A DNA stretch of 64,000 nt from Betaproteobacteria bacterium (lineage in GTDB: Bacteria > Pseudomonadota > Gammaproteobacteria > Burkholderiales > Rhodocyclaceae). The position numbers and the translations under genes were made by a program. How positions within the stretch are numbered: position 1 is the stretch's first letter; the number at the start of each line of letters is the position of its first letter. Shown piece after piece: positions 1 through 64,000 of this stretch. The notes under the pieces are model-generated. The model searched no databases, was not told the origin of the DNA, and worked only from the letters and a program-made list of their open reading frames with translations. The stretch lies in contig JAGVUA010000151.1 in NCBI GenBank assembly GCA_019136545.1, positions 20,134 to 84,133 of the forward strand, given 5' to 3'.

Positions 1-440
1 ATCTCAACGTGTCGAAATTCGGCCCGCGGCTGGCCGGTGCCGGCGGCTTCATCAACATATCGCAATCGGCGCGCAAGGTCGTGTTCATAGGCACCTTCAC
101 CGCCGGGCACTTGGAGATCGCCGTGACCGACGGCGCCCTGCGCATCGTCCGGGAAGGCAAGGCCTGCAAGTTCGTGCAGGAAGTCGAGCACCGCACCTTC
201 AGCGGCCCGGTGGCGGCGGCGGCCGGCAAGCCCGTGCTCTACGTCACCGAGCGCTGCGTGTTCCGACTCTGCCCGGAAGGGCTCGAACTGATCGAGATCG
301 CACCGGGCATCGACCTCCGGCGCGACATTCTGGAGCGAATGGATTTTGTCCCGGTGATGCGCGAAAAAATAAAGCTCATGGACGCCAGAATCTTCGCCGA
401 TCGGCCGATGGAACTGTCCGCCGACCTGGATGCCCATTGA
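1..440 (+). CDS. Acyl-CoA:carboxylate CoA-transferase, C-terminal part (partial)
   Basis: This is the 3' end of a gene whose reading frame is already open at the window edge (first complete codon at 3). The GTG at 9 is internal, not a start. The visible ~145 residues match the C-terminal half of fused short-chain CoA-transferases of the propionate/acetate CoA-transferase (YdiF-like) type: the NVSKFGP and GAGGFINI segments, then VVFIGTFTAGHLE and the ERCVFRL region. Such enzymes move CoA between short acyl-CoAs and free acids through a glutamyl-CoA intermediate; the catalytic Glu would lie upstream, outside the window. A phasin gene follows 72 bases later, which suits short-chain acyl or polyhydroxyalkanoate metabolism. 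Substrate is not determined. Confidence 0.8.
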   Translation, partial: LNVSKFGPRLAGAGGFINISQSARKVVFIGTFTAGHLEIAVTDGALRIVREGKACKFVQEVEHRTFSGPVAAAAGKPVLYVTERCVFRLCPEGLELIEIAPGIDLRRDILERMDFVPVMREKIKLMDARIFADRPMELSADLDAH

Positions 441-512
441 TGCAGGTCAGGGAATCGTAAGACAGCCCTGATAGGATAAACCCGTTCAAATTCAAAGGTA
501 AAGGAGATGAGC

Positions 513-1031
513 ATGGCGACCAAACATGAATTCGGCGAAATCCAGCGCAAGAACATGGAAGCGGCGATGCGTCTCGCCCAGCTTTCGATCGAGAACTCGC
601 AGCGCATCATGGCGCTGCAGTCGCAGCTGGCGCGCGAACTGTTCCAGGAAAGCGTCGAGCAGGCCAAGGCGCAGACCGGTTCGTCCGATCCGCAGGAGAT
701 CATGAACCTGCGCGCCCGCTATGCCCAGGACACCACCCAGAAGATGATCGCGGCCGCGCAACAGGTCGCTGAAATCGGCAACAACGCCCGCATGGAATTC
801 TCGCGCCTGCTCACCGAGCAATTGGCCGCAGGCAGCCAGGACATGGTCGACGCCTTCCAGTCGTTCTTCAAGGCCCTGCCGGTCCAGAACACCAACATCA
901 TGGAAACCATGCAGCAGGCCATGAGCAACGCCAACAGCGCGTTCGACCAGATGAGCAAGGCGTCGCGCGCCGCCTTCGACAATCTCAACGACATGGCGAA
1001 GAAGTCGTCCTCGCCACGCGCCAAGAAATAG
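513..1031 (+). CDS. Phasin family protein
   Basis: This is a polyhydroxyalkanoate granule-associated protein of about 172 residues. It is all-helical, has no signal peptide and is rich in Ala, Gln, Met and Ser. It carries the usual phasin pattern: an N-terminal amphipathic helix region (residues ~10-60), a central LFQESVEQAKA segment, and a Ser/Lys tail (SSSPRAKK). Phasins coat carbon-storage granules in the cytoplasm and control their size and number. The start at 513 is preferred over the in-frame ATG at 507 because AAGGAG (501-506) sits 6 bases before 513 but touches 507. The preceding CoA-transferase fragment points to storage or short-chain acyl metabolism. Confidence 0.85.
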   Translation: MATKHEFGEIQRKNMEAAMRLAQLSIENSQRIMALQSQLARELFQESVEQAKAQTGSSDPQEIMNLRARYAQDTTQKMIAAAQQVAEIGNNARMEFSRLLTEQLAAGSQDMVDAFQSFFKALPVQNTNIMETMQQAMSNANSAFDQMSKASRAAFDNLNDMAKKSSSPRAKK

Positions 1032-1056
1032 ACGGAGCGCGAGGCGGCGCGATCTC

Positions 1057-1503
1057 CTAGGCGCCGCCGCGCCAGCGGGCCAGCGCCGCGTCGTCGGATT
1101 CGCGGGCGTCTACCCAGCGGCCGCCCGCGACCGTGTCTTCCCGCTTCCAGAACGGCGCCTGCGTTTTCAGGTAGTCCATGATGAATTCGCAGGCGGCGAA
1201 GGCATCGTGGCGGTGGCTCGATGAAACCGCGACGAAGACGATGCGCTCGCCCGGCGACAGCCGTCCGACCCGATGAATGACGCGCACGCCCAGGAGCTGC
1301 CAGCGGCGCCGCGCCTCGACGACGATTTCGGCGAGCGCCTTTTCGGTCATGCCGGGGTAATGTTCGAGCGTCATGGCGAGAATCTCGCCTCCCCTGACCA
1401 GCCCGACGAAGCTGGCGACCGCGCCGGCGTTATCCGTCCTCGCCCCCAGCGCCTCGATTTCGGCGCCAACATCGAAATCGGCTTCCTGAACGGATACCGG
1501 CAT
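1057..1503 (-). CDS. moaE: Molybdopterin synthase catalytic subunit MoaE
   Basis: This is the large subunit of molybdopterin synthase, which inserts two sulfurs, delivered on MoaD thiocarboxylate, into cyclic pyranopterin monophosphate to make molybdopterin. The 148 residues match the usual ~150. Visible family motifs are VGLVRG, LEHYPGM, the HRVGRL and SSSHRHDAF segments, and APFWKRE with the catalytic lysine region near residue 120. It starts one base after the moaD stop, so the two subunits are translated together. It is the last gene of the yoaA-to-moaE minus-strand run. The phasin gene converges on it, with a short GC stem (1043-1068) between them. Confidence 0.95.
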   Translation of the reverse strand: MPVSVQEADFDVGAEIEALGARTDNAGAVASFVGLVRGGEILAMTLEHYPGMTEKALAEIVVEARRRWQLLGVRVIHRVGRLSPGERIVFVAVSSSHRHDAFAACEFIMDYLKTQAPFWKREDTVAGGRWVDARESDDAALARWRGGA

Positions 1504-1504
1504 A

Positions 1505-1759
1505 TCAGCCTCCCGTCACCGGCGGAAAAAAAGCCACCTCGTCACCCGGCCCGAGCGCGGCATCGAAACCGGCCATGGCCTGATTGACGGCGCAGCGGAG
1601 GTTCTTCGTTCTTCCGAGTTGCGCCCACGGCTCGCCCCGCGCGACGATATGGTCGCGCAAGCCGGCCGGCGTGGTCACGCCCGGCGGCAGGACAAGCGCT
1701 TCCTCGGCGACACCGAACGCCTCGCGCAGGCTGGCGAAATACAGCACCTTGACGGTCAT
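1505..1759 (-). CDS. moaD: Molybdopterin synthase sulfur carrier subunit MoaD
   Basis: This is a ubiquitin-like sulfur carrier of 84 residues that ends in the essential Gly-Gly (PPVTGG). The tail is adenylated and thiocarboxylated before it donates sulfur within MoaE. The beta-grasp pattern VKVLYFASLREAFG at the N-terminus and EVAFFPPVTGG at the C-terminus are typical. The start at 1759 overlaps the moeA stop by four bases (ATGA), which implies translational coupling. The activating enzyme MoeB is not in this window. Confidence 0.95.
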   Translation of the reverse strand: MTVKVLYFASLREAFGVAEEALVLPPGVTTPAGLRDHIVARGEPWAQLGRTKNLRCAVNQAMAGFDAALGPGDEVAFFPPVTGG

Positions 1760-2955
1760 GGCAGGGCTCCGAAAGCGAGGTAGCTCACCGTATCGCCTGG
1801 GCTGACGGTCGCGCCGGCGGGAATGTCGGCCAAGCCGTCGGCCCAGATGCAGGAGGTCAATACGCCCGAACTCTGGTTGGGGAATCGCTCCAGCCGGCCA
1901 TCCCCGCCGATGCGGACGCGCAGGAACTCGCGGCGGTTGCCCGGCTTGCGCCAGTCGAAACCCGCGACCAGCTGCCGCGCCGTCGGCAACACGTCGCTGG
2001 CGCCCTGGCACTTGCGGATGAACGGCCGAACCAGCAGGCAGAAGGTAACGAAGGCCGAGACGGGATTGCCCGGCAGACCGACGAAGTCGGCCTGCCCGAC
2101 CTTGCCGAAGGCCAGCGGCTTGCCGGGCTTGACGGCGATGCTCCACAGCGTCAACTCGCCTTCCGCCTCCACCGCCGGCTTGACGTGGTCCTCCTCGCCA
2201 ACCGAAACGCCGCCGGACGTAATGACCAGATCGTGCAGGGCGCCCGCCTTGCGCAGCGCCGTGCGCGTGGCCTCGAGGCTGTCCGGCAGGTTGCCGAAGT
2301 CCTCGACGGCGCAGCCCATGCTCTTCAGCAGCGCGGTCAGTTGGTAGCGGTTGGAGTTGTAGATGGCGCCGGGCGGCAGCGGCTCGCCGGGCGTTGCCAA
2401 CTCGTCGCCGGTGGACAGCACGGCCACCGACAGGCAGCGCATCACCGGCAATTGCGCCACGCCGACCGAGGCGGCCATGCCGATCGCCGCCGGCGTCAGC
2501 AGCGTGCCCGCCGCGAGCACTTCCGCGTCCTTGCGGATATCCTCGCCGGCGCGGCGGATGTTGTCCTCCGGTTGCGGCACGTGATTGACGATCACTTGTC
2601 CGTGCCCGCCGTGTTCGCAGAGCTCCTGCATCACCACGGCATCGGCACCCGGCGGCACCGGCGCGCCGGTGAAGATGCGCGCGGCGGTGCCCGGTTCCAG
2701 CGCGTGGCCGACGCTGCCGGCGGGAATGCGCTGGGCGACGCGCAAGGCCGTACCCGCGGCGGGCACGTCGGCGCAACGCACGGCATAGCCGTCCATGCCG
2801 CTGTTGTCGAGCGGCGGCACGTCGAGCGTGGAGCGGATCGATTCGGCCAGCACCCGCCCGAGGCCGTCGGCCAACGGCACGCGGTCCACGCCCTTGACCT
2901 TGCGGGCGGCATCCAGCAGGCGGGCCCGCGCTTCGTCAAAACTCAGCATGTTCAC
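1756..2955 (-). CDS. moeA: Molybdopterin molybdenumtransferase MoeA (copy 1)
   Basis: This gephyrin-family enzyme of 399 residues inserts molybdate into adenylylated molybdopterin in the last general step of Mo-cofactor synthesis. Signature segments are present: DNSGMDGYAVR (residues ~50-60), IFTGAPVPPGADAVVMQE, the STGDEL motif of the MPT-binding domain, SGGVSVGEEDHVK, KPGKPLAFG and GLPGNPVSAF. ATGA overlaps couple it to mobB upstream and moaD downstream. A second moeA lies at 34072-35349 and is clearly a different paralog, with a longer N-terminus and an extra SDGAGGAG insertion. This copy, inside the moaDE operon, is the more likely housekeeping one. Confidence 0.95.
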   Translation of the reverse strand: MNMLSFDEARARLLDAARKVKGVDRVPLADGLGRVLAESIRSTLDVPPLDNSGMDGYAVRCADVPAAGTALRVAQRIPAGSVGHALEPGTAARIFTGAPVPPGADAVVMQELCEHGGHGQVIVNHVPQPEDNIRRAGEDIRKDAEVLAAGTLLTPAAIGMAASVGVAQLPVMRCLSVAVLSTGDELATPGEPLPPGAIYNSNRYQLTALLKSMGCAVEDFGNLPDSLEATRTALRKAGALHDLVITSGGVSVGEEDHVKPAVEAEGELTLWSIAVKPGKPLAFGKVGQADFVGLPGNPVSAFVTFCLLVRPFIRKCQGASDVLPTARQLVAGFDWRKPGNRREFLRVRIGGDGRLERFPNQSSGVLTSCIWADGLADIPAGATVSPGDTVSYLAFGALP

Positions 2956-3455
2956 AATCCGACTTTCTCCAGGATGAACGCCGCGACGGCATCATGATCG
3001 TTCAAGTTTAGCCAGGGTAGCGGGCAATCGGCCGGCAGATCGGTCGCCGCGGGCGTCGCCACTGCCAGCACGCCGGCATGCTCGGGCCAGATGAAGGGCT
3101 TGCCGTTGGCCGGTCGATGCACTTCCAGCTTCGGGATGGGCGTGGCCTTGTAGCCTTCGACCAGCAGCAGATCGCACGGCGAAAGATTGGCGATCTGCTG
3201 CTCGAAAGTCGGCTCGGGCCGTCCGCGCAGTTCATGCATGAGCACCCAACGCTGGTCGCAGACCAGCATCACCTCGGTGGCGCCGGCGGCGCGGTGGCGA
3301 AACGAGTCCTTGCCCGACTTGTCCAGATCGAAGTTGTGGTGCGTATGCTTGATCATGGAAACGCTCAGCCCGCGCGCGACGAAGCGCGGAATCAGCTGCT
3401 CGATCAGCGTTGTCTTGCCGGCGCCGGAATAGCCGGCAAACCCGAACATCTTCAT
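2952..3455 (-). CDS. mobB: Molybdopterin-guanine dinucleotide biosynthesis adaptor MobB
   Basis: This is a P-loop GTP-binding protein of 167 residues. The Walker A segment GYSGAGKTT is at residues 8-16, followed by the family's IKHTHHNFDLDKSGKDSFRHRAAGA region and LLLVEGYK. MobB assists MobA in making the guanine-dinucleotide form of the Mo cofactor; no mobA is visible here. The start at 3455 is set by the family N-terminus (MKMFGFAGYSGAGKT) and overlaps the stop of the upstream ATP-grasp gene by four bases. A longer in-frame extension upstream is antisense-like sequence and is not counted. Confidence 0.92.
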   Translation of the reverse strand: MKMFGFAGYSGAGKTTLIEQLIPRFVARGLSVSMIKHTHHNFDLDKSGKDSFRHRAAGATEVMLVCDQRWVLMHELRGRPEPTFEQQIANLSPCDLLLVEGYKATPIPKLEVHRPANGKPFIWPEHAGVLAVATPAATDLPADCPLPWLNLNDHDAVAAFILEKVGL

Positions 3456-4585
3456 TCGATTCTCACCTTCGCAAAACCGCCGCCAGGGGTACGGAAATTG
3501 GTGGTCTGCCCCTGCCACAGACGCGCGGCCACCAACTGGACGCGACCGGCGTAGGCATAGCAGCGCACGTCCACCTTGAGCTCGACATGCCGCTCCTCGC
3601 CGTCCCCGCCGTCGCCATCGCCGAACAACAACTCCATCTCCACCGTCGACGGCGGCACCAACGCCTGGGCCACGTAGTTTCCGGCCAGCACCTCGTCGAA
3701 CACCCGCCGGGTCATCTTGTCGCCGCGATAAGCGGCCTTCGAGCCATAACCGTTGGCCGGCTTGAAGAACAAGGTCTTGCGCCGGCTCCAATAGGCTTCG
3801 GCATCGTCCGGCGCCACGAGTTCCGTTTTCGGCACCGCGGCGGCCAGCACTGCCCGCGTCGGGGCATCGACGCCCCATGCCGCCAGCAAGGCGTCGTCGG
3901 ACAGCAGCGCCAGGTTGCGCTTGTCGGCATACAGGGCATGTCCGCGCGGATGCGGCGTCAGGACCACGGCGTCATCGAGGTAGGCCTGCCGCAAGGCGGC
4001 GTTGGCGGGCATCGTCAGCGCAAAGTCGGTCAAGCGGTTGTAAACGAGATCGAGACGGCGCTGGCCATGCCACAACCCGCCGTCGCGGAACGCCAGCTCA
4101 TCGGGCGCGCAGATCACCGCGTCGATGCCATGCCGCCTGAACAATGCCTGAAACATCAGAAACTCGGGATACAGGTACTGCGACTCGGGCGCCTCATCGA
4201 CGATGGCCAGGGTACGCAGCTCGCGCGCGCACTCCGAACGGAACATCGCGACGTATTCCGCTTCCAGCGCATGGCCGGGAACCTGAACGGCGGCCAGCAG
4301 CCCACCGCCGGTGTTGGTGTTGATCTCGATGAGCTTGGGGCCGTCCGGCGTGACATGAAAATCGTAGCCGTAGAAAACGCCGGGATTGGACGGGACGTGG
4401 TGCGCGATCTCGGGCGCCCACGCCAGCGCGCGCGCTTGGTAGGCAGGCATCGCCACCACCCGCTCGACGGCGGCGACCAGCGCGGTCATGCTCGCCGCAT
4501 CGCCACGGCTGACTTTCACCGTGGCGGGGGAAAACAGATGCGGACGGTCGGCAAGGAGCTGGTCCAGCGAAGGCGGTTCGATCAT
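3452..4585 (-). CDS. Uncharacterised ATP-grasp-like protein, apparently circularly permuted
   Basis: This protein has 377 residues and no signal or membrane segment. Visible ATP-grasp features are a Mg-binding-type IEINTNTGGG at ~86-94, a nucleotide-binding-type lysine and loop FFKPANGYGSKAAYRGDK at ~273-290, a VAQALVPP strand, and KVDVRCYAY at ~337-345. In ordinary ATP-grasp enzymes the lysine loop precedes the E-x-N motif; here the order is reversed, as in circularly permuted members. Such enzymes ligate a carboxylate to an amine or similar group using ATP; the substrate is unknown. The start at 4585 (MIEPPSL) lies 10 bases after the yoaA stop, and the end overlaps mobB. The operon suggests, but does not show, a link to Mo-cofactor or stress functions. 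A copy of the dispersed repeat encodes KVSRGDA at its N-terminus. Confidence 0.7.
   Translation of the reverse strand: MIEPPSLDQLLADRPHLFSPATVKVSRGDAASMTALVAAVERVVAMPAYQARALAWAPEIAHHVPSNPGVFYGYDFHVTPDGPKLIEINTNTGGGLLAAVQVPGHALEAEYVAMFRSECARELRTLAIVDEAPESQYLYPEFLMFQALFRRHGIDAVICAPDELAFRDGGLWHGQRRLDLVYNRLTDFALTMPANAALRQAYLDDAVVLTPHPRGHALYADKRNLALLSDDALLAAWGVDAPTRAVLAAAVPKTELVAPDDAEAYWSRRKTLFFKPANGYGSKAAYRGDKMTRRVFDEVLAGNYVAQALVPPSTVEMELLFGDGDGGDGEERHVELKVDVRCYAYAGRVQLVAARLWQGQTTNFRTPGGGFAKVRIE
4502..4517 (-). repeat. Dispersed element, copy 1
   Basis: The minus strand reads GAAAGTCAGCCGTGGC, followed by GATGCGGCG. It lies inside the ATP-grasp gene and is translated as KVSRGDA. Confidence 0.7.
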
Positions 4586-4595
4586 GTCGGCGAGT

Positions 4596-6590
4596 TTAAC
4601 CCGCGAAGAAGGCTTCGACGTCGGCGATCTCGCGCGTACGCCGCATGGGCGGCAACGACAGCCAGATGCGCCGGCCATAGGGCTTGCCGACCAGGCGCGG
4701 GTCGCAGACCATCAGTACGCCGCGGTCGGTCTCGTCGCGGATCAGCCGGCCGGCGCCCTGCTTCATGCTGATGACGGCGCGCGGCAGCTGGTATTCGAAG
4801 AAGGCGTTGCGGCCTTGGCGCTTGAGATGGTCGATGCGCGCCGACAACACGGGGTCGTCCGGCGGTGCGAAAGGCAGTTTGTCGATCACCACCAGCGACA
4901 GCGCCTCGCCGCGCACGTCCACGCCCTCCCAGAAACTCTGGCTCGCCACCAGGACGGCGTTGCCGAGGAGGCGGAAGCGCGCCAGCAGCTCGGTCTTGGC
5001 GCCCTCGCCTTGCAGCAGCAGGGGATAGTCGGCGCCGTCGCGCGCCATGCGCTCCTTGAGCAATTCGTGAATGCGCCGCATCGCCCGCAGGCTGGTACAC
5101 AGCACGAAAGCGCGGCCGCCCGCCGCCTGGATCGCCGGCCAGGCCGCTTCCAGCACCGCCTCGTGGTAGAGAGGACTGTTGGGATCGGGCATCCCTTGCG
5201 GCGCGTAGAGCAGCGCAGAGCTGCCGTAGTCGAACGGCGAGCCCCAGCAAGCGGCATCGGCATCGTCGAGGCCAAGCTCGGCCTTGTAGTGACCGAAGTC
5301 CTGACCGACGGCCAGCGTCGCCGAAGTGAAAATCCACGCCCGGGGATGCCCCGCCATCTGCCGCTGGAAAAGGTTGGCCACCGACAGCGGGGTCAGATTC
5401 AGCGTCACGGCGTAATGGCCGACGTCAGCCCAGCGGATGAAGCCCTCCCCCTCGTCCGCATCGCCCTCGCCTGCCGGTTGCGGCGGCGCCTGCCAGTGTT
5501 TCAGCCGCTGCGCCAGCTCATTGGCGCGCGCCAGGCAGTTGGCGAGGCCTTCGGAACGTTCGGCCTGGGACGCCAGAGGCTTGGTGAAGTCGGCCAGCGC
5601 GCGCTCGAGCGCCGCCAGCGCTTCGATGGCCCGCGCATGATCGCGCCATTGCGCTTCCGAAAGCCGCATGCCGTCGCGATGGAAAGCCAGCCGAAAATCC
5701 TTGGTGCATTTTTCCAACGTCCGGCAGGCGTCTTGCAGCGGCGCGAAATCCTTGGCCGAGGCGAGGGCTTCCAGGCGGGTGTCGCGCGCCAGTTCCAGCA
5801 CTTGCGCCGTGCTGACCGCCTCGCCGAAGAACAGGCCGGCCACGTCGGGCAGCTGGTGCGCCTCGTCGAAGATCACCGTGTTGCAGGCGGGCAGCAATTC
5901 GCCCAGGCCGTCGTCGCGCAGCATGACATCGGCAAAAAAAAGGTGGTGATTGACCACCACCACGTCGGCGGTCATGGCGTCGCGTCGCGCGGCGACGACG
6001 AAGCATTGCTTGTAGTGCGGGCAATCCTGGCCCAGGCAGTTATCGCGCGTCGACGTGGCCTGCGCCCAGGCGCCGGAATCCTCGGGCACCGCGGCCAGTT
6101 CGGCCTTGTCGCCGGTACGGGTGGACTTGGCGAAGCGGGCGATGGTGCGAATGTGCCCGGCCTCTTCGCGGTTGAGGAAGCGCCCTTCGTGCTGTGCCCG
6201 CTCCAGGTGATAGGGGCAGACGTAATTGGCGCGACCCTTGAGCAGCGCGATGGTCGCCGGCACGCCGAGCGCATCCCTCACCGTCGGCAGGTCGCGGCCG
6301 AACAGTTGGTCCTGGAGCGTCTTGGTGCCGGTGGAGATGATCACCTTGCCGCCCCAGAGCAAGGCCGGGACGAGATAGGCGAAAGTCTTGCCCGTGCCGG
6401 TGCCCGCTTCGGCGACGAGCGCCGAGTTGCCTTCGATGGCGGTGGCGATGCGCTCGGCCATCTCGACTTGCTGCGGACGTTGCCGATAACCGGGAATGGC
6501 CTTGGCCAGCGGGCCATCCGCCGAAAAGAACCTGCCGAGACTCAATTTCTGAAGACCTTGACTGTTGGGCGTGGTACGACAGTCCGCCAT
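4596..6590 (-). CDS. yoaA: ATP-dependent DNA helicase, YoaA/DinG (XPD-like) family
   Basis: This is a superfamily-2, XPD-like 5'-3' helicase of 664 residues with an expected iron-sulfur cluster. Walker A is EAGTGTGKT near residue 61, and the DEAH box is in VIFDEAHQLP. The four cluster cysteines lie in NYVCPY, NCLGQDC and YKQCF. Helicase motifs VSQSFWEGVDVRG and KQGAGRLIRD follow near the C-terminus. The sequence resembles E. coli YoaA more closely than DinG (AKAIPGYRQRPQQ, DNCLGQDCP). YoaA-type proteins act in replication-associated DNA repair, partnered with HolC in E. coli. It leads the minus-strand run into the Mo-cofactor genes; the gap to the next gene is 10 bases. Confidence 0.92.
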   Translation of the reverse strand: MADCRTTPNSQGLQKLSLGRFFSADGPLAKAIPGYRQRPQQVEMAERIATAIEGNSALVAEAGTGTGKTFAYLVPALLWGGKVIISTGTKTLQDQLFGRDLPTVRDALGVPATIALLKGRANYVCPYHLERAQHEGRFLNREEAGHIRTIARFAKSTRTGDKAELAAVPEDSGAWAQATSTRDNCLGQDCPHYKQCFVVAARRDAMTADVVVVNHHLFFADVMLRDDGLGELLPACNTVIFDEAHQLPDVAGLFFGEAVSTAQVLELARDTRLEALASAKDFAPLQDACRTLEKCTKDFRLAFHRDGMRLSEAQWRDHARAIEALAALERALADFTKPLASQAERSEGLANCLARANELAQRLKHWQAPPQPAGEGDADEGEGFIRWADVGHYAVTLNLTPLSVANLFQRQMAGHPRAWIFTSATLAVGQDFGHYKAELGLDDADAACWGSPFDYGSSALLYAPQGMPDPNSPLYHEAVLEAAWPAIQAAGGRAFVLCTSLRAMRRIHELLKERMARDGADYPLLLQGEGAKTELLARFRLLGNAVLVASQSFWEGVDVRGEALSLVVIDKLPFAPPDDPVLSARIDHLKRQGRNAFFEYQLPRAVISMKQGAGRLIRDETDRGVLMVCDPRLVGKPYGRRIWLSLPPMRRTREIADVEAFFAG

Positions 6591-6655
6591 TCTAAGTTAG
6601 ATCGCCATGACGATCTTTCGCGGCAACAACGCCCACCGCCTTCAGCGAGCCGGCA

Positions 6656-9600
6656 TCAGTCATAGCGCAGCGTATAGACGACGTCCACCGCGCTGGTGGC
6701 GCCGGTCTGGCCGCGCAGGGTGAGGTTGCGGGAAAGGTCGTAGAAGATGTAGAGCACGCCCATGGCGCTCGAAAGGCTGCGTTCGTAGCTGATGTACAGG
6801 TCCCGCGACAGCCGCTTGCCCAGGGTGAGGGCCGTTGCCGAGGCATCTTCTCCCGCCGCGGCGCTGCGCATGCCGATCTCGTCCACGCCCAGGCTCTGGG
6901 CCAGGCGGGCCGAAGTGTTCTGGCCCTTGTTGCCCAGCAGGGCCAGCGCGGCTTGCTGCAGCATGGCGGCCTCGGCGCCGCCGGCCGCGGCGCTCCGGCC
7001 CAGCACCACCCAGGCAAGGATCTCCGCGTCGGGCAACTGCGGCTCGGAGTACAGCTGCACGCGCGGCGCCAGCGCCGACCCGCCCACCTGCACGCCGGCG
7101 CGCACGGCAATGTTGGGGCGCAGTGCGAGGATGTCGAGCGCGGGATTGTCGTAGGGCCCGCGAAAACGGATCGAACCGCTCTCCACGTCCAGGCTCTGGC
7201 CCCAGGCCCGGTAGCGCCCCTGTTCGGTCTGGATTTCGCCCGTCACGCTCGGTACGGCGCCGGCGGTGCCATTGCTGCGAAGGTCCAGGCTACCCGTCAA
7301 GCGGGTGGTAATGCCGTGACCTTGCAGCGCGAAGTCCTTGCCCAGATCGAGAGTGATGGCCAGGTCGGGCGGATGGACGGGCGTGCCTCGGGGCTCGGCG
7401 GCCGCCTGCGCGGCCGCGCGCTTTTGCGCCGCCGAGACCACCACCACGTCCGCGCCCAGGCTGGGCCTCGATTCGTCGGGCAGCACGATGGTGGCGCGGT
7501 CTATCGTCAGCCCGCCGCGCAGGACAAGCTGGTCGCCGCTCAATGTGGCTTGCAATTGGCCGGAGACGCTAACTTGCCGGTCGGCGCGCACCAGCGCTTG
7601 CAACGCCTGCGCCTTGACTTGCACCGCCAGGCCGAGGCTCGAGGTGCCGCCGCTGGCCGGCGCATCGGCCCAGCTCAGGCGGCCCGTGGCGACGAGTTCG
7701 CCGCCGTGGTCGGGCGCCGGCGTGCGGTTGCCGCTTTGGCCGAGGATGCGTGCCTTGCTGCCCTGGCCGCCCTGCAGCCGCAATTCGTCGATGCGCAGCT
7801 CGTTGCCCGCCAGCGTGGCGCGCAAGCGGCCGTCCCGCAAGTCCACGCCATCGATCACCGACCGCAGTGCCAGGTCGTCGGCAGCCAGGGTGCCCGCCCA
7901 GCGAGGAGCGTTGCGGGTTCCCGAAAGCTGGGCTTGCGCGTCGAAGGTGCCGCGCACGCGCCAGCCTGGCGGCGCCAGCGCGGACCACACGCCCACGTCG
8001 GGCAGGCGAGCGCGCACGACGCCGGCCAGCGGCGCATCGGCGGGCCATGCGCCGGTGATGCGCTGCCAGCGCGTGCGGACCTGGGCATCGACGTCACCGG
8101 CGCGCTCGCTTCGCCATACCAGGCGGGCTTGAACGTCCTCCTGATCGACGGCGAGATCGAGCATGGCCTCGCGCACGCCGGCCGCGGTGGTGGGCGCGCG
8201 GGCCGGGCCGGTACGGTCTTGCAGCCGGATATCGCCGCTGGCGCGGCGCAGCTGAGCGTGGGCGCTCAAGGTATCGGCGGCGGCAATGGTCCATTCGCCT
8301 GCCAACACCATGTCGGTGCCCAGGCCCATCCTTTGGAGGAGCGGCGGGCCGGCGTTCGTCTCGCCGCTCGCCGTCGGCAAGGCATCGACCCAAGCCAGGG
8401 GCAGCCCTTGCAACTCGCCACGGCTATACAAGCGCGGAGGGGTATTCGGCGCCTGCAGGTAGCGCAGCGGCGCCCAGCTCAACACGGGACCGCCGGGCAA
8501 GGGACCGGTGACGCGCAACTGGCCCGCGCCGGCCGTGAGCTCCAGGGGCGCGCCGGCCGGCGTGGCGGGAGCGCTCAGTTGCAACGCGACCGGGGCCGCG
8601 AGCGCAGCCTCCCACTGGCCTGGCTTGCGCAGGTCGACATACCGCGCACGCAGGTTCTGCAGTTGCAGCGGCCACTGCCTGGGTGCGATCCATGCGCCCT
8701 CGGCCGCAGCCTCCAAAGTCAGTTGGTGTTCGGCGGTGGCTGCGGAACCGGCCAGCGTGAGGTGCGCTTGTTGCGCGTTGCCCGCCAGCTGCACCGCAAC
8801 GCCTTGCAAGTTGATGGGGGGAGGGGGCATACCGGCGCGGCCCGCGTCGAGCCCGGTGGAGGACGGATACCATTGCGCCTGGGGCACGGTGAGCCGCGCC
8901 TGCAGCGACAGCGCTTGGCTGGGTCCGGGCTGCGCGCGCCCGGCTCGCGGGGCGACGTTGAGCCAACCGCCGCGCCACTGGACATCCAACTGCCCCTGCC
9001 CTTGCAATGTCGCCGTGCGCAGCGCTCCGGGCAGCCACTGGTCGGCACGAGGCAGACCGGCCAACCAGCGCTGGACTTGGCGGGCATCGGCGATTGTCCA
9101 CTGCATGTCGCCCTGGCCGTTGTCCGCGGCCACGCGGCCCTGAAAGCGGGCCGTGCTGCCCGGGGCGCTGAACGCCACCTGCCCCTGAACCTCCGTCGCG
9201 CTCGGATCGGCGCCCAGTTGCAGGCGCAGTTCATTCGCTTCTGCCCGAAGCTCGAAGGCATCGATCTGCACATGCGCGAGATCGACGCGGCCCAGCCCCT
9301 GGGCTGCGCGTTGCCATTGGCCGCGGGCCTCGATGCTGCGAACCGCCAAGGCTTTTGCGGCACCCGGCGCGGCGCGGATATCGGCATCGAACGACACCCG
9401 CGCTTGCGCGGCGGCCAGGTCGAGCGTGCGCGCTTCAATGAGGCCGCTCAGGGCCGGCGAGGCGCCCAGCGCCTGGTGCAAGGCCTCCGGTGGCAGTTGA
9501 TTCAACCCGATCCGGCCTTGCAGCGCGCCGCTGCCGGGGGTGTACTGGCCTTGCAGCAGCACTTCGCCCGCACGGGGGGCGACGCCCAACGTGGCACGGG

Positions 9601-10675
9601 CTTCCGGAATGCGCCAGTGGGTGCCGTCCCAGCGGACCTGGGCATGCAAGCGGGCGACCGGCAGGCGGGATAGGTCCCAGGGTCCCGGCCGGTCGTTGCG
9701 CAGCTCGGCTTGAATGGCCCAAACGTCCTGAGGCGTGTCGGGGCCCGCCTGCAGGGAGCCGTGCAGCGAGGTAGCGGGCGCCTGGGGCCAGAAGGCGGCC
9801 AGGTCGATGGCTTGCAGACGCACCGCGGCCTGCTGGACGGCTTGCCGTTGCCAGGGATGCAGCACGATCTGCGCATGGGCATAGGGCGCCTGCGCGGCGG
9901 GCATGGCGGAAGCCAGGGTACGCACATCGGCCTGCGCGGTCAGCTCGGCCTGCAGGCCGGCCAGCGTACCGCTTACCGAGATGGCGGCCTCGGCTTGCAC
10001 GCTTTCGGCGCGGCCGCCGGGAACTTGCACGGGCAAACGGCCCTGCAGCATGACCTGCAGGGCCATGGGCGCTTGGGCCGCCACGGTGGCGTCGAGGGAG
10101 TAGCGGCCCTTCGCCCATCGCACATCACGCAGCGCCAGCTGGTGGGCATGGCCATCGAACTGGTAGTTGCCTTTGAGATGTTCGATCTCCACGCGCGGAG
10201 CGCCCGCCCAGATCAGCCGGCTGACATGAAACGGGGCGTCGATGCGCACCGGCAGCTCGAGGTGCGCGGGCGGTTGGGCTTCGGCCGCCGTTGCAGTTTG
10301 CGGCGTGATCTCGATGCGCGCCGCATCGATGCGCTGCCATTGCAGTTGCTTGTCCAGCAGGGGCGGCAGCCGCCATTCGAGATGGGCCTCGTGCACCTCC
10401 ACGGCCAGGGAGGGGCTGCTCCAGCGCAGCCAGCCGATGCGCCCACCCCGCAGCAGGCTACCGTCGACGTCGCGGCTTTGCAGCGTCTGCTCAGCGGGCA
10501 AAAACCGGGACGCCAGGGCCAGCGCCTGGGCCAGCGAGCCGGGATGGCCCGCCCACCAGCCCGCGGCGCCGAGCACGCCCACGGCCAGGACGATGCAGGC
10601 GACCAGGATGCGCCATCCGCGCCGAAAACGGCTACGGGGTTGCGTGTGCGAAGCGCTTGGCGGAACGTCGGTCAT
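6656..10675 (-). CDS. tamB: Translocation and assembly module protein TamB
   Basis: This is a very large AsmA/TamB-type protein of 1339 residues. A single N-terminal membrane anchor (residues ~20-42, WRILVACIVLAVGVLGAAGWW) is followed by a long beta-rich periplasmic body and the TamB C-terminal domain (~1000-1339), ending in VVYTLRYD. TamB bridges the periplasm to TamA and takes part in outer-membrane protein insertion and, by recent views, phospholipid transport. It starts one base into the tamA stop (TGATG arrangement), so the pair is coupled. The long plus-strand open frame at 6953-9673 is its antisense shadow. Confidence 0.93.
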   Translation of the reverse strand: MTDVPPSASHTQPRSRFRRGWRILVACIVLAVGVLGAAGWWAGHPGSLAQALALASRFLPAEQTLQSRDVDGSLLRGGRIGWLRWSSPSLAVEVHEAHLEWRLPPLLDKQLQWQRIDAARIEITPQTATAAEAQPPAHLELPVRIDAPFHVSRLIWAGAPRVEIEHLKGNYQFDGHAHQLALRDVRWAKGRYSLDATVAAQAPMALQVMLQGRLPVQVPGGRAESVQAEAAISVSGTLAGLQAELTAQADVRTLASAMPAAQAPYAHAQIVLHPWQRQAVQQAAVRLQAIDLAAFWPQAPATSLHGSLQAGPDTPQDVWAIQAELRNDRPGPWDLSRLPVARLHAQVRWDGTHWRIPEARATLGVAPRAGEVLLQGQYTPGSGALQGRIGLNQLPPEALHQALGASPALSGLIEARTLDLAAAQARVSFDADIRAAPGAAKALAVRSIEARGQWQRAAQGLGRVDLAHVQIDAFELRAEANELRLQLGADPSATEVQGQVAFSAPGSTARFQGRVAADNGQGDMQWTIADARQVQRWLAGLPRADQWLPGALRTATLQGQGQLDVQWRGGWLNVAPRAGRAQPGPSQALSLQARLTVPQAQWYPSSTGLDAGRAGMPPPPINLQGVAVQLAGNAQQAHLTLAGSAATAEHQLTLEAAAEGAWIAPRQWPLQLQNLRARYVDLRKPGQWEAALAAPVALQLSAPATPAGAPLELTAGAGQLRVTGPLPGGPVLSWAPLRYLQAPNTPPRLYSRGELQGLPLAWVDALPTASGETNAGPPLLQRMGLGTDMVLAGEWTIAAADTLSAHAQLRRASGDIRLQDRTGPARAPTTAAGVREAMLDLAVDQEDVQARLVWRSERAGDVDAQVRTRWQRITGAWPADAPLAGVVRARLPDVGVWSALAPPGWRVRGTFDAQAQLSGTRNAPRWAGTLAADDLALRSVIDGVDLRDGRLRATLAGNELRIDELRLQGGQGSKARILGQSGNRTPAPDHGGELVATGRLSWADAPASGGTSSLGLAVQVKAQALQALVRADRQVSVSGQLQATLSGDQLVLRGGLTIDRATIVLPDESRPSLGADVVVVSAAQKRAAAQAAAEPRGTPVHPPDLAITLDLGKDFALQGHGITTRLTGSLDLRSNGTAGAVPSVTGEIQTEQGRYRAWGQSLDVESGSIRFRGPYDNPALDILALRPNIAVRAGVQVGGSALAPRVQLYSEPQLPDAEILAWVVLGRSAAAGGAEAAMLQQAALALLGNKGQNTSARLAQSLGVDEIGMRSAAAGEDASATALTLGKRLSRDLYISYERSLSSAMGVLYIFYDLSRNLTLRGQTGATSAVDVVYTLRYD

Positions 10676-12546
10676 CAGAAGCTGAACCCCATGCGCAGAT
10701 GCAGGCGCAGCTGTCTGTCATGCATGCCGTAGGCCAAGTCGGCCTGCAAGGGCCCCACCGGGCTGCGCCAGCGCAGGCCCGCGCCGACACCGACGCGGGG
10801 CGTCAGCGTCTCCGGATGGTCGCTGACGGCGCCAGCGTCGATGAAGACGGCGCTTTCCCAGTCGGTGAACGCCCCCTGGTGGACGATGGGGCGCTGCCAT
10901 TCGACGCTGCCGACGGCGAGATAACGCCCGCCGTAGAGTTGATTGGAGTCGGTGCGTGCGCCAATGGAACGATAAGCGTAGCCGCGCACCGTGGTGTCGC
11001 CGCCGGTCAGGAACAACAGGTTCAGCGGAATGTCGGCGTTTTCGCGTGCCAGCGCGGCACCCAGCTCGGCGCGCAATGCCAGGCGTGCGCTGCGAGTCCT
11101 GCCGTTGTCGGCTTGCACCTGCCCCGCGGGCACGAAAGACTGCCACCGTAGCAGTGCGCGCCAGAAGGGGTCGCGCTGCGGGTGCAGCGTCATGCCCGCA
11201 CCCAACTCCGCGGCCAAGCCCCAGCCGCGCGTCGGCGCGATGTCGCTGTTGAAGTAGCGGCCCGTCCAGCCGTAGTTCAGGCTCAGCGCCGTCGCGTCGG
11301 CCGGCGCGCCCTCGCCTTGAGCGCGGCTGGCGTCGTATTGCAGATAGGTCGTGCGATCGATGTCACGGCCGGCTTGGGTGCGGCCCGCCGTGAGGCTGGC
11401 GCTGTTTACATCCAGGGCGCCGGTTTCCTGGCGCTGCCACTGCGCGGCGCCGGTCCAGCGCCAACCGTCCTGGTTGGGCAGATCGATCCAGTGGGTGCCG
11501 ATCAGCTGGGTTTTGCGGTCCAGGGAAAGCTTGCTGAGCGCTCGCCAGCCCAGCGGCGGCATTTGGTTATGCGTGTGATCCAGCGACAGGCGCGGGCCGC
11601 TGTCGGTGGATGCGCCGACGCCGAAAACGAGTTTCTGGCGCGGGGCCTCGCGCACCTGGGCCACCACGGGGACGGCTTGAGGATCGCCGCCTTCGGTGTC
11701 GAGGCGCAGAAACACGGCGTCGTAGTAACCGCTGGCGACGAGGCGCTGCTGCGCATCGAGCAGTTCCGCCTCGTCGTAGTCCTCGCCGGTGGGCAGGAGC
11801 GCCAAGTGCCGGAGAGCTTCGGGGTTGTAGTGTTCGCTGCCTTCGATGCGCAGCGGACCGAAACGGTAGGCCGGCCCCGGGGCATAGGTCACGGCGAGCG
11901 CAGCGCCGTTGGCGTCGGCGTCGATCTCGGCACGGCTGTACTCGATGCGGGCCGTGGGATAGCGCCGTGCTTGCAGCGCGCGCAGGCCCTTGTGCTTGGC
12001 ATCGTCCCAGGCGGCCTGGGTAAAAGTTTCGCCCACGGCCAGGCCCCAGTCGCGCTGCACGCGTCGCAAGGGCCGCGGCAGGTCGGCGGCCGCAAACAAC
12101 GCGCCATCGGGAGACGCGAACTGCACATCGGCGCGCGTCACTCGGGTGGGCGGCCCCGGGTCCACCTCGATCACGAGGGCGTCAGGCCGGGGAGGCACAG
12201 CAGTGGCCGCTTGCCAATCGATGCGGACCGTGGGCGAGAAGAAGCCCAGCGTGCCGAGCAACTCGCGCGCATCGGCGGGCGCGGCGTCGACCAGTCGTTG
12301 CAATTCATCGCCATGCAGGTCCGGGAGGGCGCGAAAACGCTGTAGCTCCAGGTGCCGTTCCAGCAAGGGGCGTACGGTGTCGGGTGCCTGAATCTCGAGG
12401 TCAAAGGCTGAAGAGGCCGCGGCGGGCGTCGCTTCGTCTTCCTGCGTATCCGCGGCACGCGGCAGCTGGCTACAGCCTGATACGAGCAAGACACTGAAAA
12501 GCGGTAACGCCGACCGCAAAGCCAGGGTTGGGCGGACGATGCACAT
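10675..12546 (-). CDS. tamA: Outer-membrane assembly factor TamA (Omp85 family)
   Basis: This Omp85 protein has 623 residues: an N-terminal export signal, POTRA domains (residues ~45-290) and a C-terminal 16-stranded barrel (~300-623) ending in the aromatic MGFSF. The conserved loop-6 segment is GGDTTVRGYAYRSIG, with the VRGY form of the VRGF/Y motif. The signal ends in LLVSGCSQLP, a lipobox-like sequence, so it may be lipid-modified, unlike E. coli TamA; this is inference. It partners with TamB, encoded immediately downstream. The start at 12546 is the only good ATG before the signal peptide. Confidence 0.92.
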   Translation of the reverse strand: MCIVRPTLALRSALPLFSVLLVSGCSQLPRAADTQEDEATPAAASSAFDLEIQAPDTVRPLLERHLELQRFRALPDLHGDELQRLVDAAPADARELLGTLGFFSPTVRIDWQAATAVPPRPDALVIEVDPGPPTRVTRADVQFASPDGALFAAADLPRPLRRVQRDWGLAVGETFTQAAWDDAKHKGLRALQARRYPTARIEYSRAEIDADANGAALAVTYAPGPAYRFGPLRIEGSEHYNPEALRHLALLPTGEDYDEAELLDAQQRLVASGYYDAVFLRLDTEGGDPQAVPVVAQVREAPRQKLVFGVGASTDSGPRLSLDHTHNQMPPLGWRALSKLSLDRKTQLIGTHWIDLPNQDGWRWTGAAQWQRQETGALDVNSASLTAGRTQAGRDIDRTTYLQYDASRAQGEGAPADATALSLNYGWTGRYFNSDIAPTRGWGLAAELGAGMTLHPQRDPFWRALLRWQSFVPAGQVQADNGRTRSARLALRAELGAALARENADIPLNLLFLTGGDTTVRGYAYRSIGARTDSNQLYGGRYLAVGSVEWQRPIVHQGAFTDWESAVFIDAGAVSDHPETLTPRVGVGAGLRWRSPVGPLQADLAYGMHDRQLRLHLRMGFSF

Positions 12547-12626
12547 GCCCTATTTTGACAGCAGTCGCGCTATGCCCACCAAGCTTCGACGCCAATCGAA
12601 CAACCGAACTCGCGAGCCGGTTTCAC

Positions 12627-13238
12627 TCAGATAGACAGATGGTCGATCATTTTCAGCAATTCCTCGACCACCACGACGTCCGCATACTTGAGATCGAGAT
12701 CGCGCAGATTGGCCTCGTGAGCGGCACGATCGCGATCGCCGCAGGCTTCCCGTGCCACCAGGACCTGAAAACCGGCCTGCATGGCATCCACGGCCGTCGC
12801 CCGCACGCAGCCGCTGGTGGAAAAACCCACGACCACCGCCGTGTCGACGTCGGCGCAGGCCAGTTCCCAACGCAGGGAGGTGTCGAAGAAAGCGCTGGGC
12901 AGCGTCTTGTTGATGATCCGCTCGCCCGGCAGAGGCGACACGCGCGGGTCGATCGAGGACCATGGACCGCCGCTGCGCAGATGATTGAGGACCGGCAGTT
13001 TGCGCCGAAACACCCTTGCTTCGTTCTCGTGGGCGTAGGTGTTGGTCGTGAATATGATCGGGGCGCCTTTGCTGCGGAACGCATCCAGCAGCTGTCGAAT
13101 GGCCGCGATTTCGTCGTTGCAATCCGCGCCGAGCGGCGACGCCGGATCGGTGAAGCCCAGCATGGCGTCGACGATGATCAGCGCCGGGCGCCGACCCATG
13201 CCCAAGGTCTGATTCGGGAGCGTGGTCACGGTCGTCAT
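12627..13238 (-). CDS. Isochorismatase/N-carbamoylsarcosine amidase-like cysteine hydrolase
   Basis: This cytoplasmic alpha/beta hydrolase has 203 residues. The expected Asp-Lys-Cys triad is visible: D24 in ALIIVDAM, K111 in IINKTLPSAFFDT and C144 in GFSTSGCVRATAVDA, along with the cis-peptide-type GFSTSG loop. The family hydrolyses amides and carbamoyl groups (N-carbamoylsarcosine, nicotinamide, maleamate) or isochorismate. Following hydantoinase A/B genes, an amidase role is the best guess. The start overlaps the HMG-CoA lyase-like stop by four bases. It is the last gene of the sigma-54-type operon. Substrate is unknown. Confidence 0.85.
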   Translation of the reverse strand: MTTVTTLPNQTLGMGRRPALIIVDAMLGFTDPASPLGADCNDEIAAIRQLLDAFRSKGAPIIFTTNTYAHENEARVFRRKLPVLNHLRSGGPWSSIDPRVSPLPGERIINKTLPSAFFDTSLRWELACADVDTAVVVGFSTSGCVRATAVDAMQAGFQVLVAREACGDRDRAAHEANLRDLDLKYADVVVVEELLKMIDHLSI

Positions 13239-14146
13239 CCAGCCGCGCGGCGTTCCTGCGCCGCGAGCCAGGCGCTGCTGCGGCCGCCGACCGGGTGGCC
13301 GACCAATTCCCCGGCGATGGCCGCCGCGCGGCGCAAGCGACCGACATCGACCCCGGTGTGGTAACCGCATTGCTCCAGCATCAGCACCAGATCTTCCGTC
13401 GCCAGGTTGCCGGCGGCGCCAGGAGCGAACGGACAGCCGCCGAGACCGCCGATGCTGGCATCGAACTTCCGCACGCCCTGCTCCAGCGCCGCCCAGGCAT
13501 TGGCGATCGCCATCGCCCGCGTGTCGTGGAAGTGCGCCGACACCGGCGTGCCGCGCCACGCGGCCATGCAGCGGCGAAACAACGCGGCTACCGCCGAAGG
13601 CGCCGCCGCGCCGATGGTGTCGGCCACCACGATCTCGCCGGCGCCGGCCTCGAGCATCCTCTCCCCCAGCGCCATGACCCGCTCCGCCGGCGTCGGGCCT
13701 TCGAAGGGGCATTCGAAGGCGACGGCCAGATACGCCTTGGTCCTGATGCCCAAGGCTCGCGCGGATTTCAGGGTTTCCACGCAAACGTCCACCGCCTGGT
13801 CCAGGCCGAGATTGATGTTCTTTCGATTCATGGTCTCGGTCGCCGACAGCACCAGCGCCACCTCGCCGACGCCCGCCGCCGCAGCGCGCTCCAGACCGCG
13901 GGCATTCGGCACCAGGGCGCTGTACGCCACCGTCGAACGCGCCGGCAAGCGCGGGAAGAGCACATCGGCGTCGGCCATTTGCGGCACGGCCTTGGGCGAC
14001 ACGAAACTGGTCGCCTCGATGGAGCGCAAGCCGGCGTCGACCAGCGCATCGATCAATCGCAGCTTGCCGGCGAGATCCACCGCGACCCGCTGATTCTGCA
14101 GGCCGTCGCGTGGCCCCACTTCGTTGACGGCGACAAAGTCAGTCAT
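13235..14146 (-). CDS. Hydroxymethylglutaryl-CoA lyase-like protein
   Basis: This DRE-TIM barrel lyase has 303 residues. Key family segments are EVGPRDGLQNQ (catalytic Arg-Asp at 13-14), FVSPKAVPQMADAD, NINLG, SAHFHDTRAMA (metal-binding His) and GGLGGCPFAPGAAGN with the mobile-loop cysteine. True HMG-CoA lyases split HMG-CoA into acetyl-CoA and acetoacetate; relatives cleave other 3-hydroxy-3-methyl acyl-CoAs. Here it probably performs the C-C cleavage of a CoA-activated intermediate made by its operon partners. It starts four bases after the hydantoinase B stop and overlaps the hydrolase gene. A dispersed-repeat copy spans its start codon. Confidence 0.88.
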   Translation of the reverse strand: MTDFVAVNEVGPRDGLQNQRVAVDLAGKLRLIDALVDAGLRSIEATSFVSPKAVPQMADADVLFPRLPARSTVAYSALVPNARGLERAAAAGVGEVALVLSATETMNRKNINLGLDQAVDVCVETLKSARALGIRTKAYLAVAFECPFEGPTPAERVMALGERMLEAGAGEIVVADTIGAAAPSAVAALFRRCMAAWRGTPVSAHFHDTRAMAIANAWAALEQGVRKFDASIGGLGGCPFAPGAAGNLATEDLVLMLEQCGYHTGVDVGRLRRAAAIAGELVGHPVGGRSSAWLAAQERRAAG

Positions 14147-14158
14147 GGCGCTACGCCG
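14133..14158 (+). repeat. Dispersed element, copy 2
   Basis: The plus strand reads ACAAAGTCAGTCATGGCG followed by CTACGCCG. It spans the start codon of the HMG-CoA lyase-like gene, the 4-base gap and the hydantoinase B stop, antisense to both genes. Confidence 0.6.
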
Positions 14159-16019
14159 CCTCCCGGACGAATTCCGGCGATCGCGGCGGCGGCAAATGCG
14201 TCTCTGCCAAGCATCGCGCCTTCAAGGCGTCGACGCTGCCCCCGCGATTGAACAGGGTCCGCTCGGGGCGCGCATCCGTCATGGTCCGGCGCAGCGCTTC
14301 GGTAGCCTCGGCATCCACCGAGCGATCCTCCCGGACGACCACGCCATAGCGTCGCGCGCCCACGGGCGTCACCAGGCCGCACGCGATGTCGCGCGCCACC
14401 AGCGCCGGAGAACGCTTGAGCGGATCGCCCCAGCCACCGCCCCCCCAGGTGTTGAAATAGAGGATATCGCCGGCGGCGACTTTCACCCTGTCGCATTTCG
14501 CCGGCAGCCATGCCTCGCTGCCATCGGCGCGCCGAAGCAGCTTGGACGACCGCGCTCCCGGCAGGCCGCCGTTGACGCCCCAGGGATAGGTCAGCCAGCG
14601 ATCGTCGTGGATCGATATCTCCCCGGGCTCGAGAAACTGGTACGCCACCGACACGCCGTTGCCGCCGCGATGCAGGCCCGGCCCGCCGGAGTCGGCGATG
14701 GAGGTGTATTCGACGATCCGCAGGGGAAAGTAGCTCTCGATGTATTCGTTGGGCACGTTGGTGAATGCCGGCCAGAGCGAATGGCCGTCGGGGCCGTCGC
14801 CCACCGGGCGGCCGGGAATGCCGCCGAAGCCGATCTGGAAAAGCTGGAACCATTCGCCCTTGCGGTCATATCCGGAATACATGATGTGCGGGCTGTCGGA
14901 AAACCCCGCGGCGTTGGCCGCTTCCGGCGCACCTTGCCCGAGCAGGCCGCCCATGATGTCGAAAATGCGCCCCAGCAGGTGCGTCCGGCACGATAGCGCC
15001 GCAGGACGCCGGGGCTTGAGAATCGTCCGTTCGGGAATATACACATCGATCAGATCGTAAAAGCCGTCGTTGAAAAGAATCTGCGGGTCGAAGAGATTGA
15101 TGAGGAATGCCCCGAGGAACATCTTGAACATTTCCTCGTTGAGCAGGAAATTGACCGACGACAGGGATTGGGGGTCGGTACCGGTGAAGTCGAACCTGGC
15201 GATCTCGCCTTCCCGCCAGAGCGAGCAGGCCACCTTGTAGGGCCCCATGCCCATGCCGTCGTCGTCGATGAAGTCCTCGAAGTAAGTCTTTTCTTCCCGG
15301 ATCACCATCTTGATGATGGCGCCCATGGCGCGCCGATTGCGATCCAGCATGTCCTGCATCGCCGAGGCGACGGTATCGACGCCGAACCGGGCGATCATTT
15401 CGTGAAGGCGCCGTTCCGCCAGCCGGCAGGCGGCGACCACCGCGTTGAAGTCGGAGCGGTTCCACTCCGGCACCCGCGAGTTGCGCACCAGCAGTTCGAG
15501 GATTTCCCGATTCAGCTCGCCGGCCCGGAAAATCTTCACCGGCGGGATCTGGATGCCCTCCTCGAAAATCTGGCGGGCATCGGTGGGCAGGCTGCCGGGA
15601 ACCTTGCCGCCGATGTCGGTCATGTGCCCGAACATCGCCGCCCAGCCGACGATGCGCCCATCGTGAAAGATCGGCATCATCACCAGCCAGTCGTTGAGAT
15701 GGCTGACGGCGCCGTTGCAGGAATAGGGATCGTTGGTCAGGAAGACGTCGCCCTCCTCGATCGTTCCGTCATAGCCTTCCTTGAAGCCGTGGATGAACGA
15801 GCCGAACTGACCGACGACCATCTTGCCTTCGTGGTTGGCGATCATGGGAAAGGCGTCGTGCTGCTCGCGTATGCCGGGCGACATCGCCGTTCGGAACAAC
15901 ACGGCATCCATTTCCGCCCGCGCATTGCGCAGCGCGTTTTCGATGATGTCCAGGGTGATCGAGTCGACCTGGACACGCTGGAAGGGCCGGGGATGCTTCT
16001 CGATGATCTTGGCAGGCAT
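14151..16019 (-). CDS. Hydantoinase B/oxoprolinase family protein (HyuB-like)
   Basis: This protein has 622 residues and the HyuB N-terminal pattern: DSITLDIIENALRNARAEMDAVLFRTAMSPGIREQ, then MVVGQFGSFIHG, GDVFLTNDPY and HLNDWLVMMPIF. A C-terminal IADSGGPGLHRGGNG segment follows. HyuB pairs with HyuA as an ATP-dependent hydrolase of cyclic amides (N-methylhydantoin, 5-oxoproline, caprolactam). The same superfamily also contains acetone and acetophenone carboxylase subunits. No third small carboxylase subunit is seen, and the length is nearer hydantoinase B than the ~770-residue acetone carboxylase alpha subunit, so lactamase-type chemistry is favoured. It follows hyuA by 39 bases. Confidence 0.85.
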   Translation of the reverse strand: MPAKIIEKHPRPFQRVQVDSITLDIIENALRNARAEMDAVLFRTAMSPGIREQHDAFPMIANHEGKMVVGQFGSFIHGFKEGYDGTIEEGDVFLTNDPYSCNGAVSHLNDWLVMMPIFHDGRIVGWAAMFGHMTDIGGKVPGSLPTDARQIFEEGIQIPPVKIFRAGELNREILELLVRNSRVPEWNRSDFNAVVAACRLAERRLHEMIARFGVDTVASAMQDMLDRNRRAMGAIIKMVIREEKTYFEDFIDDDGMGMGPYKVACSLWREGEIARFDFTGTDPQSLSSVNFLLNEEMFKMFLGAFLINLFDPQILFNDGFYDLIDVYIPERTILKPRRPAALSCRTHLLGRIFDIMGGLLGQGAPEAANAAGFSDSPHIMYSGYDRKGEWFQLFQIGFGGIPGRPVGDGPDGHSLWPAFTNVPNEYIESYFPLRIVEYTSIADSGGPGLHRGGNGVSVAYQFLEPGEISIHDDRWLTYPWGVNGGLPGARSSKLLRRADGSEAWLPAKCDRVKVAAGDILYFNTWGGGGWGDPLKRSPALVARDIACGLVTPVGARRYGVVVREDRSVDAEATEALRRTMTDARPERTLFNRGGSVDALKARCLAETHLPPPRSPEFVREAA

Positions 16020-16058
16020 GGCATTTACTCGCTGTGTCGATGGCGTGGCGCCGGGATT

Positions 16059-18131
16059 TCAGGGAATGGGACGGATCAGCAGGTTGCCGACGGCATCGAC
16101 CTCGCCGCGATGCCCCGGCAGGATGAGCGTCGTGGTATCCATCTGCATGACGACCGCCGGGCCGACCACCTGGTTGCCGACGGCCAGCCGCCCGCGATCG
16201 AACACTTTGGCCGACCAGTCCCGGCCGTCGACATGGAGCGTGGTCTCGCCCACCTCCGCGGCCCCTGGATCGTCGCCGCCATGCGGCAAGGATTCGGCGC
16301 GCACGGTCGGCTCCGGACCCTGTGCGACGCACCGCAGGTTCACCAGTTCGTGCGGCGCATCCAGGGTGAAGGTAAACATCTGCGCGTGCTTTTCGTCGAA
16401 CAATCGCGCGATTTCCTTCAACCCGCCTTCGAGGAACTGCCGGCGATCGACCACCACGGTCAGGTGCATGCCCTGGCCCCGGTAGCGGAGATCGATCTGG
16501 AAAAGCGTCTCCTGCGCCCTGGCCGGTACGCCGGCGGCCACCAGCGACTTGCCGGCCGTGGTCGCCAGGGTATCGAGCATGCCGAGAACCTCGGCATCGG
16601 AAGTGTCGCCAAGACGGCGGATGAACGTCCGCGACGCCTCATCGCGCAGCCGCGTGGTGGCATCGCCATAGGCGCACAACACGCCCGGCGCCGGCGGGAT
16701 GATGACCGGCCAGGACCCCATCAATCTACCCAGGGCGTTCGCATGAAGCGGTCCGGCGCCGCCAAACGCCACCAGCGCGAAATCGCGAGGATCGTAGCCC
16801 TGCTCGATCGACACCAGGCGCAGGGCGCCGAACATGTTCTCATTGACGATGTTGACGATGCCCTCGGCGGCTTCCTCGAGCGGCTTGCCCAAGGCATCGG
16901 CGATGGTCTGGACGGCGCGCTCGGCAAGCGACCGGTCGATGCGCATGTCGCCGCCCAGCCGGGAGTCCGAAGGCAGATAGCCGAGCACCACGTTGGCATC
17001 CGTCACGGTCGGCTTGTCGCCGCCCTTGCCGTACGCGGCCGGTCCCGGCGCAGCACCGGCGCTCTGCGGCCCGACGCGCAGGGCTTTGGTCAACTCCGGC
17101 ACGTAGGCGATCGAGCCGCCGCCCGCGCCGACGGTGCGCACGTCGATGGACGGCGCGCGCACCGTGACGTCGGCGACCCGGGTCTCGCGGCGGGTTTGCG
17201 CGATACCGTCCTGGATCAGGGCGACGTCGGTCGAGGTGCCGCCCATGTCGAATGTCAGCAGATTCCGGAAACCCGACTGTCGGGAAATCCATTGCGCTCC
17301 GGTCACGCCGCCGGCAGGACCGCTCATGAGCAGGTTCACCGGATTGCTGCGCGCCGAACTTGCCGTCGCCAATCCGCCGTCCGACCGCAGCACATGCAAT
17401 TCGACCCCCGGCATCCTGGCGACGAGTTCCTTGTTCAGCCGCTCGATGTAACGGGACACCACGGGCCGGATGTAGGAGTTCACCACGGTCGTTTCCGTCC
17501 GTTCGTACTCGTACATCTCCGGAATCACTTCCGACGATATCGATACCGGTATGCCGGGTAGGACCTCGCTGGCGATTTCCCGCACGCGCCGCTCGTGGGC
17601 GCCGCTGGCATAAGCATTGATCAACGATACCGTGAGCGCCTCGATACCCTTGTCGCGCAAGCCGGCCAGCCGGCTTCGCAGGCTCGCCTCGTCGAGACCC
17701 TCCACCGGATTGCCGAGCGCATCCATGCGCTCGTCGGCCTCGATGGTCAGGTCGAGCGGCGCCAGCGGTGGCCGCTTGTTGAAGATGACCCAGCCGCCCA
17801 GCCCTCCCGGCACATAGGAGCGGGCGATCTGGAGCACCTGCCGGTAGCCCTTGGTGGTCACCAGGCCCACCCGGGCGCCGGAGCCGGTCAGCACGGCATT
17901 GGTGGCGACGGTCGTGCCATGCATGACGTGGCCGATGCTGGCGGGATCGATGCCGTTTTCGGCGCAAACCTTGGTAATGCCGTTGATCACGCCGAGCGAC
18001 GAGTCTTCCGGCGTCGAGGGCACCTTGGCCGAATAAGTCGCGCCTGTCGACTCGTCGATCAGAAGCAGATCGGTAAAGGTTCCACCGACGTCCACCCCCA
18101 GCCGATAACGGCTTGAACGGCTGTCGTTCAT
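16059..18131 (-). CDS. Hydantoinase A/oxoprolinase family protein (HyuA-like)
   Basis: This actin-fold ATPase subunit has ~690 residues. The N-terminal phosphate loop RLGVDVGGTFTDLLL is followed by GHVMHGTTVATNAVL, the second phosphate loop LLTFDMGGTSTDVALI, the glycine-rich VRTVGAGGGSIA and VAFGGAGPLHA. It phosphorylates the amide or enolate oxygen in partnership with HyuB. The start at 18131 is chosen because the strong AAGGAGG (18141-18147) sits 9 bases away; the in-frame ATG at 18137 would leave only 3. It lies 52 bases after the CoA-transferase gene. Substrate unknown; hydantoin-, lactam- or ketone-type chemistry are all possible. Confidence 0.87.
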   Translation of the reverse strand: MNDSRSSRYRLGVDVGGTFTDLLLIDESTGATYSAKVPSTPEDSSLGVINGITKVCAENGIDPASIGHVMHGTTVATNAVLTGSGARVGLVTTKGYRQVLQIARSYVPGGLGGWVIFNKRPPLAPLDLTIEADERMDALGNPVEGLDEASLRSRLAGLRDKGIEALTVSLINAYASGAHERRVREIASEVLPGIPVSISSEVIPEMYEYERTETTVVNSYIRPVVSRYIERLNKELVARMPGVELHVLRSDGGLATASSARSNPVNLLMSGPAGGVTGAQWISRQSGFRNLLTFDMGGTSTDVALIQDGIAQTRRETRVADVTVRAPSIDVRTVGAGGGSIAYVPELTKALRVGPQSAGAAPGPAAYGKGGDKPTVTDANVVLGYLPSDSRLGGDMRIDRSLAERAVQTIADALGKPLEEAAEGIVNIVNENMFGALRLVSIEQGYDPRDFALVAFGGAGPLHANALGRLMGSWPVIIPPAPGVLCAYGDATTRLRDEASRTFIRRLGDTSDAEVLGMLDTLATTAGKSLVAAGVPARAQETLFQIDLRYRGQGMHLTVVVDRRQFLEGGLKEIARLFDEKHAQMFTFTLDAPHELVNLRCVAQGPEPTVRAESLPHGGDDPGAAEVGETTLHVDGRDWSAKVFDRGRLAVGNQVVGPAVVMQMDTTTLILPGHRGEVDAVGNLLIRPIP

Positions 18132-18183
18132 GTTCATGTCCCTCCTTGGCAATGCCGCATTTCCACTGTCCGATGACGATCGA

Positions 18184-19383
18184 CTACTGGATGACGCCCT
18201 GGCCGCGGAGACTCGCAACCCGCTCCGGACCATAGCCGAGCAATTCCGCCAGCACCGCATCGGTATGCTCGCCGAGCAAGGGCGGCGCGCGGAAGTCCTG
18301 CTTATCGTCGTCCGACAGCTTCACCGGATTGCCCGGCATCTTCACCGTTTCCCCCGATGGCAGCGCGACGTCCACGACCATGTCGCGAGCGAGAATCTGG
18401 CTGTCGTTGAGCGCCTGGGCCAGGTTGTTCACGGGCGCGCACGGAATGCGGGCGGCCCGCAGCTTGGCGAGCCAGTTCTCGGCGGTATCCGTGAGCAGCG
18501 TTTCCTGAACGATGGCGTTGATGAGGGCCCGGTCCGGAAAGCGCCCCGGCTGAGTCCGATAGCGCTCCTGCCGCAGTTCTTCCCGGGGAATGACCTCGAG
18601 CAGCTTCTCGAAGAAGGCATCGCCGATGCAGGCGATGATGATGTAGCCGGTCCGGGTCTTGAACGAGTTGTAAGGCACATGCACGAAATGCCCGTTGCCC
18701 AGGGGCTCCGGAATGTCGCCCGACATCAAGTACATGGTCGCCATGTAGTTGAGAAGGGAAATCTGGACGTCGAGCATCGAAATGTCGACGTGCTGACCGA
18801 CGCCGGTGTGTTCCCTCGCCAGCAAGGCCGCCAGGATTCCCAAGGCGCCGAAAACGCCCCCGCCCAGATCTCCGATCGGAATGCCGGCACGCAGCGGCTC
18901 GCCGCCTTCATACCCGGTAATGGACATGCCCCCGCCCATGCCCTGCACCACCTGATCGAAGGCGGGACGATCGGTATGCGGTCCGGTCTCGCCGAATCCC
19001 GTGACCGAGCACGTGACGATCCGGGGATTGATGACCGACAGCGCGGCATGATCGATCCCCAGGCGCGCCGGAACGCCTGCGCTGAAGTTGTCGATCACCA
19101 CGTCGGCCTTGCGCACCAGATCGTAGAACACGGCGCGACCGGCTTCGGACTTGAGATCGATGCAGACGCTTTCCTTGTTCCTGTTCAAGGTCAGGTAATA
19201 AGCCCCCATGCCTTGTTTCGAGTAGCTCGGGCTGGAAGCGAGAAGTTGCCGAGTGCCTTCGCCCTTGCCGGGCGGCTCGACCTTGATGGTCCGGGCACCG
19301 AGGTCGGTCAACAGCATCGCTCCGTAAGGCCCCGACAACATGTGCGTCAAATCAAGTACGAGGATGCGCTCCAGTGACTTCAT
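18184..19383 (-). CDS. CaiB/BaiF family (class III) CoA-transferase
   Basis: This class III CoA-transferase of 399 residues exchanges CoA between an acyl-CoA and a free carboxylic acid. Family segments are LERILVLDLTHMLSGPYGAMLLTDLGARTIKVEPP, YYLTLNRNKESVCIDLKSEAGR, VVIDNFSAGVPARLG, the RPAFDQVVQGMGG segment that usually carries the catalytic Asp, and GQHVDISMLD. The start at 19383 (MKSLERIL) removes a 16-residue extension lacking family similarity. It is the first gene of the operon, about 33 bases after the predicted sigma-54 transcription start. Its likely job is to activate the acid released by the upstream hydrolytic steps before lyase cleavage. Confidence 0.9.
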   Translation of the reverse strand: MKSLERILVLDLTHMLSGPYGAMLLTDLGARTIKVEPPGKGEGTRQLLASSPSYSKQGMGAYYLTLNRNKESVCIDLKSEAGRAVFYDLVRKADVVIDNFSAGVPARLGIDHAALSVINPRIVTCSVTGFGETGPHTDRPAFDQVVQGMGGGMSITGYEGGEPLRAGIPIGDLGGGVFGALGILAALLAREHTGVGQHVDISMLDVQISLLNYMATMYLMSGDIPEPLGNGHFVHVPYNSFKTRTGYIIIACIGDAFFEKLLEVIPREELRQERYRTQPGRFPDRALINAIVQETLLTDTAENWLAKLRAARIPCAPVNNLAQALNDSQILARDMVVDVALPSGETVKMPGNPVKLSDDDKQDFRAPPLLGEHTDAVLAELLGYGPERVASLRGQGVIQ

Positions 19384-19426
19384 GAATTGCCTTTCGAGAT
19401 AAGCGGATGGCCTGGCTTTGCCGATG

Positions 19427-19442
19427 AGCAAACTCCTTGCCT
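19427..19442 (-). promoter_or_regulatory. Sigma-54 (-24/-12) promoter of the CoA-transferase/hydantoinase operon
   Basis: The minus strand reads AGGCAAGGAGTTTGCT, with invariant GG and GC at the required 10-base spacing and TTTGCT at -12 (consensus TGGCACG-N4-TTGCW). Transcription would start near 19416, 33 bases before the CoA-transferase ATG. A sigma-54 activator gene and two palindromes lie upstream at a typical enhancer distance. Confidence 0.7.
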
Positions 19443-19514
19443 GAAGGTGTCTATTCTGCCTAGTTGCCTATATTCAATCACTTGAGATTTCATCGGCATC
19501 GCACTTGATGAACC

Positions 19515-19535
19515 ATGTTTCAACAAATGAAACAT
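19515..19535. promoter_or_regulatory. Activator-binding palindrome 1 (putative enhancer site)
   Basis: A perfect inverted repeat, ATGTTTCA-N5-TGAAACAT, about 100 bases upstream of the sigma-54 promoter and 50 bases before the activator start. It shares the half-site GTTTCA with palindrome 2; centres are 32 bp apart, about three helical turns. Confidence 0.65.
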
Positions 19536-19550
19536 TTCAAGGTATGCTGC

Positions 19551-19563
19551 GTTTCATTGAAAC
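19551..19563. promoter_or_regulatory. Activator-binding palindrome 2 (putative enhancer site)
   Basis: GTTTCA-T-TGAAAC, the same half-site as palindrome 1 with a shorter spacer, 21 bases before the activator ATG. Binding here could also limit the activator's own expression. Confidence 0.6.
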
Positions 19564-19584
19564 ATACCGAAACCTTTATTGCAC

Positions 19585-21564
19585 ATGGATGCCTTTCCCA
19601 ACGCCAGGCGACCCAGAATATGCGTCATCAGCTATAAGGCCTTGAGCCGCCTCGTACCCGAAGTCATCGATGAATTCGCGCATCGCGCCACCATCGATGT
19701 TTTCGACGTGGTGTTTGACGAGGCGCTGGAGAAAGCCCGGCAACTCGAACGGGATGGCGAAGCCGACGTGATCGTTTCCGCCGGCGCGAACGCCACTTGC
19801 CTGCGCAGCAACATCAGCCTGCCCGTCGTCACGATCAATGTCGGCGGCTTCGACGTGCTCCAGGCCTTGCGCAAAGCCGGCAGCATTTCTTCGCGCGTGG
19901 CGATGGTCACCTACCGCGAACCGATCCCGGAACTGGAGGCCATCAAGGGGCTGCTCAGACTCGAGATCACCCAGCACACCTACAACACTATCGAAGACGC
20001 AACCTATCTGGTCAGGGCCCTGGCAAGCGATGGCTACGGCGTGGTGGTCGGCTCGAGCCTGATCAACGAACTGGCGGAGCAGAACGCCATGCGCGGCGTG
20101 CTCATTTACAGCGTCTCGGCGGTTCGCCAGGCCATCGAGGGCGCCATCGAAATTGCCCGGGTATCGAGCCTGGAGGCGGCCCGGTTCGATCAACTCAACG
20201 GCGTCCTGCACCATTTGCGCGAGGCGATCCTGGCGGTCGGCGTCGATGGCAAAGTCATTGCGATCAATCAGGCCATGGCGCGCATGCTCGATCTTGGTGC
20301 GACCGACGCCGTGGGCAGCGACGTGCGGAATCTGGTGCCGGGAATCGACTTGAATCAGGTGCTCGCCACCGGCCAAGCCGAATCGGAACAAGTCGTTCAA
20401 ATCGGCCCCATCACCTGCGTCGCCAACCGCGTTCCGATCCAGGAGCAAGGACGATGCACCGGCGCGGTCCTCACGCTTCAAGATGCGCGCACGATTCAGC
20501 GATCCGACCTGTCGATCCGCAGCCAGCGCCGCTCGCGGCAACTGGCGGCCCGCTATCACTTCGACCATCTGCTGGGGAGCAGCCCGTCCTTCGTCGCCGC
20601 CCGGCGCGCGGCGGAACGTTACGCCCGCACGGACGCCACCGTGCTGATCACCGGTGAAAGCGGCACGGGCAAGGAACTGTTTGCGCAGGCCATCCATAAC
20701 GCCAGTGCGCGCCGCAACGGCCCGTTCGTGGCGATCAACTGCGCGGCTTTTCCCGAACAGTTGCTCGAAAGCGAATTGTTCGGCCATGAAGAAGGCGCGT
20801 TCACCGGCTCGCGCAAAGGCGGAAAGTTCGGCTTGTTCGAAGCCGCCCACAAGGGCAGCATCTTTCTCGACGAAATCGGCGACATGCCGGTTTCGCTCCA
20901 ATCGCGCCTGCTCAGGGTGTTGCAGGAAAAGGAGGTGACGCGGCTCGGCAGCACGCAGCCCATTCCCGTCGATGTCAGGGTGGTCGCGGCGACGCACCAG
21001 GCGCTCGGCGACAGGATCGCCAGCGGTCATTTCCGCAGCGATCTTTACTACCGCCTCAACATCCTTCACCTGTGGCTGCCGCCCTTGCGCGAACGTCCCG
21101 AAGACGTCGCCATGCTCGTCCTCAAACTGCTGTACGGCGCCTTGCAACGTCTCGGCGTCAGCCTGCCGGTCGACCAGGCCGTGGCGCCCGTCCTGCCGAT
21201 ACTGCGGGCCTACGCCTGGCCGGGCAATGTGCGCGAGCTGGAAAATATCGCCGAGCGCCTGGCGGTGTTTCTGTCCGACTACCGCATGGTGAACGACATC
21301 GACTACACGGGCATGCGCCTCGAATTCCCCGAAATCTTCGCCGCCGACGGCACGCCCCAGGGCGCCACGCCGCTCGGCACTGCCAAGCGCGCCATCGAAA
21401 CACCGGGCGATGGCGCGCCGGAAACCGGGGATCTGGCAGCCGCGCTGCAAGCCAGCGGCGGCAACAGGCAGATCGCCGCCGAACGCCTTGGCATCAGCCG
21501 AACGACGCTTTGGCGGCGAATGAAGAATCTCCCCGCCTCTCGCCAGCCAACCGTGCCAGAATAA
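19585..21564 (+). CDS. Sigma-54-dependent transcriptional activator with PrpR-type sensory domain
   Basis: This enhancer-binding protein has about 659 residues. The N-terminal PrpR_N-type sensory domain spans ~10-180 (ICVISYKALSRLVPEV, DVIVSAGANATCLR), followed by a PAS-like region (~195-310). The AAA+ domain (~325-560) has Walker A GESGTGKE near 357, the sigma-54 contact loop GAFTGS near 406 and Walker B IFLDEIGD. A C-terminal Fis-type helix-turn-helix is formed by NRQIAAERLGISRTTLWRRM. ATG 19585 is preferred over the upstream TTG at 19579. It is divergent from the CoA-transferase/hydantoinase operon and is its likely activator. The PrpR domain suggests a small acid or CoA-related effector. 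Confidence 0.92.
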   Translation: MDAFPNARRPRICVISYKALSRLVPEVIDEFAHRATIDVFDVVFDEALEKARQLERDGEADVIVSAGANATCLRSNISLPVVTINVGGFDVLQALRKAGSISSRVAMVTYREPIPELEAIKGLLRLEITQHTYNTIEDATYLVRALASDGYGVVVGSSLINELAEQNAMRGVLIYSVSAVRQAIEGAIEIARVSSLEAARFDQLNGVLHHLREAILAVGVDGKVIAINQAMARMLDLGATDAVGSDVRNLVPGIDLNQVLATGQAESEQVVQIGPITCVANRVPIQEQGRCTGAVLTLQDARTIQRSDLSIRSQRRSRQLAARYHFDHLLGSSPSFVAARRAAERYARTDATVLITGESGTGKELFAQAIHNASARRNGPFVAINCAAFPEQLLESELFGHEEGAFTGSRKGGKFGLFEAAHKGSIFLDEIGDMPVSLQSRLLRVLQEKEVTRLGSTQPIPVDVRVVAATHQALGDRIASGHFRSDLYYRLNILHLWLPPLRERPEDVAMLVLKLLYGALQRLGVSLPVDQAVAPVLPILRAYAWPGNVRELENIAERLAVFLSDYRMVNDIDYTGMRLEFPEIFAADGTPQGATPLGTAKRAIETPGDGAPETGDLAAALQASGGNRQIAAERLGISRTTLWRRMKNLPASRQPTVPE

Positions 21565-21594
21565 CGGCCAGTTACCCGCCCATAAGGAAAACAC

Positions 21595-22866
21595 ATGAAA
21601 CTAGAAACGCTGGCAGTGCATGGCGGCTATTCGCCCGATCCGACCACCAAGGCCGTGGCGGTGCCGATCTACCAGACCACGTCGTACGCTTTCGACGACA
21701 CGCAGCACGGCGCCGACCTGTTCGACCTGAAGGTGGCGGGGAACATCTACACGCGAATCATGAACCCGACGACGGCCGTGCTGGAGCAGCGGCTGGCGGC
21801 GATGGAGGGTGGCGTGGGGGCGCTGGCCGTGGCCTCGGGCATGTCGGCCATCACTTACGCGATCCAGACCATCGCCGAGGCCGGCGACAACATCGTCTCG
21901 GTCGGCACGCTCTACGGCGGCACCTACAACCTGTTCGCGCACACCCTGCCGCAATACGGCATCCAGGTCCGCTTCGCCGACTACCGCGATCCGGCCTCGT
22001 TCAAGCCGCTGATCGACGCGCGCACCAAGGCCATCTTCTGCGAGTCGATCGGCAACCCGCTCGGCAACGTGGTGGACATCCAGGCGCTGGCCGACATCGC
22101 CCACGCTGCCGGCGTGCCGCTGATCATCGACAACACCGTGCCGACGCCCTACCTCTGCCGGCCCTTCGAGCACGGCGCCGACATCGTCGTCCATGCGCTG
22201 ACCAAGTACCTCGGCGGCCACGGCACCAGCATCGGCGGCGCCATCGTCGACTCGGGCAAGTTCCCCTGGGCCGAGCACAAGGCCAAGTTCAAGCGCCTGA
22301 ACGAACCGGACGTGTCCTACCACGGCGTCGTCTATACCGAAGCGCTCGGCCCGGCCGCCTACATCGGCCGCGCGCGCGTCGTGCCCCTGCGCAACATGGG
22401 CGCGGCGATCTCGCCATTCAACAGCTTCCTGATCCTGCAAGGCATCGAGACGCTGCCGGTGCGCATGGACCGCATCTGCGACAACACGCTGGCGGTCGCG
22501 CAGTTCCTCAAGAACCATCCGAAAGTGGGCTGGGTGCGCTACGCCGGCCTGGCCGACCATGCCGAGCATGCGCTGGCGAAGAAGTACATGGGCGGGCGCG
22601 CCTCGGGCATCCTGTCGTTCGGCGTCAAGGGCGGCATGGCCGGCGGCGCGAAGTTCCAGGATGCGCTGAAGCTGATCACGCCCCTGGTGAACATCGGCGA
22701 CGCCAAGTCGCTGGCATGCCATCCGGCCAGCACCACGCATCGCCAACTCGGACCGGACGAAATGGCCAAGGCCGGCGTCAGCGTGGATATGGTGCGGCTA
22801 TCGATCGGCCTCGAGCACATCGACGACATCAAGGCCGACCTCGACCAGGCGCTCGCCGAGGTCTAA
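21595..22866 (+). CDS. metY: O-acetylhomoserine sulfhydrylase (MetY-like)
   Basis: This PLP enzyme of the Cys/Met metabolism family has 423 residues. It makes homocysteine from O-acetylhomoserine and sulfide, or uses methanethiol. Visible are the TLAVHGGYSPDPTTKAVAVPIYQTTSY start, YTRIMNPT, the cofactor-binding SGMSA and DNTVPTPYLC, and the Schiff-base lysine K204 in ALTKYLGGHG. It follows the sigma-54 activator by 30 bases but is probably an independent housekeeping gene; AAGGAAA precedes the ATG. It converges on the ankyrin gene with three bases between. Confidence 0.93.
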   Translation: MKLETLAVHGGYSPDPTTKAVAVPIYQTTSYAFDDTQHGADLFDLKVAGNIYTRIMNPTTAVLEQRLAAMEGGVGALAVASGMSAITYAIQTIAEAGDNIVSVGTLYGGTYNLFAHTLPQYGIQVRFADYRDPASFKPLIDARTKAIFCESIGNPLGNVVDIQALADIAHAAGVPLIIDNTVPTPYLCRPFEHGADIVVHALTKYLGGHGTSIGGAIVDSGKFPWAEHKAKFKRLNEPDVSYHGVVYTEALGPAAYIGRARVVPLRNMGAAISPFNSFLILQGIETLPVRMDRICDNTLAVAQFLKNHPKVGWVRYAGLADHAEHALAKKYMGGRASGILSFGVKGGMAGGAKFQDALKLITPLVNIGDAKSLACHPASTTHRQLGPDEMAKAGVSVDMVRLSIGLEHIDDIKADLDQALAEV

Positions 22867-22869
22867 GAC

Positions 22870-23982
22870 CTAGTCGCCTTTCATCCGCCGGTAGGCCTCC
22901 TGGACCTCCCGGCGGAGCCTCACCAGTTCCGCCTTCGGGCGGCCGGCCTTTTCCGCTTCGTCGAGCTGGCGCATCTTTTCGGTCAGCTCGCCGAGCCGGG
23001 ATTCCTGATAGTCCCAATCCATGCGCGCCGGGGTGGCGGTCACCACTTCGGCACGCTCGCCGCCGCCCGAACGGCTGGCGGTGATCATCAGCGCCTTGCC
23101 ACGGCTGACTTTGGCCCCCGCAAGACCCGCCTTGTCGGCCGGCTTGGCTTCCCGCCGGAACTTGTCGATGGCGCCCATCAGCGCCTGGCGCAGGGCTTCG
23201 GTCGGTTGTCCGGCGGCTTCCGCCTCGCGCAGCTGCTTCAGCAAACGGGTGATCTCGGAAGGCGCCGGCACCGACTTTCTGGGCGGGACGTACCGTTCCG
23301 GGGGCGCCTTGACGGCTTCGGCAAATTCCTCGGGCGGCGACACCAGGCTGGCAATGCGCAGATTGCCGTTGCGCATGGCCCAGGAAAAAGCGGTATCGCC
23401 ACGATCGTTCTTCAAGCGCGTGTCGGCGCCCGCCGCGACCAGCACCCGGGCCATGTCCTCGCGCCCTTCCCGCGCCGCCATCATCAGCACGGTCGCGTCG
23501 TTCGGCGCCCGGGCGTTGATGTCGGCACCGCGCGCCATCAGCAGCCGGGCGACCGCATCGTGACCGGCGAACACGGCATAATGCAGCGCGCTCCAGGCCC
23601 GGCCGGCACGGCTGACGCTGGCGCCGTGGTCGAGCAACCAGCGCACCGACTCGATCTGGCCGCGCCAGGCGGCCAGTTGCAAGGCTTGCTCGCCGTGCCG
23701 ATTGACATGGTGGATGTCGGCGCCGCGCGACAGGAAAAGCTCCATCATGGCAATGTTGCCTTCCCAGGCGCCGATCATCAGTCCGCTGCCGATGCGATCG
23801 GCCTCGGCGTCGGGAGGCAAACCCTCGTCCAGCCAGCCGCGCGCGGCCTCGACCTTGCCCAACTCGACCGCCACGCCAAAGGCGACAGGATCGGGCAAGG
23901 CTGCCCAGGCCGGCGCCGCCGCACCGGCGGCCAGCGTCGCCGACCACATTCCGATCATCAACGTCCGCTTCAAATCACGCAT
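22870..23982 (-). CDS. Secreted ankyrin-repeat protein
   Basis: This protein has 370 residues. A signal peptide (1-27, cleavage after PAWA) is followed by about five ankyrin repeats (~30-215; for example GEQALQLAAWRGQIESVRWLLDHGA and SALHYAVFAGHDAVARLLMARGADINA). The C-terminal half is charged and helical, with coiled-coil-like Lys/Glu/Arg stretches ending in EAYRRMKGD. A periplasmic protein-protein interaction role is likely; no enzymatic motif is seen. It diverges from the TonB-like gene with only 25 bases between, so the promoters must overlap. It carries one dispersed-repeat copy (AKVSRGKA). Confidence 0.8.
   Translation of the reverse strand: MRDLKRTLMIGMWSATLAAGAAAPAWAALPDPVAFGVAVELGKVEAARGWLDEGLPPDAEADRIGSGLMIGAWEGNIAMMELFLSRGADIHHVNRHGEQALQLAAWRGQIESVRWLLDHGASVSRAGRAWSALHYAVFAGHDAVARLLMARGADINARAPNDATVLMMAAREGREDMARVLVAAGADTRLKNDRGDTAFSWAMRNGNLRIASLVSPPEEFAEAVKAPPERYVPPRKSVPAPSEITRLLKQLREAEAAGQPTEALRQALMGAIDKFRREAKPADKAGLAGAKVSRGKALMITASRSGGGERAEVVTATPARMDWDYQESRLGELTEKMRQLDEAEKAGRPKAELVRLRREVQEAYRRMKGD
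23098..23114 (-). repeat. Dispersed element, copy 3
   Basis: The minus strand reads CCAAAGTCAGCCGTGGC. Inside the ankyrin gene, it is translated as AKVSRGK. Confidence 0.6.
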
Positions 23983-24007
23983 CCCTGTTGCAAAATGGCT
24001 GCCTATT

Positions 24008-24526
24008 ATGCCGTCCCGCCGTCTGTTGTTCGCTTATGTCGCCTCCTTGTTCCTGCACGGACTGCTGCTGGGCGGCGGCGCGCTGTTCGGCCCGCGCCAG
24101 GTCTTGCCGCCAGCGCCGGGGGCGACGCCGGCGCTCCTCGAGGCGCGCTTATCGATACCCGCCGATACCGTGCTCAAGGACACGCTGGCCGCGGCCGACA
24201 CGCCGGGGACGACGGCGCCGCCGCCCTCGCCGCGAACTTCGCCCACCGGGGCCGCCGGCCGAAAGTCAGTGGCGGCGGCACGCCGCCAGCTTGCCGAGCA
24301 TCTCTATTACCCGCCCGAAGCGGTCGCGCTGGGCCTGGAAGGCGAAGTCAGGCTACTGCTGACGCTGGCGCCGGACGGCGGGGTCATCGATGCCACAGTC
24401 GCCGCCAGCAGCGGCCACGCCCTTCTCGACCAGGCGGCGGTACGCGCGGCCCGCGCGATGGGGCGCCTGGTCGGCGCCGATCGGCGCGAGGTGATCCTGC
24501 CCGTGACCTTCCGTTTGCGTCCCTGA
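24008..24526 (+). CDS. TonB C-terminal-domain protein
   Basis: This TonB-like energy-transducing protein has 172 residues. It has a short cytoplasmic N-terminus, one membrane helix (~7-28, LLFAYVASLFLHGLLLGGGAL) and a Pro/Ala linker (~60-85). The compact TonB C-terminal domain (~90-172) includes YYPPEAVALGLEGEVRLLLTLAPDGGV and a final VTFRL strand. It is shorter than classical TonB (~240) and has no exbBD beside it. The start at 24008 places the membrane helix correctly. A copy of the dispersed repeat encodes the RKSVAAARR stretch at the linker-domain boundary. Confidence 0.85.
   Translation: MPSRRLLFAYVASLFLHGLLLGGGALFGPRQVLPPAPGATPALLEARLSIPADTVLKDTLAAADTPGTTAPPPSPRTSPTGAAGRKSVAAARRQLAEHLYYPPEAVALGLEGEVRLLLTLAPDGGVIDATVAASSGHALLDQAAVRAARAMGRLVGADRREVILPVTFRLRP
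24261..24285 (+). repeat. Dispersed element, copy 4
   Basis: The plus strand reads GAAAGTCAGTGGCGGCG followed by GCACGCCG. It is inside the tonB-like gene, in a third reading frame relative to other copies (RKSVAAARR). Confidence 0.65.
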
Positions 24527-24545
24527 ATGGCGACGCTGGACGCAC

Positions 24546-24568
24546 GCATTATGGTCGGGACATAATGC
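24546..24568. promoter_or_regulatory. Inverted repeat upstream of the GGDEF/EAL gene
   Basis: Perfect 8-bp arms GCATTATG and CATAATGC with a 7-base spacer, 45-68 bases before the GGDEF/EAL start and just after the tonB-like stop. There is no T-tract, so it is more like an operator than a terminator. Confidence 0.4.
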
Positions 24569-24613
24569 TCGACGCCTACGCGACTCCTCGACCACCCACC
24601 AGGCGCCCGCCCA

Positions 24614-26392
24614 ATGCCCTCGATGCGCCGGACTCCGCCGAAAAACCAGCCCGCCCCCGAGACAGCGATTCCGCTCGGCGACATCGCCCCGCGCGACCAG
24701 GCAGCGCTGCTGCGCCGGGTGTTCCAGCAAACCAGCGAAGCGGTGATGATCACCGACCGCGACAACCGCATCGTCGCCACCAACGCCGCCTTCGCGAAAA
24801 TGACCGGCCGCAGCGAAGAGGAAGTGCTCGGACTGAATCCGCGCGTGCTGGCCTCCGGACAGACGCCGATCGACCAGTACGCCTTGATGTGGCGCGCGCT
24901 GGTCGAACACGGCGTCTGGCGCGGCGAATTCTGGAACGCCCGCCCCGACGGCACCACCTACCCGACGCAGGTGACCATCACCACCGTTTGCGACGAGTTG
25001 GGCGAGATCGCGCACCATGTCGCCACCTACATGGACCCGGCGTCGGAACGCGCCACGGCGGAACGGCTGTCCTACATGGCCCATCACGACTCGCTGACCG
25101 GCCTGCTCAATCGCTATGCCCTGCAGGTCCAGCTGGAACGGCTGCTGGCGGGCGCGCGGCGCGACAACGAAATGGTCGCCATCCTGCTGATCGACCTCGA
25201 CCGCTTCAAGGACATCAACGATACCCTCGGCCACCATGTCGGCGACCGCCTGCTGGTGGATATGGCCAAGCGGCTGACCGGCGGCATCCGCGCCAGCGAT
25301 GTCGCCGCCCGCCTCGGTGGTGACGAGTTTCTCGTCGTGCTGCCCAACGTCGGCGATGCCATGGCGGTAACCGGCATCGCCAGCAAGCTGCGGCGCAGCC
25401 TGGCCGAGCTTTACCGCATCGGCGAACATTCGCTCTATTCCACGCCGAGCATCGGCATCAGCCTGTTCCCGGCCGATGGCGACACGGTCGATGTCCTGAT
25501 CCGCAACGCCGACGCGGCCATGTACCACGCCAAGGCGGCCGGCCGCGACAACTTCCGCTTCTTCGCGCCGAGCATGAACGCAGCGGCCATGGAGCGCTTG
25601 AAGCTCGAAACGGCCATGCGCCAGGCGCTCGAAAGCATGAGCCAGACCACCGCGCAGTTCCGCCTCGAGTTCCAGCCGCAGCTCAGCCTGCGCGACGACC
25701 GCGTCATCGGCCTCGAAGCCCTGTTGCGCTGGACGCATCCGAAGTGGGGGGCCATCTCGCCGGCCCGTTTCATCCCCGTGGCCGAGGACACCGGCATGAT
25801 CCAGCCGCTGGGCGATTGGGTGATCTGGGAAGCCTGCCGGCAGCTGCGCGTTTTCAAGGACCACGGCATCCGCGGCATCCGCATCGCCGTCAACCTGTCC
25901 GCCCAACAACTGCGCGAAGAAGCACTGCCTTCGATCGTGCGCGGCGCGCTGGCCTGTTACGAACTCGCGCCTGGCGAGCTCGAACTGGAGATCACCGAAA
26001 ACACGGCCATGCTGAACCCGGAAGGCACCATCGACATTCTGCGCCGGCTCAGCGACATCGGCATCGTGCTGGCCATCGACGACTTCGGCACCGGTTATTC
26101 CTCCCTCGCCTATCTGAAACAGTTGCCGATCAACCGCCTCAAGCTCGACCGCGGCTTCACCCGCGACGCCGTCGACGACGAGAAAGGCGCGGCCATCTGT
26201 TCCGCCACCATCGTGCTCGGCCACAAGCTTGGCCTCGACCTGGTGGCCGAAGGCATCGAAACGCGCGAGCAGTTCGAACACATGAAGGCGCTCGGCTGCG
26301 ACACCATCCAGGGCTACCACTATTGCCGGCCGCTGCCGCCCGAAACGCTGATTCCCTTCCTGCTGGAACGCCAGGCCGGCCCAGCGGGCTGA
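24614..26392 (+). CDS. PAS-GGDEF-EAL cyclic-di-GMP signalling protein
   Basis: This protein has 592 residues. A PAS domain (~30-150) includes QQTSEAVMITDRDNRIVATNAAFAKMTG. The GGDEF domain (~160-325) has the active-site motif LGGDEF intact and the upstream DRFKDINDTLGHHVGD. The EAL domain (~340-585) has GLEALLRW, NLSAQQL, ITENTAML, the loop-6 DDFGTGYSSLAYLKQLPI and the ending YHYCRPLPPE. Both active sites look complete, so it could make or hydrolyse c-di-GMP. It has no membrane segment, so the PAS domain senses a cytoplasmic cue. No close operon partner is evident; feoB follows 36 bases later. Confidence 0.93.
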   Translation: MPSMRRTPPKNQPAPETAIPLGDIAPRDQAALLRRVFQQTSEAVMITDRDNRIVATNAAFAKMTGRSEEEVLGLNPRVLASGQTPIDQYALMWRALVEHGVWRGEFWNARPDGTTYPTQVTITTVCDELGEIAHHVATYMDPASERATAERLSYMAHHDSLTGLLNRYALQVQLERLLAGARRDNEMVAILLIDLDRFKDINDTLGHHVGDRLLVDMAKRLTGGIRASDVAARLGGDEFLVVLPNVGDAMAVTGIASKLRRSLAELYRIGEHSLYSTPSIGISLFPADGDTVDVLIRNADAAMYHAKAAGRDNFRFFAPSMNAAAMERLKLETAMRQALESMSQTTAQFRLEFQPQLSLRDDRVIGLEALLRWTHPKWGAISPARFIPVAEDTGMIQPLGDWVIWEACRQLRVFKDHGIRGIRIAVNLSAQQLREEALPSIVRGALACYELAPGELELEITENTAMLNPEGTIDILRRLSDIGIVLAIDDFGTGYSSLAYLKQLPINRLKLDRGFTRDAVDDEKGAAICSATIVLGHKLGLDLVAEGIETREQFEHMKALGCDTIQGYHYCRPLPPETLIPFLLERQAGPAG

Positions 26393-26428
26393 CCGGCGGC
26401 CGCGCGCCGGCTGGTACACTCCGGCGCC

Positions 26429-28468
26429 ATGCCGACGATCGCCACGATTCCCCTGCAAGGTCCGCTGTTGCGCGGATCGCGACGCCCCCGGGTAGCCTTG
26501 GTCGGCCGCCGCCGGACCGGCAAAAGCAGCATTTTCCAGGCCGCCTCGAGCCCCGCCGTCCATCATGAGCGCCTCGCCGGCGTGGGCGGCGCTTACCAGG
26601 AGTGCCTGGTCGACGTCGGCCTCGACCAGATTTCGCTGGTCGACCTGCCCGACATCGAAACCCTGCATCACCTGCGCGAACACGACCGGGTCGTGCTGAT
26701 GTACCTGCTGTGGGGCGACCGCTGGCCGGCAATCGCCCGTCACGAGTCGGAACAGCCGTCCGCCGCCTTCCCGGCGCCCGACGTGCTGATCCAGGTGGCG
26801 GATGCCACCATGCTCGAGCGCGACCTTGAACTCGCGATGGAACTTTCCCTGCTGGGCCGGCCGATGGTGATCGCCCTCAACCGCATGGACGAAGCGCGCG
26901 CAAAAGGCATTTTCATCAACATCCGGGCGCTGAGCGAAAAACTGGGCGTACCGGTGGTGCCCACGGTTGCCCACATGGGCAAGGGCATCCGGCCGCTGTT
27001 CGACGCCGCCGTCCAGGCCGCCCGCCAGCGCACCTGCCCGCTGCCGCAACCGCCCAGCCCGCATCTGGTCGCCAGCCTGCGGCGCTTGAACGAAATCACC
27101 GTCCGCCCGGAAATCGCCGAGGCGTTCCGGGTACCCCATCCGCTGCTGCTGTGCCAGCTGGCGGAAAACGACGACTACTTCCTGCACGAGCTGGGCAGCC
27201 ATTTTCCCGATTTGCTGCCGGCGGTGGCGGCCGCGCGCACGGCCGCGGAAGCGCAGTTGCCGCGCCCGCTGTCGGACGAATTGCACGCCGACCGCCATCA
27301 TCGCGCCGCCGTTCTGCTCGAAAGCGTCAGCAGCCCGACCGGGCCGACCGAAGCGGGCTGGAAGCGCTGGCTCGACGAACTGTTCCTGCACCCGCGCTGG
27401 GGCCTGCTCGGCAGCCTGGCGGTGTTCGCCCTGGTGCTGTTCTTCACCTTCGAGGTCAGCGCTTTCCTCGACGGCCTGACTTCGGCCCGCCTGGTCGAGT
27501 GGAGTCAGTCGTGGCAACCCGCCTCGACCGCCGGCATCGTCGCCCACGCCGTCGTCGATGGCCTGATCGGCCTCGTCGGCATCGTCGTGCCTTACATGAT
27601 CCCGCTGGTCGTCCTGCTGGTCGCGCTCGAACAGGCCGGCATCATGCATCGGGTCGCTTTCGTGGTCGATCGCGGCTTCCACCACATCGGCCTGCACGGC
27701 GGCATCGCCGTCCCTTTCCTGATCGGCCTGGGCTGCAATGTGCCAGCCATCTCCGCCGCCGCGGCCACCGCCAGCGGCCGCGACCGCGTGATCGCGGCGC
27801 TGCTGATCACTTTCGTGCCCTGCTCGGCGCGCTCGGCCATTATCCTGGCGCTGGGCGGCAAGTACCTTGGCGGCTTCGGCGTCTTCGCCATCTTCATGTT
27901 GACGCTGGTAGTCATCGCCCTCCTCGGCAAGATCCTCGCCAGCCGCTACGCCGAAGCCGCCCCCGGCATGATCCAGGAAATCCCCCCCTACGCGGTGCCT
28001 TCCTGGCGGGCGATCTGGCGCGACACCTGGGCGCGCACCAGCGATATCGTCACCATCGTCACGCCGCTGCTGGTGGTCGGCAGCGTCGTGCTGGCGCTGC
28101 TCCAGCACTGGGGCGCCGATGCCTTCATCAACGCCGCCCTCGCGCCCATCACCAGTTGGTGGCTCGGCCTGCCGGTCGTGCTCGGCGTGCCTATCCTGTT
28201 CGGCGTATTGCGCAAGGAGCTTTCGCTGCTGATGATCTACCAGGCGCTGGGCAGCCAGGAGATCGGAACCATGCTCGACTGGGTGCAAATCGTCACTTTT
28301 CTGATCTTCCTCACCTTCTACGTTCCCTGCGTCTCGACCTTCGCCGTCATGCTGCGCGTTCTGGGCCGCCGCGAGGCCTTCTTTTCGGTCGCCCTGTCGG
28401 TGGGCGTGGCGCTGGCCATGGCCGGCGTCATCCGCTTGCTGCTGTCGATACTCGATCTGCTCGGCTGA
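26429..28468 (+). CDS. Divergent FeoB-family ferrous iron transporter
   Basis: This protein has 679 residues: an N-terminal G-domain (~18-200) followed by FeoB membrane helices (~320-670). Gate motifs are present: GLGCNVPAISAAAA and TFVPCSARSAIILALGG. The GTPase signatures are atypical. G1 is GRRRTGKSS rather than GNPNxGKS, the G3 region is DLPD where DLPG is usual, and G4 is NRMD. No feoA or feoC lies nearby. It is probably an Fe(II) transporter or a relative for another divalent metal. Its 3' end overlaps the GIY-YIG gene on the other strand by 151 bases, and one dispersed-repeat copy lies inside (WSQSWQPA). Confidence 0.85.
   Translation: MPTIATIPLQGPLLRGSRRPRVALVGRRRTGKSSIFQAASSPAVHHERLAGVGGAYQECLVDVGLDQISLVDLPDIETLHHLREHDRVVLMYLLWGDRWPAIARHESEQPSAAFPAPDVLIQVADATMLERDLELAMELSLLGRPMVIALNRMDEARAKGIFINIRALSEKLGVPVVPTVAHMGKGIRPLFDAAVQAARQRTCPLPQPPSPHLVASLRRLNEITVRPEIAEAFRVPHPLLLCQLAENDDYFLHELGSHFPDLLPAVAAARTAAEAQLPRPLSDELHADRHHRAAVLLESVSSPTGPTEAGWKRWLDELFLHPRWGLLGSLAVFALVLFFTFEVSAFLDGLTSARLVEWSQSWQPASTAGIVAHAVVDGLIGLVGIVVPYMIPLVVLLVALEQAGIMHRVAFVVDRGFHHIGLHGGIAVPFLIGLGCNVPAISAAAATASGRDRVIAALLITFVPCSARSAIILALGGKYLGGFGVFAIFMLTLVVIALLGKILASRYAEAAPGMIQEIPPYAVPSWRAIWRDTWARTSDIVTIVTPLLVVGSVVLALLQHWGADAFINAALAPITSWWLGLPVVLGVPILFGVLRKELSLLMIYQALGSQEIGTMLDWVQIVTFLIFLTFYVPCVSTFAVMLRVLGRREAFFSVALSVGVALAMAGVIRLLLSILDLLG
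27501..27523 (+). repeat. Dispersed element, copy 5
   Basis: GGAGTCAGTCGTGGCAAC followed by CCGCC, inside feoB, read as WSQSWQPA. It is a weaker match in its first base and its tail. Confidence 0.5.
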
Positions 28469-28908
28469 GCCGTACCCGCCGGACCGGCGGCGGTCCGCCG
28501 CGACTGACTTTCGTCGCCCAGGTAGCGCAAGTGGCTGCCGCAACCCATGCGGCAGTCCGACGCCCCGAACCCGGCGACCAGCACCCGGCCGCCGGCGCAT
28601 CGGTTAAGGACGCACTCCGCCAGCCGGGAACGCCGCACGCCGACCACCTCGACGCCGGGCGCCGACAGCAGCCAGTCGATGTGCCAATGCATCGCCTTGT
28701 CGCGGCGCAAATGCCGGGCAATACGCGCTTCGAGATTGCGCCGGGCGCTGCCGGTGTAGACGTAGCGCCCGGCCGGAAAGCTGAATTCCCCCAGGCGGCC
28801 GATCCGGACGCGCACGGCGCGCGCGACCCGCAGCGTCAATTGATAGGTGCCCGGGTTTTCCCGCTTAACCCGGGGCGCGATTTCGATTATATTGGCAACC
28901 GGATTCAC
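28318..28908 (-). CDS. GIY-YIG/DUF123-family protein with extended C-terminus
   Basis: This protein has 196 residues. The first ~130 match the short DUF123 (GIY-YIG-like nuclease) family: GTYQLTLRVARAVRVRIGRLGEFSFPAGRYVYTGSARRNLEARIARHLRRDKAMHWHIDWLL and CRMGCGSHL. Family members usually end soon after the HL motif. Here the frame continues ~60 residues of Ser/Arg/Thr-rich sequence, beginning exactly at a dispersed-repeat copy (ESQSRRTAA) and running antisense into the feoB 3' end. The extension may be spurious coding produced when the repeat removed the native stop. The cellular role of DUF123 proteins is unsettled. Confidence 0.7.
   Translation of the reverse strand: MNPVANIIEIAPRVKRENPGTYQLTLRVARAVRVRIGRLGEFSFPAGRYVYTGSARRNLEARIARHLRRDKAMHWHIDWLLSAPGVEVVGVRRSRLAECVLNRCAGGRVLVAGFGASDCRMGCGSHLRYLGDESQSRRTAAGPAGTAQPSRSSIDSSKRMTPAMASATPTDRATEKKASRRPRTRSMTAKVETQGT
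28488..28512 (-). repeat. Dispersed element, copy 6
   Basis: The minus strand reads GAAAGTCAGTCGCGGCG followed by GACCGCCG. It lies just past the feoB stop (plus strand) and at the point where the GIY-YIG protein departs from its family length. Confidence 0.65.
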
Positions 28909-28930
28909 AAATTACCCAAACAGACGACTG

Positions 28931-29335
28931 ATGAGCAGCAAAACCCAATCCAAGCAGTTATCGCTCGAGACCGATTTATTTGTGCGCCCGGATGCTACTG
29001 AACAGGCCAAGCCCGACCAGCCGAAGCGCCCCAAGCCGGGCAAACGAGCGCCGGCCAAGAAAGCCCCCGCTCTTCCGGAATCGCAACAGCCTTTTCTGCC
29101 GGGCCTGTCGCGGCGCGGGCGGCCCCGTTTGCCGAACCCCATTCCGCCCACGGTCCGGGCAAGCGAAAGCCGGCGCCGAAGAACCGAAGCGGGCGCCAAG
29201 CGCGTCGAACTGGTGCTGGACCGGAGCGTCGCCGACCAACTCGACGCCTTGGTCGAGCACTTCAGGGTCTCGCGCGTGGAAGTCATCGCCAGGCTGATCT
29301 CGAAAGCGGCTGGCAAGCTCGTCGCCAAGAAATAG
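28931..29335 (+). CDS. Small basic protein with RHH-like C-terminus (YbfE-like)
   Basis: This protein has 134 residues. The N-terminal ~85 are Lys/Pro/Arg-rich and probably disordered. The C-terminal KRVELVLDRSVADQLDALVEHFRVSRVEVIARLI resembles a ribbon-helix-helix DNA-binding motif. The order GRPRLPNP...KRVEL...L resembles E. coli YbfE (LexA-regulated protein), though only weakly. The start at 28931 (MSSKTQSK) is chosen over upstream in-frame codons because it begins a plausible N-terminus 22 bases from the divergent GIY-YIG start. Function unknown; nucleic-acid binding is likely. Confidence 0.6.
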   Translation: MSSKTQSKQLSLETDLFVRPDATEQAKPDQPKRPKPGKRAPAKKAPALPESQQPFLPGLSRRGRPRLPNPIPPTVRASESRRRRTEAGAKRVELVLDRSVADQLDALVEHFRVSRVEVIARLISKAAGKLVAKK

Positions 29336-29421
29336 CGCCGGCTGCCCAGGAAGCCGAGGCGCGACGCGCCACCGGAAGCGCCACGACGGCCACCCGCGAC
29401 GCGGCGGCGTCGGGCGCCGAG

Positions 29422-29853
29422 CTAACCCAACTTCCGATATACCTGCGCAAATCGGGATTGGTCGGCAATGCCGAAGTCTCCGGGCGCATACTGCAGCAGC
29501 CAATCCCCCGCATTGCCGCGCAGGGTATCGCCGCCCGCCGATCGGGCCGCGGCAAATGGCTCATCGATCCGCTTGGCGAGCACCGGTATCGGCTTGGCCG
29601 CATAGCGGCCGTCTTCGCCATTCCGGGTGGGCGGCACCGCTTCGTACTTCAGGTCAAAGCGCTGGCGCGACACGCTCCAGCGGCTACCCGTCAACCCGGT
29701 AACCAGGGCATCGCCGACCCGGTATCGATTCGGGCCTTCCAGACTGAGCAATTCGCCGTCCTGGCGAGCGAACGCCACGGTCACGACTTCCGCCTTGACG
29801 TAACTGGCCGCGGCAGGATCGGTCGTCAGGTCGATGTCTTTGAGTTCGAGCAT
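29422..29853 (-). CDS. PGDYG-domain protein
   Basis: This protein has 143 residues. Its C-terminal segment GDWLLQYAPGDFGIADQSRFAQVY matches the short PGDYG module found in small bacterial proteins of unknown function. A second copy-like stretch, LDLKYEAVPPTRNG, lies in the middle. It has no signal peptide, no cysteine pair and no membrane helix. It is flanked by unrelated genes with 86 and 127 bases of spacing, so it is probably transcribed alone. No catalytic motif is recognised. Confidence 0.6.
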   Translation of the reverse strand: MLELKDIDLTTDPAAASYVKAEVVTVAFARQDGELLSLEGPNRYRVGDALVTGLTGSRWSVSRQRFDLKYEAVPPTRNGEDGRYAAKPIPVLAKRIDEPFAAARSAGGDTLRGNAGDWLLQYAPGDFGIADQSRFAQVYRKLG

Positions 29854-29980
29854 GAGGTGTTTAACATTCGTAAGAGCAGACCTCGAAGGTCAAGCGCAAC
29901 TCCTTGCGCTTGCGCCGGATAGCCCCCAGCGCCTTCCCAGCCTGTCGTCAATATCGCAAAGAACCTGATTCCGATCAACC

Positions 29981-30187
29981 ATGAACACGATGAACAGACT
30001 TGCCGTCGTTCTGATGACGAGTATCGCGCTCGCCGGCTGTGCCAACTGGCAGCGCAATACTTACGAGAGTATCCGTCAACAGCAATCCGTGCAGAAACCT
30101 GCCGGGGACAAGCCCGCGACAAACCAGCCGGACTACGACACCTACCAGAAGGAGTTAAAGCAACTGCGGCCTGGCAGTGTCCAGTGA
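29981..30187 (+). CDS. Small putative lipoprotein
   Basis: This protein has 68 residues, with an N-terminal signal ending in a clear lipobox (SIALAGC, cysteine at residue 20). The short mature part is polar: WQRNTYESIRQQQ, then a Pro/Lys/Gln-rich tail. It should be exported and lipid-anchored to a membrane. No domain is recognised. A stem-loop with flanking A/T runs (30226-30258) follows and would end its transcript. Confidence 0.6.
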   Translation: MNTMNRLAVVLMTSIALAGCANWQRNTYESIRQQQSVQKPAGDKPATNQPDYDTYQKELKQLRPGSVQ

Positions 30188-30223
30188 CGGCCCCAGACCC
30201 AAGAACATGGGCAAGCAGCAATG

Positions 30224-30258
30224 AAAAAACCCGCAGGGTCAGTAACCGTGCGGGTTTT
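30224..30258. terminator. Bidirectional rho-independent terminator
   Basis: A 10-bp stem AAAACCCGCA/TGCGGGTTTT with a 13-base loop. On the minus strand it ends in six T's and would stop the tRNA-Asp transcript; on the plus strand four T's follow, serving the small lipoprotein gene. Confidence 0.75.
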
Positions 30259-30270
30259 CACTTTGATCGT

Positions 30271-30347
30271 TGGCGGAGTGGACGGGACTCGAACCCGCGA
30301 CCCCCGGCGTGACAGGCCGGTATTCTAACCAACTGAACTACCACTCC
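30271..30347 (-). tRNA. tRNA-Asp (GTC anticodon)
   Basis: This is a 77-nt cloverleaf on the minus strand beginning GGAGTGGTAGTTCAGTTGG. The anticodon loop CCTGTCACG gives GTC (Asp). The T-arm contains GGTTCGAACC, and the acceptor stem GGAGTGG/CCACTCC is followed by an encoded CCA. It has its own promoter at 30378-30405 and the terminator at 30224-30258. Confidence 0.97.
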
Positions 30348-30377
30348 AGTCCTGCCGTCAAACGACAGGAGGCGCGC

Positions 30378-30405
30378 ATTATATCGGCTTTCGTTGCCTG
30401 CGCAA
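30378..30405 (-). promoter_or_regulatory. Sigma-70 promoter of tRNA-Asp
   Basis: On the minus strand, TTGCGC (-35, 30400-30405), a 16-base spacer and TATAAT (-10, 30378-30383). The expected start lies about 24 bases before the mature tRNA. Confidence 0.65.
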
Positions 30406-30411
30406 GCGAAT

Positions 30412-31611
30412 TCAAACCCTTTCGAAAATGCCCGCTGCGCCCATGCCGGTGCCCACGCACATCGTCACCATGCCGTACTTGAGCTGCGGGTCGCGCCGGA
30501 AGGCGTGCGCCAGCGTGGCGGTGCGGATGGCGCCGGTGGCGCCCAGCGGATGGCCGAGCGCGATGGCGCCACCGAGCGGATTCACCTTGGCCGGATCGAG
30601 GCCGAGATCCTTGATCACCGCCAGCGACTGCGCGGCAAACGCCTCGTTCAGTTCGATCCAGTCCAATTGCGCCATCGACACACCGCCGCGTGCGCAGGCA
30701 AGCGGAATGGCTTCGATCGGGCCGATGCCCATGATCTCCGGCGGTACGCCCACCACGGCGTACGACACCAGGCGCGCCAGCGGCTCGACCTGGTAGCGCT
30801 TGACAGCGGCCTCGCTCATCAACAGCACGGCCGCCGCGCCGTCGGACATCTGCGAAGCGTTGCCGGCGGTCACCGAACCCTTGGCGGCGAACACCGGCTT
30901 CAGCTTGGCCAGCGATTCCACCGTGGTGCCGGGGCGCGGGCCTTCGTCGTTCTCGAACAGGCGTTCGCGGATGTTCACCTTGCCGCTGGCCAAGTCGGGC
31001 AGATGCTCGCGCACGTCGTAAGGCGAGATCTCGGCCTTGAACTGGCCACCGGCGATGGCGGCCAGGGCGCGGCGGTGCGATTCGGCGGCGAAGGCATCCT
31101 GCTGTTCGCGCGTCACCTGCCAGCGCGCGGCGACGTTTTCGGCGGTAATGCCCATGCCGAAGGCAATGGCGCGGTTCTCGTCGTTGAACAAGGCCGGGTT
31201 GGCCGCCAACTTGTTGCCCATCATCTGCGCCATGACGGTCATCGACTCGGTGCCGGCGCCGATGGCGACGTCGCACTCGCCCAGGCGGATGCGGTCGGCC
31301 GCCATCGTCACGGCATTCAGGCCCGAAGCGCAGAAGCGATTGACGGTGATGGCCGGCACGCTGTCGGGCAAACCGGCCAGCAGCGCGCCGATGCGCGCGA
31401 CGTTCATGCCCTGCTCGGCTTCCGGCATGGCGCAGCCGACCACCACGTCGCCGATTTCCCGGGCATCGAGGCCGGGCACGGCGGCGACGACCTGCTTCAG
31501 CACGTAGGCCAGCATGTCGTCCGGACGCACGTGATTGAAAGCACCCTTGCGCCGCGCCACCGGCGTGCGCGTGGCGGCGACGATGTAGGCATCCTGCACG
31601 ATCTTGCTCAT
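30412..31611 (-). CDS. Acetyl-CoA acyltransferase (thiolase)
   Basis: This thiolase of 399 residues cleaves 3-ketoacyl-CoA to acetyl-CoA and a shortened acyl-CoA. The active-site cysteine is in [11 protein letters not shown] (~C89), the catalytic His in [15 protein letters not shown], and the second Cys in [20 protein letters not shown] is also typical. The start at 31611 ([17 protein letters not shown]) is preceded by GAGGAG; a longer open frame upstream is not family-like. It follows the FadN-type gene by 23 bases, forming the classical beta-oxidation pair. Confidence 0.93.
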
Positions 31612-31634
31612 ATCATTCTCCTCGTTCGGCCGCC

Positions 31635-34022
31635 TCAGTTGCGCAGGGGCTTGCCGGTTTCCAGCATGTGGGCGATGCGCGCCTGCGTTTCGGGCGTTTT
31701 CAGCAGCGCAACGAACTCGCGCCGCTCGATGTCGAGCAGCCATTGCTCGCTGACCAGCGAGCCGCTCTCGACCTCGCCGCCGCACAGCGCCACCGCCGCC
31801 GCCCGGGCGACGCGATAGTCGTGATCCGAAATCAGGTTGCCGGCGCGCATGTTCACCAGCGCCATCTCGCAATTGGCGATGCCGGTGCGTCCGGCCACCG
31901 GCAGGGCGTTCGGCCGCGCCGGCGGGGCGTAACCCGCTTCGGCCAGGGCGCGCGCCTGGCGGATGGCGACGTACAGCAGCTCATGCGGATTGAACAGGAT
32001 GGTGTCGGCGGCTTCCAGAAAGCCCATGGCTCGCGCTTCCAGCGCCGAGCCGGAGGTCTGGCCCTGGGCGATCAGCATGAAGGGATTCTGCAGGAAGGGG
32101 AAAGGCTCGCCATACGCGGCCTGCGCGGCCAAGGCGGCAGCCCGGCGGGCGAAATAGGTGCACCCGCCGCCGGCCGGAATCAGCCCCACGCCCGCTTCGA
32201 CGAGGCCGATGTAGGACTCGAAGGCGACGACGCGGCGCGTGGCGGCCACGGCGAACTCGCAACCGCCGCCCAAGGCCATGCCCTGCACGGCCGCCACCGT
32301 CGGCACGCCGGCATAGCGCAAGGCCATGGCCGCCTGCTGGAAGGCGGCGACGTAGCCGTCGAGCTCGTCGAAACGCCCCGCCGCCACCGCTTCGGCGACT
32401 TCCTTGAGATTGGCGCCGACCGCGAACGGCGCCTCGTGCCATATCACCAGGCCGGCGAAATCGCGCTCGGCCAGCGCCACGGCCTCCCTCAGGCCCAGGA
32501 TGACGTCGCGACCGAGCGCATGCATCTTGGTGGTGATGGACAGGATGGCGATACCCGGATCGACGTCGTCGCGCACCCAAACACGCACGCCCTCGTTCGC
32601 CCATACCTGGCGTCCCGCCACGGCTGACTCTCCGAGCAGACGGTCCGGCGCCAGCTGCCGCGCGTAGACCGGCAGCGCCGAGCGGGCGATGCGCCGGCCG
32701 GCACTGGCCGACCACGAACCGTCGGCGCCATGCACGCCGCCCATGTCGCCGACCTTGGCGACCCAATCCGGCAGCGGCACGCTGGCCATCGCCTGGCCGG
32801 CGGCGATGTCCTCGGCGACCATGGCGGCCACCTCGCGCCAACCGGCCGCCTGCCACAGCTCGAACGGACCGCGGCTCCAGCCGTAGCCCCAGCGCATTGC
32901 CAGATCGACGTCGCGCGCCGAATGGGCGATGTCCGCCAGATGCACCGCGCAGTAATGGAAAATGTCGCGATGCACGGCCCACAGCAGTTGCGCCTGCGGA
33001 TGGCTGGCGGCGCGCAACTGGCGCAGGCGTTCGGCGGGATCCTTGATCTTGAGGATGGCATCGACCTCGGGCGCCACCGTGCCGGCCGAATCGCGGTAAT
33101 CGCCCAGCTTGAGATCCAGCACCTTGGTCAGCTTGCCCTCGCGCCGATACACCCCGACGCCGACTTTCTGGCCGATCGCGCCCTTGGCGATCAGCGCCTG
33201 CGCCCAGGCCGGCACGCCGTAGTAGCGGTGCCACGGATCGTTCGGCAAGCCGTTCTTCATGGTGTTGATGACATGGCCCATGGTGTCCATGCCCACCACG
33301 TCGAGCAGCCGGAAAGTCGCCGATTTCGGCAGGCCGATGCGGGCGCCGGTCAAGGCATCCACCTCGTCGAACGCCAGGCCAAGCCGCTCGGTGTGGTGCG
33401 CCACCATCAGCAGCCAGGCCACGCCGACGCGATTGGCGACGAAGTTCGGCGTATCGAGCGCGCGGATGACGCCCTTGCCCAGGCGTTTGGTCAGCCAGGT
33501 CTCGAGCTGGTCGAGCATGGCCGCGTCCGAGGTGACGCAGGGAATGATCTCCACCAGCGCCATGTAGCGCGGCGGGTTGAAGAAGTGAATGCCGCAGAAA
33601 TTCGGCCGGTGCGCCGCCGGCATCGCCTCGGCCAGCTTGTTGATCGACAGGCCGGAAGTGTTGGAGGCGATGAGGGTGCCCGGTTTCACGTGCGGCGCGA
33701 TCTTGCGGTAGAGGTCTTCCTTCCACTCGAACTTCTCGGCGATCGCCTCGATCACCAGATCGCAGCCGGCCAGCTTGGCCAGGCCGTCGTTGTAATTCGC
33801 CGGCTCGATCAGGCCGGGACGGTCCGCCGCGCCGAACGGCGCCGGCTTGAGCTTCTTCAGGCCGTCGAGCGCCTTCCGGACGATGCCGTCGGGATTGCCT
33901 TCGGGCGCCGCCAGATCGAACAGCACCACCGGAATATCGGCGTTGGCGAGGTGGGCGGCAATCTGCGCCCCCATGACTCCCGCGCCCAGCACCGCCACTT
34001 TGCGGACAAACAATGTGCTCAC
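31635..34022 (-). CDS. 3-hydroxyacyl-CoA dehydrogenase/enoyl-CoA hydratase, FadN type
   Basis: This bifunctional beta-oxidation enzyme has 795 residues. The NAD-binding dehydrogenase comes first (KVAVLGAGVMGAQIAAHLANA at ~8-28; ASNTSGLSI; FCGIHFFNPPRYMALVEII). The crotonase domain comes last (~490-720; AVQGMALGGGCEFAVAATRRVVAFESYIGLVEAGVGLIPAGGG). This domain order is that of FadN and opposite to FadB/FadJ. It hydrates enoyl-CoA and oxidises 3-hydroxyacyl-CoA. It is co-directional with the thiolase (23-base gap), and moeA copy 2 lies 49 bases upstream. Confidence 0.92.
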   Translation of the reverse strand: MSTLFVRKVAVLGAGVMGAQIAAHLANADIPVVLFDLAAPEGNPDGIVRKALDGLKKLKPAPFGAADRPGLIEPANYNDGLAKLAGCDLVIEAIAEKFEWKEDLYRKIAPHVKPGTLIASNTSGLSINKLAEAMPAAHRPNFCGIHFFNPPRYMALVEIIPCVTSDAAMLDQLETWLTKRLGKGVIRALDTPNFVANRVGVAWLLMVAHHTERLGLAFDEVDALTGARIGLPKSATFRLLDVVGMDTMGHVINTMKNGLPNDPWHRYYGVPAWAQALIAKGAIGQKVGVGVYRREGKLTKVLDLKLGDYRDSAGTVAPEVDAILKIKDPAERLRQLRAASHPQAQLLWAVHRDIFHYCAVHLADIAHSARDVDLAMRWGYGWSRGPFELWQAAGWREVAAMVAEDIAAGQAMASVPLPDWVAKVGDMGGVHGADGSWSASAGRRIARSALPVYARQLAPDRLLGESAVAGRQVWANEGVRVWVRDDVDPGIAILSITTKMHALGRDVILGLREAVALAERDFAGLVIWHEAPFAVGANLKEVAEAVAAGRFDELDGYVAAFQQAAMALRYAGVPTVAAVQGMALGGGCEFAVAATRRVVAFESYIGLVEAGVGLIPAGGGCTYFARRAAALAAQAAYGEPFPFLQNPFMLIAQGQTSGSALEARAMGFLEAADTILFNPHELLYVAIRQARALAEAGYAPPARPNALPVAGRTGIANCEMALVNMRAGNLISDHDYRVARAAAVALCGGEVESGSLVSEQWLLDIERREFVALLKTPETQARIAHMLETGKPLRN

Positions 34023-34071
34023 TTCACACCCCCTTCAATAAGCGCCGAATCTGCATCGGTCGCCGGCCGGA

Positions 34072-35349
34072 TCAAACCAGGCCGTTCATCAACTGGACCA
34101 TCACCGTGTCGCCGGCACTGACTTTGTCGCGCGCCGGTTCGAGCACGATCAGACAGTCCGCCTTCGCCATCGAACTCAACACGCCCGAGCCCTGGGCGCC
34201 GGTCGGCCGCACGCACCATTCGCCGTGCTCCTGGAACAGGATGCCGCGCTGGAATTCGGTGCGACCCCGGCCCTTCTTCATCGCCTCGACGCAGCGCGCC
34301 GGGAAAAGCGGAAACTCGGGCACCGGATCGATGCCCATCAGCTTGAGCAGCGCCGGCCGCACGAACTGGTAGAACGTGATCATCACCGCCACCGGATTGC
34401 CGGGCAGGCCGAACAGCCAAGTGCCGGCACCACCTGCACCATCCGAGCGGATGCGGCCGAAAGCCATCGGTCGGCCCGGCTTCATGGCGATTTTCCAGAA
34501 CGCCACCTCGCCGAGCTTGGCCATCATCTGCTTGATGAAATCCGCCTCGCCCACCGACACGCCGCCGCTGGTGATCACCGCGTCGGCGCAGGCCGAGGCC
34601 TCCTTGAAAGCCAGCTCCAGGGCATCGGGCCGGTCCTTGACCACGCCCATGTCGATCACCTCGCAGCCCAGCCGCGTCAGCATGCCCCAGAGCGTATAGC
34701 GGTTGCTGTCATACACCGCCCCCGGCGACAGCGGCGTGCCGATCGAGCAGAGTTCGTCGCCGGTGGAAAAGATCGCCACGCGCACCCGGCGGCGCACCGA
34801 CACTTCGGCGACGCCCAGCGATGCGATGATGCCGATCTCGGCCGGACGCAGCAGCGTGCCGGCATGGATGGCCGCCTCGCCCGCCTTGAGGTCCTCGCCG
34901 GCGCGGCGCAGGTTCTGCTCGGCGCGCTGCCCCGGCGGCACGATCACCTCGTCGCCCTCGGCGCGCGCCACTTCCTGGATCACCACGCAGTCGGCGCCGG
35001 CCGGCAGCACGGCGCCGGTCATGATGCGCAGCGCCTCGCCACGGCCGAGCTTGCCGTCGAAAGCCCGGCCGGCCAAGGCCGTGCCGACGTTCTTCAACCG
35101 CGTCTCGCCCGCCGTCGCCAGATCGGCATGGCGCACCGCCCAGCCGTCCATGGCCGAGTTGTCGTGGGCCGGCACATCGACCGGCGAAACGACATCCTCC
35201 GCCAGCACGCGCCCGAGCGCCTGGCGCACGAACACGCGCTCGTGTACGCGCACCGGCGCCATCATGTCCAGCACCACGCGCCGAGCGCGATCCACCGACA
35301 GCGAATTGGGGTCGTAGTCGTCCAGGCAGGAAAAGTTCAGCGAAGTCAT
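34072..35349 (-). CDS. moeA: Molybdopterin molybdenumtransferase MoeA (copy 2)
   Basis: This is a second MoeA paralog of 425 residues. Motifs are DNSAMDGWAVRHAD, IMTGAVLPAGADCVVIQE, STGDEL, SGGVSVGEADFIKQ, KPGRPMAFG and GLPGNPVAVMITF. It has a longer N-terminus (MTSLNFSCLDDYDPNSLSV) and an insertion near RSDGAGGAGTW compared with copy 1 at 1756-2955. Paralogs of this type may serve particular molybdo- or tungsto-enzymes, but that cannot be read from sequence. It is divergent from the terB-ravA-viaA genes (151 bases between) and lies upstream of fadN. One dispersed-repeat copy encodes KVSAGDT near its C-terminus. Confidence 0.93.
   Translation of the reverse strand: MTSLNFSCLDDYDPNSLSVDRARRVVLDMMAPVRVHERVFVRQALGRVLAEDVVSPVDVPAHDNSAMDGWAVRHADLATAGETRLKNVGTALAGRAFDGKLGRGEALRIMTGAVLPAGADCVVIQEVARAEGDEVIVPPGQRAEQNLRRAGEDLKAGEAAIHAGTLLRPAEIGIIASLGVAEVSVRRRVRVAIFSTGDELCSIGTPLSPGAVYDSNRYTLWGMLTRLGCEVIDMGVVKDRPDALELAFKEASACADAVITSGGVSVGEADFIKQMMAKLGEVAFWKIAMKPGRPMAFGRIRSDGAGGAGTWLFGLPGNPVAVMITFYQFVRPALLKLMGIDPVPEFPLFPARCVEAMKKGRGRTEFQRGILFQEHGEWCVRPTGAQGSGVLSSMAKADCLIVLEPARDKVSAGDTVMVQLMNGLV
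34105..34128 (-). repeat. Dispersed element, copy 7
   Basis: The minus strand reads ACAAAGTCAGTGCCGGCG followed by ACACG. Inside moeA copy 2, it is read as KVSAGDT. Confidence 0.5.
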
Positions 35350-35451
35350 CGCGACACCGTGGCATGGGTTGGATAGCGCATTTTAAAGCTCATTTCATAA
35401 ATGGCGATGCGATAAGGTCTCGCGCGGGAAGCGGCGCGCCGGCAGCGCGAC

Positions 35452-35479
35452 CGCGACTGGCTACAATAGCCGGGTCGCG
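35452..35479. promoter_or_regulatory. Hairpin with embedded -10-like box before the terB operon
   Basis: Two nested stems, CGCGAC/GTCGCG and GGCTA/TAGCC, enclose CAA; TACAAT (35462-35467) lies inside. It is 22 bases before the TerB-like start. It could be the promoter region with an operator, or the base of a leader hairpin. No good -35 is visible. Confidence 0.35.
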
Positions 35480-35500
35480 AACCATCCTTCGGTTATCACC

Positions 35501-35974
35501 ATGATCGCCAGCATTCAGGAGTTCTTCGGTCGGTTCATCGAGCCCGGCACGCGGCCGGACGCCACGGGCGGCGGGCACCCGCTGCAGGTGGCGACGGCGG
35601 CGCTCCTGCTCGAGATGATGCGCATGGACTCGCGCATCACAACGGACGAGCGGAATGCCGTCACCGCCACGCTGCAACGCGAGTTCGACCTGAGCGCCGA
35701 CGAACTCGCCACGCTGACCGCCCTGGCCGAACAGGAGGCGCGGCAGGCGCACGACTACTACCAGTTCACCGCGCTGATCAACAAGCACTGCGATGCCGCG
35801 CAGAAAGCGCGCATCGTCGAGAACCTGTGGCACGTGGCGATGGTGGACGGCCACCTCGACGCCCACGAACTGCACCTGATGCGCAAGCTGACCGACCTGC
35901 TGCACGTCGGCCACGGCGACAGCGCGGCGGCGAAGCAGCGCGCGCGGGAGCGGGCGAACCTGCCGGCGGACTGA
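35501..35974 (+). CDS. TerB-family protein
   Basis: This all-helical cytoplasmic protein of 157 residues matches the TerB-like family: QVATAALLLEMMRMDSRITTDERNAV, then VENLWHVAMVDGHLDAHELHLMRKLTDLLHV, with repeated Asp/Glu-rich metal-binding-type turns. TerB proteins are linked to tellurite and general stress responses and bind metal ions. It is the first gene of a plus-strand set: ravA starts 12 bases after it. Confidence 0.8.
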   Translation: MIASIQEFFGRFIEPGTRPDATGGGHPLQVATAALLLEMMRMDSRITTDERNAVTATLQREFDLSADELATLTALAEQEARQAHDYYQFTALINKHCDAAQKARIVENLWHVAMVDGHLDAHELHLMRKLTDLLHVGHGDSAAAKQRARERANLPAD

Positions 35975-35986
35975 GGCGGCGCGGCG

Positions 35987-37402
35987 ATGGCCATGACCCG
36001 GTTCGAGCGAATCAACGGCCTGATCGACGCGCTGAGCGCCGGCCTCGTCGAACGCCGCCGGCACGTGCAGCTGGCCCTGCTGGCGGCGCTGGCCGGCGAA
36101 CACACGCTGCTGATCGGCCCGCCGGGCACGGCCAAGAGCGAGCTGTCGCGCCGCCTGCACACCGCGTTCCGCGACGCCCGCTACTTCGAGCGGCTGCTGA
36201 CGCGCTTTTCGGTGCCCGAGGAACTGTTCGGGCCGTTGTCGATCCGGGCGCTCGAAGAGGACCGCTACGAGCGGCAGACCGCCGGCTTCCTGCCCGAAGC
36301 CTCGATCGCCTTCATCGACGAGGTGTTCAAGGCCAACAGCGCCATCCTCAATGCCCTGCTGACGCTGCTCAACGAGCGCGAGTTCGACAATGGCGCCGGC
36401 CGGCAGCGCTGCCCGCTGATCAGCGTCATCGGCGCCACCAACGCCGTGCCCGAGGATGAAGTCGGCGAAGCCTTCTTCGACCGCTTCCTGATGCGCTTGC
36501 CGGTGGCGCCGGTCAGCGCGGCCGGCTTCGAGGCCTTGCTGAAAGTCAGCCGTGGCGACACGCCGATAAGGCCCGAGCTTGCGCTCGACGACCACGACCT
36601 CGCCGCCCTCGCCGAGGCCGCCGGGCGGGTCGACCTGCCGGCGTCCGTCACGGCGCTGCTCGCCGAGTTGCGGCGGCACTGCGCCGAACAGCAGATCATC
36701 GTCTCGGATCGCCGCTGGGTGAAAATCGTCCGGCTGCTGCGCGTCGCCGCCGCGGCCGCCGACCGCGCCTCGCTGTCGCCCTGGGATCTCCTGCTGCTGC
36801 CGCGGTGCACGGCGCCCGACGCCGAGCGCCAAGCGGCCCTTTTCGACTGGCTGACCGCGCGCCTCGGCGTGCGCGAGGCGTTCTCGCCGGCGCTGCTGAC
36901 GCGCGTCGTCGAGGCTTTCGAGGCGCAGCTCGACCTCGAGCTGAAAGCCAACGACCTCGATTACGACGACAGCGGGCGGCTGAAATTTTCGGCAAGTGCG
37001 CAGGCCGCCGATATCGCCGCAAGCATCGGCGATGCCAAGGGCGGCTCGGCGGCGCCGCGCATGACGTACACGCGCCAGCGCCGCTACGGCACGCGCCATG
37101 TCGAAGCGCGCGTTGGCCAGATTGACGACGCGCTCGCCCGCATCGGCGGCTATGCCGAAGAAATTGCCCAATCCCGCCGCGATCTCGACGTCTACCGTGC
37201 GGGTAATCTCTGGGGCGACGAGGCGCTGCTCGCGCGCGTCGCCGCCAATCTGGCCGGCACCGCCGCCGCCATCGGCGCCTTGGCCGATCGACTGGGTTCG
37301 ACGCGCGAGGGCTTTCTCGCCCTGCCCCGGCTCGACCAGGACGACGCCCGCAACGACGCGGTTCCCGCGCCGGTGGCGCACGAAGGCCTCGCCGCCGCAT
37401 GA
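35987..37402 (+). CDS. ravA: MoxR-family AAA+ ATPase RavA
   Basis: This ATPase has 471 residues. The AAA+ core (~20-300) has Walker A LLIGPPGTAKSE, Walker B IAFIDEVFKANSAIL, the sensor-1 region VIGATNAVPEDE and FFDRFLMRL. A C-terminal discoidal/LARA-like region (~330-471) follows. RavA partners with the VWA protein ViaA; in E. coli the pair affects respiratory complexes (Nuo, Frd), lipid interaction and aminoglycoside sensitivity. The ViaA start overlaps its stop by four bases. One dispersed-repeat copy encodes KVSRGDTP. E. coli RavA is of similar length (~498). Confidence 0.88.
   Translation: MAMTRFERINGLIDALSAGLVERRRHVQLALLAALAGEHTLLIGPPGTAKSELSRRLHTAFRDARYFERLLTRFSVPEELFGPLSIRALEEDRYERQTAGFLPEASIAFIDEVFKANSAILNALLTLLNEREFDNGAGRQRCPLISVIGATNAVPEDEVGEAFFDRFLMRLPVAPVSAAGFEALLKVSRGDTPIRPELALDDHDLAALAEAAGRVDLPASVTALLAELRRHCAEQQIIVSDRRWVKIVRLLRVAAAAADRASLSPWDLLLLPRCTAPDAERQAALFDWLTARLGVREAFSPALLTRVVEAFEAQLDLELKANDLDYDDSGRLKFSASAQAADIAASIGDAKGGSAAPRMTYTRQRRYGTRHVEARVGQIDDALARIGGYAEEIAQSRRDLDVYRAGNLWGDEALLARVAANLAGTAAAIGALADRLGSTREGFLALPRLDQDDARNDAVPAPVAHEGLAAA
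36541..36565 (+). repeat. Dispersed element, copy 8 (best match to consensus)
   Basis: GAAAGTCAGCCGTGGCG followed by ACACGCCG, inside ravA, read as KVSRGDTP. Confidence 0.75.
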
Positions 37403-38979
37403 ACGCGCTGCCCCGGCCTCGGCTGTTCGAGCAGCGCGAAGCGCGGCTGTCGGCGCTGAACGAACTGCCGCGCCAGCACTGGCTCGGCGGCATGGTGCAT
37501 TCGCAGGGCACGCTGGAACCGCGCCTGACCGCGCTGGCCGAGCTGCGCCGACACCTGTGCGCCGGCGAACTGCCGCCGGCCGGCACCTGGCGCTGGCCGC
37601 CCGCCGCGCCGGCCGCCGCCCTCGCCGAGGCCATCGCGGCGCTCAGCCTGGCGCGCTATTGCGCGGGCCGGCAGGAACTGTCCGACACGGTGGTGATGAG
37701 CATCCTGTTCCACCTCGACTTCATCGTCGATTACCGGGATCGCGGCGCCACGGAAACAGAAGCGATCGCCAGCGCCGTCGCGGCGTTCAGCGAAGATTGG
37801 CAGGAGCGTCGCGGGCAGCTCGACGAATTGATCGAAGTCTTCGGCATGCTGCCCGAGGACGGCAAGAACACGAACTGGGATCAGTTGCGCGGGCTGCTGC
37901 GCGCGTCCGGCTGGCAGGCGGTGCTGCGCATCCGCCGTCTGCTGGAACACCTGCCGGAGCTGGCGAAGCTGATCCGCGGGCTCGGCCGCGCCCGCCCGAC
38001 CGACGAGGACGATCCGAGCCGCCAGCAGATCGTCGAAGCCATGGCACAAGCCACCGCGCAGCTGCCCTACCGTCGCAACGTACGCATTCCCGACATGCCG
38101 GGCGAAACGCGCGGCGTGCGCCGCTCGGACCGCATCGCGCGCATGCTGCCGGCGGAGGCCATGCTGCTGGGGCATCGGCGCCTGCGCCTGGTCTGGCACG
38201 CCCGCCGCGCCGAGCGCACCCTGCTCTCCTACGAGGACGACGACCGCATGCAGGAGACGCGCCTGATGCCCGAACCGGTATCGCGGCCGGTGCCGGCTCC
38301 GCAGGCCGGCAAGCGCGCCGAGCTGGGGCCGATGCTGGTCTGCGTCGACACCTCGGGCTCGATGGCCGGCGGCGCCGAAGCCGTGGCCAAGGCCGTCGTG
38401 CTGGAGGCGATGCGCACGGCGCACGCCCAGCGGCGCGCCTGCCACGTCTTCGCCTTCGGCGGGCCCGACGAGGTGATCGACATGGCACTGGACGTGGATG
38501 CCGGCGGCATCGAACGCCTCGCCAGCTTTTTGGGACAGGCGTTTCGCGGCGGCACCGACATCTGCGGTCCGCTGGACAAGGCGCTGGCGCGCCTCGAAAG
38601 TCAGTCGTGGCGATACGCCGACCTGCTGATCGCCTCCGACGGCGAGTTCGGCGCCACGCCGGCCATGGCGGCCAGGCTGGACGAAGCGAAGCGCGCGCTG
38701 GGCCTGCGCGTGCAGGGCGTGCTGGTCGGCGACCGCGAAACGCTCGGCTTCATGCAGATCGCCGACGACATCCTGCCGGTGCGCGACTGGCGCCGGTACG
38801 GCGAGGCCGACGAGCGCGCGGCCGATCCGCCCATCCATAGCCACCGCCTGACGGCGCTCTACTTTCCCGGCGCGCTGCGCACCCAGGACAACCTCGACGC
38901 CACCGTATCGCCCGCCGAGGCCGCCGCCACGGTGCGCAGCGGCCGCAACCCAGCCGCAACCCCGCCTGATCCGCCATGA
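37399..38979 (+). CDS. viaA: VWA-domain protein ViaA
   Basis: This protein has 526 residues. The N-terminal ~300 are helical, and the von Willebrand A domain spans ~310-480 with an intact metal-binding site: MLVCVDTSGSMAGG, the threonine in FRGGTDI and LLIASDGEFG. It is the usual partner of RavA and is coupled to it by an ATGA overlap. The next gene also overlaps by four bases, so the three proteins are made together. One dispersed-repeat copy encodes ESQSWRYA between MIDAS elements. Confidence 0.87.
   Translation: MNALPRPRLFEQREARLSALNELPRQHWLGGMVHSQGTLEPRLTALAELRRHLCAGELPPAGTWRWPPAAPAAALAEAIAALSLARYCAGRQELSDTVVMSILFHLDFIVDYRDRGATETEAIASAVAAFSEDWQERRGQLDELIEVFGMLPEDGKNTNWDQLRGLLRASGWQAVLRIRRLLEHLPELAKLIRGLGRARPTDEDDPSRQQIVEAMAQATAQLPYRRNVRIPDMPGETRGVRRSDRIARMLPAEAMLLGHRRLRLVWHARRAERTLLSYEDDDRMQETRLMPEPVSRPVPAPQAGKRAELGPMLVCVDTSGSMAGGAEAVAKAVVLEAMRTAHAQRRACHVFAFGGPDEVIDMALDVDAGGIERLASFLGQAFRGGTDICGPLDKALARLESQSWRYADLLIASDGEFGATPAMAARLDEAKRALGLRVQGVLVGDRETLGFMQIADDILPVRDWRRYGEADERAADPPIHSHRLTALYFPGALRTQDNLDATVSPAEAAATVRSGRNPAATPPDPP
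38596..38620 (+). repeat. Dispersed element, copy 9
   Basis: GAAAGTCAGTCGTGGCG followed by ATACGCCG, inside viaA, read in a different frame (ESQSWRYA) from the ravA copy. Confidence 0.75.
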
Positions 38980-39839
38980 CCGACACGACGTTCGCCGCCC
39001 AGTATCTCGCCCAGCTCGACGCTTTTGCCACGCGCTCCCCGCCGCCGCGCGTGCGCGCCCTGCATCTGCCGCCGGCCATGCCGGTGGCGGAGCGCAACGC
39101 CAATCAGGGCGAGTTCTGCGCGCTCGAACTCGACGACGGCTCGCTCGGCCTGTCCTACGTGCTGCTCGACGACACCCTGGAACGCCTGCGCGCCGGCGAA
39201 TCGGCATTTCAGCTGGCCGGCGCCGATGCGCTGGCCGTCGCGCGCGGCTACGCCGGCGGCGCCGGCTTGCGCAAGACGCTCGGCTTCGCCGCCGCCAACG
39301 CGCTGACCCGCTGCCTGTTCAATCGCGCCGGCTTCGCGCCGCCCGCCAGCGCGGACTCGATCGGCCAGATGGCGCCCGGGGCCGGCGACCACATCGGCAT
39401 GATCGGCCTGTTCCGGCCGCTGCTGGGCCGCATCGTCGAAAGCGGCGCGCGACTGACCGTCATCGAACTGAACCCGGAACTCGCCGGCGCCCAGGACGGT
39501 TATCTCGTCACGCTCGATGCCGAGGCGCTGGCCGCCTGCGACAAGGTGGTGTCGACCAGCACGCTGCTGCTCAACGACACGCTCGACCGCATGCTCGCCT
39601 GCTGCCGCAACGCGCGCTGGTTCGCCATGATCGGCCCCGGCGCCGGCTGCCTGCCCGACGCCCTCTTCGCGCGCGGCGTGACGCTGCTCGGCGGCAACTG
39701 GATCGTCGACGGACCAAATTTCATCGACGCGCTGCGGCGCGGCGAATCGACCAGCGCCTTCAGCCGCAAATCCGCCATCACGCCGGCCAGCTATCCAGGC
39801 ACGGCAGCCTTGCTGCAGCGCATCGGGAACGCCGCCTAG
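38976..39839 (+). CDS. DUF364-family protein (putative metal-chelation fold)
   Basis: This protein of 287 residues matches the DUF364/DUF4213 type: an N-terminal enolase-like part (ERNANQGEFCALELDDGS...), then IGMIGLFRPLLGRIVESGARLTVIELNPE, VVSTSTLLLNDTLDRML and MIGPGAGCLPDALFARGVTLLGG. The family has a Rossmann-like fold described as a putative heavy-metal-chelation domain and is often near molybdate or cobalt-related genes. It has no export signal. Its ATGA overlap with viaA implies a shared role with RavA-ViaA, and moeA copy 2 is divergent next door. Function not established. Confidence 0.8.
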   Translation: MTDTTFAAQYLAQLDAFATRSPPPRVRALHLPPAMPVAERNANQGEFCALELDDGSLGLSYVLLDDTLERLRAGESAFQLAGADALAVARGYAGGAGLRKTLGFAAANALTRCLFNRAGFAPPASADSIGQMAPGAGDHIGMIGLFRPLLGRIVESGARLTVIELNPELAGAQDGYLVTLDAEALAACDKVVSTSTLLLNDTLDRMLACCRNARWFAMIGPGAGCLPDALFARGVTLLGGNWIVDGPNFIDALRRGESTSAFSRKSAITPASYPGTAALLQRIGNAA

Positions 39840-39868
39840 GCAAGCTTCGGCGACCACGCGGCCACCGC

Positions 39869-41104
39869 TCAGAACTCGTAGCGGGTCTGCCAATACAGAT
39901 TGTCGTCGCGCGCCAGTTGCCCGAACTGCCCCGTGCGCCGGCCGCCGAAAACATTGGCGCCGACGGCGACCCAGACGCGATCGCTGACGGCGTAGCGCAG
40001 TTCCGGATTGAGGTAGCGGTCGCCGTTGCCATGGTTGTACGCAGCATAGAACGACAGGCGCAAGGTCTGGTGCAAAAAGAACTGCGTGAGCCGCGCGGTG
40101 AACGTGTCGGTGCGCCGCTTGTCGGCGGGCAACCCGGCCGGCAGCGATGCGCGATAGGCGCGGTAGTCATGCATGTATTCGGCATAGTATTGCAAGCCCA
40201 GCGAACCGTCTTCCCACGGTTGCCACTGATAGCCCGCAAGCAGTCGCGTCTGCGCATTGGGCACCGTGAAATCGCTTCCCGAACGATCCTGGCGCGCATC
40301 GTAGTAGGCGGCCTCCAGGCTGACGACGCCTTCGCCGGCGCGTCCCGATGCGCTGGCGCCATAGACGGCGAGCTTCGGATAGAAAAGCGTGATCCTGGCC
40401 GGCGCGCTCATGCCGTCCGGCCGCATCGACGGCGTGCGCTGGAAGCCCCGATAGAGATAGAGAGCGACGTCGTAGCCGGCGAGTTCGCGGTAGATGCGCA
40501 GCCCGGCCTCGCCCTGGTCCGGCTCGGCGGTTCGGCGCGTAGCCGGGCCCGGCATCGGGTCGAACAGGTGAAAACGCCCGGCATCGGGAACGCGGCTGGC
40601 GCGATAAGCGGACGCCAGCACGAGTTCGAACGACGCGAAGGCGGGATAGACGCCGAGCTTGACCGCGTCGATCCCGCGCTTGAGGTATTCGAGCGGCCGG
40701 CCGGCGAACAACGCTTCGTAGTCCTTGGGCCAAACGTCGTTCACAAACACGAGATCGCCCAAGCCCCAGGTGAGCACCTGGCGGCCGGCGCGCACGTCCC
40801 AGCTGGACGCCGTGTAATCGACGTAGGCTTCGCGCAGTTCGGATCGGTCGCCCCGGCCGAGATGGTCATGGGCGAAATCGCCTTTCGCCATGAGCCGCCA
40901 GGCGCCGGCGGAACCATCCAGCTTGACCTGGGCCCGCTCCTCCAGCCATTTGTAGTTGCGCCCATCCGGATTGGCGCCCGCCGTGTTGAAGGCGGTGTTC
41001 TGTTGCAGGAATCCGGCGAGCGCGATATCCGCTGCGACCGGTCCGGCGACACCGGACAACAGGACGCCGAGAGCCATGCCACACAGGCCGGACGCCCGGG
41101 ACAT
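39869..41104 (-). CDS. Outer-membrane beta-barrel protein (DUF1302-like)
   Basis: This protein has 411 residues. A signal peptide (~1-25, ends AGPVAA) precedes alternating amphipathic strands rich in Tyr/Trp/Phe, ending in the outer-membrane signature YEF. The early segment LAGFLQQNTAFNT and the VRAGRQVLTWG stretch resemble DUF1302-type barrels encoded with RND/MMPL exporters. It starts one base into the LolA-like stop. It is probably the outer-membrane component of a lipid or hydrophobic-compound export path. The substrate is unknown. Confidence 0.75.
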   Translation of the reverse strand: MSRASGLCGMALGVLLSGVAGPVAADIALAGFLQQNTAFNTAGANPDGRNYKWLEERAQVKLDGSAGAWRLMAKGDFAHDHLGRGDRSELREAYVDYTASSWDVRAGRQVLTWGLGDLVFVNDVWPKDYEALFAGRPLEYLKRGIDAVKLGVYPAFASFELVLASAYRASRVPDAGRFHLFDPMPGPATRRTAEPDQGEAGLRIYRELAGYDVALYLYRGFQRTPSMRPDGMSAPARITLFYPKLAVYGASASGRAGEGVVSLEAAYYDARQDRSGSDFTVPNAQTRLLAGYQWQPWEDGSLGLQYYAEYMHDYRAYRASLPAGLPADKRRTDTFTARLTQFFLHQTLRLSFYAAYNHGNGDRYLNPELRYAVSDRVWVAVGANVFGGRRTGQFGQLARDDNLYWQTRYEF

Positions 41105-41889
41105 CAGTCAACCCACTTGCGGGGCGCCTGGCGCAGAAAGCGTTCCGAGAACAAGCCGTCCTCGATGCCGAGGTCGTAGTCGGCCCGAAGGTAGCTCACC
41201 TCGGTTCGATGGCCGGTCTGCAAGTTCTTCATGACGCGCCGGACGACCGTCGGAAATCCCTTGATCTCCCGGATCTCGTCGGCGGTGAACAGCTTGTACG
41301 GCGCGCCCTTCCGGTCGTACTGCTCCTCCTTGAGCGGCAGGAAGTGATCCTTGCCGATCCAGGTGAATTTATGGCCGAAATCGGCGTCCGCGGCTTTGGG
41401 CGTGCTCTTGGCCACGAAGCAATCGGCGCCGGCCAGCTTCTCTTCGCGCTCGATGGCATGGTCGTCGTCCTCGAGGTCGCGGCCGGACACGTCCTCGTAG
41501 GTGAAGTCGGAGCCGACGAAGCTGGAGCGCTTGTCCTGGGCGGCGATGCGCTTGACCATGTTGATCGCCGGAATGAACAGCCAGCGGTCGTCATCCCTGG
41601 CCGGGTACTTGTAGATCATGAAGCTCATGTCCTTCACGTCGGCCGGCTGGAAGAAATACAGGAAATATTTCTGCTCGCCGCCGGCCGCGCCCATGTTCTT
41701 GCGCAGCAGGGTCATTTCGCGTACCCGCTCCTGGCCATCCTTGGCGATCAGTTTCATGACGACGCGCGCCTTGAAATCCTTGCCCGGGTAGAGAAAGGCC
41801 GCCTGGGACTTCTTCATCACTTCCTCGCCCGTCAGCGCGCATGCGGTGAAAGGCAGCAGGACCGCCAGCGCGGCCAGCCATCGCTTCAT
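41104..41889 (-). CDS. LolA-like outer-membrane lipoprotein-sorting protein
   Basis: This periplasmic protein has 261 residues, a signal peptide (~1-18) and the fold pattern of the LolA-like family that accompanies MMPL exporters: ARVVMKLIAKDGQERVREMTLLRKN, YFLYFFQPADVKDMSFMIYKYP, RWLFIPAINMVKRIAAQDKRSSFVGSDFTYEDVSGR. Such proteins are thought to carry hydrophobic cargo between the membranes. The start overlaps the exporter stop by four bases, and the barrel gene follows directly. Confidence 0.85.
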   Translation of the reverse strand: MKRWLAALAVLLPFTACALTGEEVMKKSQAAFLYPGKDFKARVVMKLIAKDGQERVREMTLLRKNMGAAGGEQKYFLYFFQPADVKDMSFMIYKYPARDDDRWLFIPAINMVKRIAAQDKRSSFVGSDFTYEDVSGRDLEDDDHAIEREEKLAGADCFVAKSTPKAADADFGHKFTWIGKDHFLPLKEEQYDRKGAPYKLFTADEIREIKGFPTVVRRVMKNLQTGHRTEVSYLRADYDLGIEDGLFSERFLRQAPRKWVD

Positions 41890-44195
41890 CGGGTTTCTCC
41901 TCGAGGTTCGTCAAGCAGCCAGCGATGGCACAGCATCACCAGGGCCGGCAGCAGCAGCAGGGTCAGCAGCGCCGAGATCAGCATCATCGACGCGATGAAG
42001 GCGCCGACGACGACGTAGGGCGTCAGCGGCGCGGCCATCATGACCGAGAAGGCCGCGGCGAACAGCACGGCGTTGCGGACGATGCCCTTGCCGGGACGCG
42101 CCGCCGTCCAGGCCAGGCTGGCCGCCGGCGTCTCGCCACGACTGACTTCCGCCCGGCGCTGGCGGAAGCGGCTGACGAAATGAATCGCGAAGTCCACCGC
42201 CATGCCGAGCGAAAGCGTGCTCATCACCGACAGCGGCATGTCGAAGTCCTTGCCGACGAAGCCGACCACCCCGTAGATGAACAGGATGGTGAACAGCAGC
42301 GGCACGTAGGCCACCAGCGCCCATTTGAACGAGCGGAAGTCCAGCGCCAGAATGACGAACACCACGACCAGCGCCAGGCTGAAGCCGAACACCAGGTCGC
42401 CCAGCACTTCCTCGTTCCAGACCAGGTTGAAATAGGCAATGCCGGCCGGCTTCGCCGTCACCGGCAGGGGGTTCGCCGCGTGGTAGGCGTCCACGGCGGC
42501 GGCCACCTGGCGCATGGCGTCGGCGTCCCAGGTCTTCATCTGCACCCAGAGGTTGGCCTTGGCGAAGCTCGGATCCACCACGTTGTCCAGATCCGCCGGC
42601 TTGGCCGACATGTTGAACAGGAACAGGTACTGGCCGATGGTGTCCGCCGTCGCCGGCACCACGTCGAAACTGGCGTCGTCGTCGTGCAGGACCCGGTTGA
42701 TGCGCTTGACGTAATCGGCGACGGAAAACGTCTTGCCCACCACCGGCAGTGTTTCGAGCCGGCGTTGCAGACCCTCGATCCAGCGCATGGCATCCGGCCG
42801 CTTCATGAACTCCGCCTTGCCTGCATCCACCACCACGTAACCGAGGGAAGTGCCGCCGAGCGCCTGGTTCATCGCCGTGTCGGCGATCCGTATCTCGCTG
42901 TCGTTCTTGAACCGCGCGACCAGGTTGTTATTGACATGGATTCTTGTCGTGCCCCAGATCGAGACCGCCACCAGGGCCAGGGCCACGGCCACCGTCAGCG
43001 CCGGGCGCGCCGCGCCGAAAGCGCCCAGGCCGCCGAGCAGGCGCGCCGTGCGGTCCTGCGCCGCGTCCTCCGCCTTGCCGGCAAGCTTGTCCTCGCGCAG
43101 GAAAGTCAGCACCGCGGGAATGAAGCTGAAGGACAGCAGGCGCAAGACCACCGTGCCGAAAGCGATCAGGCCGCCGAACACCTTCACCGGAACGATGTTC
43201 ATGAACAGCAGCACCGCGAATCCCGCGGCGGTGGCGAGCGCCGTGAAGCGCACCGGCCGGCTCACCGCCGCCATGGTCGCGCGGATCGCCGCCCGCTTGT
43301 CGCCCTGTTCGCGGTACCGAAAATAGAACTCGTTGAAAATGTGGATGCTGTCGGTAGCAATGGCCATGAGGAATACCGGCGCCATGGAACTCATGATGTG
43401 CACGGGAAAGCCCAGGCCGATCAACAGACCCATGCTCCATAGGATCGCCACCATCGAGACGCCCATCATGGCCGCCGACAGCGCCAGGTTGCGGAACATG
43501 AACTGGATCGCCGCGAACATGATGCCGCCGGCGATGGGCGAGAAAATCGCCATCAGCTTGAACATCTCGGCGCCGAAGGTATCGCGCGCCACCGGATCGC
43601 CGGCGACGTAATAGCGTTCCGGCCCATGTTCCTGCGCGACGATGTTCCGGATGCGGCCGGCGATCTCCGCTCCGTTGGCGCCTTTCTCCAGGGGCACGTA
43701 GATGGCGGTGGTCCTGCCGTCCTGCGAGATGATGCGATCGACGAACAGCGGATTGCCAAGCAGCGCGCGCTTCAGCGCATCGACCTCGCCATCGCTTTGG
43801 GGCGCCGCCGGCATCAACGGCCCGACCTTGAGCATGCCGTCCTCGGCGGTGACGTTGGTGATGGTGGTGAATCCGTTCACATCGCGGCTGGCGACGCCCG
43901 GCAAGGCCAGTATCGCGTCGGTGAGGCGGGCAATGCGCCCCAGCGTGTCGCGATTGAGCACGCCCTGGTCGTTTGCCACGCCGACGACGATGGTGTCCTC
44001 GTACAGCGCGAAGGTCCTGTCCACCTCGTCGTTCCACACGCGCACGTCGGACGTTTCCGGCAGCATGTGCTTCGGATTGGTGTCGATCCGGATCTTCGGA
44101 AACTGGGCAAGGAACAGCAGGGTCAGCAGCCCGGTGAGCGCCAGTACCAGCCGGGGCCGCCGGAGGGAAAATTCGACCAATGAAAATTTCGTCAT
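41886..44195 (-). CDS. RND/MMPL-family transporter
   Basis: This inner-membrane exporter has 769 residues and twelve predicted helices in two RND halves: TM1 near 15-30 (LVLALTGLLTLLFLA), large periplasmic loops at ~45-200 and ~420-570. Sterol-sensing-type helix bundles include MAIATDSIHIFNEFYFRYRE and LGMAVDFAIHFVSRFRQRR, the charged GxxxDF/Y motifs of this family. Hopanoid, lipid or other hydrophobic exporters look similar. It is the first of three coupled genes and lies 73 bases after the DsrE gene. One dispersed repeat encodes EVSRGETP. Confidence 0.88.
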   Translation of the reverse strand: MTKFSLVEFSLRRPRLVLALTGLLTLLFLAQFPKIRIDTNPKHMLPETSDVRVWNDEVDRTFALYEDTIVVGVANDQGVLNRDTLGRIARLTDAILALPGVASRDVNGFTTITNVTAEDGMLKVGPLMPAAPQSDGEVDALKRALLGNPLFVDRIISQDGRTTAIYVPLEKGANGAEIAGRIRNIVAQEHGPERYYVAGDPVARDTFGAEMFKLMAIFSPIAGGIMFAAIQFMFRNLALSAAMMGVSMVAILWSMGLLIGLGFPVHIMSSMAPVFLMAIATDSIHIFNEFYFRYREQGDKRAAIRATMAAVSRPVRFTALATAAGFAVLLFMNIVPVKVFGGLIAFGTVVLRLLSFSFIPAVLTFLREDKLAGKAEDAAQDRTARLLGGLGAFGAARPALTVAVALALVAVSIWGTTRIHVNNNLVARFKNDSEIRIADTAMNQALGGTSLGYVVVDAGKAEFMKRPDAMRWIEGLQRRLETLPVVGKTFSVADYVKRINRVLHDDDASFDVVPATADTIGQYLFLFNMSAKPADLDNVVDPSFAKANLWVQMKTWDADAMRQVAAAVDAYHAANPLPVTAKPAGIAYFNLVWNEEVLGDLVFGFSLALVVVFVILALDFRSFKWALVAYVPLLFTILFIYGVVGFVGKDFDMPLSVMSTLSLGMAVDFAIHFVSRFRQRRAEVSRGETPAASLAWTAARPGKGIVRNAVLFAAAFSVMMAAPLTPYVVVGAFIASMMLISALLTLLLLPALVMLCHRWLLDEPRGETR
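42125..42150 (-). repeat. Dispersed element, copy 10
   Basis: The minus strand reads GGAAGTCAGTCGTGGCG followed by AGACGCCG. It is inside the RND gene, read as EVSRGETP. Confidence 0.65.
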
Positions 44196-44268
44196 GCGCG
44201 CCTCGTCCTGCCCAGCGATGCCACGAATCGACCAGAAGCGGCCCCGAACGGGTTCGAGGCCGCGCCGA

Positions 44269-44628
44269 TCAGAACACGATGACCTTGTCGGCCTCGAGGG
44301 TCCAGTCGGTCAACTCATCCATGGTGCTGCGATGCGCGCCTGCCACCAGTTCTGCCTCGGCGATGCCGCGCGCGTCCATGCAGGTGCCGCAAACGCCGAT
44401 GGGGCCGCCGGCGCGCGCCACCATGCCGAGCATGTCGCTGACGTTGTAGTAGCCCTGCGGCACTTTCTGCCCGGCCTTGGCGCAGGACGCCGCATCGCCC
44501 ATCAGGAAGACGCGCACCGTCTCCCGCCCCTCGCCTTTCTTCAGCGCATGCCGCGCCAGACGCAAGGCGTTGTAACTCCGCTCGGTGCCATAGGGGGGGT
44601 CGTTGAGAATGAACAGCATGTTCGCCAT
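44269..44628 (-). CDS. DsrE/DsrF-family protein
   Basis: This cytoplasmic protein has 119 residues and the DsrE-like fold: MLFILNDPPYGTERSYNALRLARHAL, VRVFLMGDAASCAKAG, YYNVSDMLGMVARAGGPIGVCGTCMDARGI. Cysteines in GVCGTC and at ASC could take part in sulfur transfer. The start at 44628 follows GGAGG by 10 bases; the longer upstream frame is rejected. It is divergent from an ArsR-rhodanese regulator across a perfect palindrome, which suggests persulfide- or sulfide-responsive control. Confidence 0.85.
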   Translation of the reverse strand: MANMLFILNDPPYGTERSYNALRLARHALKKGEGRETVRVFLMGDAASCAKAGQKVPQGYYNVSDMLGMVARAGGPIGVCGTCMDARGIAEAELVAGAHRSTMDELTDWTLEADKVIVF

Positions 44629-44701
44629 GATCCGGTCGCCTCCGTAAAACTCGCTGCTGGATTGAAGTAAGGATTGAGTAATAGGCCGCAATCGTCACAC
44701 A

Positions 44702-44727
44702 AATAATCTAACGATTGTTAGATTATT
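44702..44727. promoter_or_regulatory. 26-bp operator-like palindrome between dsrE-like and ArsR-rhodanese genes
   Basis: A perfect inverted repeat: AATAATCTAAC, spacer GATT, then GTTAGATTATT. The AT-rich, long dyad is typical of ArsR-family operators. It lies 50 bases before the regulator start and 74 bases before the DsrE start, placed to control both directions. Confidence 0.8.
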
Positions 44728-44776
44728 CTAGGCAGGCGCAACTCGTTGTCAAGACCTCGTTGGATAGAATCCAGCC

Positions 44777-45451
44777 ATGAGCAAGCAAAAACCTGAAACC
44801 CGCCGCATCAAGGACGTCCTGTACGAACAGGTGGCGCGGATCGGCAAGGCGACCAGCAGCCCGAAGCGGCTGGAGCTGATCGAACTGCTCTGCCAGAACG
44901 AGAAGACCGTCGAAACGCTGGCACGGGAATCGGCCATCAGCATGAAGCTGGCCAGCGCCCATTTGCGGGAATTGCGTTCCGCCCATCTGGTGGAAACCGA
45001 ACGCAGCGGCAAGCACATCTACTACCGCATCGCCAACCGGGAAGTCGCCGAGTTCTGGGTGGCGATCCGCTCGCTGGCGGAAAATCGGCTGGTCGAATTG
45101 CGAATGGCGCTCGCCCGGATCACCGACGCGCCCAAGGAGCTGACGCCCAAGGATCGCGACGTTCTGGTCAAGGCCGCCCGCAAGGGCGAGGTGATCGTCC
45201 TCGACGTGCGCCCGACCGAAGAATTCGAGGCCGCGCACCTTCCGTACGCGCAGTCGATGCCGATCGACGAGCTGGAGTCGCGCCTTTCGGAACTGCCGCA
45301 AGGCCGGACCATCGTCGCCTACTGCCGCGGCCCCTACTGCCTGATGGCCAAGGACGCCGTGGACCTGCTCAAGCAGCGAGGCCTGGATGCCGTCCATTTG
45401 CCCGAAGGCGTGGCCGAATGGGGCATGGCGCCGATCAGGCCGCCAGCCTGA
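44777..45451 (+). CDS. ArsR-family regulator fused to a rhodanese domain
   Basis: This protein has 224 residues. A winged-helix ArsR DNA-binding domain (~15-100; SSPKRLELIELLCQNEKTVETLARESAISMKLASAHLRELRSAHLV) is followed by a rhodanese domain (~125-220; VIVLDVRPTEEFEAAHLP). The catalytic loop is YCRGPYC, with the nucleophile at ~C176 and a second Cys five residues on. The second half could sense or carry persulfide and so alter DNA binding. It is divergent from the DsrE/RND genes. C38 in the HTH domain is not part of the classical CxC metal site. Confidence 0.9.
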   Translation: MSKQKPETRRIKDVLYEQVARIGKATSSPKRLELIELLCQNEKTVETLARESAISMKLASAHLRELRSAHLVETERSGKHIYYRIANREVAEFWVAIRSLAENRLVELRMALARITDAPKELTPKDRDVLVKAARKGEVIVLDVRPTEEFEAAHLPYAQSMPIDELESRLSELPQGRTIVAYCRGPYCLMAKDAVDLLKQRGLDAVHLPEGVAEWGMAPIRPPA

Positions 45452-45491
45452 AGGCGGCGGAGAAAGCGCTCGCGTAGGCGCGCCGCCCCGG

Positions 45492-45516
45492 GAAAGTCAG
45501 CGGCGGCGGGTCGGCG
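45492..45516 (+). repeat. Dispersed element, copy 11
   Basis: GAAAGTCAGCGGCGGCG followed by GGTCGGCG. It spans the stop and last codons of infA (antisense) and the intergenic space after the ArsR-rhodanese gene. Confidence 0.6.
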
Positions 45517-45757
45517 CTGCCGCCACGGCGCCACGGCCTTCGATGTGGCGGAAAGTAATGCGCCCCTTGGAGAGATCGTAGGGCGAAAGTTCCAGCGATA
45601 CCTTGTCGCCGGCAAGGATGCGAATGTGGTGCTTGCGCATTTTTCCGGCGCTGTAGGCCACGAGGTCATGGCCGTTGTCCAGGGTAACGCGGTAGCGCGA
45701 ATCGGGCAGCACTTCCATCACCACCCCGTTCATTTCGATGAGTTCTTCCTTGGCCAA
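45497..45757 (-). CDS. infA: Translation initiation factor IF-1
   Basis: This OB-fold protein has 86 residues: [53 protein letters not shown]. It binds the 30S A-site and helps IF-2 and IF-3. It is longer than the 72-residue E. coli protein because of a VAAAPTRRR tail, as in the second IF-1 type of many betaproteobacteria; another infA probably exists in the ribosomal-protein operon. It lies downstream of the cold-shock gene and its terminator. Confidence 0.93.
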
Positions 45758-45781
45758 GCGGTAACCTCCACGATTAGGGAG

Positions 45782-45809
45782 AAAAAAAAGCCCGGCGAAT
45801 GCCGGGCTT
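45782..45809 (-). terminator. Rho-independent terminator after the cold-shock gene
   Basis: On the minus strand, the stem AAGCCCGGC/GCCGGGCTT with a 4-base loop is followed by a run of eight T's. It separates cspA transcripts from infA. Confidence 0.9.
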
Positions 45810-45865
45810 CATTCCGGGTGCGCCGGCATGGATCGAATCCATGCCGAACGGTAAGAACGGTAAGC

Positions 45866-46072
45866 TTAGTCGGCCGGGCGGATATTCGCGGCCTGTTTGC
45901 CCTTGGGACCGGTGGTGACGTCGAAAGTGACGCGCTGACCTTCGCTCAGGGTCTTGAAACCCTGCGCCTGAATGGCGGAGAAATGGGCGAAGAGGTCCTC
46001 ACCACCGCCTTCCGGCGTGATGAAGCCAAAACCCTTGGAGTCGTTGAACCACTTGACGGTGCCTGTTGCCAT
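45866..46072 (-). CDS. Cold-shock-domain protein (CspA family)
   Basis: This is a single cold-shock OB-fold protein of 68 residues, with RNP1 KGFGFI, RNP2 DLFAHFS and an N-terminal [13 protein letters not shown]. It binds single-stranded RNA or DNA and melts secondary structure. Strong termination just downstream and about 200 bases of gene-free upstream sequence fit a long regulated 5' leader, usual for this family, though no specific leader motif was identified. Confidence 0.93.
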
Positions 46073-46279
46073 GTCTTGAATTTCCTCTGAAGAATGCAGA
46101 TCGGGGCTTGCCCCAGGTTAGGACGAAGATCAAGACGGCAAGATGATGAAGGGACTACCGCGGAACCGCGGATATGGAACCGAACAACAACAGCACTGCT
46201 TGAGCATCGCTGGCCCGCACTATGGACTCGAATGCCCGCAAATGCAAGGAAAATCGCGCTGCCAGCGCTTGTTCGCCCG

Positions 46280-46519
46280 CTACCGCTTGGGTTTTCTGCC
46301 CGGGCTGGCGGGCGGAATGTAGCCCGAGACGCGGCAGAGGATGCCCTCGATGGCCTTGCCGTCCTTGAACTGCACCGAATGACAGGCCATCACCTCGCCG
46401 TCGGCGGACAGGTTGTCGATGGCCCGACGCGCTTGTTCCAGGGAAATGCCCATCGCCGCAGCGATTTCGGAGTCGAATCGCTGACCGTTGCGCTTCAAAT
46501 ATTGCAGGATGCCTTCCAT
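46280..46519 (-). CDS. Small HTH-like protein of unknown function
   Basis: This protein has 79 residues, starting MEGILQYLKRNGQRF. Segment DSEIAAAMGISLEQARRAIDNLSADGEVMACHSVQF has the spacing of a winged helix-turn-helix with a wing, and the C-terminus is basic (SPGRKPKR). An in-frame ATG at 46534 would add five residues; neither start has a good ribosome site. It stands alone between the cold-shock gene and the acyl-CoA synthetase gene. It may be a small regulator, but no family was recognised with confidence. Confidence 0.5.
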   Translation of the reverse strand: MEGILQYLKRNGQRFDSEIAAAMGISLEQARRAIDNLSADGEVMACHSVQFKDGKAIEGILCRVSGYIPPASPGRKPKR

Positions 46520-46803
46520 TAGGATCTCTCTCATGAGTCATGCCGCGCCGGATGCGCGTAAGCCGGATAGCTGGGGAAATGGATCGCCCGGCACCTGGCC
46601 AAGGGTGCAATGTACTCTGATTGTGCGTCGCAGAAAAGCCTTGTCCACCGGATGCCCCAAACGGGGTGCCTTGAAAAAAATGCAATCAGTTCAAATACCT
46701 CGAACCCGACGGCGGTCGGCCGCCAGGCGGCGGGCTTCGGCGCCGGGGCCGAAAGCGGTCCCCGCGCCGGGTTCGCCCGCCCTCCAGCCTCGCGCCATCG
46801 CGG

Positions 46804-48447
46804 TCACTCGATGGCCAGCGCGGACCGCGCCTGCTGGCGCAGCACGAATTTCTGGATCTTGCCGGTCGAGGTCTTGGGCAGCGTGCCGAAAACGATCTGT
46901 TTGGGCACCTTGAAGCGCGCCAGATGGCCGCGACAGTACTCGATGATCTCGGCTTCGGTGACTTTGGCGCCTTCCTTGAGTTCGAGGAAGGCCGCCGGCA
47001 CTTCGCCCCATTTTTCGTCCGGCTTGGCGACGACGGCGGCGGCGATCACCGCCGGATGGCGGTAGAGCACGTCCTCGACCTCCAGCGACGAGATGTTTTC
47101 GCCACCTGAAATGATGACATCCTTGGAACGGTCCTTGATCTTCACATAACCGTCGCTGTGCACCACCGCGAGATCGCCGGTGTGGAACCAGCCGCCGGCA
47201 AACGATTCTTCGGTCGCCTTCTCGTTCTTCAGGTAGCCCTTCATGACCAGGTTGCCGCGGAACATGATCTCGCCCATGGTCTCGCCGTCCCAGGGCACCG
47301 GCGCCATGGTCAGCGGATCGAGGACGGTGATCGCCTCCTGCATGTGGTAGCTCACGCCTTGACGACCGTTGCGCACGACGCGCAGATCGATCGACAGCGC
47401 CTCCCACTCGGGATGCTTGGCGCACACCGAGGCCGGCCCGTAGGTTTCGGTCAGGCCATACACGTGCGTGATGTTGAAGCCCATGCGCTCGGCGCCCTCG
47501 ATGATGGCCGCGGGGGGCGCGGCGCCGGCGATCAGTCCGTTGACCCGCTGTTCGATGCCCGCCTTCAACTCGTCCGGCGCGTTGATCAGCATGCCGTAGA
47601 CGATGGGCGCGCCGCACATGTGCGTAACCTGGTGCTCGCGGATCAGCGCGAAGACCAGCGCGGCGTCGACCTTGCGCAGGCAGACGCTGGTGCCGGCGTT
47701 GGCCGCCAGCGTCCACGGAAAGCACCAGCCGTTGCAGTGGAACATCGGCAGGGTCCACAGATACACCGCGTGCGGCGGCATGCCCCATGAAACGATATTG
47801 CTCGCGGCGTTGAGATAGGCACCCCGATGGTGATACACCACGCCCTTCGGGTTGCCGGTGGTGCCCGAGGTGTAGTTGAGCGAAATGGCGTCCCACTCGT
47901 CGTCCGGCAGCGACCAGGCGAAATCCGGGTCGCCGGACGCGATGAACGACTCGTAGTCCGTCTCTCCCAGGCGCTCGCCGCCGGCGAACTCGTCGTCGAG
48001 GGCGTCGACGACGATCGGCTTGGGGCCGTCCAGCAGGGCCAGCGCACGCTTGATGACCGCCGAATACTCGGGGTCGACGATCAGCACCTTCGCTTCGCCG
48101 TGCTGGAGCATAAAGGCGATCGCCTCGGCATCGAGGCGCGTGTTCAGGGTATTGAGCACCGCGCCGGTCATCGGCACGCCGAAGTGGCACTCGAACATCG
48201 CGGCCGTATTGGGCAGCATGACCGCCACCGTATCGCCCTTGGCGATGCCGCGCTGGGCGAGCGCCGATGCCAGGCGGCGGCACCGCGCATAGGTTTCCGC
48301 CCAGGTGTACCGCCGCGCGCCCTGAATCACGGCAATCCGCTTTGGATACACGAAAGCGGAACGGGCGATAAAACTGAGCGGCGACAGCGCCACGTAATTG
48401 GCAGGATTCTTGTCCAGGCCTTGCCGGTAGGCGTTGGTGCTCTCCAT
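46804..48447 (-). CDS. Acyl-CoA synthetase (AMP-forming)
   Basis: This ANL-superfamily ligase has 547 residues. The AMP-binding loop is YTSGTTGNPKGVVYHH, followed by YGLTETYGP, the domain-hinge region GWFHTGDLAVVHSDGYVKIKDRSKDVIISGGENISSLEVE, and the C-terminal lysine in STGKIQKF. It activates a carboxylic acid to acyl-AMP and then acyl-CoA. The pattern resembles medium/long-chain or methylthioacrylate/propionate-type ligases; the chain length cannot be told from sequence. It is monocistronic by context, adding to the window's acyl-CoA functions. Confidence 0.9.
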   Translation of the reverse strand: MESTNAYRQGLDKNPANYVALSPLSFIARSAFVYPKRIAVIQGARRYTWAETYARCRRLASALAQRGIAKGDTVAVMLPNTAAMFECHFGVPMTGAVLNTLNTRLDAEAIAFMLQHGEAKVLIVDPEYSAVIKRALALLDGPKPIVVDALDDEFAGGERLGETDYESFIASGDPDFAWSLPDDEWDAISLNYTSGTTGNPKGVVYHHRGAYLNAASNIVSWGMPPHAVYLWTLPMFHCNGWCFPWTLAANAGTSVCLRKVDAALVFALIREHQVTHMCGAPIVYGMLINAPDELKAGIEQRVNGLIAGAAPPAAIIEGAERMGFNITHVYGLTETYGPASVCAKHPEWEALSIDLRVVRNGRQGVSYHMQEAITVLDPLTMAPVPWDGETMGEIMFRGNLVMKGYLKNEKATEESFAGGWFHTGDLAVVHSDGYVKIKDRSKDVIISGGENISSLEVEDVLYRHPAVIAAAVVAKPDEKWGEVPAAFLELKEGAKVTEAEIIEYCRGHLARFKVPKQIVFGTLPKTSTGKIQKFVLRQQARSALAIE

Positions 48448-48533
48448 GGAACTCTCCTAAAAAATGCAATGGGACGACGCCAGCGACGATCGACCCTGGC
48501 GACGGGGGCGAGGCGCGAGCGGCGCGGGATTCG

Positions 48534-48926
48534 CTACGACACGCCTCGGCGATTCAAGAAATCCTTGTACTGCATATCTTCGCCGAGGATGTGCGTCGTC
48601 CACCATCGTCTCAGATAGTCATAAATGTCGCGCAGGGCCAGCGTCCCGCCGATGGCACTGAAATTCGCCTCGGCCATCCATTCGGTATAGCTCTCGTGTG
48701 CGCACTGTTGCCCTTCCAGCGGATAGCCGTATTGCGCCAGCAAGCGCTCTTCCGCCTCGAAATGCTGCCGGCCGTAGTCGGTGATCCGGGCTAGCAACTC
48801 GTGCATCAACTCATCGTCCCTGGTGACCAGCAGCTCGCCAAGCGCGCCGATGTATCCGAGCAGCCGCTTGTGCTGTTCGTCCATTTCGCGAACGCCAACG
48901 CTATAGGCATCGTTCCAGGTTTCCAT
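48534..48926 (-). CDS. Bacteriohemerythrin, one di-iron ligand altered
   Basis: This four-helix oxygen-binding protein has 130 residues. Expected ligands are H19 (DEQHKRL), H55 and E59 (HFEAEE), H77 (CAHESY), H112 and D117 (HILGED). Canonical proteins have a further His four residues before H77 (HxxxH); here that position is Q73. The di-iron site may therefore bind oxygen differently or bind another ligand. The protein is cytoplasmic with no fused sensor domain. Members act in O2 delivery or sensing. It is flanked by an acyl-CoA synthetase and the divergent iorAB genes. Confidence 0.88.
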   Translation of the reverse strand: METWNDAYSVGVREMDEQHKRLLGYIGALGELLVTRDDELMHELLARITDYGRQHFEAEERLLAQYGYPLEGQQCAHESYTEWMAEANFSAIGGTLALRDIYDYLRRWWTTHILGEDMQYKDFLNRRGVS

Positions 48927-49017
48927 GCATGCTTCCGACGAATCGACTTGCCGCAGTCTATTTCAGCCGCGGGGAATGATCCAGCCGGCGCCAGCGCCTG
49001 CCCGGTTGAACTCCGGC

Positions 49018-49042
49018 GAAAGTCAGCCGCGGCGGCACGCCG
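49018..49042 (+). repeat. Dispersed element, copy 12 (intergenic)
   Basis: GAAAGTCAGCCGCGGCG followed by GCACGCCG, in the non-coding space between the hemerythrin and iorA starts. It shows that copies are not confined to genes. Confidence 0.75.
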
Positions 49043-49139
49043 ATCTGCGGCCTGGCCGCCCAGAGGGCCTCTTCCCTTCGCCCCGGCGCTAGCCTTATAG
49101 TCGGCGCGCGCACTGTCGCAGGGAACGGAGGCGTTGGCG

Positions 49140-49604
49140 ATGATGAACTTGAACGTAAACGGCAAGGTCCAAGCCGTCGCCGTGGAACCGGAGATGCCGC
49201 TGCTGTGGGTATTGCGCGACCATCTGGGGCTGCTCGGCACGAAGTATGGCTGCGGTATTTCGGCCTGCGGCTCCTGCACGGTATTGATCGACGGCGAGGC
49301 GGCGCGCGCCTGCGCCGTGCGCGCCGGCGAACTGGCCGGCAGGAAGATCGTCACCATCGAGGGTCTGGCCACGAACGGCCTGCACCGCATCCAGCAGGCC
49401 TGGATCGACCACGAGGTACCGCAGTGCGGCTACTGCCAGACCGGGCTGATCATGTCGGTGGCGGCGCTGCTGGCGAAGAACCCGCAGCCCACCGATGCCG
49501 ACATCGACCGCAGCATCACCAACCTCTGCCGCTGCGGCACCTATGCGCGCGTGCGCGCGGCCATCCATGCGCTGGCCAAGGCCGGCGGAGGAGAACGCCC
49601 ATGA
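49140..49604 (+). CDS. Molybdenum hydroxylase 2Fe-2S subunit (IorA-like)
   Basis: This protein has 154 residues. An N-terminal plant-type ferredoxin domain (YGCGISACGSCTV and VRAGELAGRKI) is followed by a second helical cluster domain (CGYCQTGLIMS and LCRCGTYARVRAAIHAL). It passes electrons from the Mo centre of the following subunit. The start at 49140 has GGAG nine bases before it. Its stop overlaps the start of the large subunit (ATGA). IorA-type enzymes hydroxylate N-heterocycles or oxidise aldehydes. Confidence 0.92.
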   Translation: MMNLNVNGKVQAVAVEPEMPLLWVLRDHLGLLGTKYGCGISACGSCTVLIDGEAARACAVRAGELAGRKIVTIEGLATNGLHRIQQAWIDHEVPQCGYCQTGLIMSVAALLAKNPQPTDADIDRSITNLCRCGTYARVRAAIHALAKAGGGERP

Positions 49605-51793
49605 CGACGGCTCAAACGACGATGAAGCGGACCATGAAGCGCCGCGATTTCCTCAAGGCTTCCGCCACCGCCGCCGGCGCGCTGGCGCTGGAGTTCTGTT
49701 TCCCCGTACCTGCAGCGGCCGCACGCGCGCTGCCCGCCAGCCCAGCCACCACCGAGGTCAACGCCTGGATCGTGATTCATCCCGACGACCGCGTAGTGAT
49801 CCGCACCGCCCGTTCGGAAATGGGCCAGGGCACCCTCACCGCATTGGCGCAACTGGTGGCGGAAGAGCTCGATTGCGACTGGGCGAAGGTGAGCGCCGAG
49901 TTCGCCTCGCCCAACGAGCATTTCCGCCGCAACCGCATCTGGGGTTCGATGTCCACCGGCGGCAGCCAGGGCGTGCGCTCCTCGCAGGACTACGTGCGCA
50001 AGGCGGGCGCCAGCGCCAGGGCGATGCTGGTCGGCGCGGCGGCGCAACGCTGGCAGGCGCCAACGACCGAATGCCTTGCCGAAAAAGGCCTCGTCACGCA
50101 CCTGCCGACCGGACGGACCTTGCGCTACGGCGAATTGGCGGCCGCGGCAGCGAAGATCGCGCCGCCCAAGGATGTGACCCTGCGCGACCCGAAGGACTGG
50201 AAGATCGCCGGCAAATCCGTGCGTCGCCTGGACATTCCCGACAAGGTGCGGGGCAAGCCGGTGTTCGGCGTCGATGTGGCGCTGCCGGGCATGCTGCACG
50301 CTTCCATCGCCCAGTGCCCGGTGTTCGGCGGCAAGCTACGCAAGGTCGACGCGAAGGATGCCCTCGCCATGCGCGGCGTCAAGAAGGTGGTGCGCGAGGC
50401 GGAGTTCGTCGCCGTCGTTGCCGACAGCTGGTGGCGCGCCGACCAGGCGCTGCAGAAGCTGGATGTGGACTGGGACGAAGGCGACAACGGCGGGATCGGC
50501 AACGCGCAGATCGCCGCCATGCTGCGCGAAGGACTCGATGCCGCCGGGCTGCCAAAGGCGCGCGACATCGGCAACGTGGACAGCGCCTTCGCGGAAGCGG
50601 CCAGGATCGTCGAGGCCGAGTATGCCTCGCCCTACCTCAGCCACGCCACCCTGGAGCCGATGACCTGCACGGCCTGGTTCAAGCGCGACGGCACGCTCGA
50701 GGTGTGGACCTCGACGCAGGACGGCGAAGCGGCCATGGCGGCTGCGGCCGAGGCCTCCGGCCTGCCGCTGGAAAAAATCGAAGTCCATAAAATGATGCTC
50801 GGCGGCGGCTTCGGTCGCCGCGGTTTCCCGCAGGATTTCGTCGGCCAGGGCGTGAAGATCGCCAAGGCCATACCGGGCGTGCCGGTGAAGCTGATGTGGT
50901 CGCGCGAGGAAGACATGCGCCACGGCTACTATCGCCCCGCCAGCATCGTGCGCATGAAGGCCGGAATCGACAAGCAGGGCCGGCTGGCGGCCCTGCGCAC
51001 GACGGTGGCCTGCCCCTCCATCCTCAAGGCGCTGCTGCCGAAATATCTGCGCGAGGATGGCGTCGACTTCACCGCCGTGCTCGGGCTGGCCGACCTGCCG
51101 TACACCGTGGCCCACCAGCGCGTCGAGTACGCGGCGCGCAACGGCCACGTGCCGGTCGGCTTCTGGCGCGCGCCGGGGCAGCAGAACGGTTTCTACCGCG
51201 AATGCTTCCTGGACGAACTGGCGCATGCCGCCGGCCAGGACCCGCTGGCCTACCGGCTGGCCATGCTGCCCCTCGACGACAAGAACCGGCTGATCCTGGA
51301 AGCCACGGCCAAGGCTGCCGGCTGGCATTCGCCGCCCCCGCCGGGCCAGCATCGCGGCCTGGCGGTGATGGCCGGTTTCGGCAGCTACGCGGCGGCGGTG
51401 GCCGAAGTGTCGGTCAGCGCCGGCCAGCTCAAGGTGCATCGCATCGTGGTCGGCGTGGACTCCGGCTACGTGGTCAATCCGGACACCTGCCGCGCCCAGG
51501 CGGAAGGCAACGTCGTCTATGGCCTCGGACCGGTGCTCTACCAGGAGATCAACATCCGGAACGGGCGTGTGGTGGAAGCCAATTTCAAGCACTTCCGCCT
51601 GCCCGGGATCGCCGAGATGCCGAAAGTGGAGACCGTTCTGGCGCCGACCGGCGGTTTCTGGGGCGGGCACGGCGAGCCGGCCATCCTGCCGGTGGCGCCG
51701 GCCGTCTGCAACGCCATTTTCGCCGCCACCGGCAAGCGCATCCGCTCGCTGCCGCTGACGCACCACGACCTGAGGCGCACCGATTCGACGTGA
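49601..51793 (+). CDS. Molybdenum hydroxylase large subunit (IorB-like), Tat-exported
   Basis: This xanthine-dehydrogenase-family molybdopterin-binding subunit has 730 residues. The twin-arginine signal is MKRRDFLKASATAAGALALE, so the folded, cofactor-loaded complex should be exported. Body motifs include GQGTLTALAQLVAEELDCDW, GSMSTGGSQGVR, MLGGGFGRRGFPQDFVGQ and GFWRAPGQQNGFYRE, with a C-terminal GGFWGGHGEPAI. The start at 49601 has GGAGGAG before it. No FAD subunit or dedicated XdhC-like chaperone lies nearby, so electrons probably go to a cytochrome. Substrate unknown (isoquinoline, nicotinate, aldehyde types are related). Confidence 0.92.
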   Translation: MTTAQTTMKRTMKRRDFLKASATAAGALALEFCFPVPAAAARALPASPATTEVNAWIVIHPDDRVVIRTARSEMGQGTLTALAQLVAEELDCDWAKVSAEFASPNEHFRRNRIWGSMSTGGSQGVRSSQDYVRKAGASARAMLVGAAAQRWQAPTTECLAEKGLVTHLPTGRTLRYGELAAAAAKIAPPKDVTLRDPKDWKIAGKSVRRLDIPDKVRGKPVFGVDVALPGMLHASIAQCPVFGGKLRKVDAKDALAMRGVKKVVREAEFVAVVADSWWRADQALQKLDVDWDEGDNGGIGNAQIAAMLREGLDAAGLPKARDIGNVDSAFAEAARIVEAEYASPYLSHATLEPMTCTAWFKRDGTLEVWTSTQDGEAAMAAAAEASGLPLEKIEVHKMMLGGGFGRRGFPQDFVGQGVKIAKAIPGVPVKLMWSREEDMRHGYYRPASIVRMKAGIDKQGRLAALRTTVACPSILKALLPKYLREDGVDFTAVLGLADLPYTVAHQRVEYAARNGHVPVGFWRAPGQQNGFYRECFLDELAHAAGQDPLAYRLAMLPLDDKNRLILEATAKAAGWHSPPPPGQHRGLAVMAGFGSYAAAVAEVSVSAGQLKVHRIVVGVDSGYVVNPDTCRAQAEGNVVYGLGPVLYQEINIRNGRVVEANFKHFRLPGIAEMPKVETVLAPTGGFWGGHGEPAILPVAPAVCNAIFAATGKRIRSLPLTHHDLRRTDST

Positions 51794-51869
51794 CGGATTC
51801 AGCGTGACGGGCATGGTCGTTGCGATTACGATGCGCGCTGTAAAACAACGATAACAACTCGCATCGACC

Positions 51870-53663
51870 ATGCTCCCTTCGAAGCACAATCTGGCCGCCG
51901 TGAAACGGCTGCTGGCGCCCATTGCCCTGATGCTGCTGGGCTGGACAGTTCTGGCCTGGATCGCCACGACCTTTCATGCCGCACGGCAAGCCACCGCGAT
52001 AGAACGGCAGAGTATCGACGAGGCGCAACATCGGCTCAAGGACGTCATCAACGATCTTGACGAAACCCTGACCGTCGTTCGCAACATCTCGGAAGTACTG
52101 GCTCAGGAGGTCATGGTGACCGAAGCGCTTCGGCGCACCGGACCCGACGTGGCGCCCTCGACGCTGGAACTTCAGGAGCGCCGGCGCCTGTGGGAGGGAG
52201 AACCGGACCGAGCGAGGCTCAACGCCTATCTCGACTTGGTAGCCAAGCGGCTGGGCGCCGACGTCATCTGGATCGTCAACGCGGCCGGCGATGGCATCGC
52301 CGCCAGCAATGCCGATACGCCGACCAGCTTCGTCGCCACCAACTACGCCGACCGCCAGTATTTTCTCCAGCCTCGGGAGGGCCAGCCAGGCAAGCAGTAT
52401 GCCGTCGGCCGGGTCAGCAAAGTACCTGGTCTCTACTTTTCCTTTCCCGTGACCATCGAAGGCCGCTTCGTCGGCGCCGTGGCGGTGAAGCGCGACATCG
52501 CCAACTTGGCGCGCAGCGTGGTGGCCGCCAATGCCTTCATCGCCGACCAGAACGGCATCGTCATCCTGGCGGGCGACAAGTCGCTCGAGCAGCACGCACT
52601 TCCCGGCGCCCCGGCCCTGTCCATGGCCAAGGAGCAACTGGCCATGCAGTACAAGCAGACGGTGTTCGAGCCCTTGCGCATCGAGTCTGCGGGTGGCGAC
52701 TTTCCCGAAGTCGTGCAACTGAATAACGGCCCGCCGTTGATTTTGGCGTCGGCGCCCATGCGCGATGTCGGCATCACCGTCTTCGTGCCCAGGCCGCTGC
52801 CCGAATTAGCCTACCTGAAGTCGGAACAAAAGCGCCATTTCCTGCTGCTGCTGGTCGCCGGCAGCATGTTCATCGTCGCCGCCCGCGCGCTGCTGCTCTA
52901 CCTACGCGCCATGCGACAGGCCAAGGCCGAGGCCGAGAAAGCCCGCGAGGCGGCGGAATCGGCCAATCGCGCCAAGAGCGCCTTCCTGGCCAACATGAGC
53001 CATGAGATCCGCACGCCGATGAACGGCATCATCGGCATGACCGAATTGCTGCTCGATTCCAGCCTCGACAGCGAGCAACGCGAGTTTGCCCACGTAATCA
53101 AGGGCAGTGCCGATTCCTTGCTGAGGCTGCTCAACGACATCCTCGATTTTTCCAAGATCGAGGCCGGCAAGTTCACGCTCGAGGTTGCCGATTTCGATCC
53201 GCGCCTCCTGGTAGACGAAGTCGCCGACCTGCTGGCTTTCCGCGCCAGGGAGAAAGGCATTGGGCTCGAGAAATACATCGATACCACGTTGCCGCCGCTG
53301 GCGCGCGGCGATGCGGGCCGCCTGCGCCAGGTGCTGATCAATCTCGTCGGCAATGCCGTCAAGTTCACCGAGACCGGCAAGGTCTCCATTCTGGCGACGG
53401 CGCACCCCGCCGCAGATCGTGCCATGCGGTTGCGCTTCGAAGTGCGCGATACCGGCATCGGCATCCCGCCCGACAAGATCGACGGGCTATTCAGCCCCTT
53501 CACCCAGGCCGACGCCTCGATCACGCGCAAGTTCGGCGGCACCGGCCTGGGTCTGTCGATTTGCAAGCGCCTGGTCGAGGCCATGGGTGGCGCCATCGGC
53601 GCCGACAGCGCCCCGGGACAAGGCTCGACGTTTTGGATCGAACTCACCCTGCCAACCGGGTGA
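51870..53663 (+). CDS. Membrane sensor histidine kinase with dCache-like domain
   Basis: This protein has 597 residues. TM1 (~14-35) and TM2 (~320-342) enclose a periplasmic double-Cache-like sensor (~36-318; [35 protein letters not shown]). The HisKA domain has phospho-acceptor H378 in [14 protein letters not shown], and the HATPase domain has [22 protein letters not shown] and [14 protein letters not shown]. It ends right after the ATPase domain, so it lacks the receiver and HPt domains of most kinases with this H-box. No response regulator lies nearby. Confidence 0.9.
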
Positions 53664-53717
53664 ATTATCGCTAGACTACCGCGAAGATCCCTGTCCGTTC
53701 CCCCAGGAAAGCTCGCC

Positions 53718-54104
53718 ATGCGACTTCTGCACACCATGATCCGTACCGGCAACCTCGACCGTTCGATCGCCTTTTACACCGACGTGCTCGGCATGCGGCT
53801 GCTGCGCCGGCAGGACTACCCGGAGGGCAAGTTCACGCTCGCCTTCGTCGGCTACGGCGACGAGCATGACAACAGCGTCATCGAGCTGACCTACAACTGG
53901 GGCGTCGACCACTACGATCTGGGCAAGGGCTTCGGCCACCTGGCCATCGAGGTGGACGACGTGTACGCCGCCTGCGCCGAGATCAAGCGCCGGGGCGGTA
54001 CGGTGGTGCGCGAGGCCGGCCCGATGAATGCCGGCACGTCGATCATCGCCTTCGTCGCCGATCCCGACGGCTACTACATCGAGCTGATCGGCAAGCGCGA
54101 CTGA
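53718..54104 (+). CDS. gloA: Lactoylglutathione lyase (glyoxalase I)
   Basis: This metal-dependent glyoxalase I has 128 residues and isomerises the methylglyoxal-glutathione hemithioacetal to S-lactoylglutathione. The four metal ligands are visible: H5 (MRLLHTMIR), E56 (VIELTYNW), H74 (GFGHLAIEV) and E122 (YYIELI). The length and lack of extra loops fit the nickel-type bacterial enzyme, as in E. coli. It is preceded by the kinase gene (54 bases) and followed by a decayed TPR-like frame. Confidence 0.95.
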
Positions 54105-54421
54105 GCGCCCGCAGCATTCTCGCGGCGATTCCAAACGACGTCGTCGCCCTGCACTTCCTCGGCCTCGCGCTTTATCAAATGGGACAGGTCGAGGCCGCGC
54201 GCAAGGTATTCGCCAAGGTCTGCCGGGTGGGCCACGGGCCGCAGCAGACCAGCGGCTTGGCGACGACCAGCGAAGCGGCGGCCACGACCATGCTGCGCGT
54301 AGCCAAGGCCCCGGCGTCCGGTCTCGGCGGCGCCTGTCAGCATATTGCGCACGTCATGCGCAGCCTCGGGTTCGGCAGCGAAGCGACGCGCGCCTACCGA
54401 TGGGCCTCCGCCAGCGCGTAG
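54104..54421 (+). pseudogene. Remnant of a TPR-repeat gene
   Basis: This frame is open from the gloA stop to a TAG at 54419-54421. It reads ILAAIPNDVVALHFLGLALYQMGQVEAARKVFAKV, a clear tetratricopeptide repeat, then unrelated Ala/Thr-rich sequence. The first usable ATG (54179) falls inside the repeat, so no complete start is present. It overlaps the 3' end of hpt on the other strand. This looks like the decayed tail of a TPR gene brought in or cut off here; a short expressed peptide cannot be excluded. Confidence 0.45.
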
Positions 54422-54947
54422 ATCGCCGGCAGATTGCGCCAGGCGCCGCGGATATCCATGCCGCAACCGAACACGTAGCGGTCCGGCAGCCGCAGGCCGA
54501 CGAAGTCGGCCTCGACCGGCTTGGGCGTTCCGATCTCTTTTTCGGTCAGCACGGCGATCAGGCAATTGCGCGCGCCCTGCTCCAGCAGATGGTTCTTGAT
54601 GGCGAGCAGGGTGATGCCCTCGTCGAGGATGTCGTCGAGCACCAGCACCGTGCGATCCCGCACCGGCGCGCGCGGCGTTGCCACCCAGGCCACGCCCTGC
54701 CCCTGAAGGGTATTGCGGTAGCGCGTGGCGTGCAGGTAATCGCACTCCAGCGGGAAGGCAAGCTTGGGCAACAGTTGCCCGGCGAAAAAAACCGCGCCCC
54801 CCATGACGGTCAACACCAGCGGGCAATCCTCGCCCACGGCCAGGCGTTGCGTGATTTCGGTCGCCAGGCGGTCGATCGTGCGCACGACCGCGTCGGCGGA
54901 ATGAATCAGTTCTGCCTGAGCCAGGATGCGTCGCGCTTCCGCCGGCG

Positions 54948-54951
<4 letters not shown>
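54394..54951 (-). CDS. hpt: Hypoxanthine-guanine phosphoribosyltransferase
   Basis: This purine-salvage enzyme has 185 residues. The PRPP loop is [14 protein letters not shown] (~102-115), the N-terminal substrate region is [15 protein letters not shown], and the purine-binding end is [32 protein letters not shown]. It converts hypoxanthine or guanine plus PRPP to IMP or GMP. The start overlaps galU by four bases (ATGA). It is the last gene of the smc-zipA-ligA-galU-hpt run. Confidence 0.93.
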
Positions 54952-59033
<4,082 letters not shown>

Positions 59034-59037
<4 letters not shown>

Positions 59038-62000
59038 GCGGCTTCCCTCTCAGTCATCCGCAACGCTTCCTCGATGTCGACTTCCACCACGCGCGACACC
59101 CCCTGCTCCTGCATGGTAACGCCGATCAGGTGCTGGGCCATTTCCATGGCGATCTTGTTGTGGGTGATGAAGACGAACTGCGTCTGCGCCGACATGCGCT
59201 TGACCATGCCGCAGAAACGCTCGGTGTTGCTGTCGTCGAGCGGCGCATCGACTTCGTCGAGCATGCAGAACGGCGCCGGATTGAGCTGGAACATGGCGAA
59301 CACCAGCGCGATGGCGGTCAACGCCTTCTCGCCGCCCGACAGCAGGTGGATGGTCGAATTCTTCTTGCCCGGCGGCTGTGCCATGATCTGGATGCCGGCG
59401 TCGAGAATTTCCTCGCCGGTAAGCAGCAGCTTCGCTTCGCCGCCGCCGAACAGCTGCGGGAACAGTTCGCCGAAGTGGCGGGTCACGGTGTCGTAGGTTT
59501 CCTGCAATTGCTCGCGCGTTTCGCGGTCGATGCGGCGGATCGCGTCTTCCAGCGTGTCGATGGCGGTCCGGAGATCGTCGGACTGGGCGTCGAGGTAGCC
59601 CTTGCGCTCGCGCGCCACGGTCAGTTCATCGAGCGCCGCCAGATTGACCGGGCCGAGCGCCTCGATTTCCGCGCCCAGCCGGGCGATGTCGCCGGCCAGC
59701 GCCGACAGCTCGGCTTCCTGTTCCGGCGCCGCGATGCCGGCTTCGAGCAGCCGCTGCTGGTATTGCTCGGCATTGAGGTCGGCCGCCTGCTGCTTGAGCT
59801 TCCAGTCGTTGATCTTGTCGCGCGCCGGCTGCAGGCCCTGCTCCAGCTTCAGCCGCTGCTCTTCCAGCGTCCGCAGGTCGGCGGCCGCCGTTTCCAGCGT
59901 ATTGCGCCGTTCGGTCAGCAGGCCCTCGCGACCGGAACGCGCGTCGAGCGCCGACTGCAGTTGCTCGCCCAGCACGACGTCGCTGATGCCCGCCAGTTCC
60001 GCCGTCGCCGTGCCGGCATCGCCGGCGACGCGTTCCAGCTGCACGCGCGCCGTTTCTGTGGCGCGGGCGTTGTCCTCGAGCTTGGAACGGCATTCGCGCT
60101 CCGAAAAGCCGGCCTCCTGCGCTTCGCGCGCCAGCTGGTGTTCCAGCGCGCGCGCTTCGCGCAGCGCCGTATCCCGCTGGCGCTGGATGTCCAGCGCCTC
60201 CTCGACGCGGGCGCGCACCGCCGCCAACTGTTCGTGGCCGGCATTGGCTTCGCTTTCGGCGCGCGCCAGTTCGCCGCGCTCGCTTTCTTCGCCGCGCAGG
60301 ATGTCCTCGAGGTCGCGGGCGATCTGCCCGGCGCGCTCGTCATGGCGCGCCTGAATTTGCGCGAGCTTGAGCGCCTCGACATGCGCGCCGTGCAGCCGCT
60401 GCTGGAGGTCGTCCACCTGCCGGCGGGCGGCGTGCTGCGACGACTGACTTTCATCGAGCCGGCGTTCGGCCTCGCCCTGCGCCTCGCGGGCCGCCTCTTC
60501 CTCGGCCTCGCGCGCCTCGATGAGCGAGGACAGTTCTTCGATCTCGCGCTGGCGTTCGATGACTCCGTGCGTCTTGACGTCCGGCACGTAGAGCGTCAGC
60601 CCGCGCGGCGTCAGCCGATGCCCCTGGCGGCTGACCCAGCTGCCGCCGGCCGACAGCCGGTCGCCCAGGTCGTCGGCGCAGCGGACGCCGGCCAGCCATT
60701 CGTCGAGCACCGCCGACCAGCGGGCATCGTCGCAGCGCACCTTGGCCCGCAGGCTGTCGGGGCTGTCGGCAGCGCCGGCCGGCACCGCCGCGCCGTCGGC
60801 GAAAGCCAGCGCGAAAGTCAGCGGCGGCGGCGCGCCGAGCGCATCGCGGGCGATCCCCTGATCGGCGACCCGCGCCGACAGCCGCTCGCGCAGCACGGCT
60901 TCGACCGCCGTTTCCCAACCCGCATCGACCTGGATGCCGCGCCACAGCGGCTGGGCATCGGCCAGGCCGCGGGTCTTCAGCCAGTCGCCGATTTCGCCGC
61001 TCTGCTGGACGCGGCTCTGCAATTGCTGCAGGGCATCGCGGCGCGCGCGCGCCTCGGTGGCCTGCCGGTGCGCGCCGGCCAGGCGCTCGCGGGCCGCGCG
61101 CAAGGCGCCTTCCAGCCCCGGCAGCAAACCCTGAAGCTCGGCCAGCCGTTGCTGCTGGACCGCCAGCGCCGCTTCGGCGTGCGCTTCGGTTTCCTGCGCG
61201 GCGGCCAGCTGCACGGGATCGGGGGCCACCAGCGCGGCCTGCTCCTGCTCCAGCCGCTGGCGGCGGCTGGCGAAATTCTCGAGGGCGCGCAGCGCGTGAC
61301 CGCGATCGGCCTCGGCCAGCCGCAGGCCCTGTTCGGCTTCGTTGAGCAGGCGGCGCGCTTCGGCGACCTGGCTGCCGGCGGCCTGCACCTCGGCTTCGGC
61401 CTCGGGCAGCCGCGCCGCCGCCTCCTCGTGACGGGCCTGGGCGGTGGCCATGCGCTCGGCGGAGTTCTCCAGCAGCGACTGCCAGCGGAATTCCTCTTCC
61501 TCGACGCGCTTCTGCTCGCCGGCCCAATGGCTGCGCTCGACCTCCAGTTGGGCCAGCCGCGTTTCCAGCCGGGTGCGCGCGTCGCGCATGTGGTTGATCT
61601 CGGACTCCAGCCGCCTCACTTCGGCGTTGGCCGAGTACATCTCGGCCTGCGCGGCGTGCAGCGTATCGGAGGCGGCGAAATGGGCCTCGCGCGCATGCTC
61701 GACTTTCGCCTCGACCTCGCGCAGTTGCGCGGTCTCGGCCTCGACGCGGTTGACCGCCTTTTCGACCTCGCGGGCGAAGCGCTCGGCTTCCGCCTGCGCG
61801 TCGTTGCGCTTCTTCAACCAGAGCAGGTTCTGCCGGCGGCCCAGCTGGCCGTGCAGGTCGCGGTACTGGCGCGCCACTTCGGCCTGCGTTTCCAGGCGGC
61901 CGATCTGGCCGTCGAGCTCGTTGCGAATGTCGTCCACGCGCGCCAGGTTTTCCCTGGCGTCCTCGAGACGGTAGCCGGTCTCCTTGCGCCGCTCCTTGTA

Positions 62001-62516
62001 CTTGGTGACGCCGGCGGCTTCCTCGAGGAAGAAGCGCAGTTCCTCGGGCTTGGCCTCGACGATGCGCGAGATCATGCCCTGGCCGATGATGGCGTAGGCG
62101 CGCGGTCCGAGGCCGGTGCCCAGGAACAGGTCGATCACGTCGCGCCGGCGGACGTGCAGATTGTTGATGTAATAGTTGGAATTGCCCTCGCGGTCGAGCA
62201 CGCGCTTGACCGTGATTTCGGCGTATTGCGACCACTGGCCGGCGGCGCGGCCCTGGGCGTTGTCGAAGAATAGCTCAACGCTGGCCCGGCTCACTTCCTT
62301 GCGCGTGCCCGAGCCCTTGAAGATCACGTCCTGGATCGATTCGCCGCGCAATTCGGAGGCTTTCGATTCGCCCAGCACCCAGCGCACGGCATCGATGACG
62401 TTGGACTTGCCGCAGCCGTTCGGCCCCACCACGCCCGCCAGCTGGCCGGGGAACAGCACCGTGGTCGGCTCGACGAAGGACTTGAAGCCGGCCAGTTTGA
62501 GTTTGATCAGTCGCAC
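59034..62516 (-). CDS. smc: Chromosome segregation protein SMC
   Basis: This protein has 1160 residues. N-terminal ATPase half: VVGPNGCGKSNVIDAVRWVLGES (Walker A ~32-39). Two long coiled coils (~170-500 and ~670-1000) flank a hinge (~505-650; GIQVDAGWETAVEAVLRERL). C-terminal half: signature LLSGGEKALTAIALVFAMF and Walker B PFCMLDEVDAPLDDSN. SMC compacts and segregates chromosomes with ScpAB. It leads a fully overlapping set with zipA, ligA, galU and hpt. Two dispersed-repeat copies occur inside, one in sense (ESQSSQHAA) and one antisense. Confidence 0.97.
60429..60452 (-). repeat. Dispersed element, copy 13
   Basis: The minus strand reads GAAAGTCAGTCGTCGCAG followed by CACGCCG. Inside smc, it is translated ESQSSQHAA. 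Confidence 0.55.
60813..60837 (+). repeat. Dispersed element, copy 14
   Basis: GAAAGTCAGCGGCGGCG followed by GCGCGCCG, on the plus strand and so antisense to smc. It is only 361 bases from copy 13 and in the opposite orientation. Confidence 0.65.
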
Positions 62517-62620
62517 GCGGGAAAACCCTATGGATGTACCGGGTTATTGCCTTGGGTTGGCGATTATAAGCGGAGCTGGCGCAACCCTCGGCCGGTCGCC
62601 AGTACAGCCGACATCCGCAC

Positions 62621-62639
62621 GCTTGCACTGATTGCAAGC
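62621..62639. promoter_or_regulatory. Operator palindrome over the -35 of the toxin-antitoxin promoter
   Basis: GCTTGCA-N5-TGCAAGC, a perfect 7-bp inverted repeat covering the -35 box. Its position suits autorepression by the RHH antitoxin. Confidence 0.6.
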
Positions 62640-62650
62640 CCCGGTACAAT
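62623..62650 (+). promoter_or_regulatory. Sigma-70 promoter of the FitAB-like pair
   Basis: TTGCAC (-35, 62623-62628), a 16-base spacer and TACAAT (-10, 62645-62650), 31 bases before the antitoxin ATG. Palindromes overlap both boxes. Confidence 0.65.
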
Positions 62651-62666
62651 GCAATCATTGATTACA
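62650..62666. promoter_or_regulatory. Second operator palindrome downstream of the -10
   Basis: TGCAATCA-T-TGATTACA, an inverted repeat with one mismatch, from the end of the -10 to 15 bases before the antitoxin start. It shares the TGCAA half-site with the first operator. Confidence 0.55.
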
Positions 62667-62680
62667 AGCCGAAGACCGCC

Positions 62681-62899
62681 ATGGCCACCAATCTTGTCGT
62701 CCGCAATGTCGAGGAAAGCGTCGTCCTGACCCTGAAGCAGGTTGCGGCAGCGCATGGTCGCAGCGCCGAGGCCGAGCATCGGGAGATTCTGCGCGCGGCA
62801 CTGACCCGGCCGGCGAGGCGCCCGGTAGCCCAAGTGCTGGCTTCGATGCCGGACGTTGGCGAGGACGCCGATTTCGACGTGCGCCACACCGCTGCCTAA
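62681..62899 (+). CDS. FitA-like RHH antitoxin
   Basis: This ribbon-helix-helix antitoxin has 72 residues. The DNA-binding strand is NLVVRNVEESVVLTLKQVAAAHGRSAEAEHREILRAAL, as in FitA/VapB proteins, with an acidic toxin-binding C-terminus (VGEDADFDVRH). It should neutralise the PIN toxin encoded two bases downstream and repress their shared promoter through the two palindromes upstream. Confidence 0.87.
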   Translation: MATNLVVRNVEESVVLTLKQVAAAHGRSAEAEHREILRAALTRPARRPVAQVLASMPDVGEDADFDVRHTAA

Positions 62900-62901
62900 C
62901 C

Positions 62902-63312
62902 GTGTATCTGGTCGATACCAACGTCATCAGCGAGGCACGCAAGGGCGCGCAGGCCAACCCGGGCGTGACAGCGTTCTGGCGTGGCGCTGATGCGACGAAT
63001 ATCTATCTTGCCGCGCAGACGGTGGGCGAATTGCGCCGGGGGCTCGAAAACATCCGCCTGCGCGGAGATGCCGGGCAGGCCGCGCGGCTGGCGACCTGGC
63101 TCGACCAGGTCACGACCGATTACGCCGACCGCATCCTGGCATTCGATGCCGATTGCGCCCAGGTCTGGGGCAAGCTGATGTCGCCGCATCCCCAGCACCC
63201 GATCGACAAGCAGATCGCCGCCATCGCGCTGATTCACGACCTGACCGTGGTAACGCGCCATGTCGACGATTTTCGCGGTACCGGCACGCGCCTGCATAAT
63301 CCCTTCCGCTGA
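62902..63312 (+). CDS. FitB/VapC-like PIN-domain toxin
   Basis: This PIN-domain ribonuclease toxin has 136 residues and starts with GTG at 62902, two bases after the antitoxin stop. Acidic active-site positions are D5 (LVDTNVISE), E in TVGELRRG, and Asp residues in [12 protein letters not shown] and HVDDF. The RHH-PIN order and spacing match FitAB/VapBC modules. Such toxins cleave specific RNAs, often tRNA, when the antitoxin is lost. queF starts 19 bases downstream and could be read from the same transcript. Confidence 0.88.
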
Positions 63313-63331
63313 GCCAACCCTCGACGACGCT

Positions 63332-63751
63332 ATGCCCACCCTCCCCGCCAAGACCCTTGAGACTTTTCCCAACCCGGCGCCGCATCGGGATTACCAGATC
63401 CACATGGAGATCCCCGAGTTCACCTGCCTGTGCCCCAAGACCGGCCAGCCGGACTTCGCGGTGCTGACGCTCGATTACCTCCCGGACAAGCTGTGCGTCG
63501 AATTGAAAAGCCTGAAGCTCTACGTCTGGAGTTTTCGCGACGAGGGGCATTTTCACGAGGATGTCACCAACCGCATCCTCGACGACCTGGTCAAGGCCAT
63601 CAAGCCGCGTTTCATGCGCCTGACGGCGCGCTTCTACGTGCGCGGCGGCATTTTCACCAACGTGGTCGCCGAACATCGCAAGAAGGGCTGGCAGCCGGCG
63701 CCGCGCATCGAACTGGCCGAATTCCCCGCGCAGTCGAACACGCGCGGCTAG
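63332..63751 (+). CDS. queF: NADPH-dependent 7-cyano-7-deazaguanine reductase QueF
   Basis: This is the short, unimodular QueF of 139 residues. It reduces preQ0 to preQ1 in queuosine biosynthesis. The catalytic cysteine is C34 in [11 protein letters not shown], the motif VELKSLKLY is the NADPH-binding signature, and [14 protein letters not shown] follows. The start at 63332 gives the normal N-terminus; a longer in-frame extension into the toxin gene is rejected. It follows the toxin gene by 19 bases, and no other queuosine gene is in the window. Confidence 0.95.
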
Positions 63752-64000
63752 CTGGCGCGAAACGCCACCGCCCACTACGCTACCGAGGAACTACTCGGGC
63801 AGCGGGTTCCACGTCTCGTCTGCTTGACACCTGGGCGCCACCTCCGCTCTCGCAGCCAGCACTCAGAACAACGTGAGCTAACGAGCCTCCGCGACGATCG
63901 GTAGCGAAGTCAGTTTCTTCAGCGGCGGCGACAAGCATTTCCGCCGATTACGTTCGTCATATTGACCTGGCATGATTGGCAGAATATTCTGCCAGCATTC
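63752..64000. other. Gene-free stretch at the window end with an 18-bp palindrome
   Basis: No convincing coding sequence is seen here. TGGCAGAAT/ATTCTGCCA (63977-63994) is a perfect palindrome. A partial dispersed-element-like match (GAAGTCAG at 63905) is not counted as a copy. The palindrome may be an operator or the end of an element outside the window. Confidence 0.4.

Follow-up and report, generated by a model that had tools for sequence, protein, structure and literature searches.

A sharply bounded, bipartite 24-bp element with the consensus gAAAGTCAGCCGTGGCGrcACGCCG recurs throughout the 64,000-nucleotide stretch of betaproteobacterial DNA analysed here (the window) and in several genomes of the family (denoted below by G numbers), and its copies originate by substitution, not by insertion. 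Sequence comparisons suggest that it is probably a self-tag resembling the DNA uptake sequences, spread by transformation and recombination. In the available part of a recent source, sequence-specific DNA uptake is known, as of 2025, only from Neisseriaceae and Pasteurellaceae (PMC12616744). If this explanation is correct, the word described here would belong to a third family with such a self-tag. There is about an even chance that uptake signals evolved independently a third time, in Rhodocyclaceae-type betaproteobacteria; the word, long and bipartite at 24 bp, would then be read by a putative receptor, and the system would be found in species at full, partial or near-zero copy number.

The window contains 14 occurrences of the octamer AAAGTCAG, as an earlier note on this DNA had estimated, against 0.72 expected (maximum of 100 shuffles, 4); the chance figure of about two given in that note was thus too high. 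The same tail was said to follow nearly always, and is missing from two of the 14 occurrences (8715 and 43102). With up to three mismatches, the 16-mer core is found 18 times (4.23 expected). A position-weight model trained on a sample of the G000 genome retrieves 17 copies at a score of at least 14 (8 plus, 9 minus); a candidate at 21448, scoring 11.5, fell below this threshold and was dropped. All 14 positions listed earlier carry the element, on the strands then given (8 plus, 6 minus), two of them with degenerate cores (GGAGTCAG at 27501 and GAAGTCAG at 42134). The claim of at least 14 copies is therefore borne out, and the model adds three (1786, 32608 and 56069). The copies are as follows (model score in brackets):

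1786..1809, minus strand: degenerate element (15.6) in a MoeA-like gene, read TVSPGDTV; the G001 orthologue has an intact AAAGTCAG
4493..4516, minus strand: element (33.0) outside called genes
14135..14158, plus strand: element (31.7) across the start of the minus-strand HMGL-like gene 13235-14146
23089..23112, minus strand: element (32.8) inside an ankyrin-repeat protein gene
24262..24285, plus strand: element (35.2) outside called genes, ahead of a GGDEF/EAL gene
27501..27524, plus strand: element with degenerate core (18.8) inside a FeoB-like gene
28488..28511, minus strand: element (32.2) directly after the FeoB-like gene
32608..32631, minus strand: element (28.5), not listed earlier, in a 3-hydroxyacyl-CoA dehydrogenase gene; also in G002, missing from the aligned G005 sequence
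34102..34125, minus strand: element (26.3) inside moeA; near-copy in G004, none in G001
36542..36565, plus strand: consensus copy (40.2) in a MoxR-type ATPase gene, read KVSRGDTP
38597..38620, plus strand: element (39.0) in a VWA-domain gene, read ESQSWRYA; the G001 orthologue aligns without gaps and lacks the element
42126..42149, minus strand: element (33.4) in an MMPL transporter gene, read EVSRGETP
45493..45516, plus strand: element (26.9) after gene 44777-45451, overlapping the called frame 45497-45757 (minus), which has a weak score and would read the element as a stop
49019..49042, plus strand: element (39.1) outside called genes
56069..56092, minus strand: element (20.3), not listed earlier, outside called genes
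60428..60451, minus strand: element (34.1) in an smc-like gene, read ESQSSQHA
60814..60837, plus strand: element (34.0), antisense within the same smc-like gene

The peptide KVSRGDTP, reported earlier as read five times, is found exactly once (36542); the remaining frame-0 readings within called genes are TVSPGDTV, KVSRGKAL, KVSAGDTV and EVSRGETP.

The enrichment extends well beyond the window. Counted genome-wide with up to two mismatches, as had been proposed, AAAGTCAGYSGYGGCG gives 660 matches against 44 for its reversed control. The G000 sample contains 219 copies in 848 kb; as it was drawn from contigs with listed matches and exceeds the genome in copy density by 12-16%, the genome-wide estimate of about 770 includes a correction. 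Sequence of G000 held out from training (384 kb) contains 94 sites, and surrogate sequences contain no match to the 24-bp motif at a score of at least 16. No 8-mer is more over-represented than AAAGTCAG in the G000 sample (104 against 7.0 expected in 464 kb) or in G001 (53 against 4.5); in G015 it ranks second (60 against 5.2), behind AAGTCAGT (61 against 3.0). The motif has sharp edges in two genera, carrying 28.6 bits in one and 27.8 in the other, and three dialects are found in three genera, the third in G028. Among 395 genomes of the family, 19 have at least 40 exact copies of AAAGTCAG-N10-ACGSCG, the reversed control of which has no match in these 19, and 375 have at most five, including species of enriched genera. 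G005 and G545 are nearly devoid of the word though they belong to enriched genera, and examples from a single genus have 452, 176, 44, 20 and 4 exact copies, in assemblies of which some are incomplete. In 80 named recA loci, labelled mostly betaproteobacteria and gammaproteobacteria, AAAGTCAG shows no excess (44 against 39 reversed), and the model has one match in 1.31 Mb. Viral contigs have no exact match to the G000 dialect; the G015 dialect occurs in six viral stretches, with 1-3 copies each, which may be host DNA.

Spacing is more even than random in G000 (coefficient of variation 0.739 against 0.924 ± 0.056; none of 2000 simulations was as even). For G015 taken alone, the difference is not significant (0.83 against 0.90 ± 0.08). 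Copy density climbs with GC content (Spearman 0.40 and 0.65), a relation that may reflect protein constraint, since L047, a copy-free stretch of low GC, is the rpoB-rpoC-EF-G region. Two tail-to-tail pairs in G015, with predicted folds of -52.4 and -35.6 kcal/mol and TTTT after the stem, look like terminator hairpins such as uptake sequences form in Neisseria and Haemophilus. The 400 kb examined of G015 contain no further tight inverted pair, and 848 kb of G000 contain none at all.

The dispersal of a discrete, sharp-edged unit of high identity could point to a miniature mobile element. REP, MITE and Rickettsia palindromic elements (RPE) are short and dispersed and can sit in frame in genes, as the word does here; their copies are inserted whole, and they have a palindromic structure or terminal repeats. 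By eye, the consensus of a single copy has neither palindrome nor terminal repeat, and the copies in G000 are not clustered. Comparison of orthologous sites bears directly on this question. The G000 sites that could be aligned in G001 comprise 12 common and 12 unshared ones, and in 38 unshared BLAST rows identity was 0.59 at the site against 0.74 in the flank. Because that alignment took only BLAST matches spanning the site, in which 24-bp insertions could stay hidden, the sites were realigned with a gap-tolerant aligner also accepting matches broken near the site, with simulated insertions as positive control (34 of 100 rows, with flank identity below 0.6, were left out). None of 39 unshared sites faces a gap of at least 20 bp and 27 are gap-free, whereas 81 of 113 simulated 24-bp insertions gave such a gap. 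Moreover, near-copies of the word are present in relatives. The comparison of orthologues suggested in the earlier note is thus decided for point mutation, and its option of a REP-like unit able to insert in frame becomes very improbable. The by-product of protein motifs or of codon usage has next to no probability. Coding copies number 133, against averages of 28.2 after synonymous-codon shuffling, which eliminates about 80% of them, and 0.75 after codon-order shuffling; that 28.2 survive may be put in its favour, presumably because the encoded peptides partly recreate the word. However, the copies in the G000 sample occupy every one of the six reading frames as well as intergenic DNA, and they are not explained by any one protein motif, in line with the frame independence first noticed in the window. 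Within called genes, 84 are sense and 60 antisense, and 75 of the 219 lie outside, an upper bound because the home-made gene caller (77% marked coding) misses genes. Codon usage and protein motifs as an origin are contradicted by these counts, and the element survives the codon-preserving control that the earlier note had named.

An overabundant, dispersed word confined to few genera could also be a recombination or replication-oriented signal. Signals of the Chi, KOPS or AIMS type are short, and their orientation follows the replication origin and terminus. When the strand bias raised in the earlier note was examined against the GC skew of the sampled stretches, the strands were balanced in both genera (108/111 in G000, 41/36 in G015), which leaves this origin little probability; an apparent strand trend among the G015 matches listed was attributed to the listing and set aside. 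Mobile-element, protein-motif and replication-oriented readings are all disfavoured. A mark for restriction-modification, methylation or self/non-self recognition, with no role in uptake, would fit copy numbers that are high in one species and near zero in another of the same genus. Such recognition sites are usually short or strictly bipartite and are not enriched at 24 positions; we regard this mark as hardly probable. Rather unlikely, though deserving some weight, is an intracellular DNA-binding protein that would use several hundred spaced 24-bp sites under selection, in nucleoid organisation, chromosome segregation, repair or recombination. The even spacing in G000, the high information content and the substitution origin would agree with it. 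On the other hand, the sites show no orientation bias along the GC skew, they vary between congeners (12 shared and 12 not between G000 and G001), and G005 and G545, of the same genera as enriched species, are nearly without them. In addition, each site carries 28.6 bits, far more than the 12.8 bits that would suffice for locating them all, an excess also seen in known uptake sequences. We know of no intracellular factor using such sites. Among the three options offered in the earlier note, the uptake-signal-like one fits best, and the protein-binding one keeps the modest weight just given.

For the uptake tag, we infer a receptor, an uptake preference and a drive. The natural-transformation machinery would include a receptor, on the surface or at the pilus tip, with a preference for DNA containing the 24-bp word, and fragments bearing the word would be taken up and recombined more frequently. 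Point-mutated versions that match better would then spread through biased recombination until there is one copy per 3-5 kb wherever genes tolerate it. Receptor and word would drift jointly, giving genus dialects, and copies would decay where the preference is lost. If so, comparison of close relatives would allow uptake specificity to be followed as it is gained, changes dialect and is lost, and the on/off species within a genus would make the origin and decay of uptake sequences directly testable. A third case, in environmental bacteria, would also mean that such self-tags evolve repeatedly and would offer an independent system for receptor finding. If the word is not an uptake sequence, its maintenance by substitution at several hundred places equally needs explaining.

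Of the natural-transformation machinery, ComEC was found in 13 of 15 genomes tested (not found in the draft assemblies G003 and G004), and G000 carries a minor pilin cluster. The presence of the machinery does not discriminate, since ComEC also occurs in the near-empty species G005, G545 and G478, and pilins in G005 and G545; a ComEC tree of 13 genomes contains open forks. No receptor was found: two candidates were examined and neither co-varies with the word. For the ComP-type minor pilin PilE/PF16732, identities in a few genomes looked striking (G000 against G468, 71%; G545, 50%; G005, 48%), and across 36 genomes identity fails to track the word. The PF16732 pilin of G000 is 70% identical to that of G009, which has no word, against 52-53% for G001 and G002, which have it; the G015 matches listed are weak and partial. 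Presence of PF16732 is uninformative as a marker, as 55 of 61 genomes carry it. The MSHA pilus correlated with the word in five genomes and fails in G629, which has 324 copies, yet its best MshL match reaches 88.7 bits against a cut-off of 250.2.

No description of the element was found in the open-licence literature on uptake sequences, transformation and Rhodocyclales repeats, and among the matches listed in a search by the word's letters, none concerned bacterial repeats, to judge from titles and abstract openings. In the available parts of the sources, point mutation gives rise to published uptake sequences, which also form terminators (PMC7811141, PMC3630211, PMC13020248), the evenness of their spacing is disputed (PMC1939737), and a bias to gene termini and one orientation in genes are reported (PMC2346458). 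The 24 conserved positions exceed the 9-12 nt quoted as their usual length in the part of the paper at hand (PMC12616744). REP, MITE and RPE differ from the word in that it arises by substitution. Compared with the USS of Pasteurellaceae (AAGTGCGGT plus flanking AT tracts), the word is likewise an extended motif in which additional, weaker blocks accompany a rigid core, and it likewise originates by point mutation; USS also forms terminator pairs, to which the two terminator-like pairs of G015 may correspond, and USS uptake is by type IV pilus, with the receptor given as unproven in the excerpts available (PMC7811141, PMC12616744). Its sequence is, however, unrelated, its second block, ACGSCG, lies 10 bp after the core with nearly core-level conservation and is G+C-rich instead of AT, and it has hundreds of copies where the figure for H. 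influenzae Rd is 2,206. The DUS of Neisseriaceae (GCCGTCTGAA and its dialects) is bound by the minor pilin ComP, whereas the ComP-family pilin examined here does not track the word. As with DUS, many copies lie within and between genes and lineages have dialects, as far as the accessible text of PMC3630211 goes; inverted DUS pairs occur in terminators, to which the two terminator-like hairpins of G015 may correspond. Unlike DUS (10-12 bp), the word is 24 bp long and bipartite, and occurs in a different family. On the other strand, its rigid part is CTGACTTT and thus includes CTG, the core of DUS; the rest of the sequence is unrelated, and three common letters may be due to chance.

The dispersed element was found at all 14 positions of the window listed in the earlier note, on the strands claimed there, and the over-representation of its core AAAGTCAG was borne out, with 14 occurrences against 0.72 expected from dinucleotide shuffles. 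By a weight model, the window holds 17 copies (8 plus, 9 minus). In 104 exact cores from 464 kb, the conserved region spans -1 or -2 to +23 or +24, with sharp edges on both sides. The consensus, gAAAGTCAGCCGTGGCGrcACGCCG, comprises the rigid 8-bp block AAAGTCAG, a softer 10-bp middle and a second conserved block, ACGSCG. An iterated weight matrix gave 130 sites above a threshold that admits 5 surrogate hits; 125 of them score at least 14, and no surrogate reaches 16. The motif carries 28.6 bits of information, as compared with 12.8 sufficient for locating sites. A larger sample (848 kb) of the genome holding the window (G000, a draft of 3.40 Mb in 162 contigs, window included) contains 219 copies, or 258 per Mb, 94 of which fall in 384 kb outside the training data. 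Since this sample represents 25% of the bases but 28-29% of the exact copies (89/320; 121/420), about 770 copies are expected genome-wide. Among the recA matches listed, the best ones bearing a name (86%) are to Zoogloeaceae bacterium MAG-184 and to Zoogloea ramigera, from which we presume that the host is a betaproteobacterium of Rhodocyclaceae/Zoogloeaceae type.

Within called genes, 84 of the 219 copies are sense and 60 antisense; the remaining 75 lie outside called genes, a class inflated because our home-made gene caller covers 77% of the DNA. All six frames are occupied (sense 48/14/22, antisense 13/6/41), the rarest antisense frame being the one that puts TGA into the gene. The selection or spread at the DNA level suggested in the earlier note was supported by codon-preserving controls: 133 copies occur in 575 called genes, of which synonymous-codon shuffles keep 28.2 (mean of 20) and codon-order shuffles 0.75 (average of 20). 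Because these shuffles lose most coding copies, what is kept is the DNA rather than the protein. Spacing in G000 is more even than random (CV 0.739 vs 0.924; none of 2000 simulations as even), with 11 gaps below 500 bp against 25.4 expected; in the smaller sample of G015, another genome of the family, the difference is not significant (0.83 vs 0.90, sd 0.08). No strand bias was seen when copies were tested against GC skew (108 vs 111 in G000, 41 vs 36 in G015). A 20-kb rpoB-rpoC-EF-G stretch of G015 (L047) has no copies, which fits a placement where proteins tolerate the word. Individual genes carrying copies include:

Window: a pair of moeA-like genes (1756-2955 and 34072-35349), each with a copy.
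L016:15557-16102 (G000 C55): MSHA-type pilin gene, belonging to what we read as a large MSHA-like operon; element in frame at 15644-15667, read EVSGGRAPN.

The earlier note had also considered a REP-like element inserting in frame. BLAST matches spanning the site gave 62 rows, after four of 66 that largely repeated the same contigs were removed; the element is missing from the relative in 38 and common to both in 24. In the unshared rows, identity at the site (0.59) is below that of the flanks (0.74; Wilcoxon p = 2.6e-7). Across 17 ungapped shared sites, identity within the 8-bp core is 91%. Since a 24-bp insertion could terminate such a match, the comparison was redone with a gap-tolerant aligner also accepting matches broken near the site. 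Of 100 rows, in which the two directions of G000-G001 are partly the same pairs, 34 were dropped (flank identity <0.6), leaving 27 shared and 39 unshared, the latter including near-copies (e.g. one of score 9.3 in the first comparison). Among the unshared sites, 27 have no opposing gap, two have a gap of 12-13 bp and none has one of at least 20 bp. When 24 bases were deleted from the relative opposite nearby windows, gaps of at least 20 appeared in 81 of 113 cases, and of at least 12 in 101. Insertion is thus disfavoured. In a clear case, a VWA gene with a copy at 38597, the relative's sequence is equal in length and lacks the word. A substitution-type, non-insertion origin is likewise reported for the USS of Pasteurellaceae (PMC7811141).

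Across the order, an excess of AAAGTCAGYC comparable to that of G000 (420 matches vs 7 for a reversed control) was seen in none of 398 further genomes sampled, and in a family scan 10 of 249 genomes, spread over two genera, exceed 300 matches. The dialect-free pattern AAAGTCAG-N10-ACGSCG, matched exactly in 395 family genomes, occurs at most five times in 375 of them.

Exact bipartite copies and dialects by genus
g1, the window's genus: 4 of 6 genomes enriched (320, 113, 212 and 241 copies); AAAGTCAGCCGTGGCGrcACGCCG.
g11: 14 of 16 genomes reach 40 copies or more (44-452), and one further genome has 20; aAAAGTCAGTCcC.gCGgcACGGCG.
g24: 1 of 2 genomes (G028, 71 copies); in G028 roughly AAAGTCAGcgCCGGCGrgACGGCG, from 22 cores in 400 kb.

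Near-empty species (G003, G005, G545, G478) sit inside genera of enriched species. G545 groups with enriched g11 species in a tree built from the ComEC of 13 genomes, which suggests loss of the word, the fork being open. In G005, seven sites score at least 14 in 296 kb (0-3 for column-permuted matrices); five sit on two contigs (L206 and L207; C252 and C173) and could be imported DNA, assembly contamination or remnants. A tRNA gene of the window (30274-30347, minus) is covered by an 80-bp match 100% identical in G005, likely ordinary tRNA conservation; other G005 matches to the window stretch are mostly below 80%.

We rather favour reading the word as a putative DNA-uptake tag. The hallmarks of uptake sequences that can be tested at the sequence level, namely abundance, occurrence on two strands, permissive placement, substitution origin and dialects, were found; even spacing and terminator pairs were found in part. 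The latter are two tail-to-tail pairs in G015, with starts 22 bp apart and the last two bases overlapping, predicted to form one perfect and one nearly perfect stem followed by TTTT (-52.4 and -35.6 kcal/mol); no tight inverted pair of this type was seen in the 848-kb sample of G000. Inverted uptake sequences forming terminators are described for Neisseriaceae and Pasteurellaceae (PMC3630211, PMC13020248). That the copies are instead an intracellular binding site for some protein seems rather improbable, and little is left for all remaining readings. As the uptake tag is itself putative and neither of two candidate receptors tracked the word, it would be an uptake-sequence-like variant, for which membership among uptake sequences is not claimed. 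It is longer than the known ones, bipartite, and unrelated in sequence except for a common CTG, perhaps by chance. According to a 2025 paper, such specificity is known from no families other than Neisseriaceae and Pasteurellaceae (PMC12616744).

ComEC was detected in 13 of 15 genomes tested, near-empty ones among them. Its branches are longer in near-empty G005, G478 and G545 (0.50, 0.47 and 0.22) than in enriched relatives (loci L231-L243), which may reflect either a relaxed constraint on uptake or just a higher rate of evolution. G000 has a cluster that we read as fimT-pilV-pilW-pilX-pilE-like. The PF16732 minor pilin and the MSHA pilus were tested as receptors, and both failed. In several family genomes, more than one MshL-type secretin scores above the family cut-off (e.g. 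G000 C33:8817-9668 and C55:24857-25786), which may correspond to two MSHA-like pilus systems.
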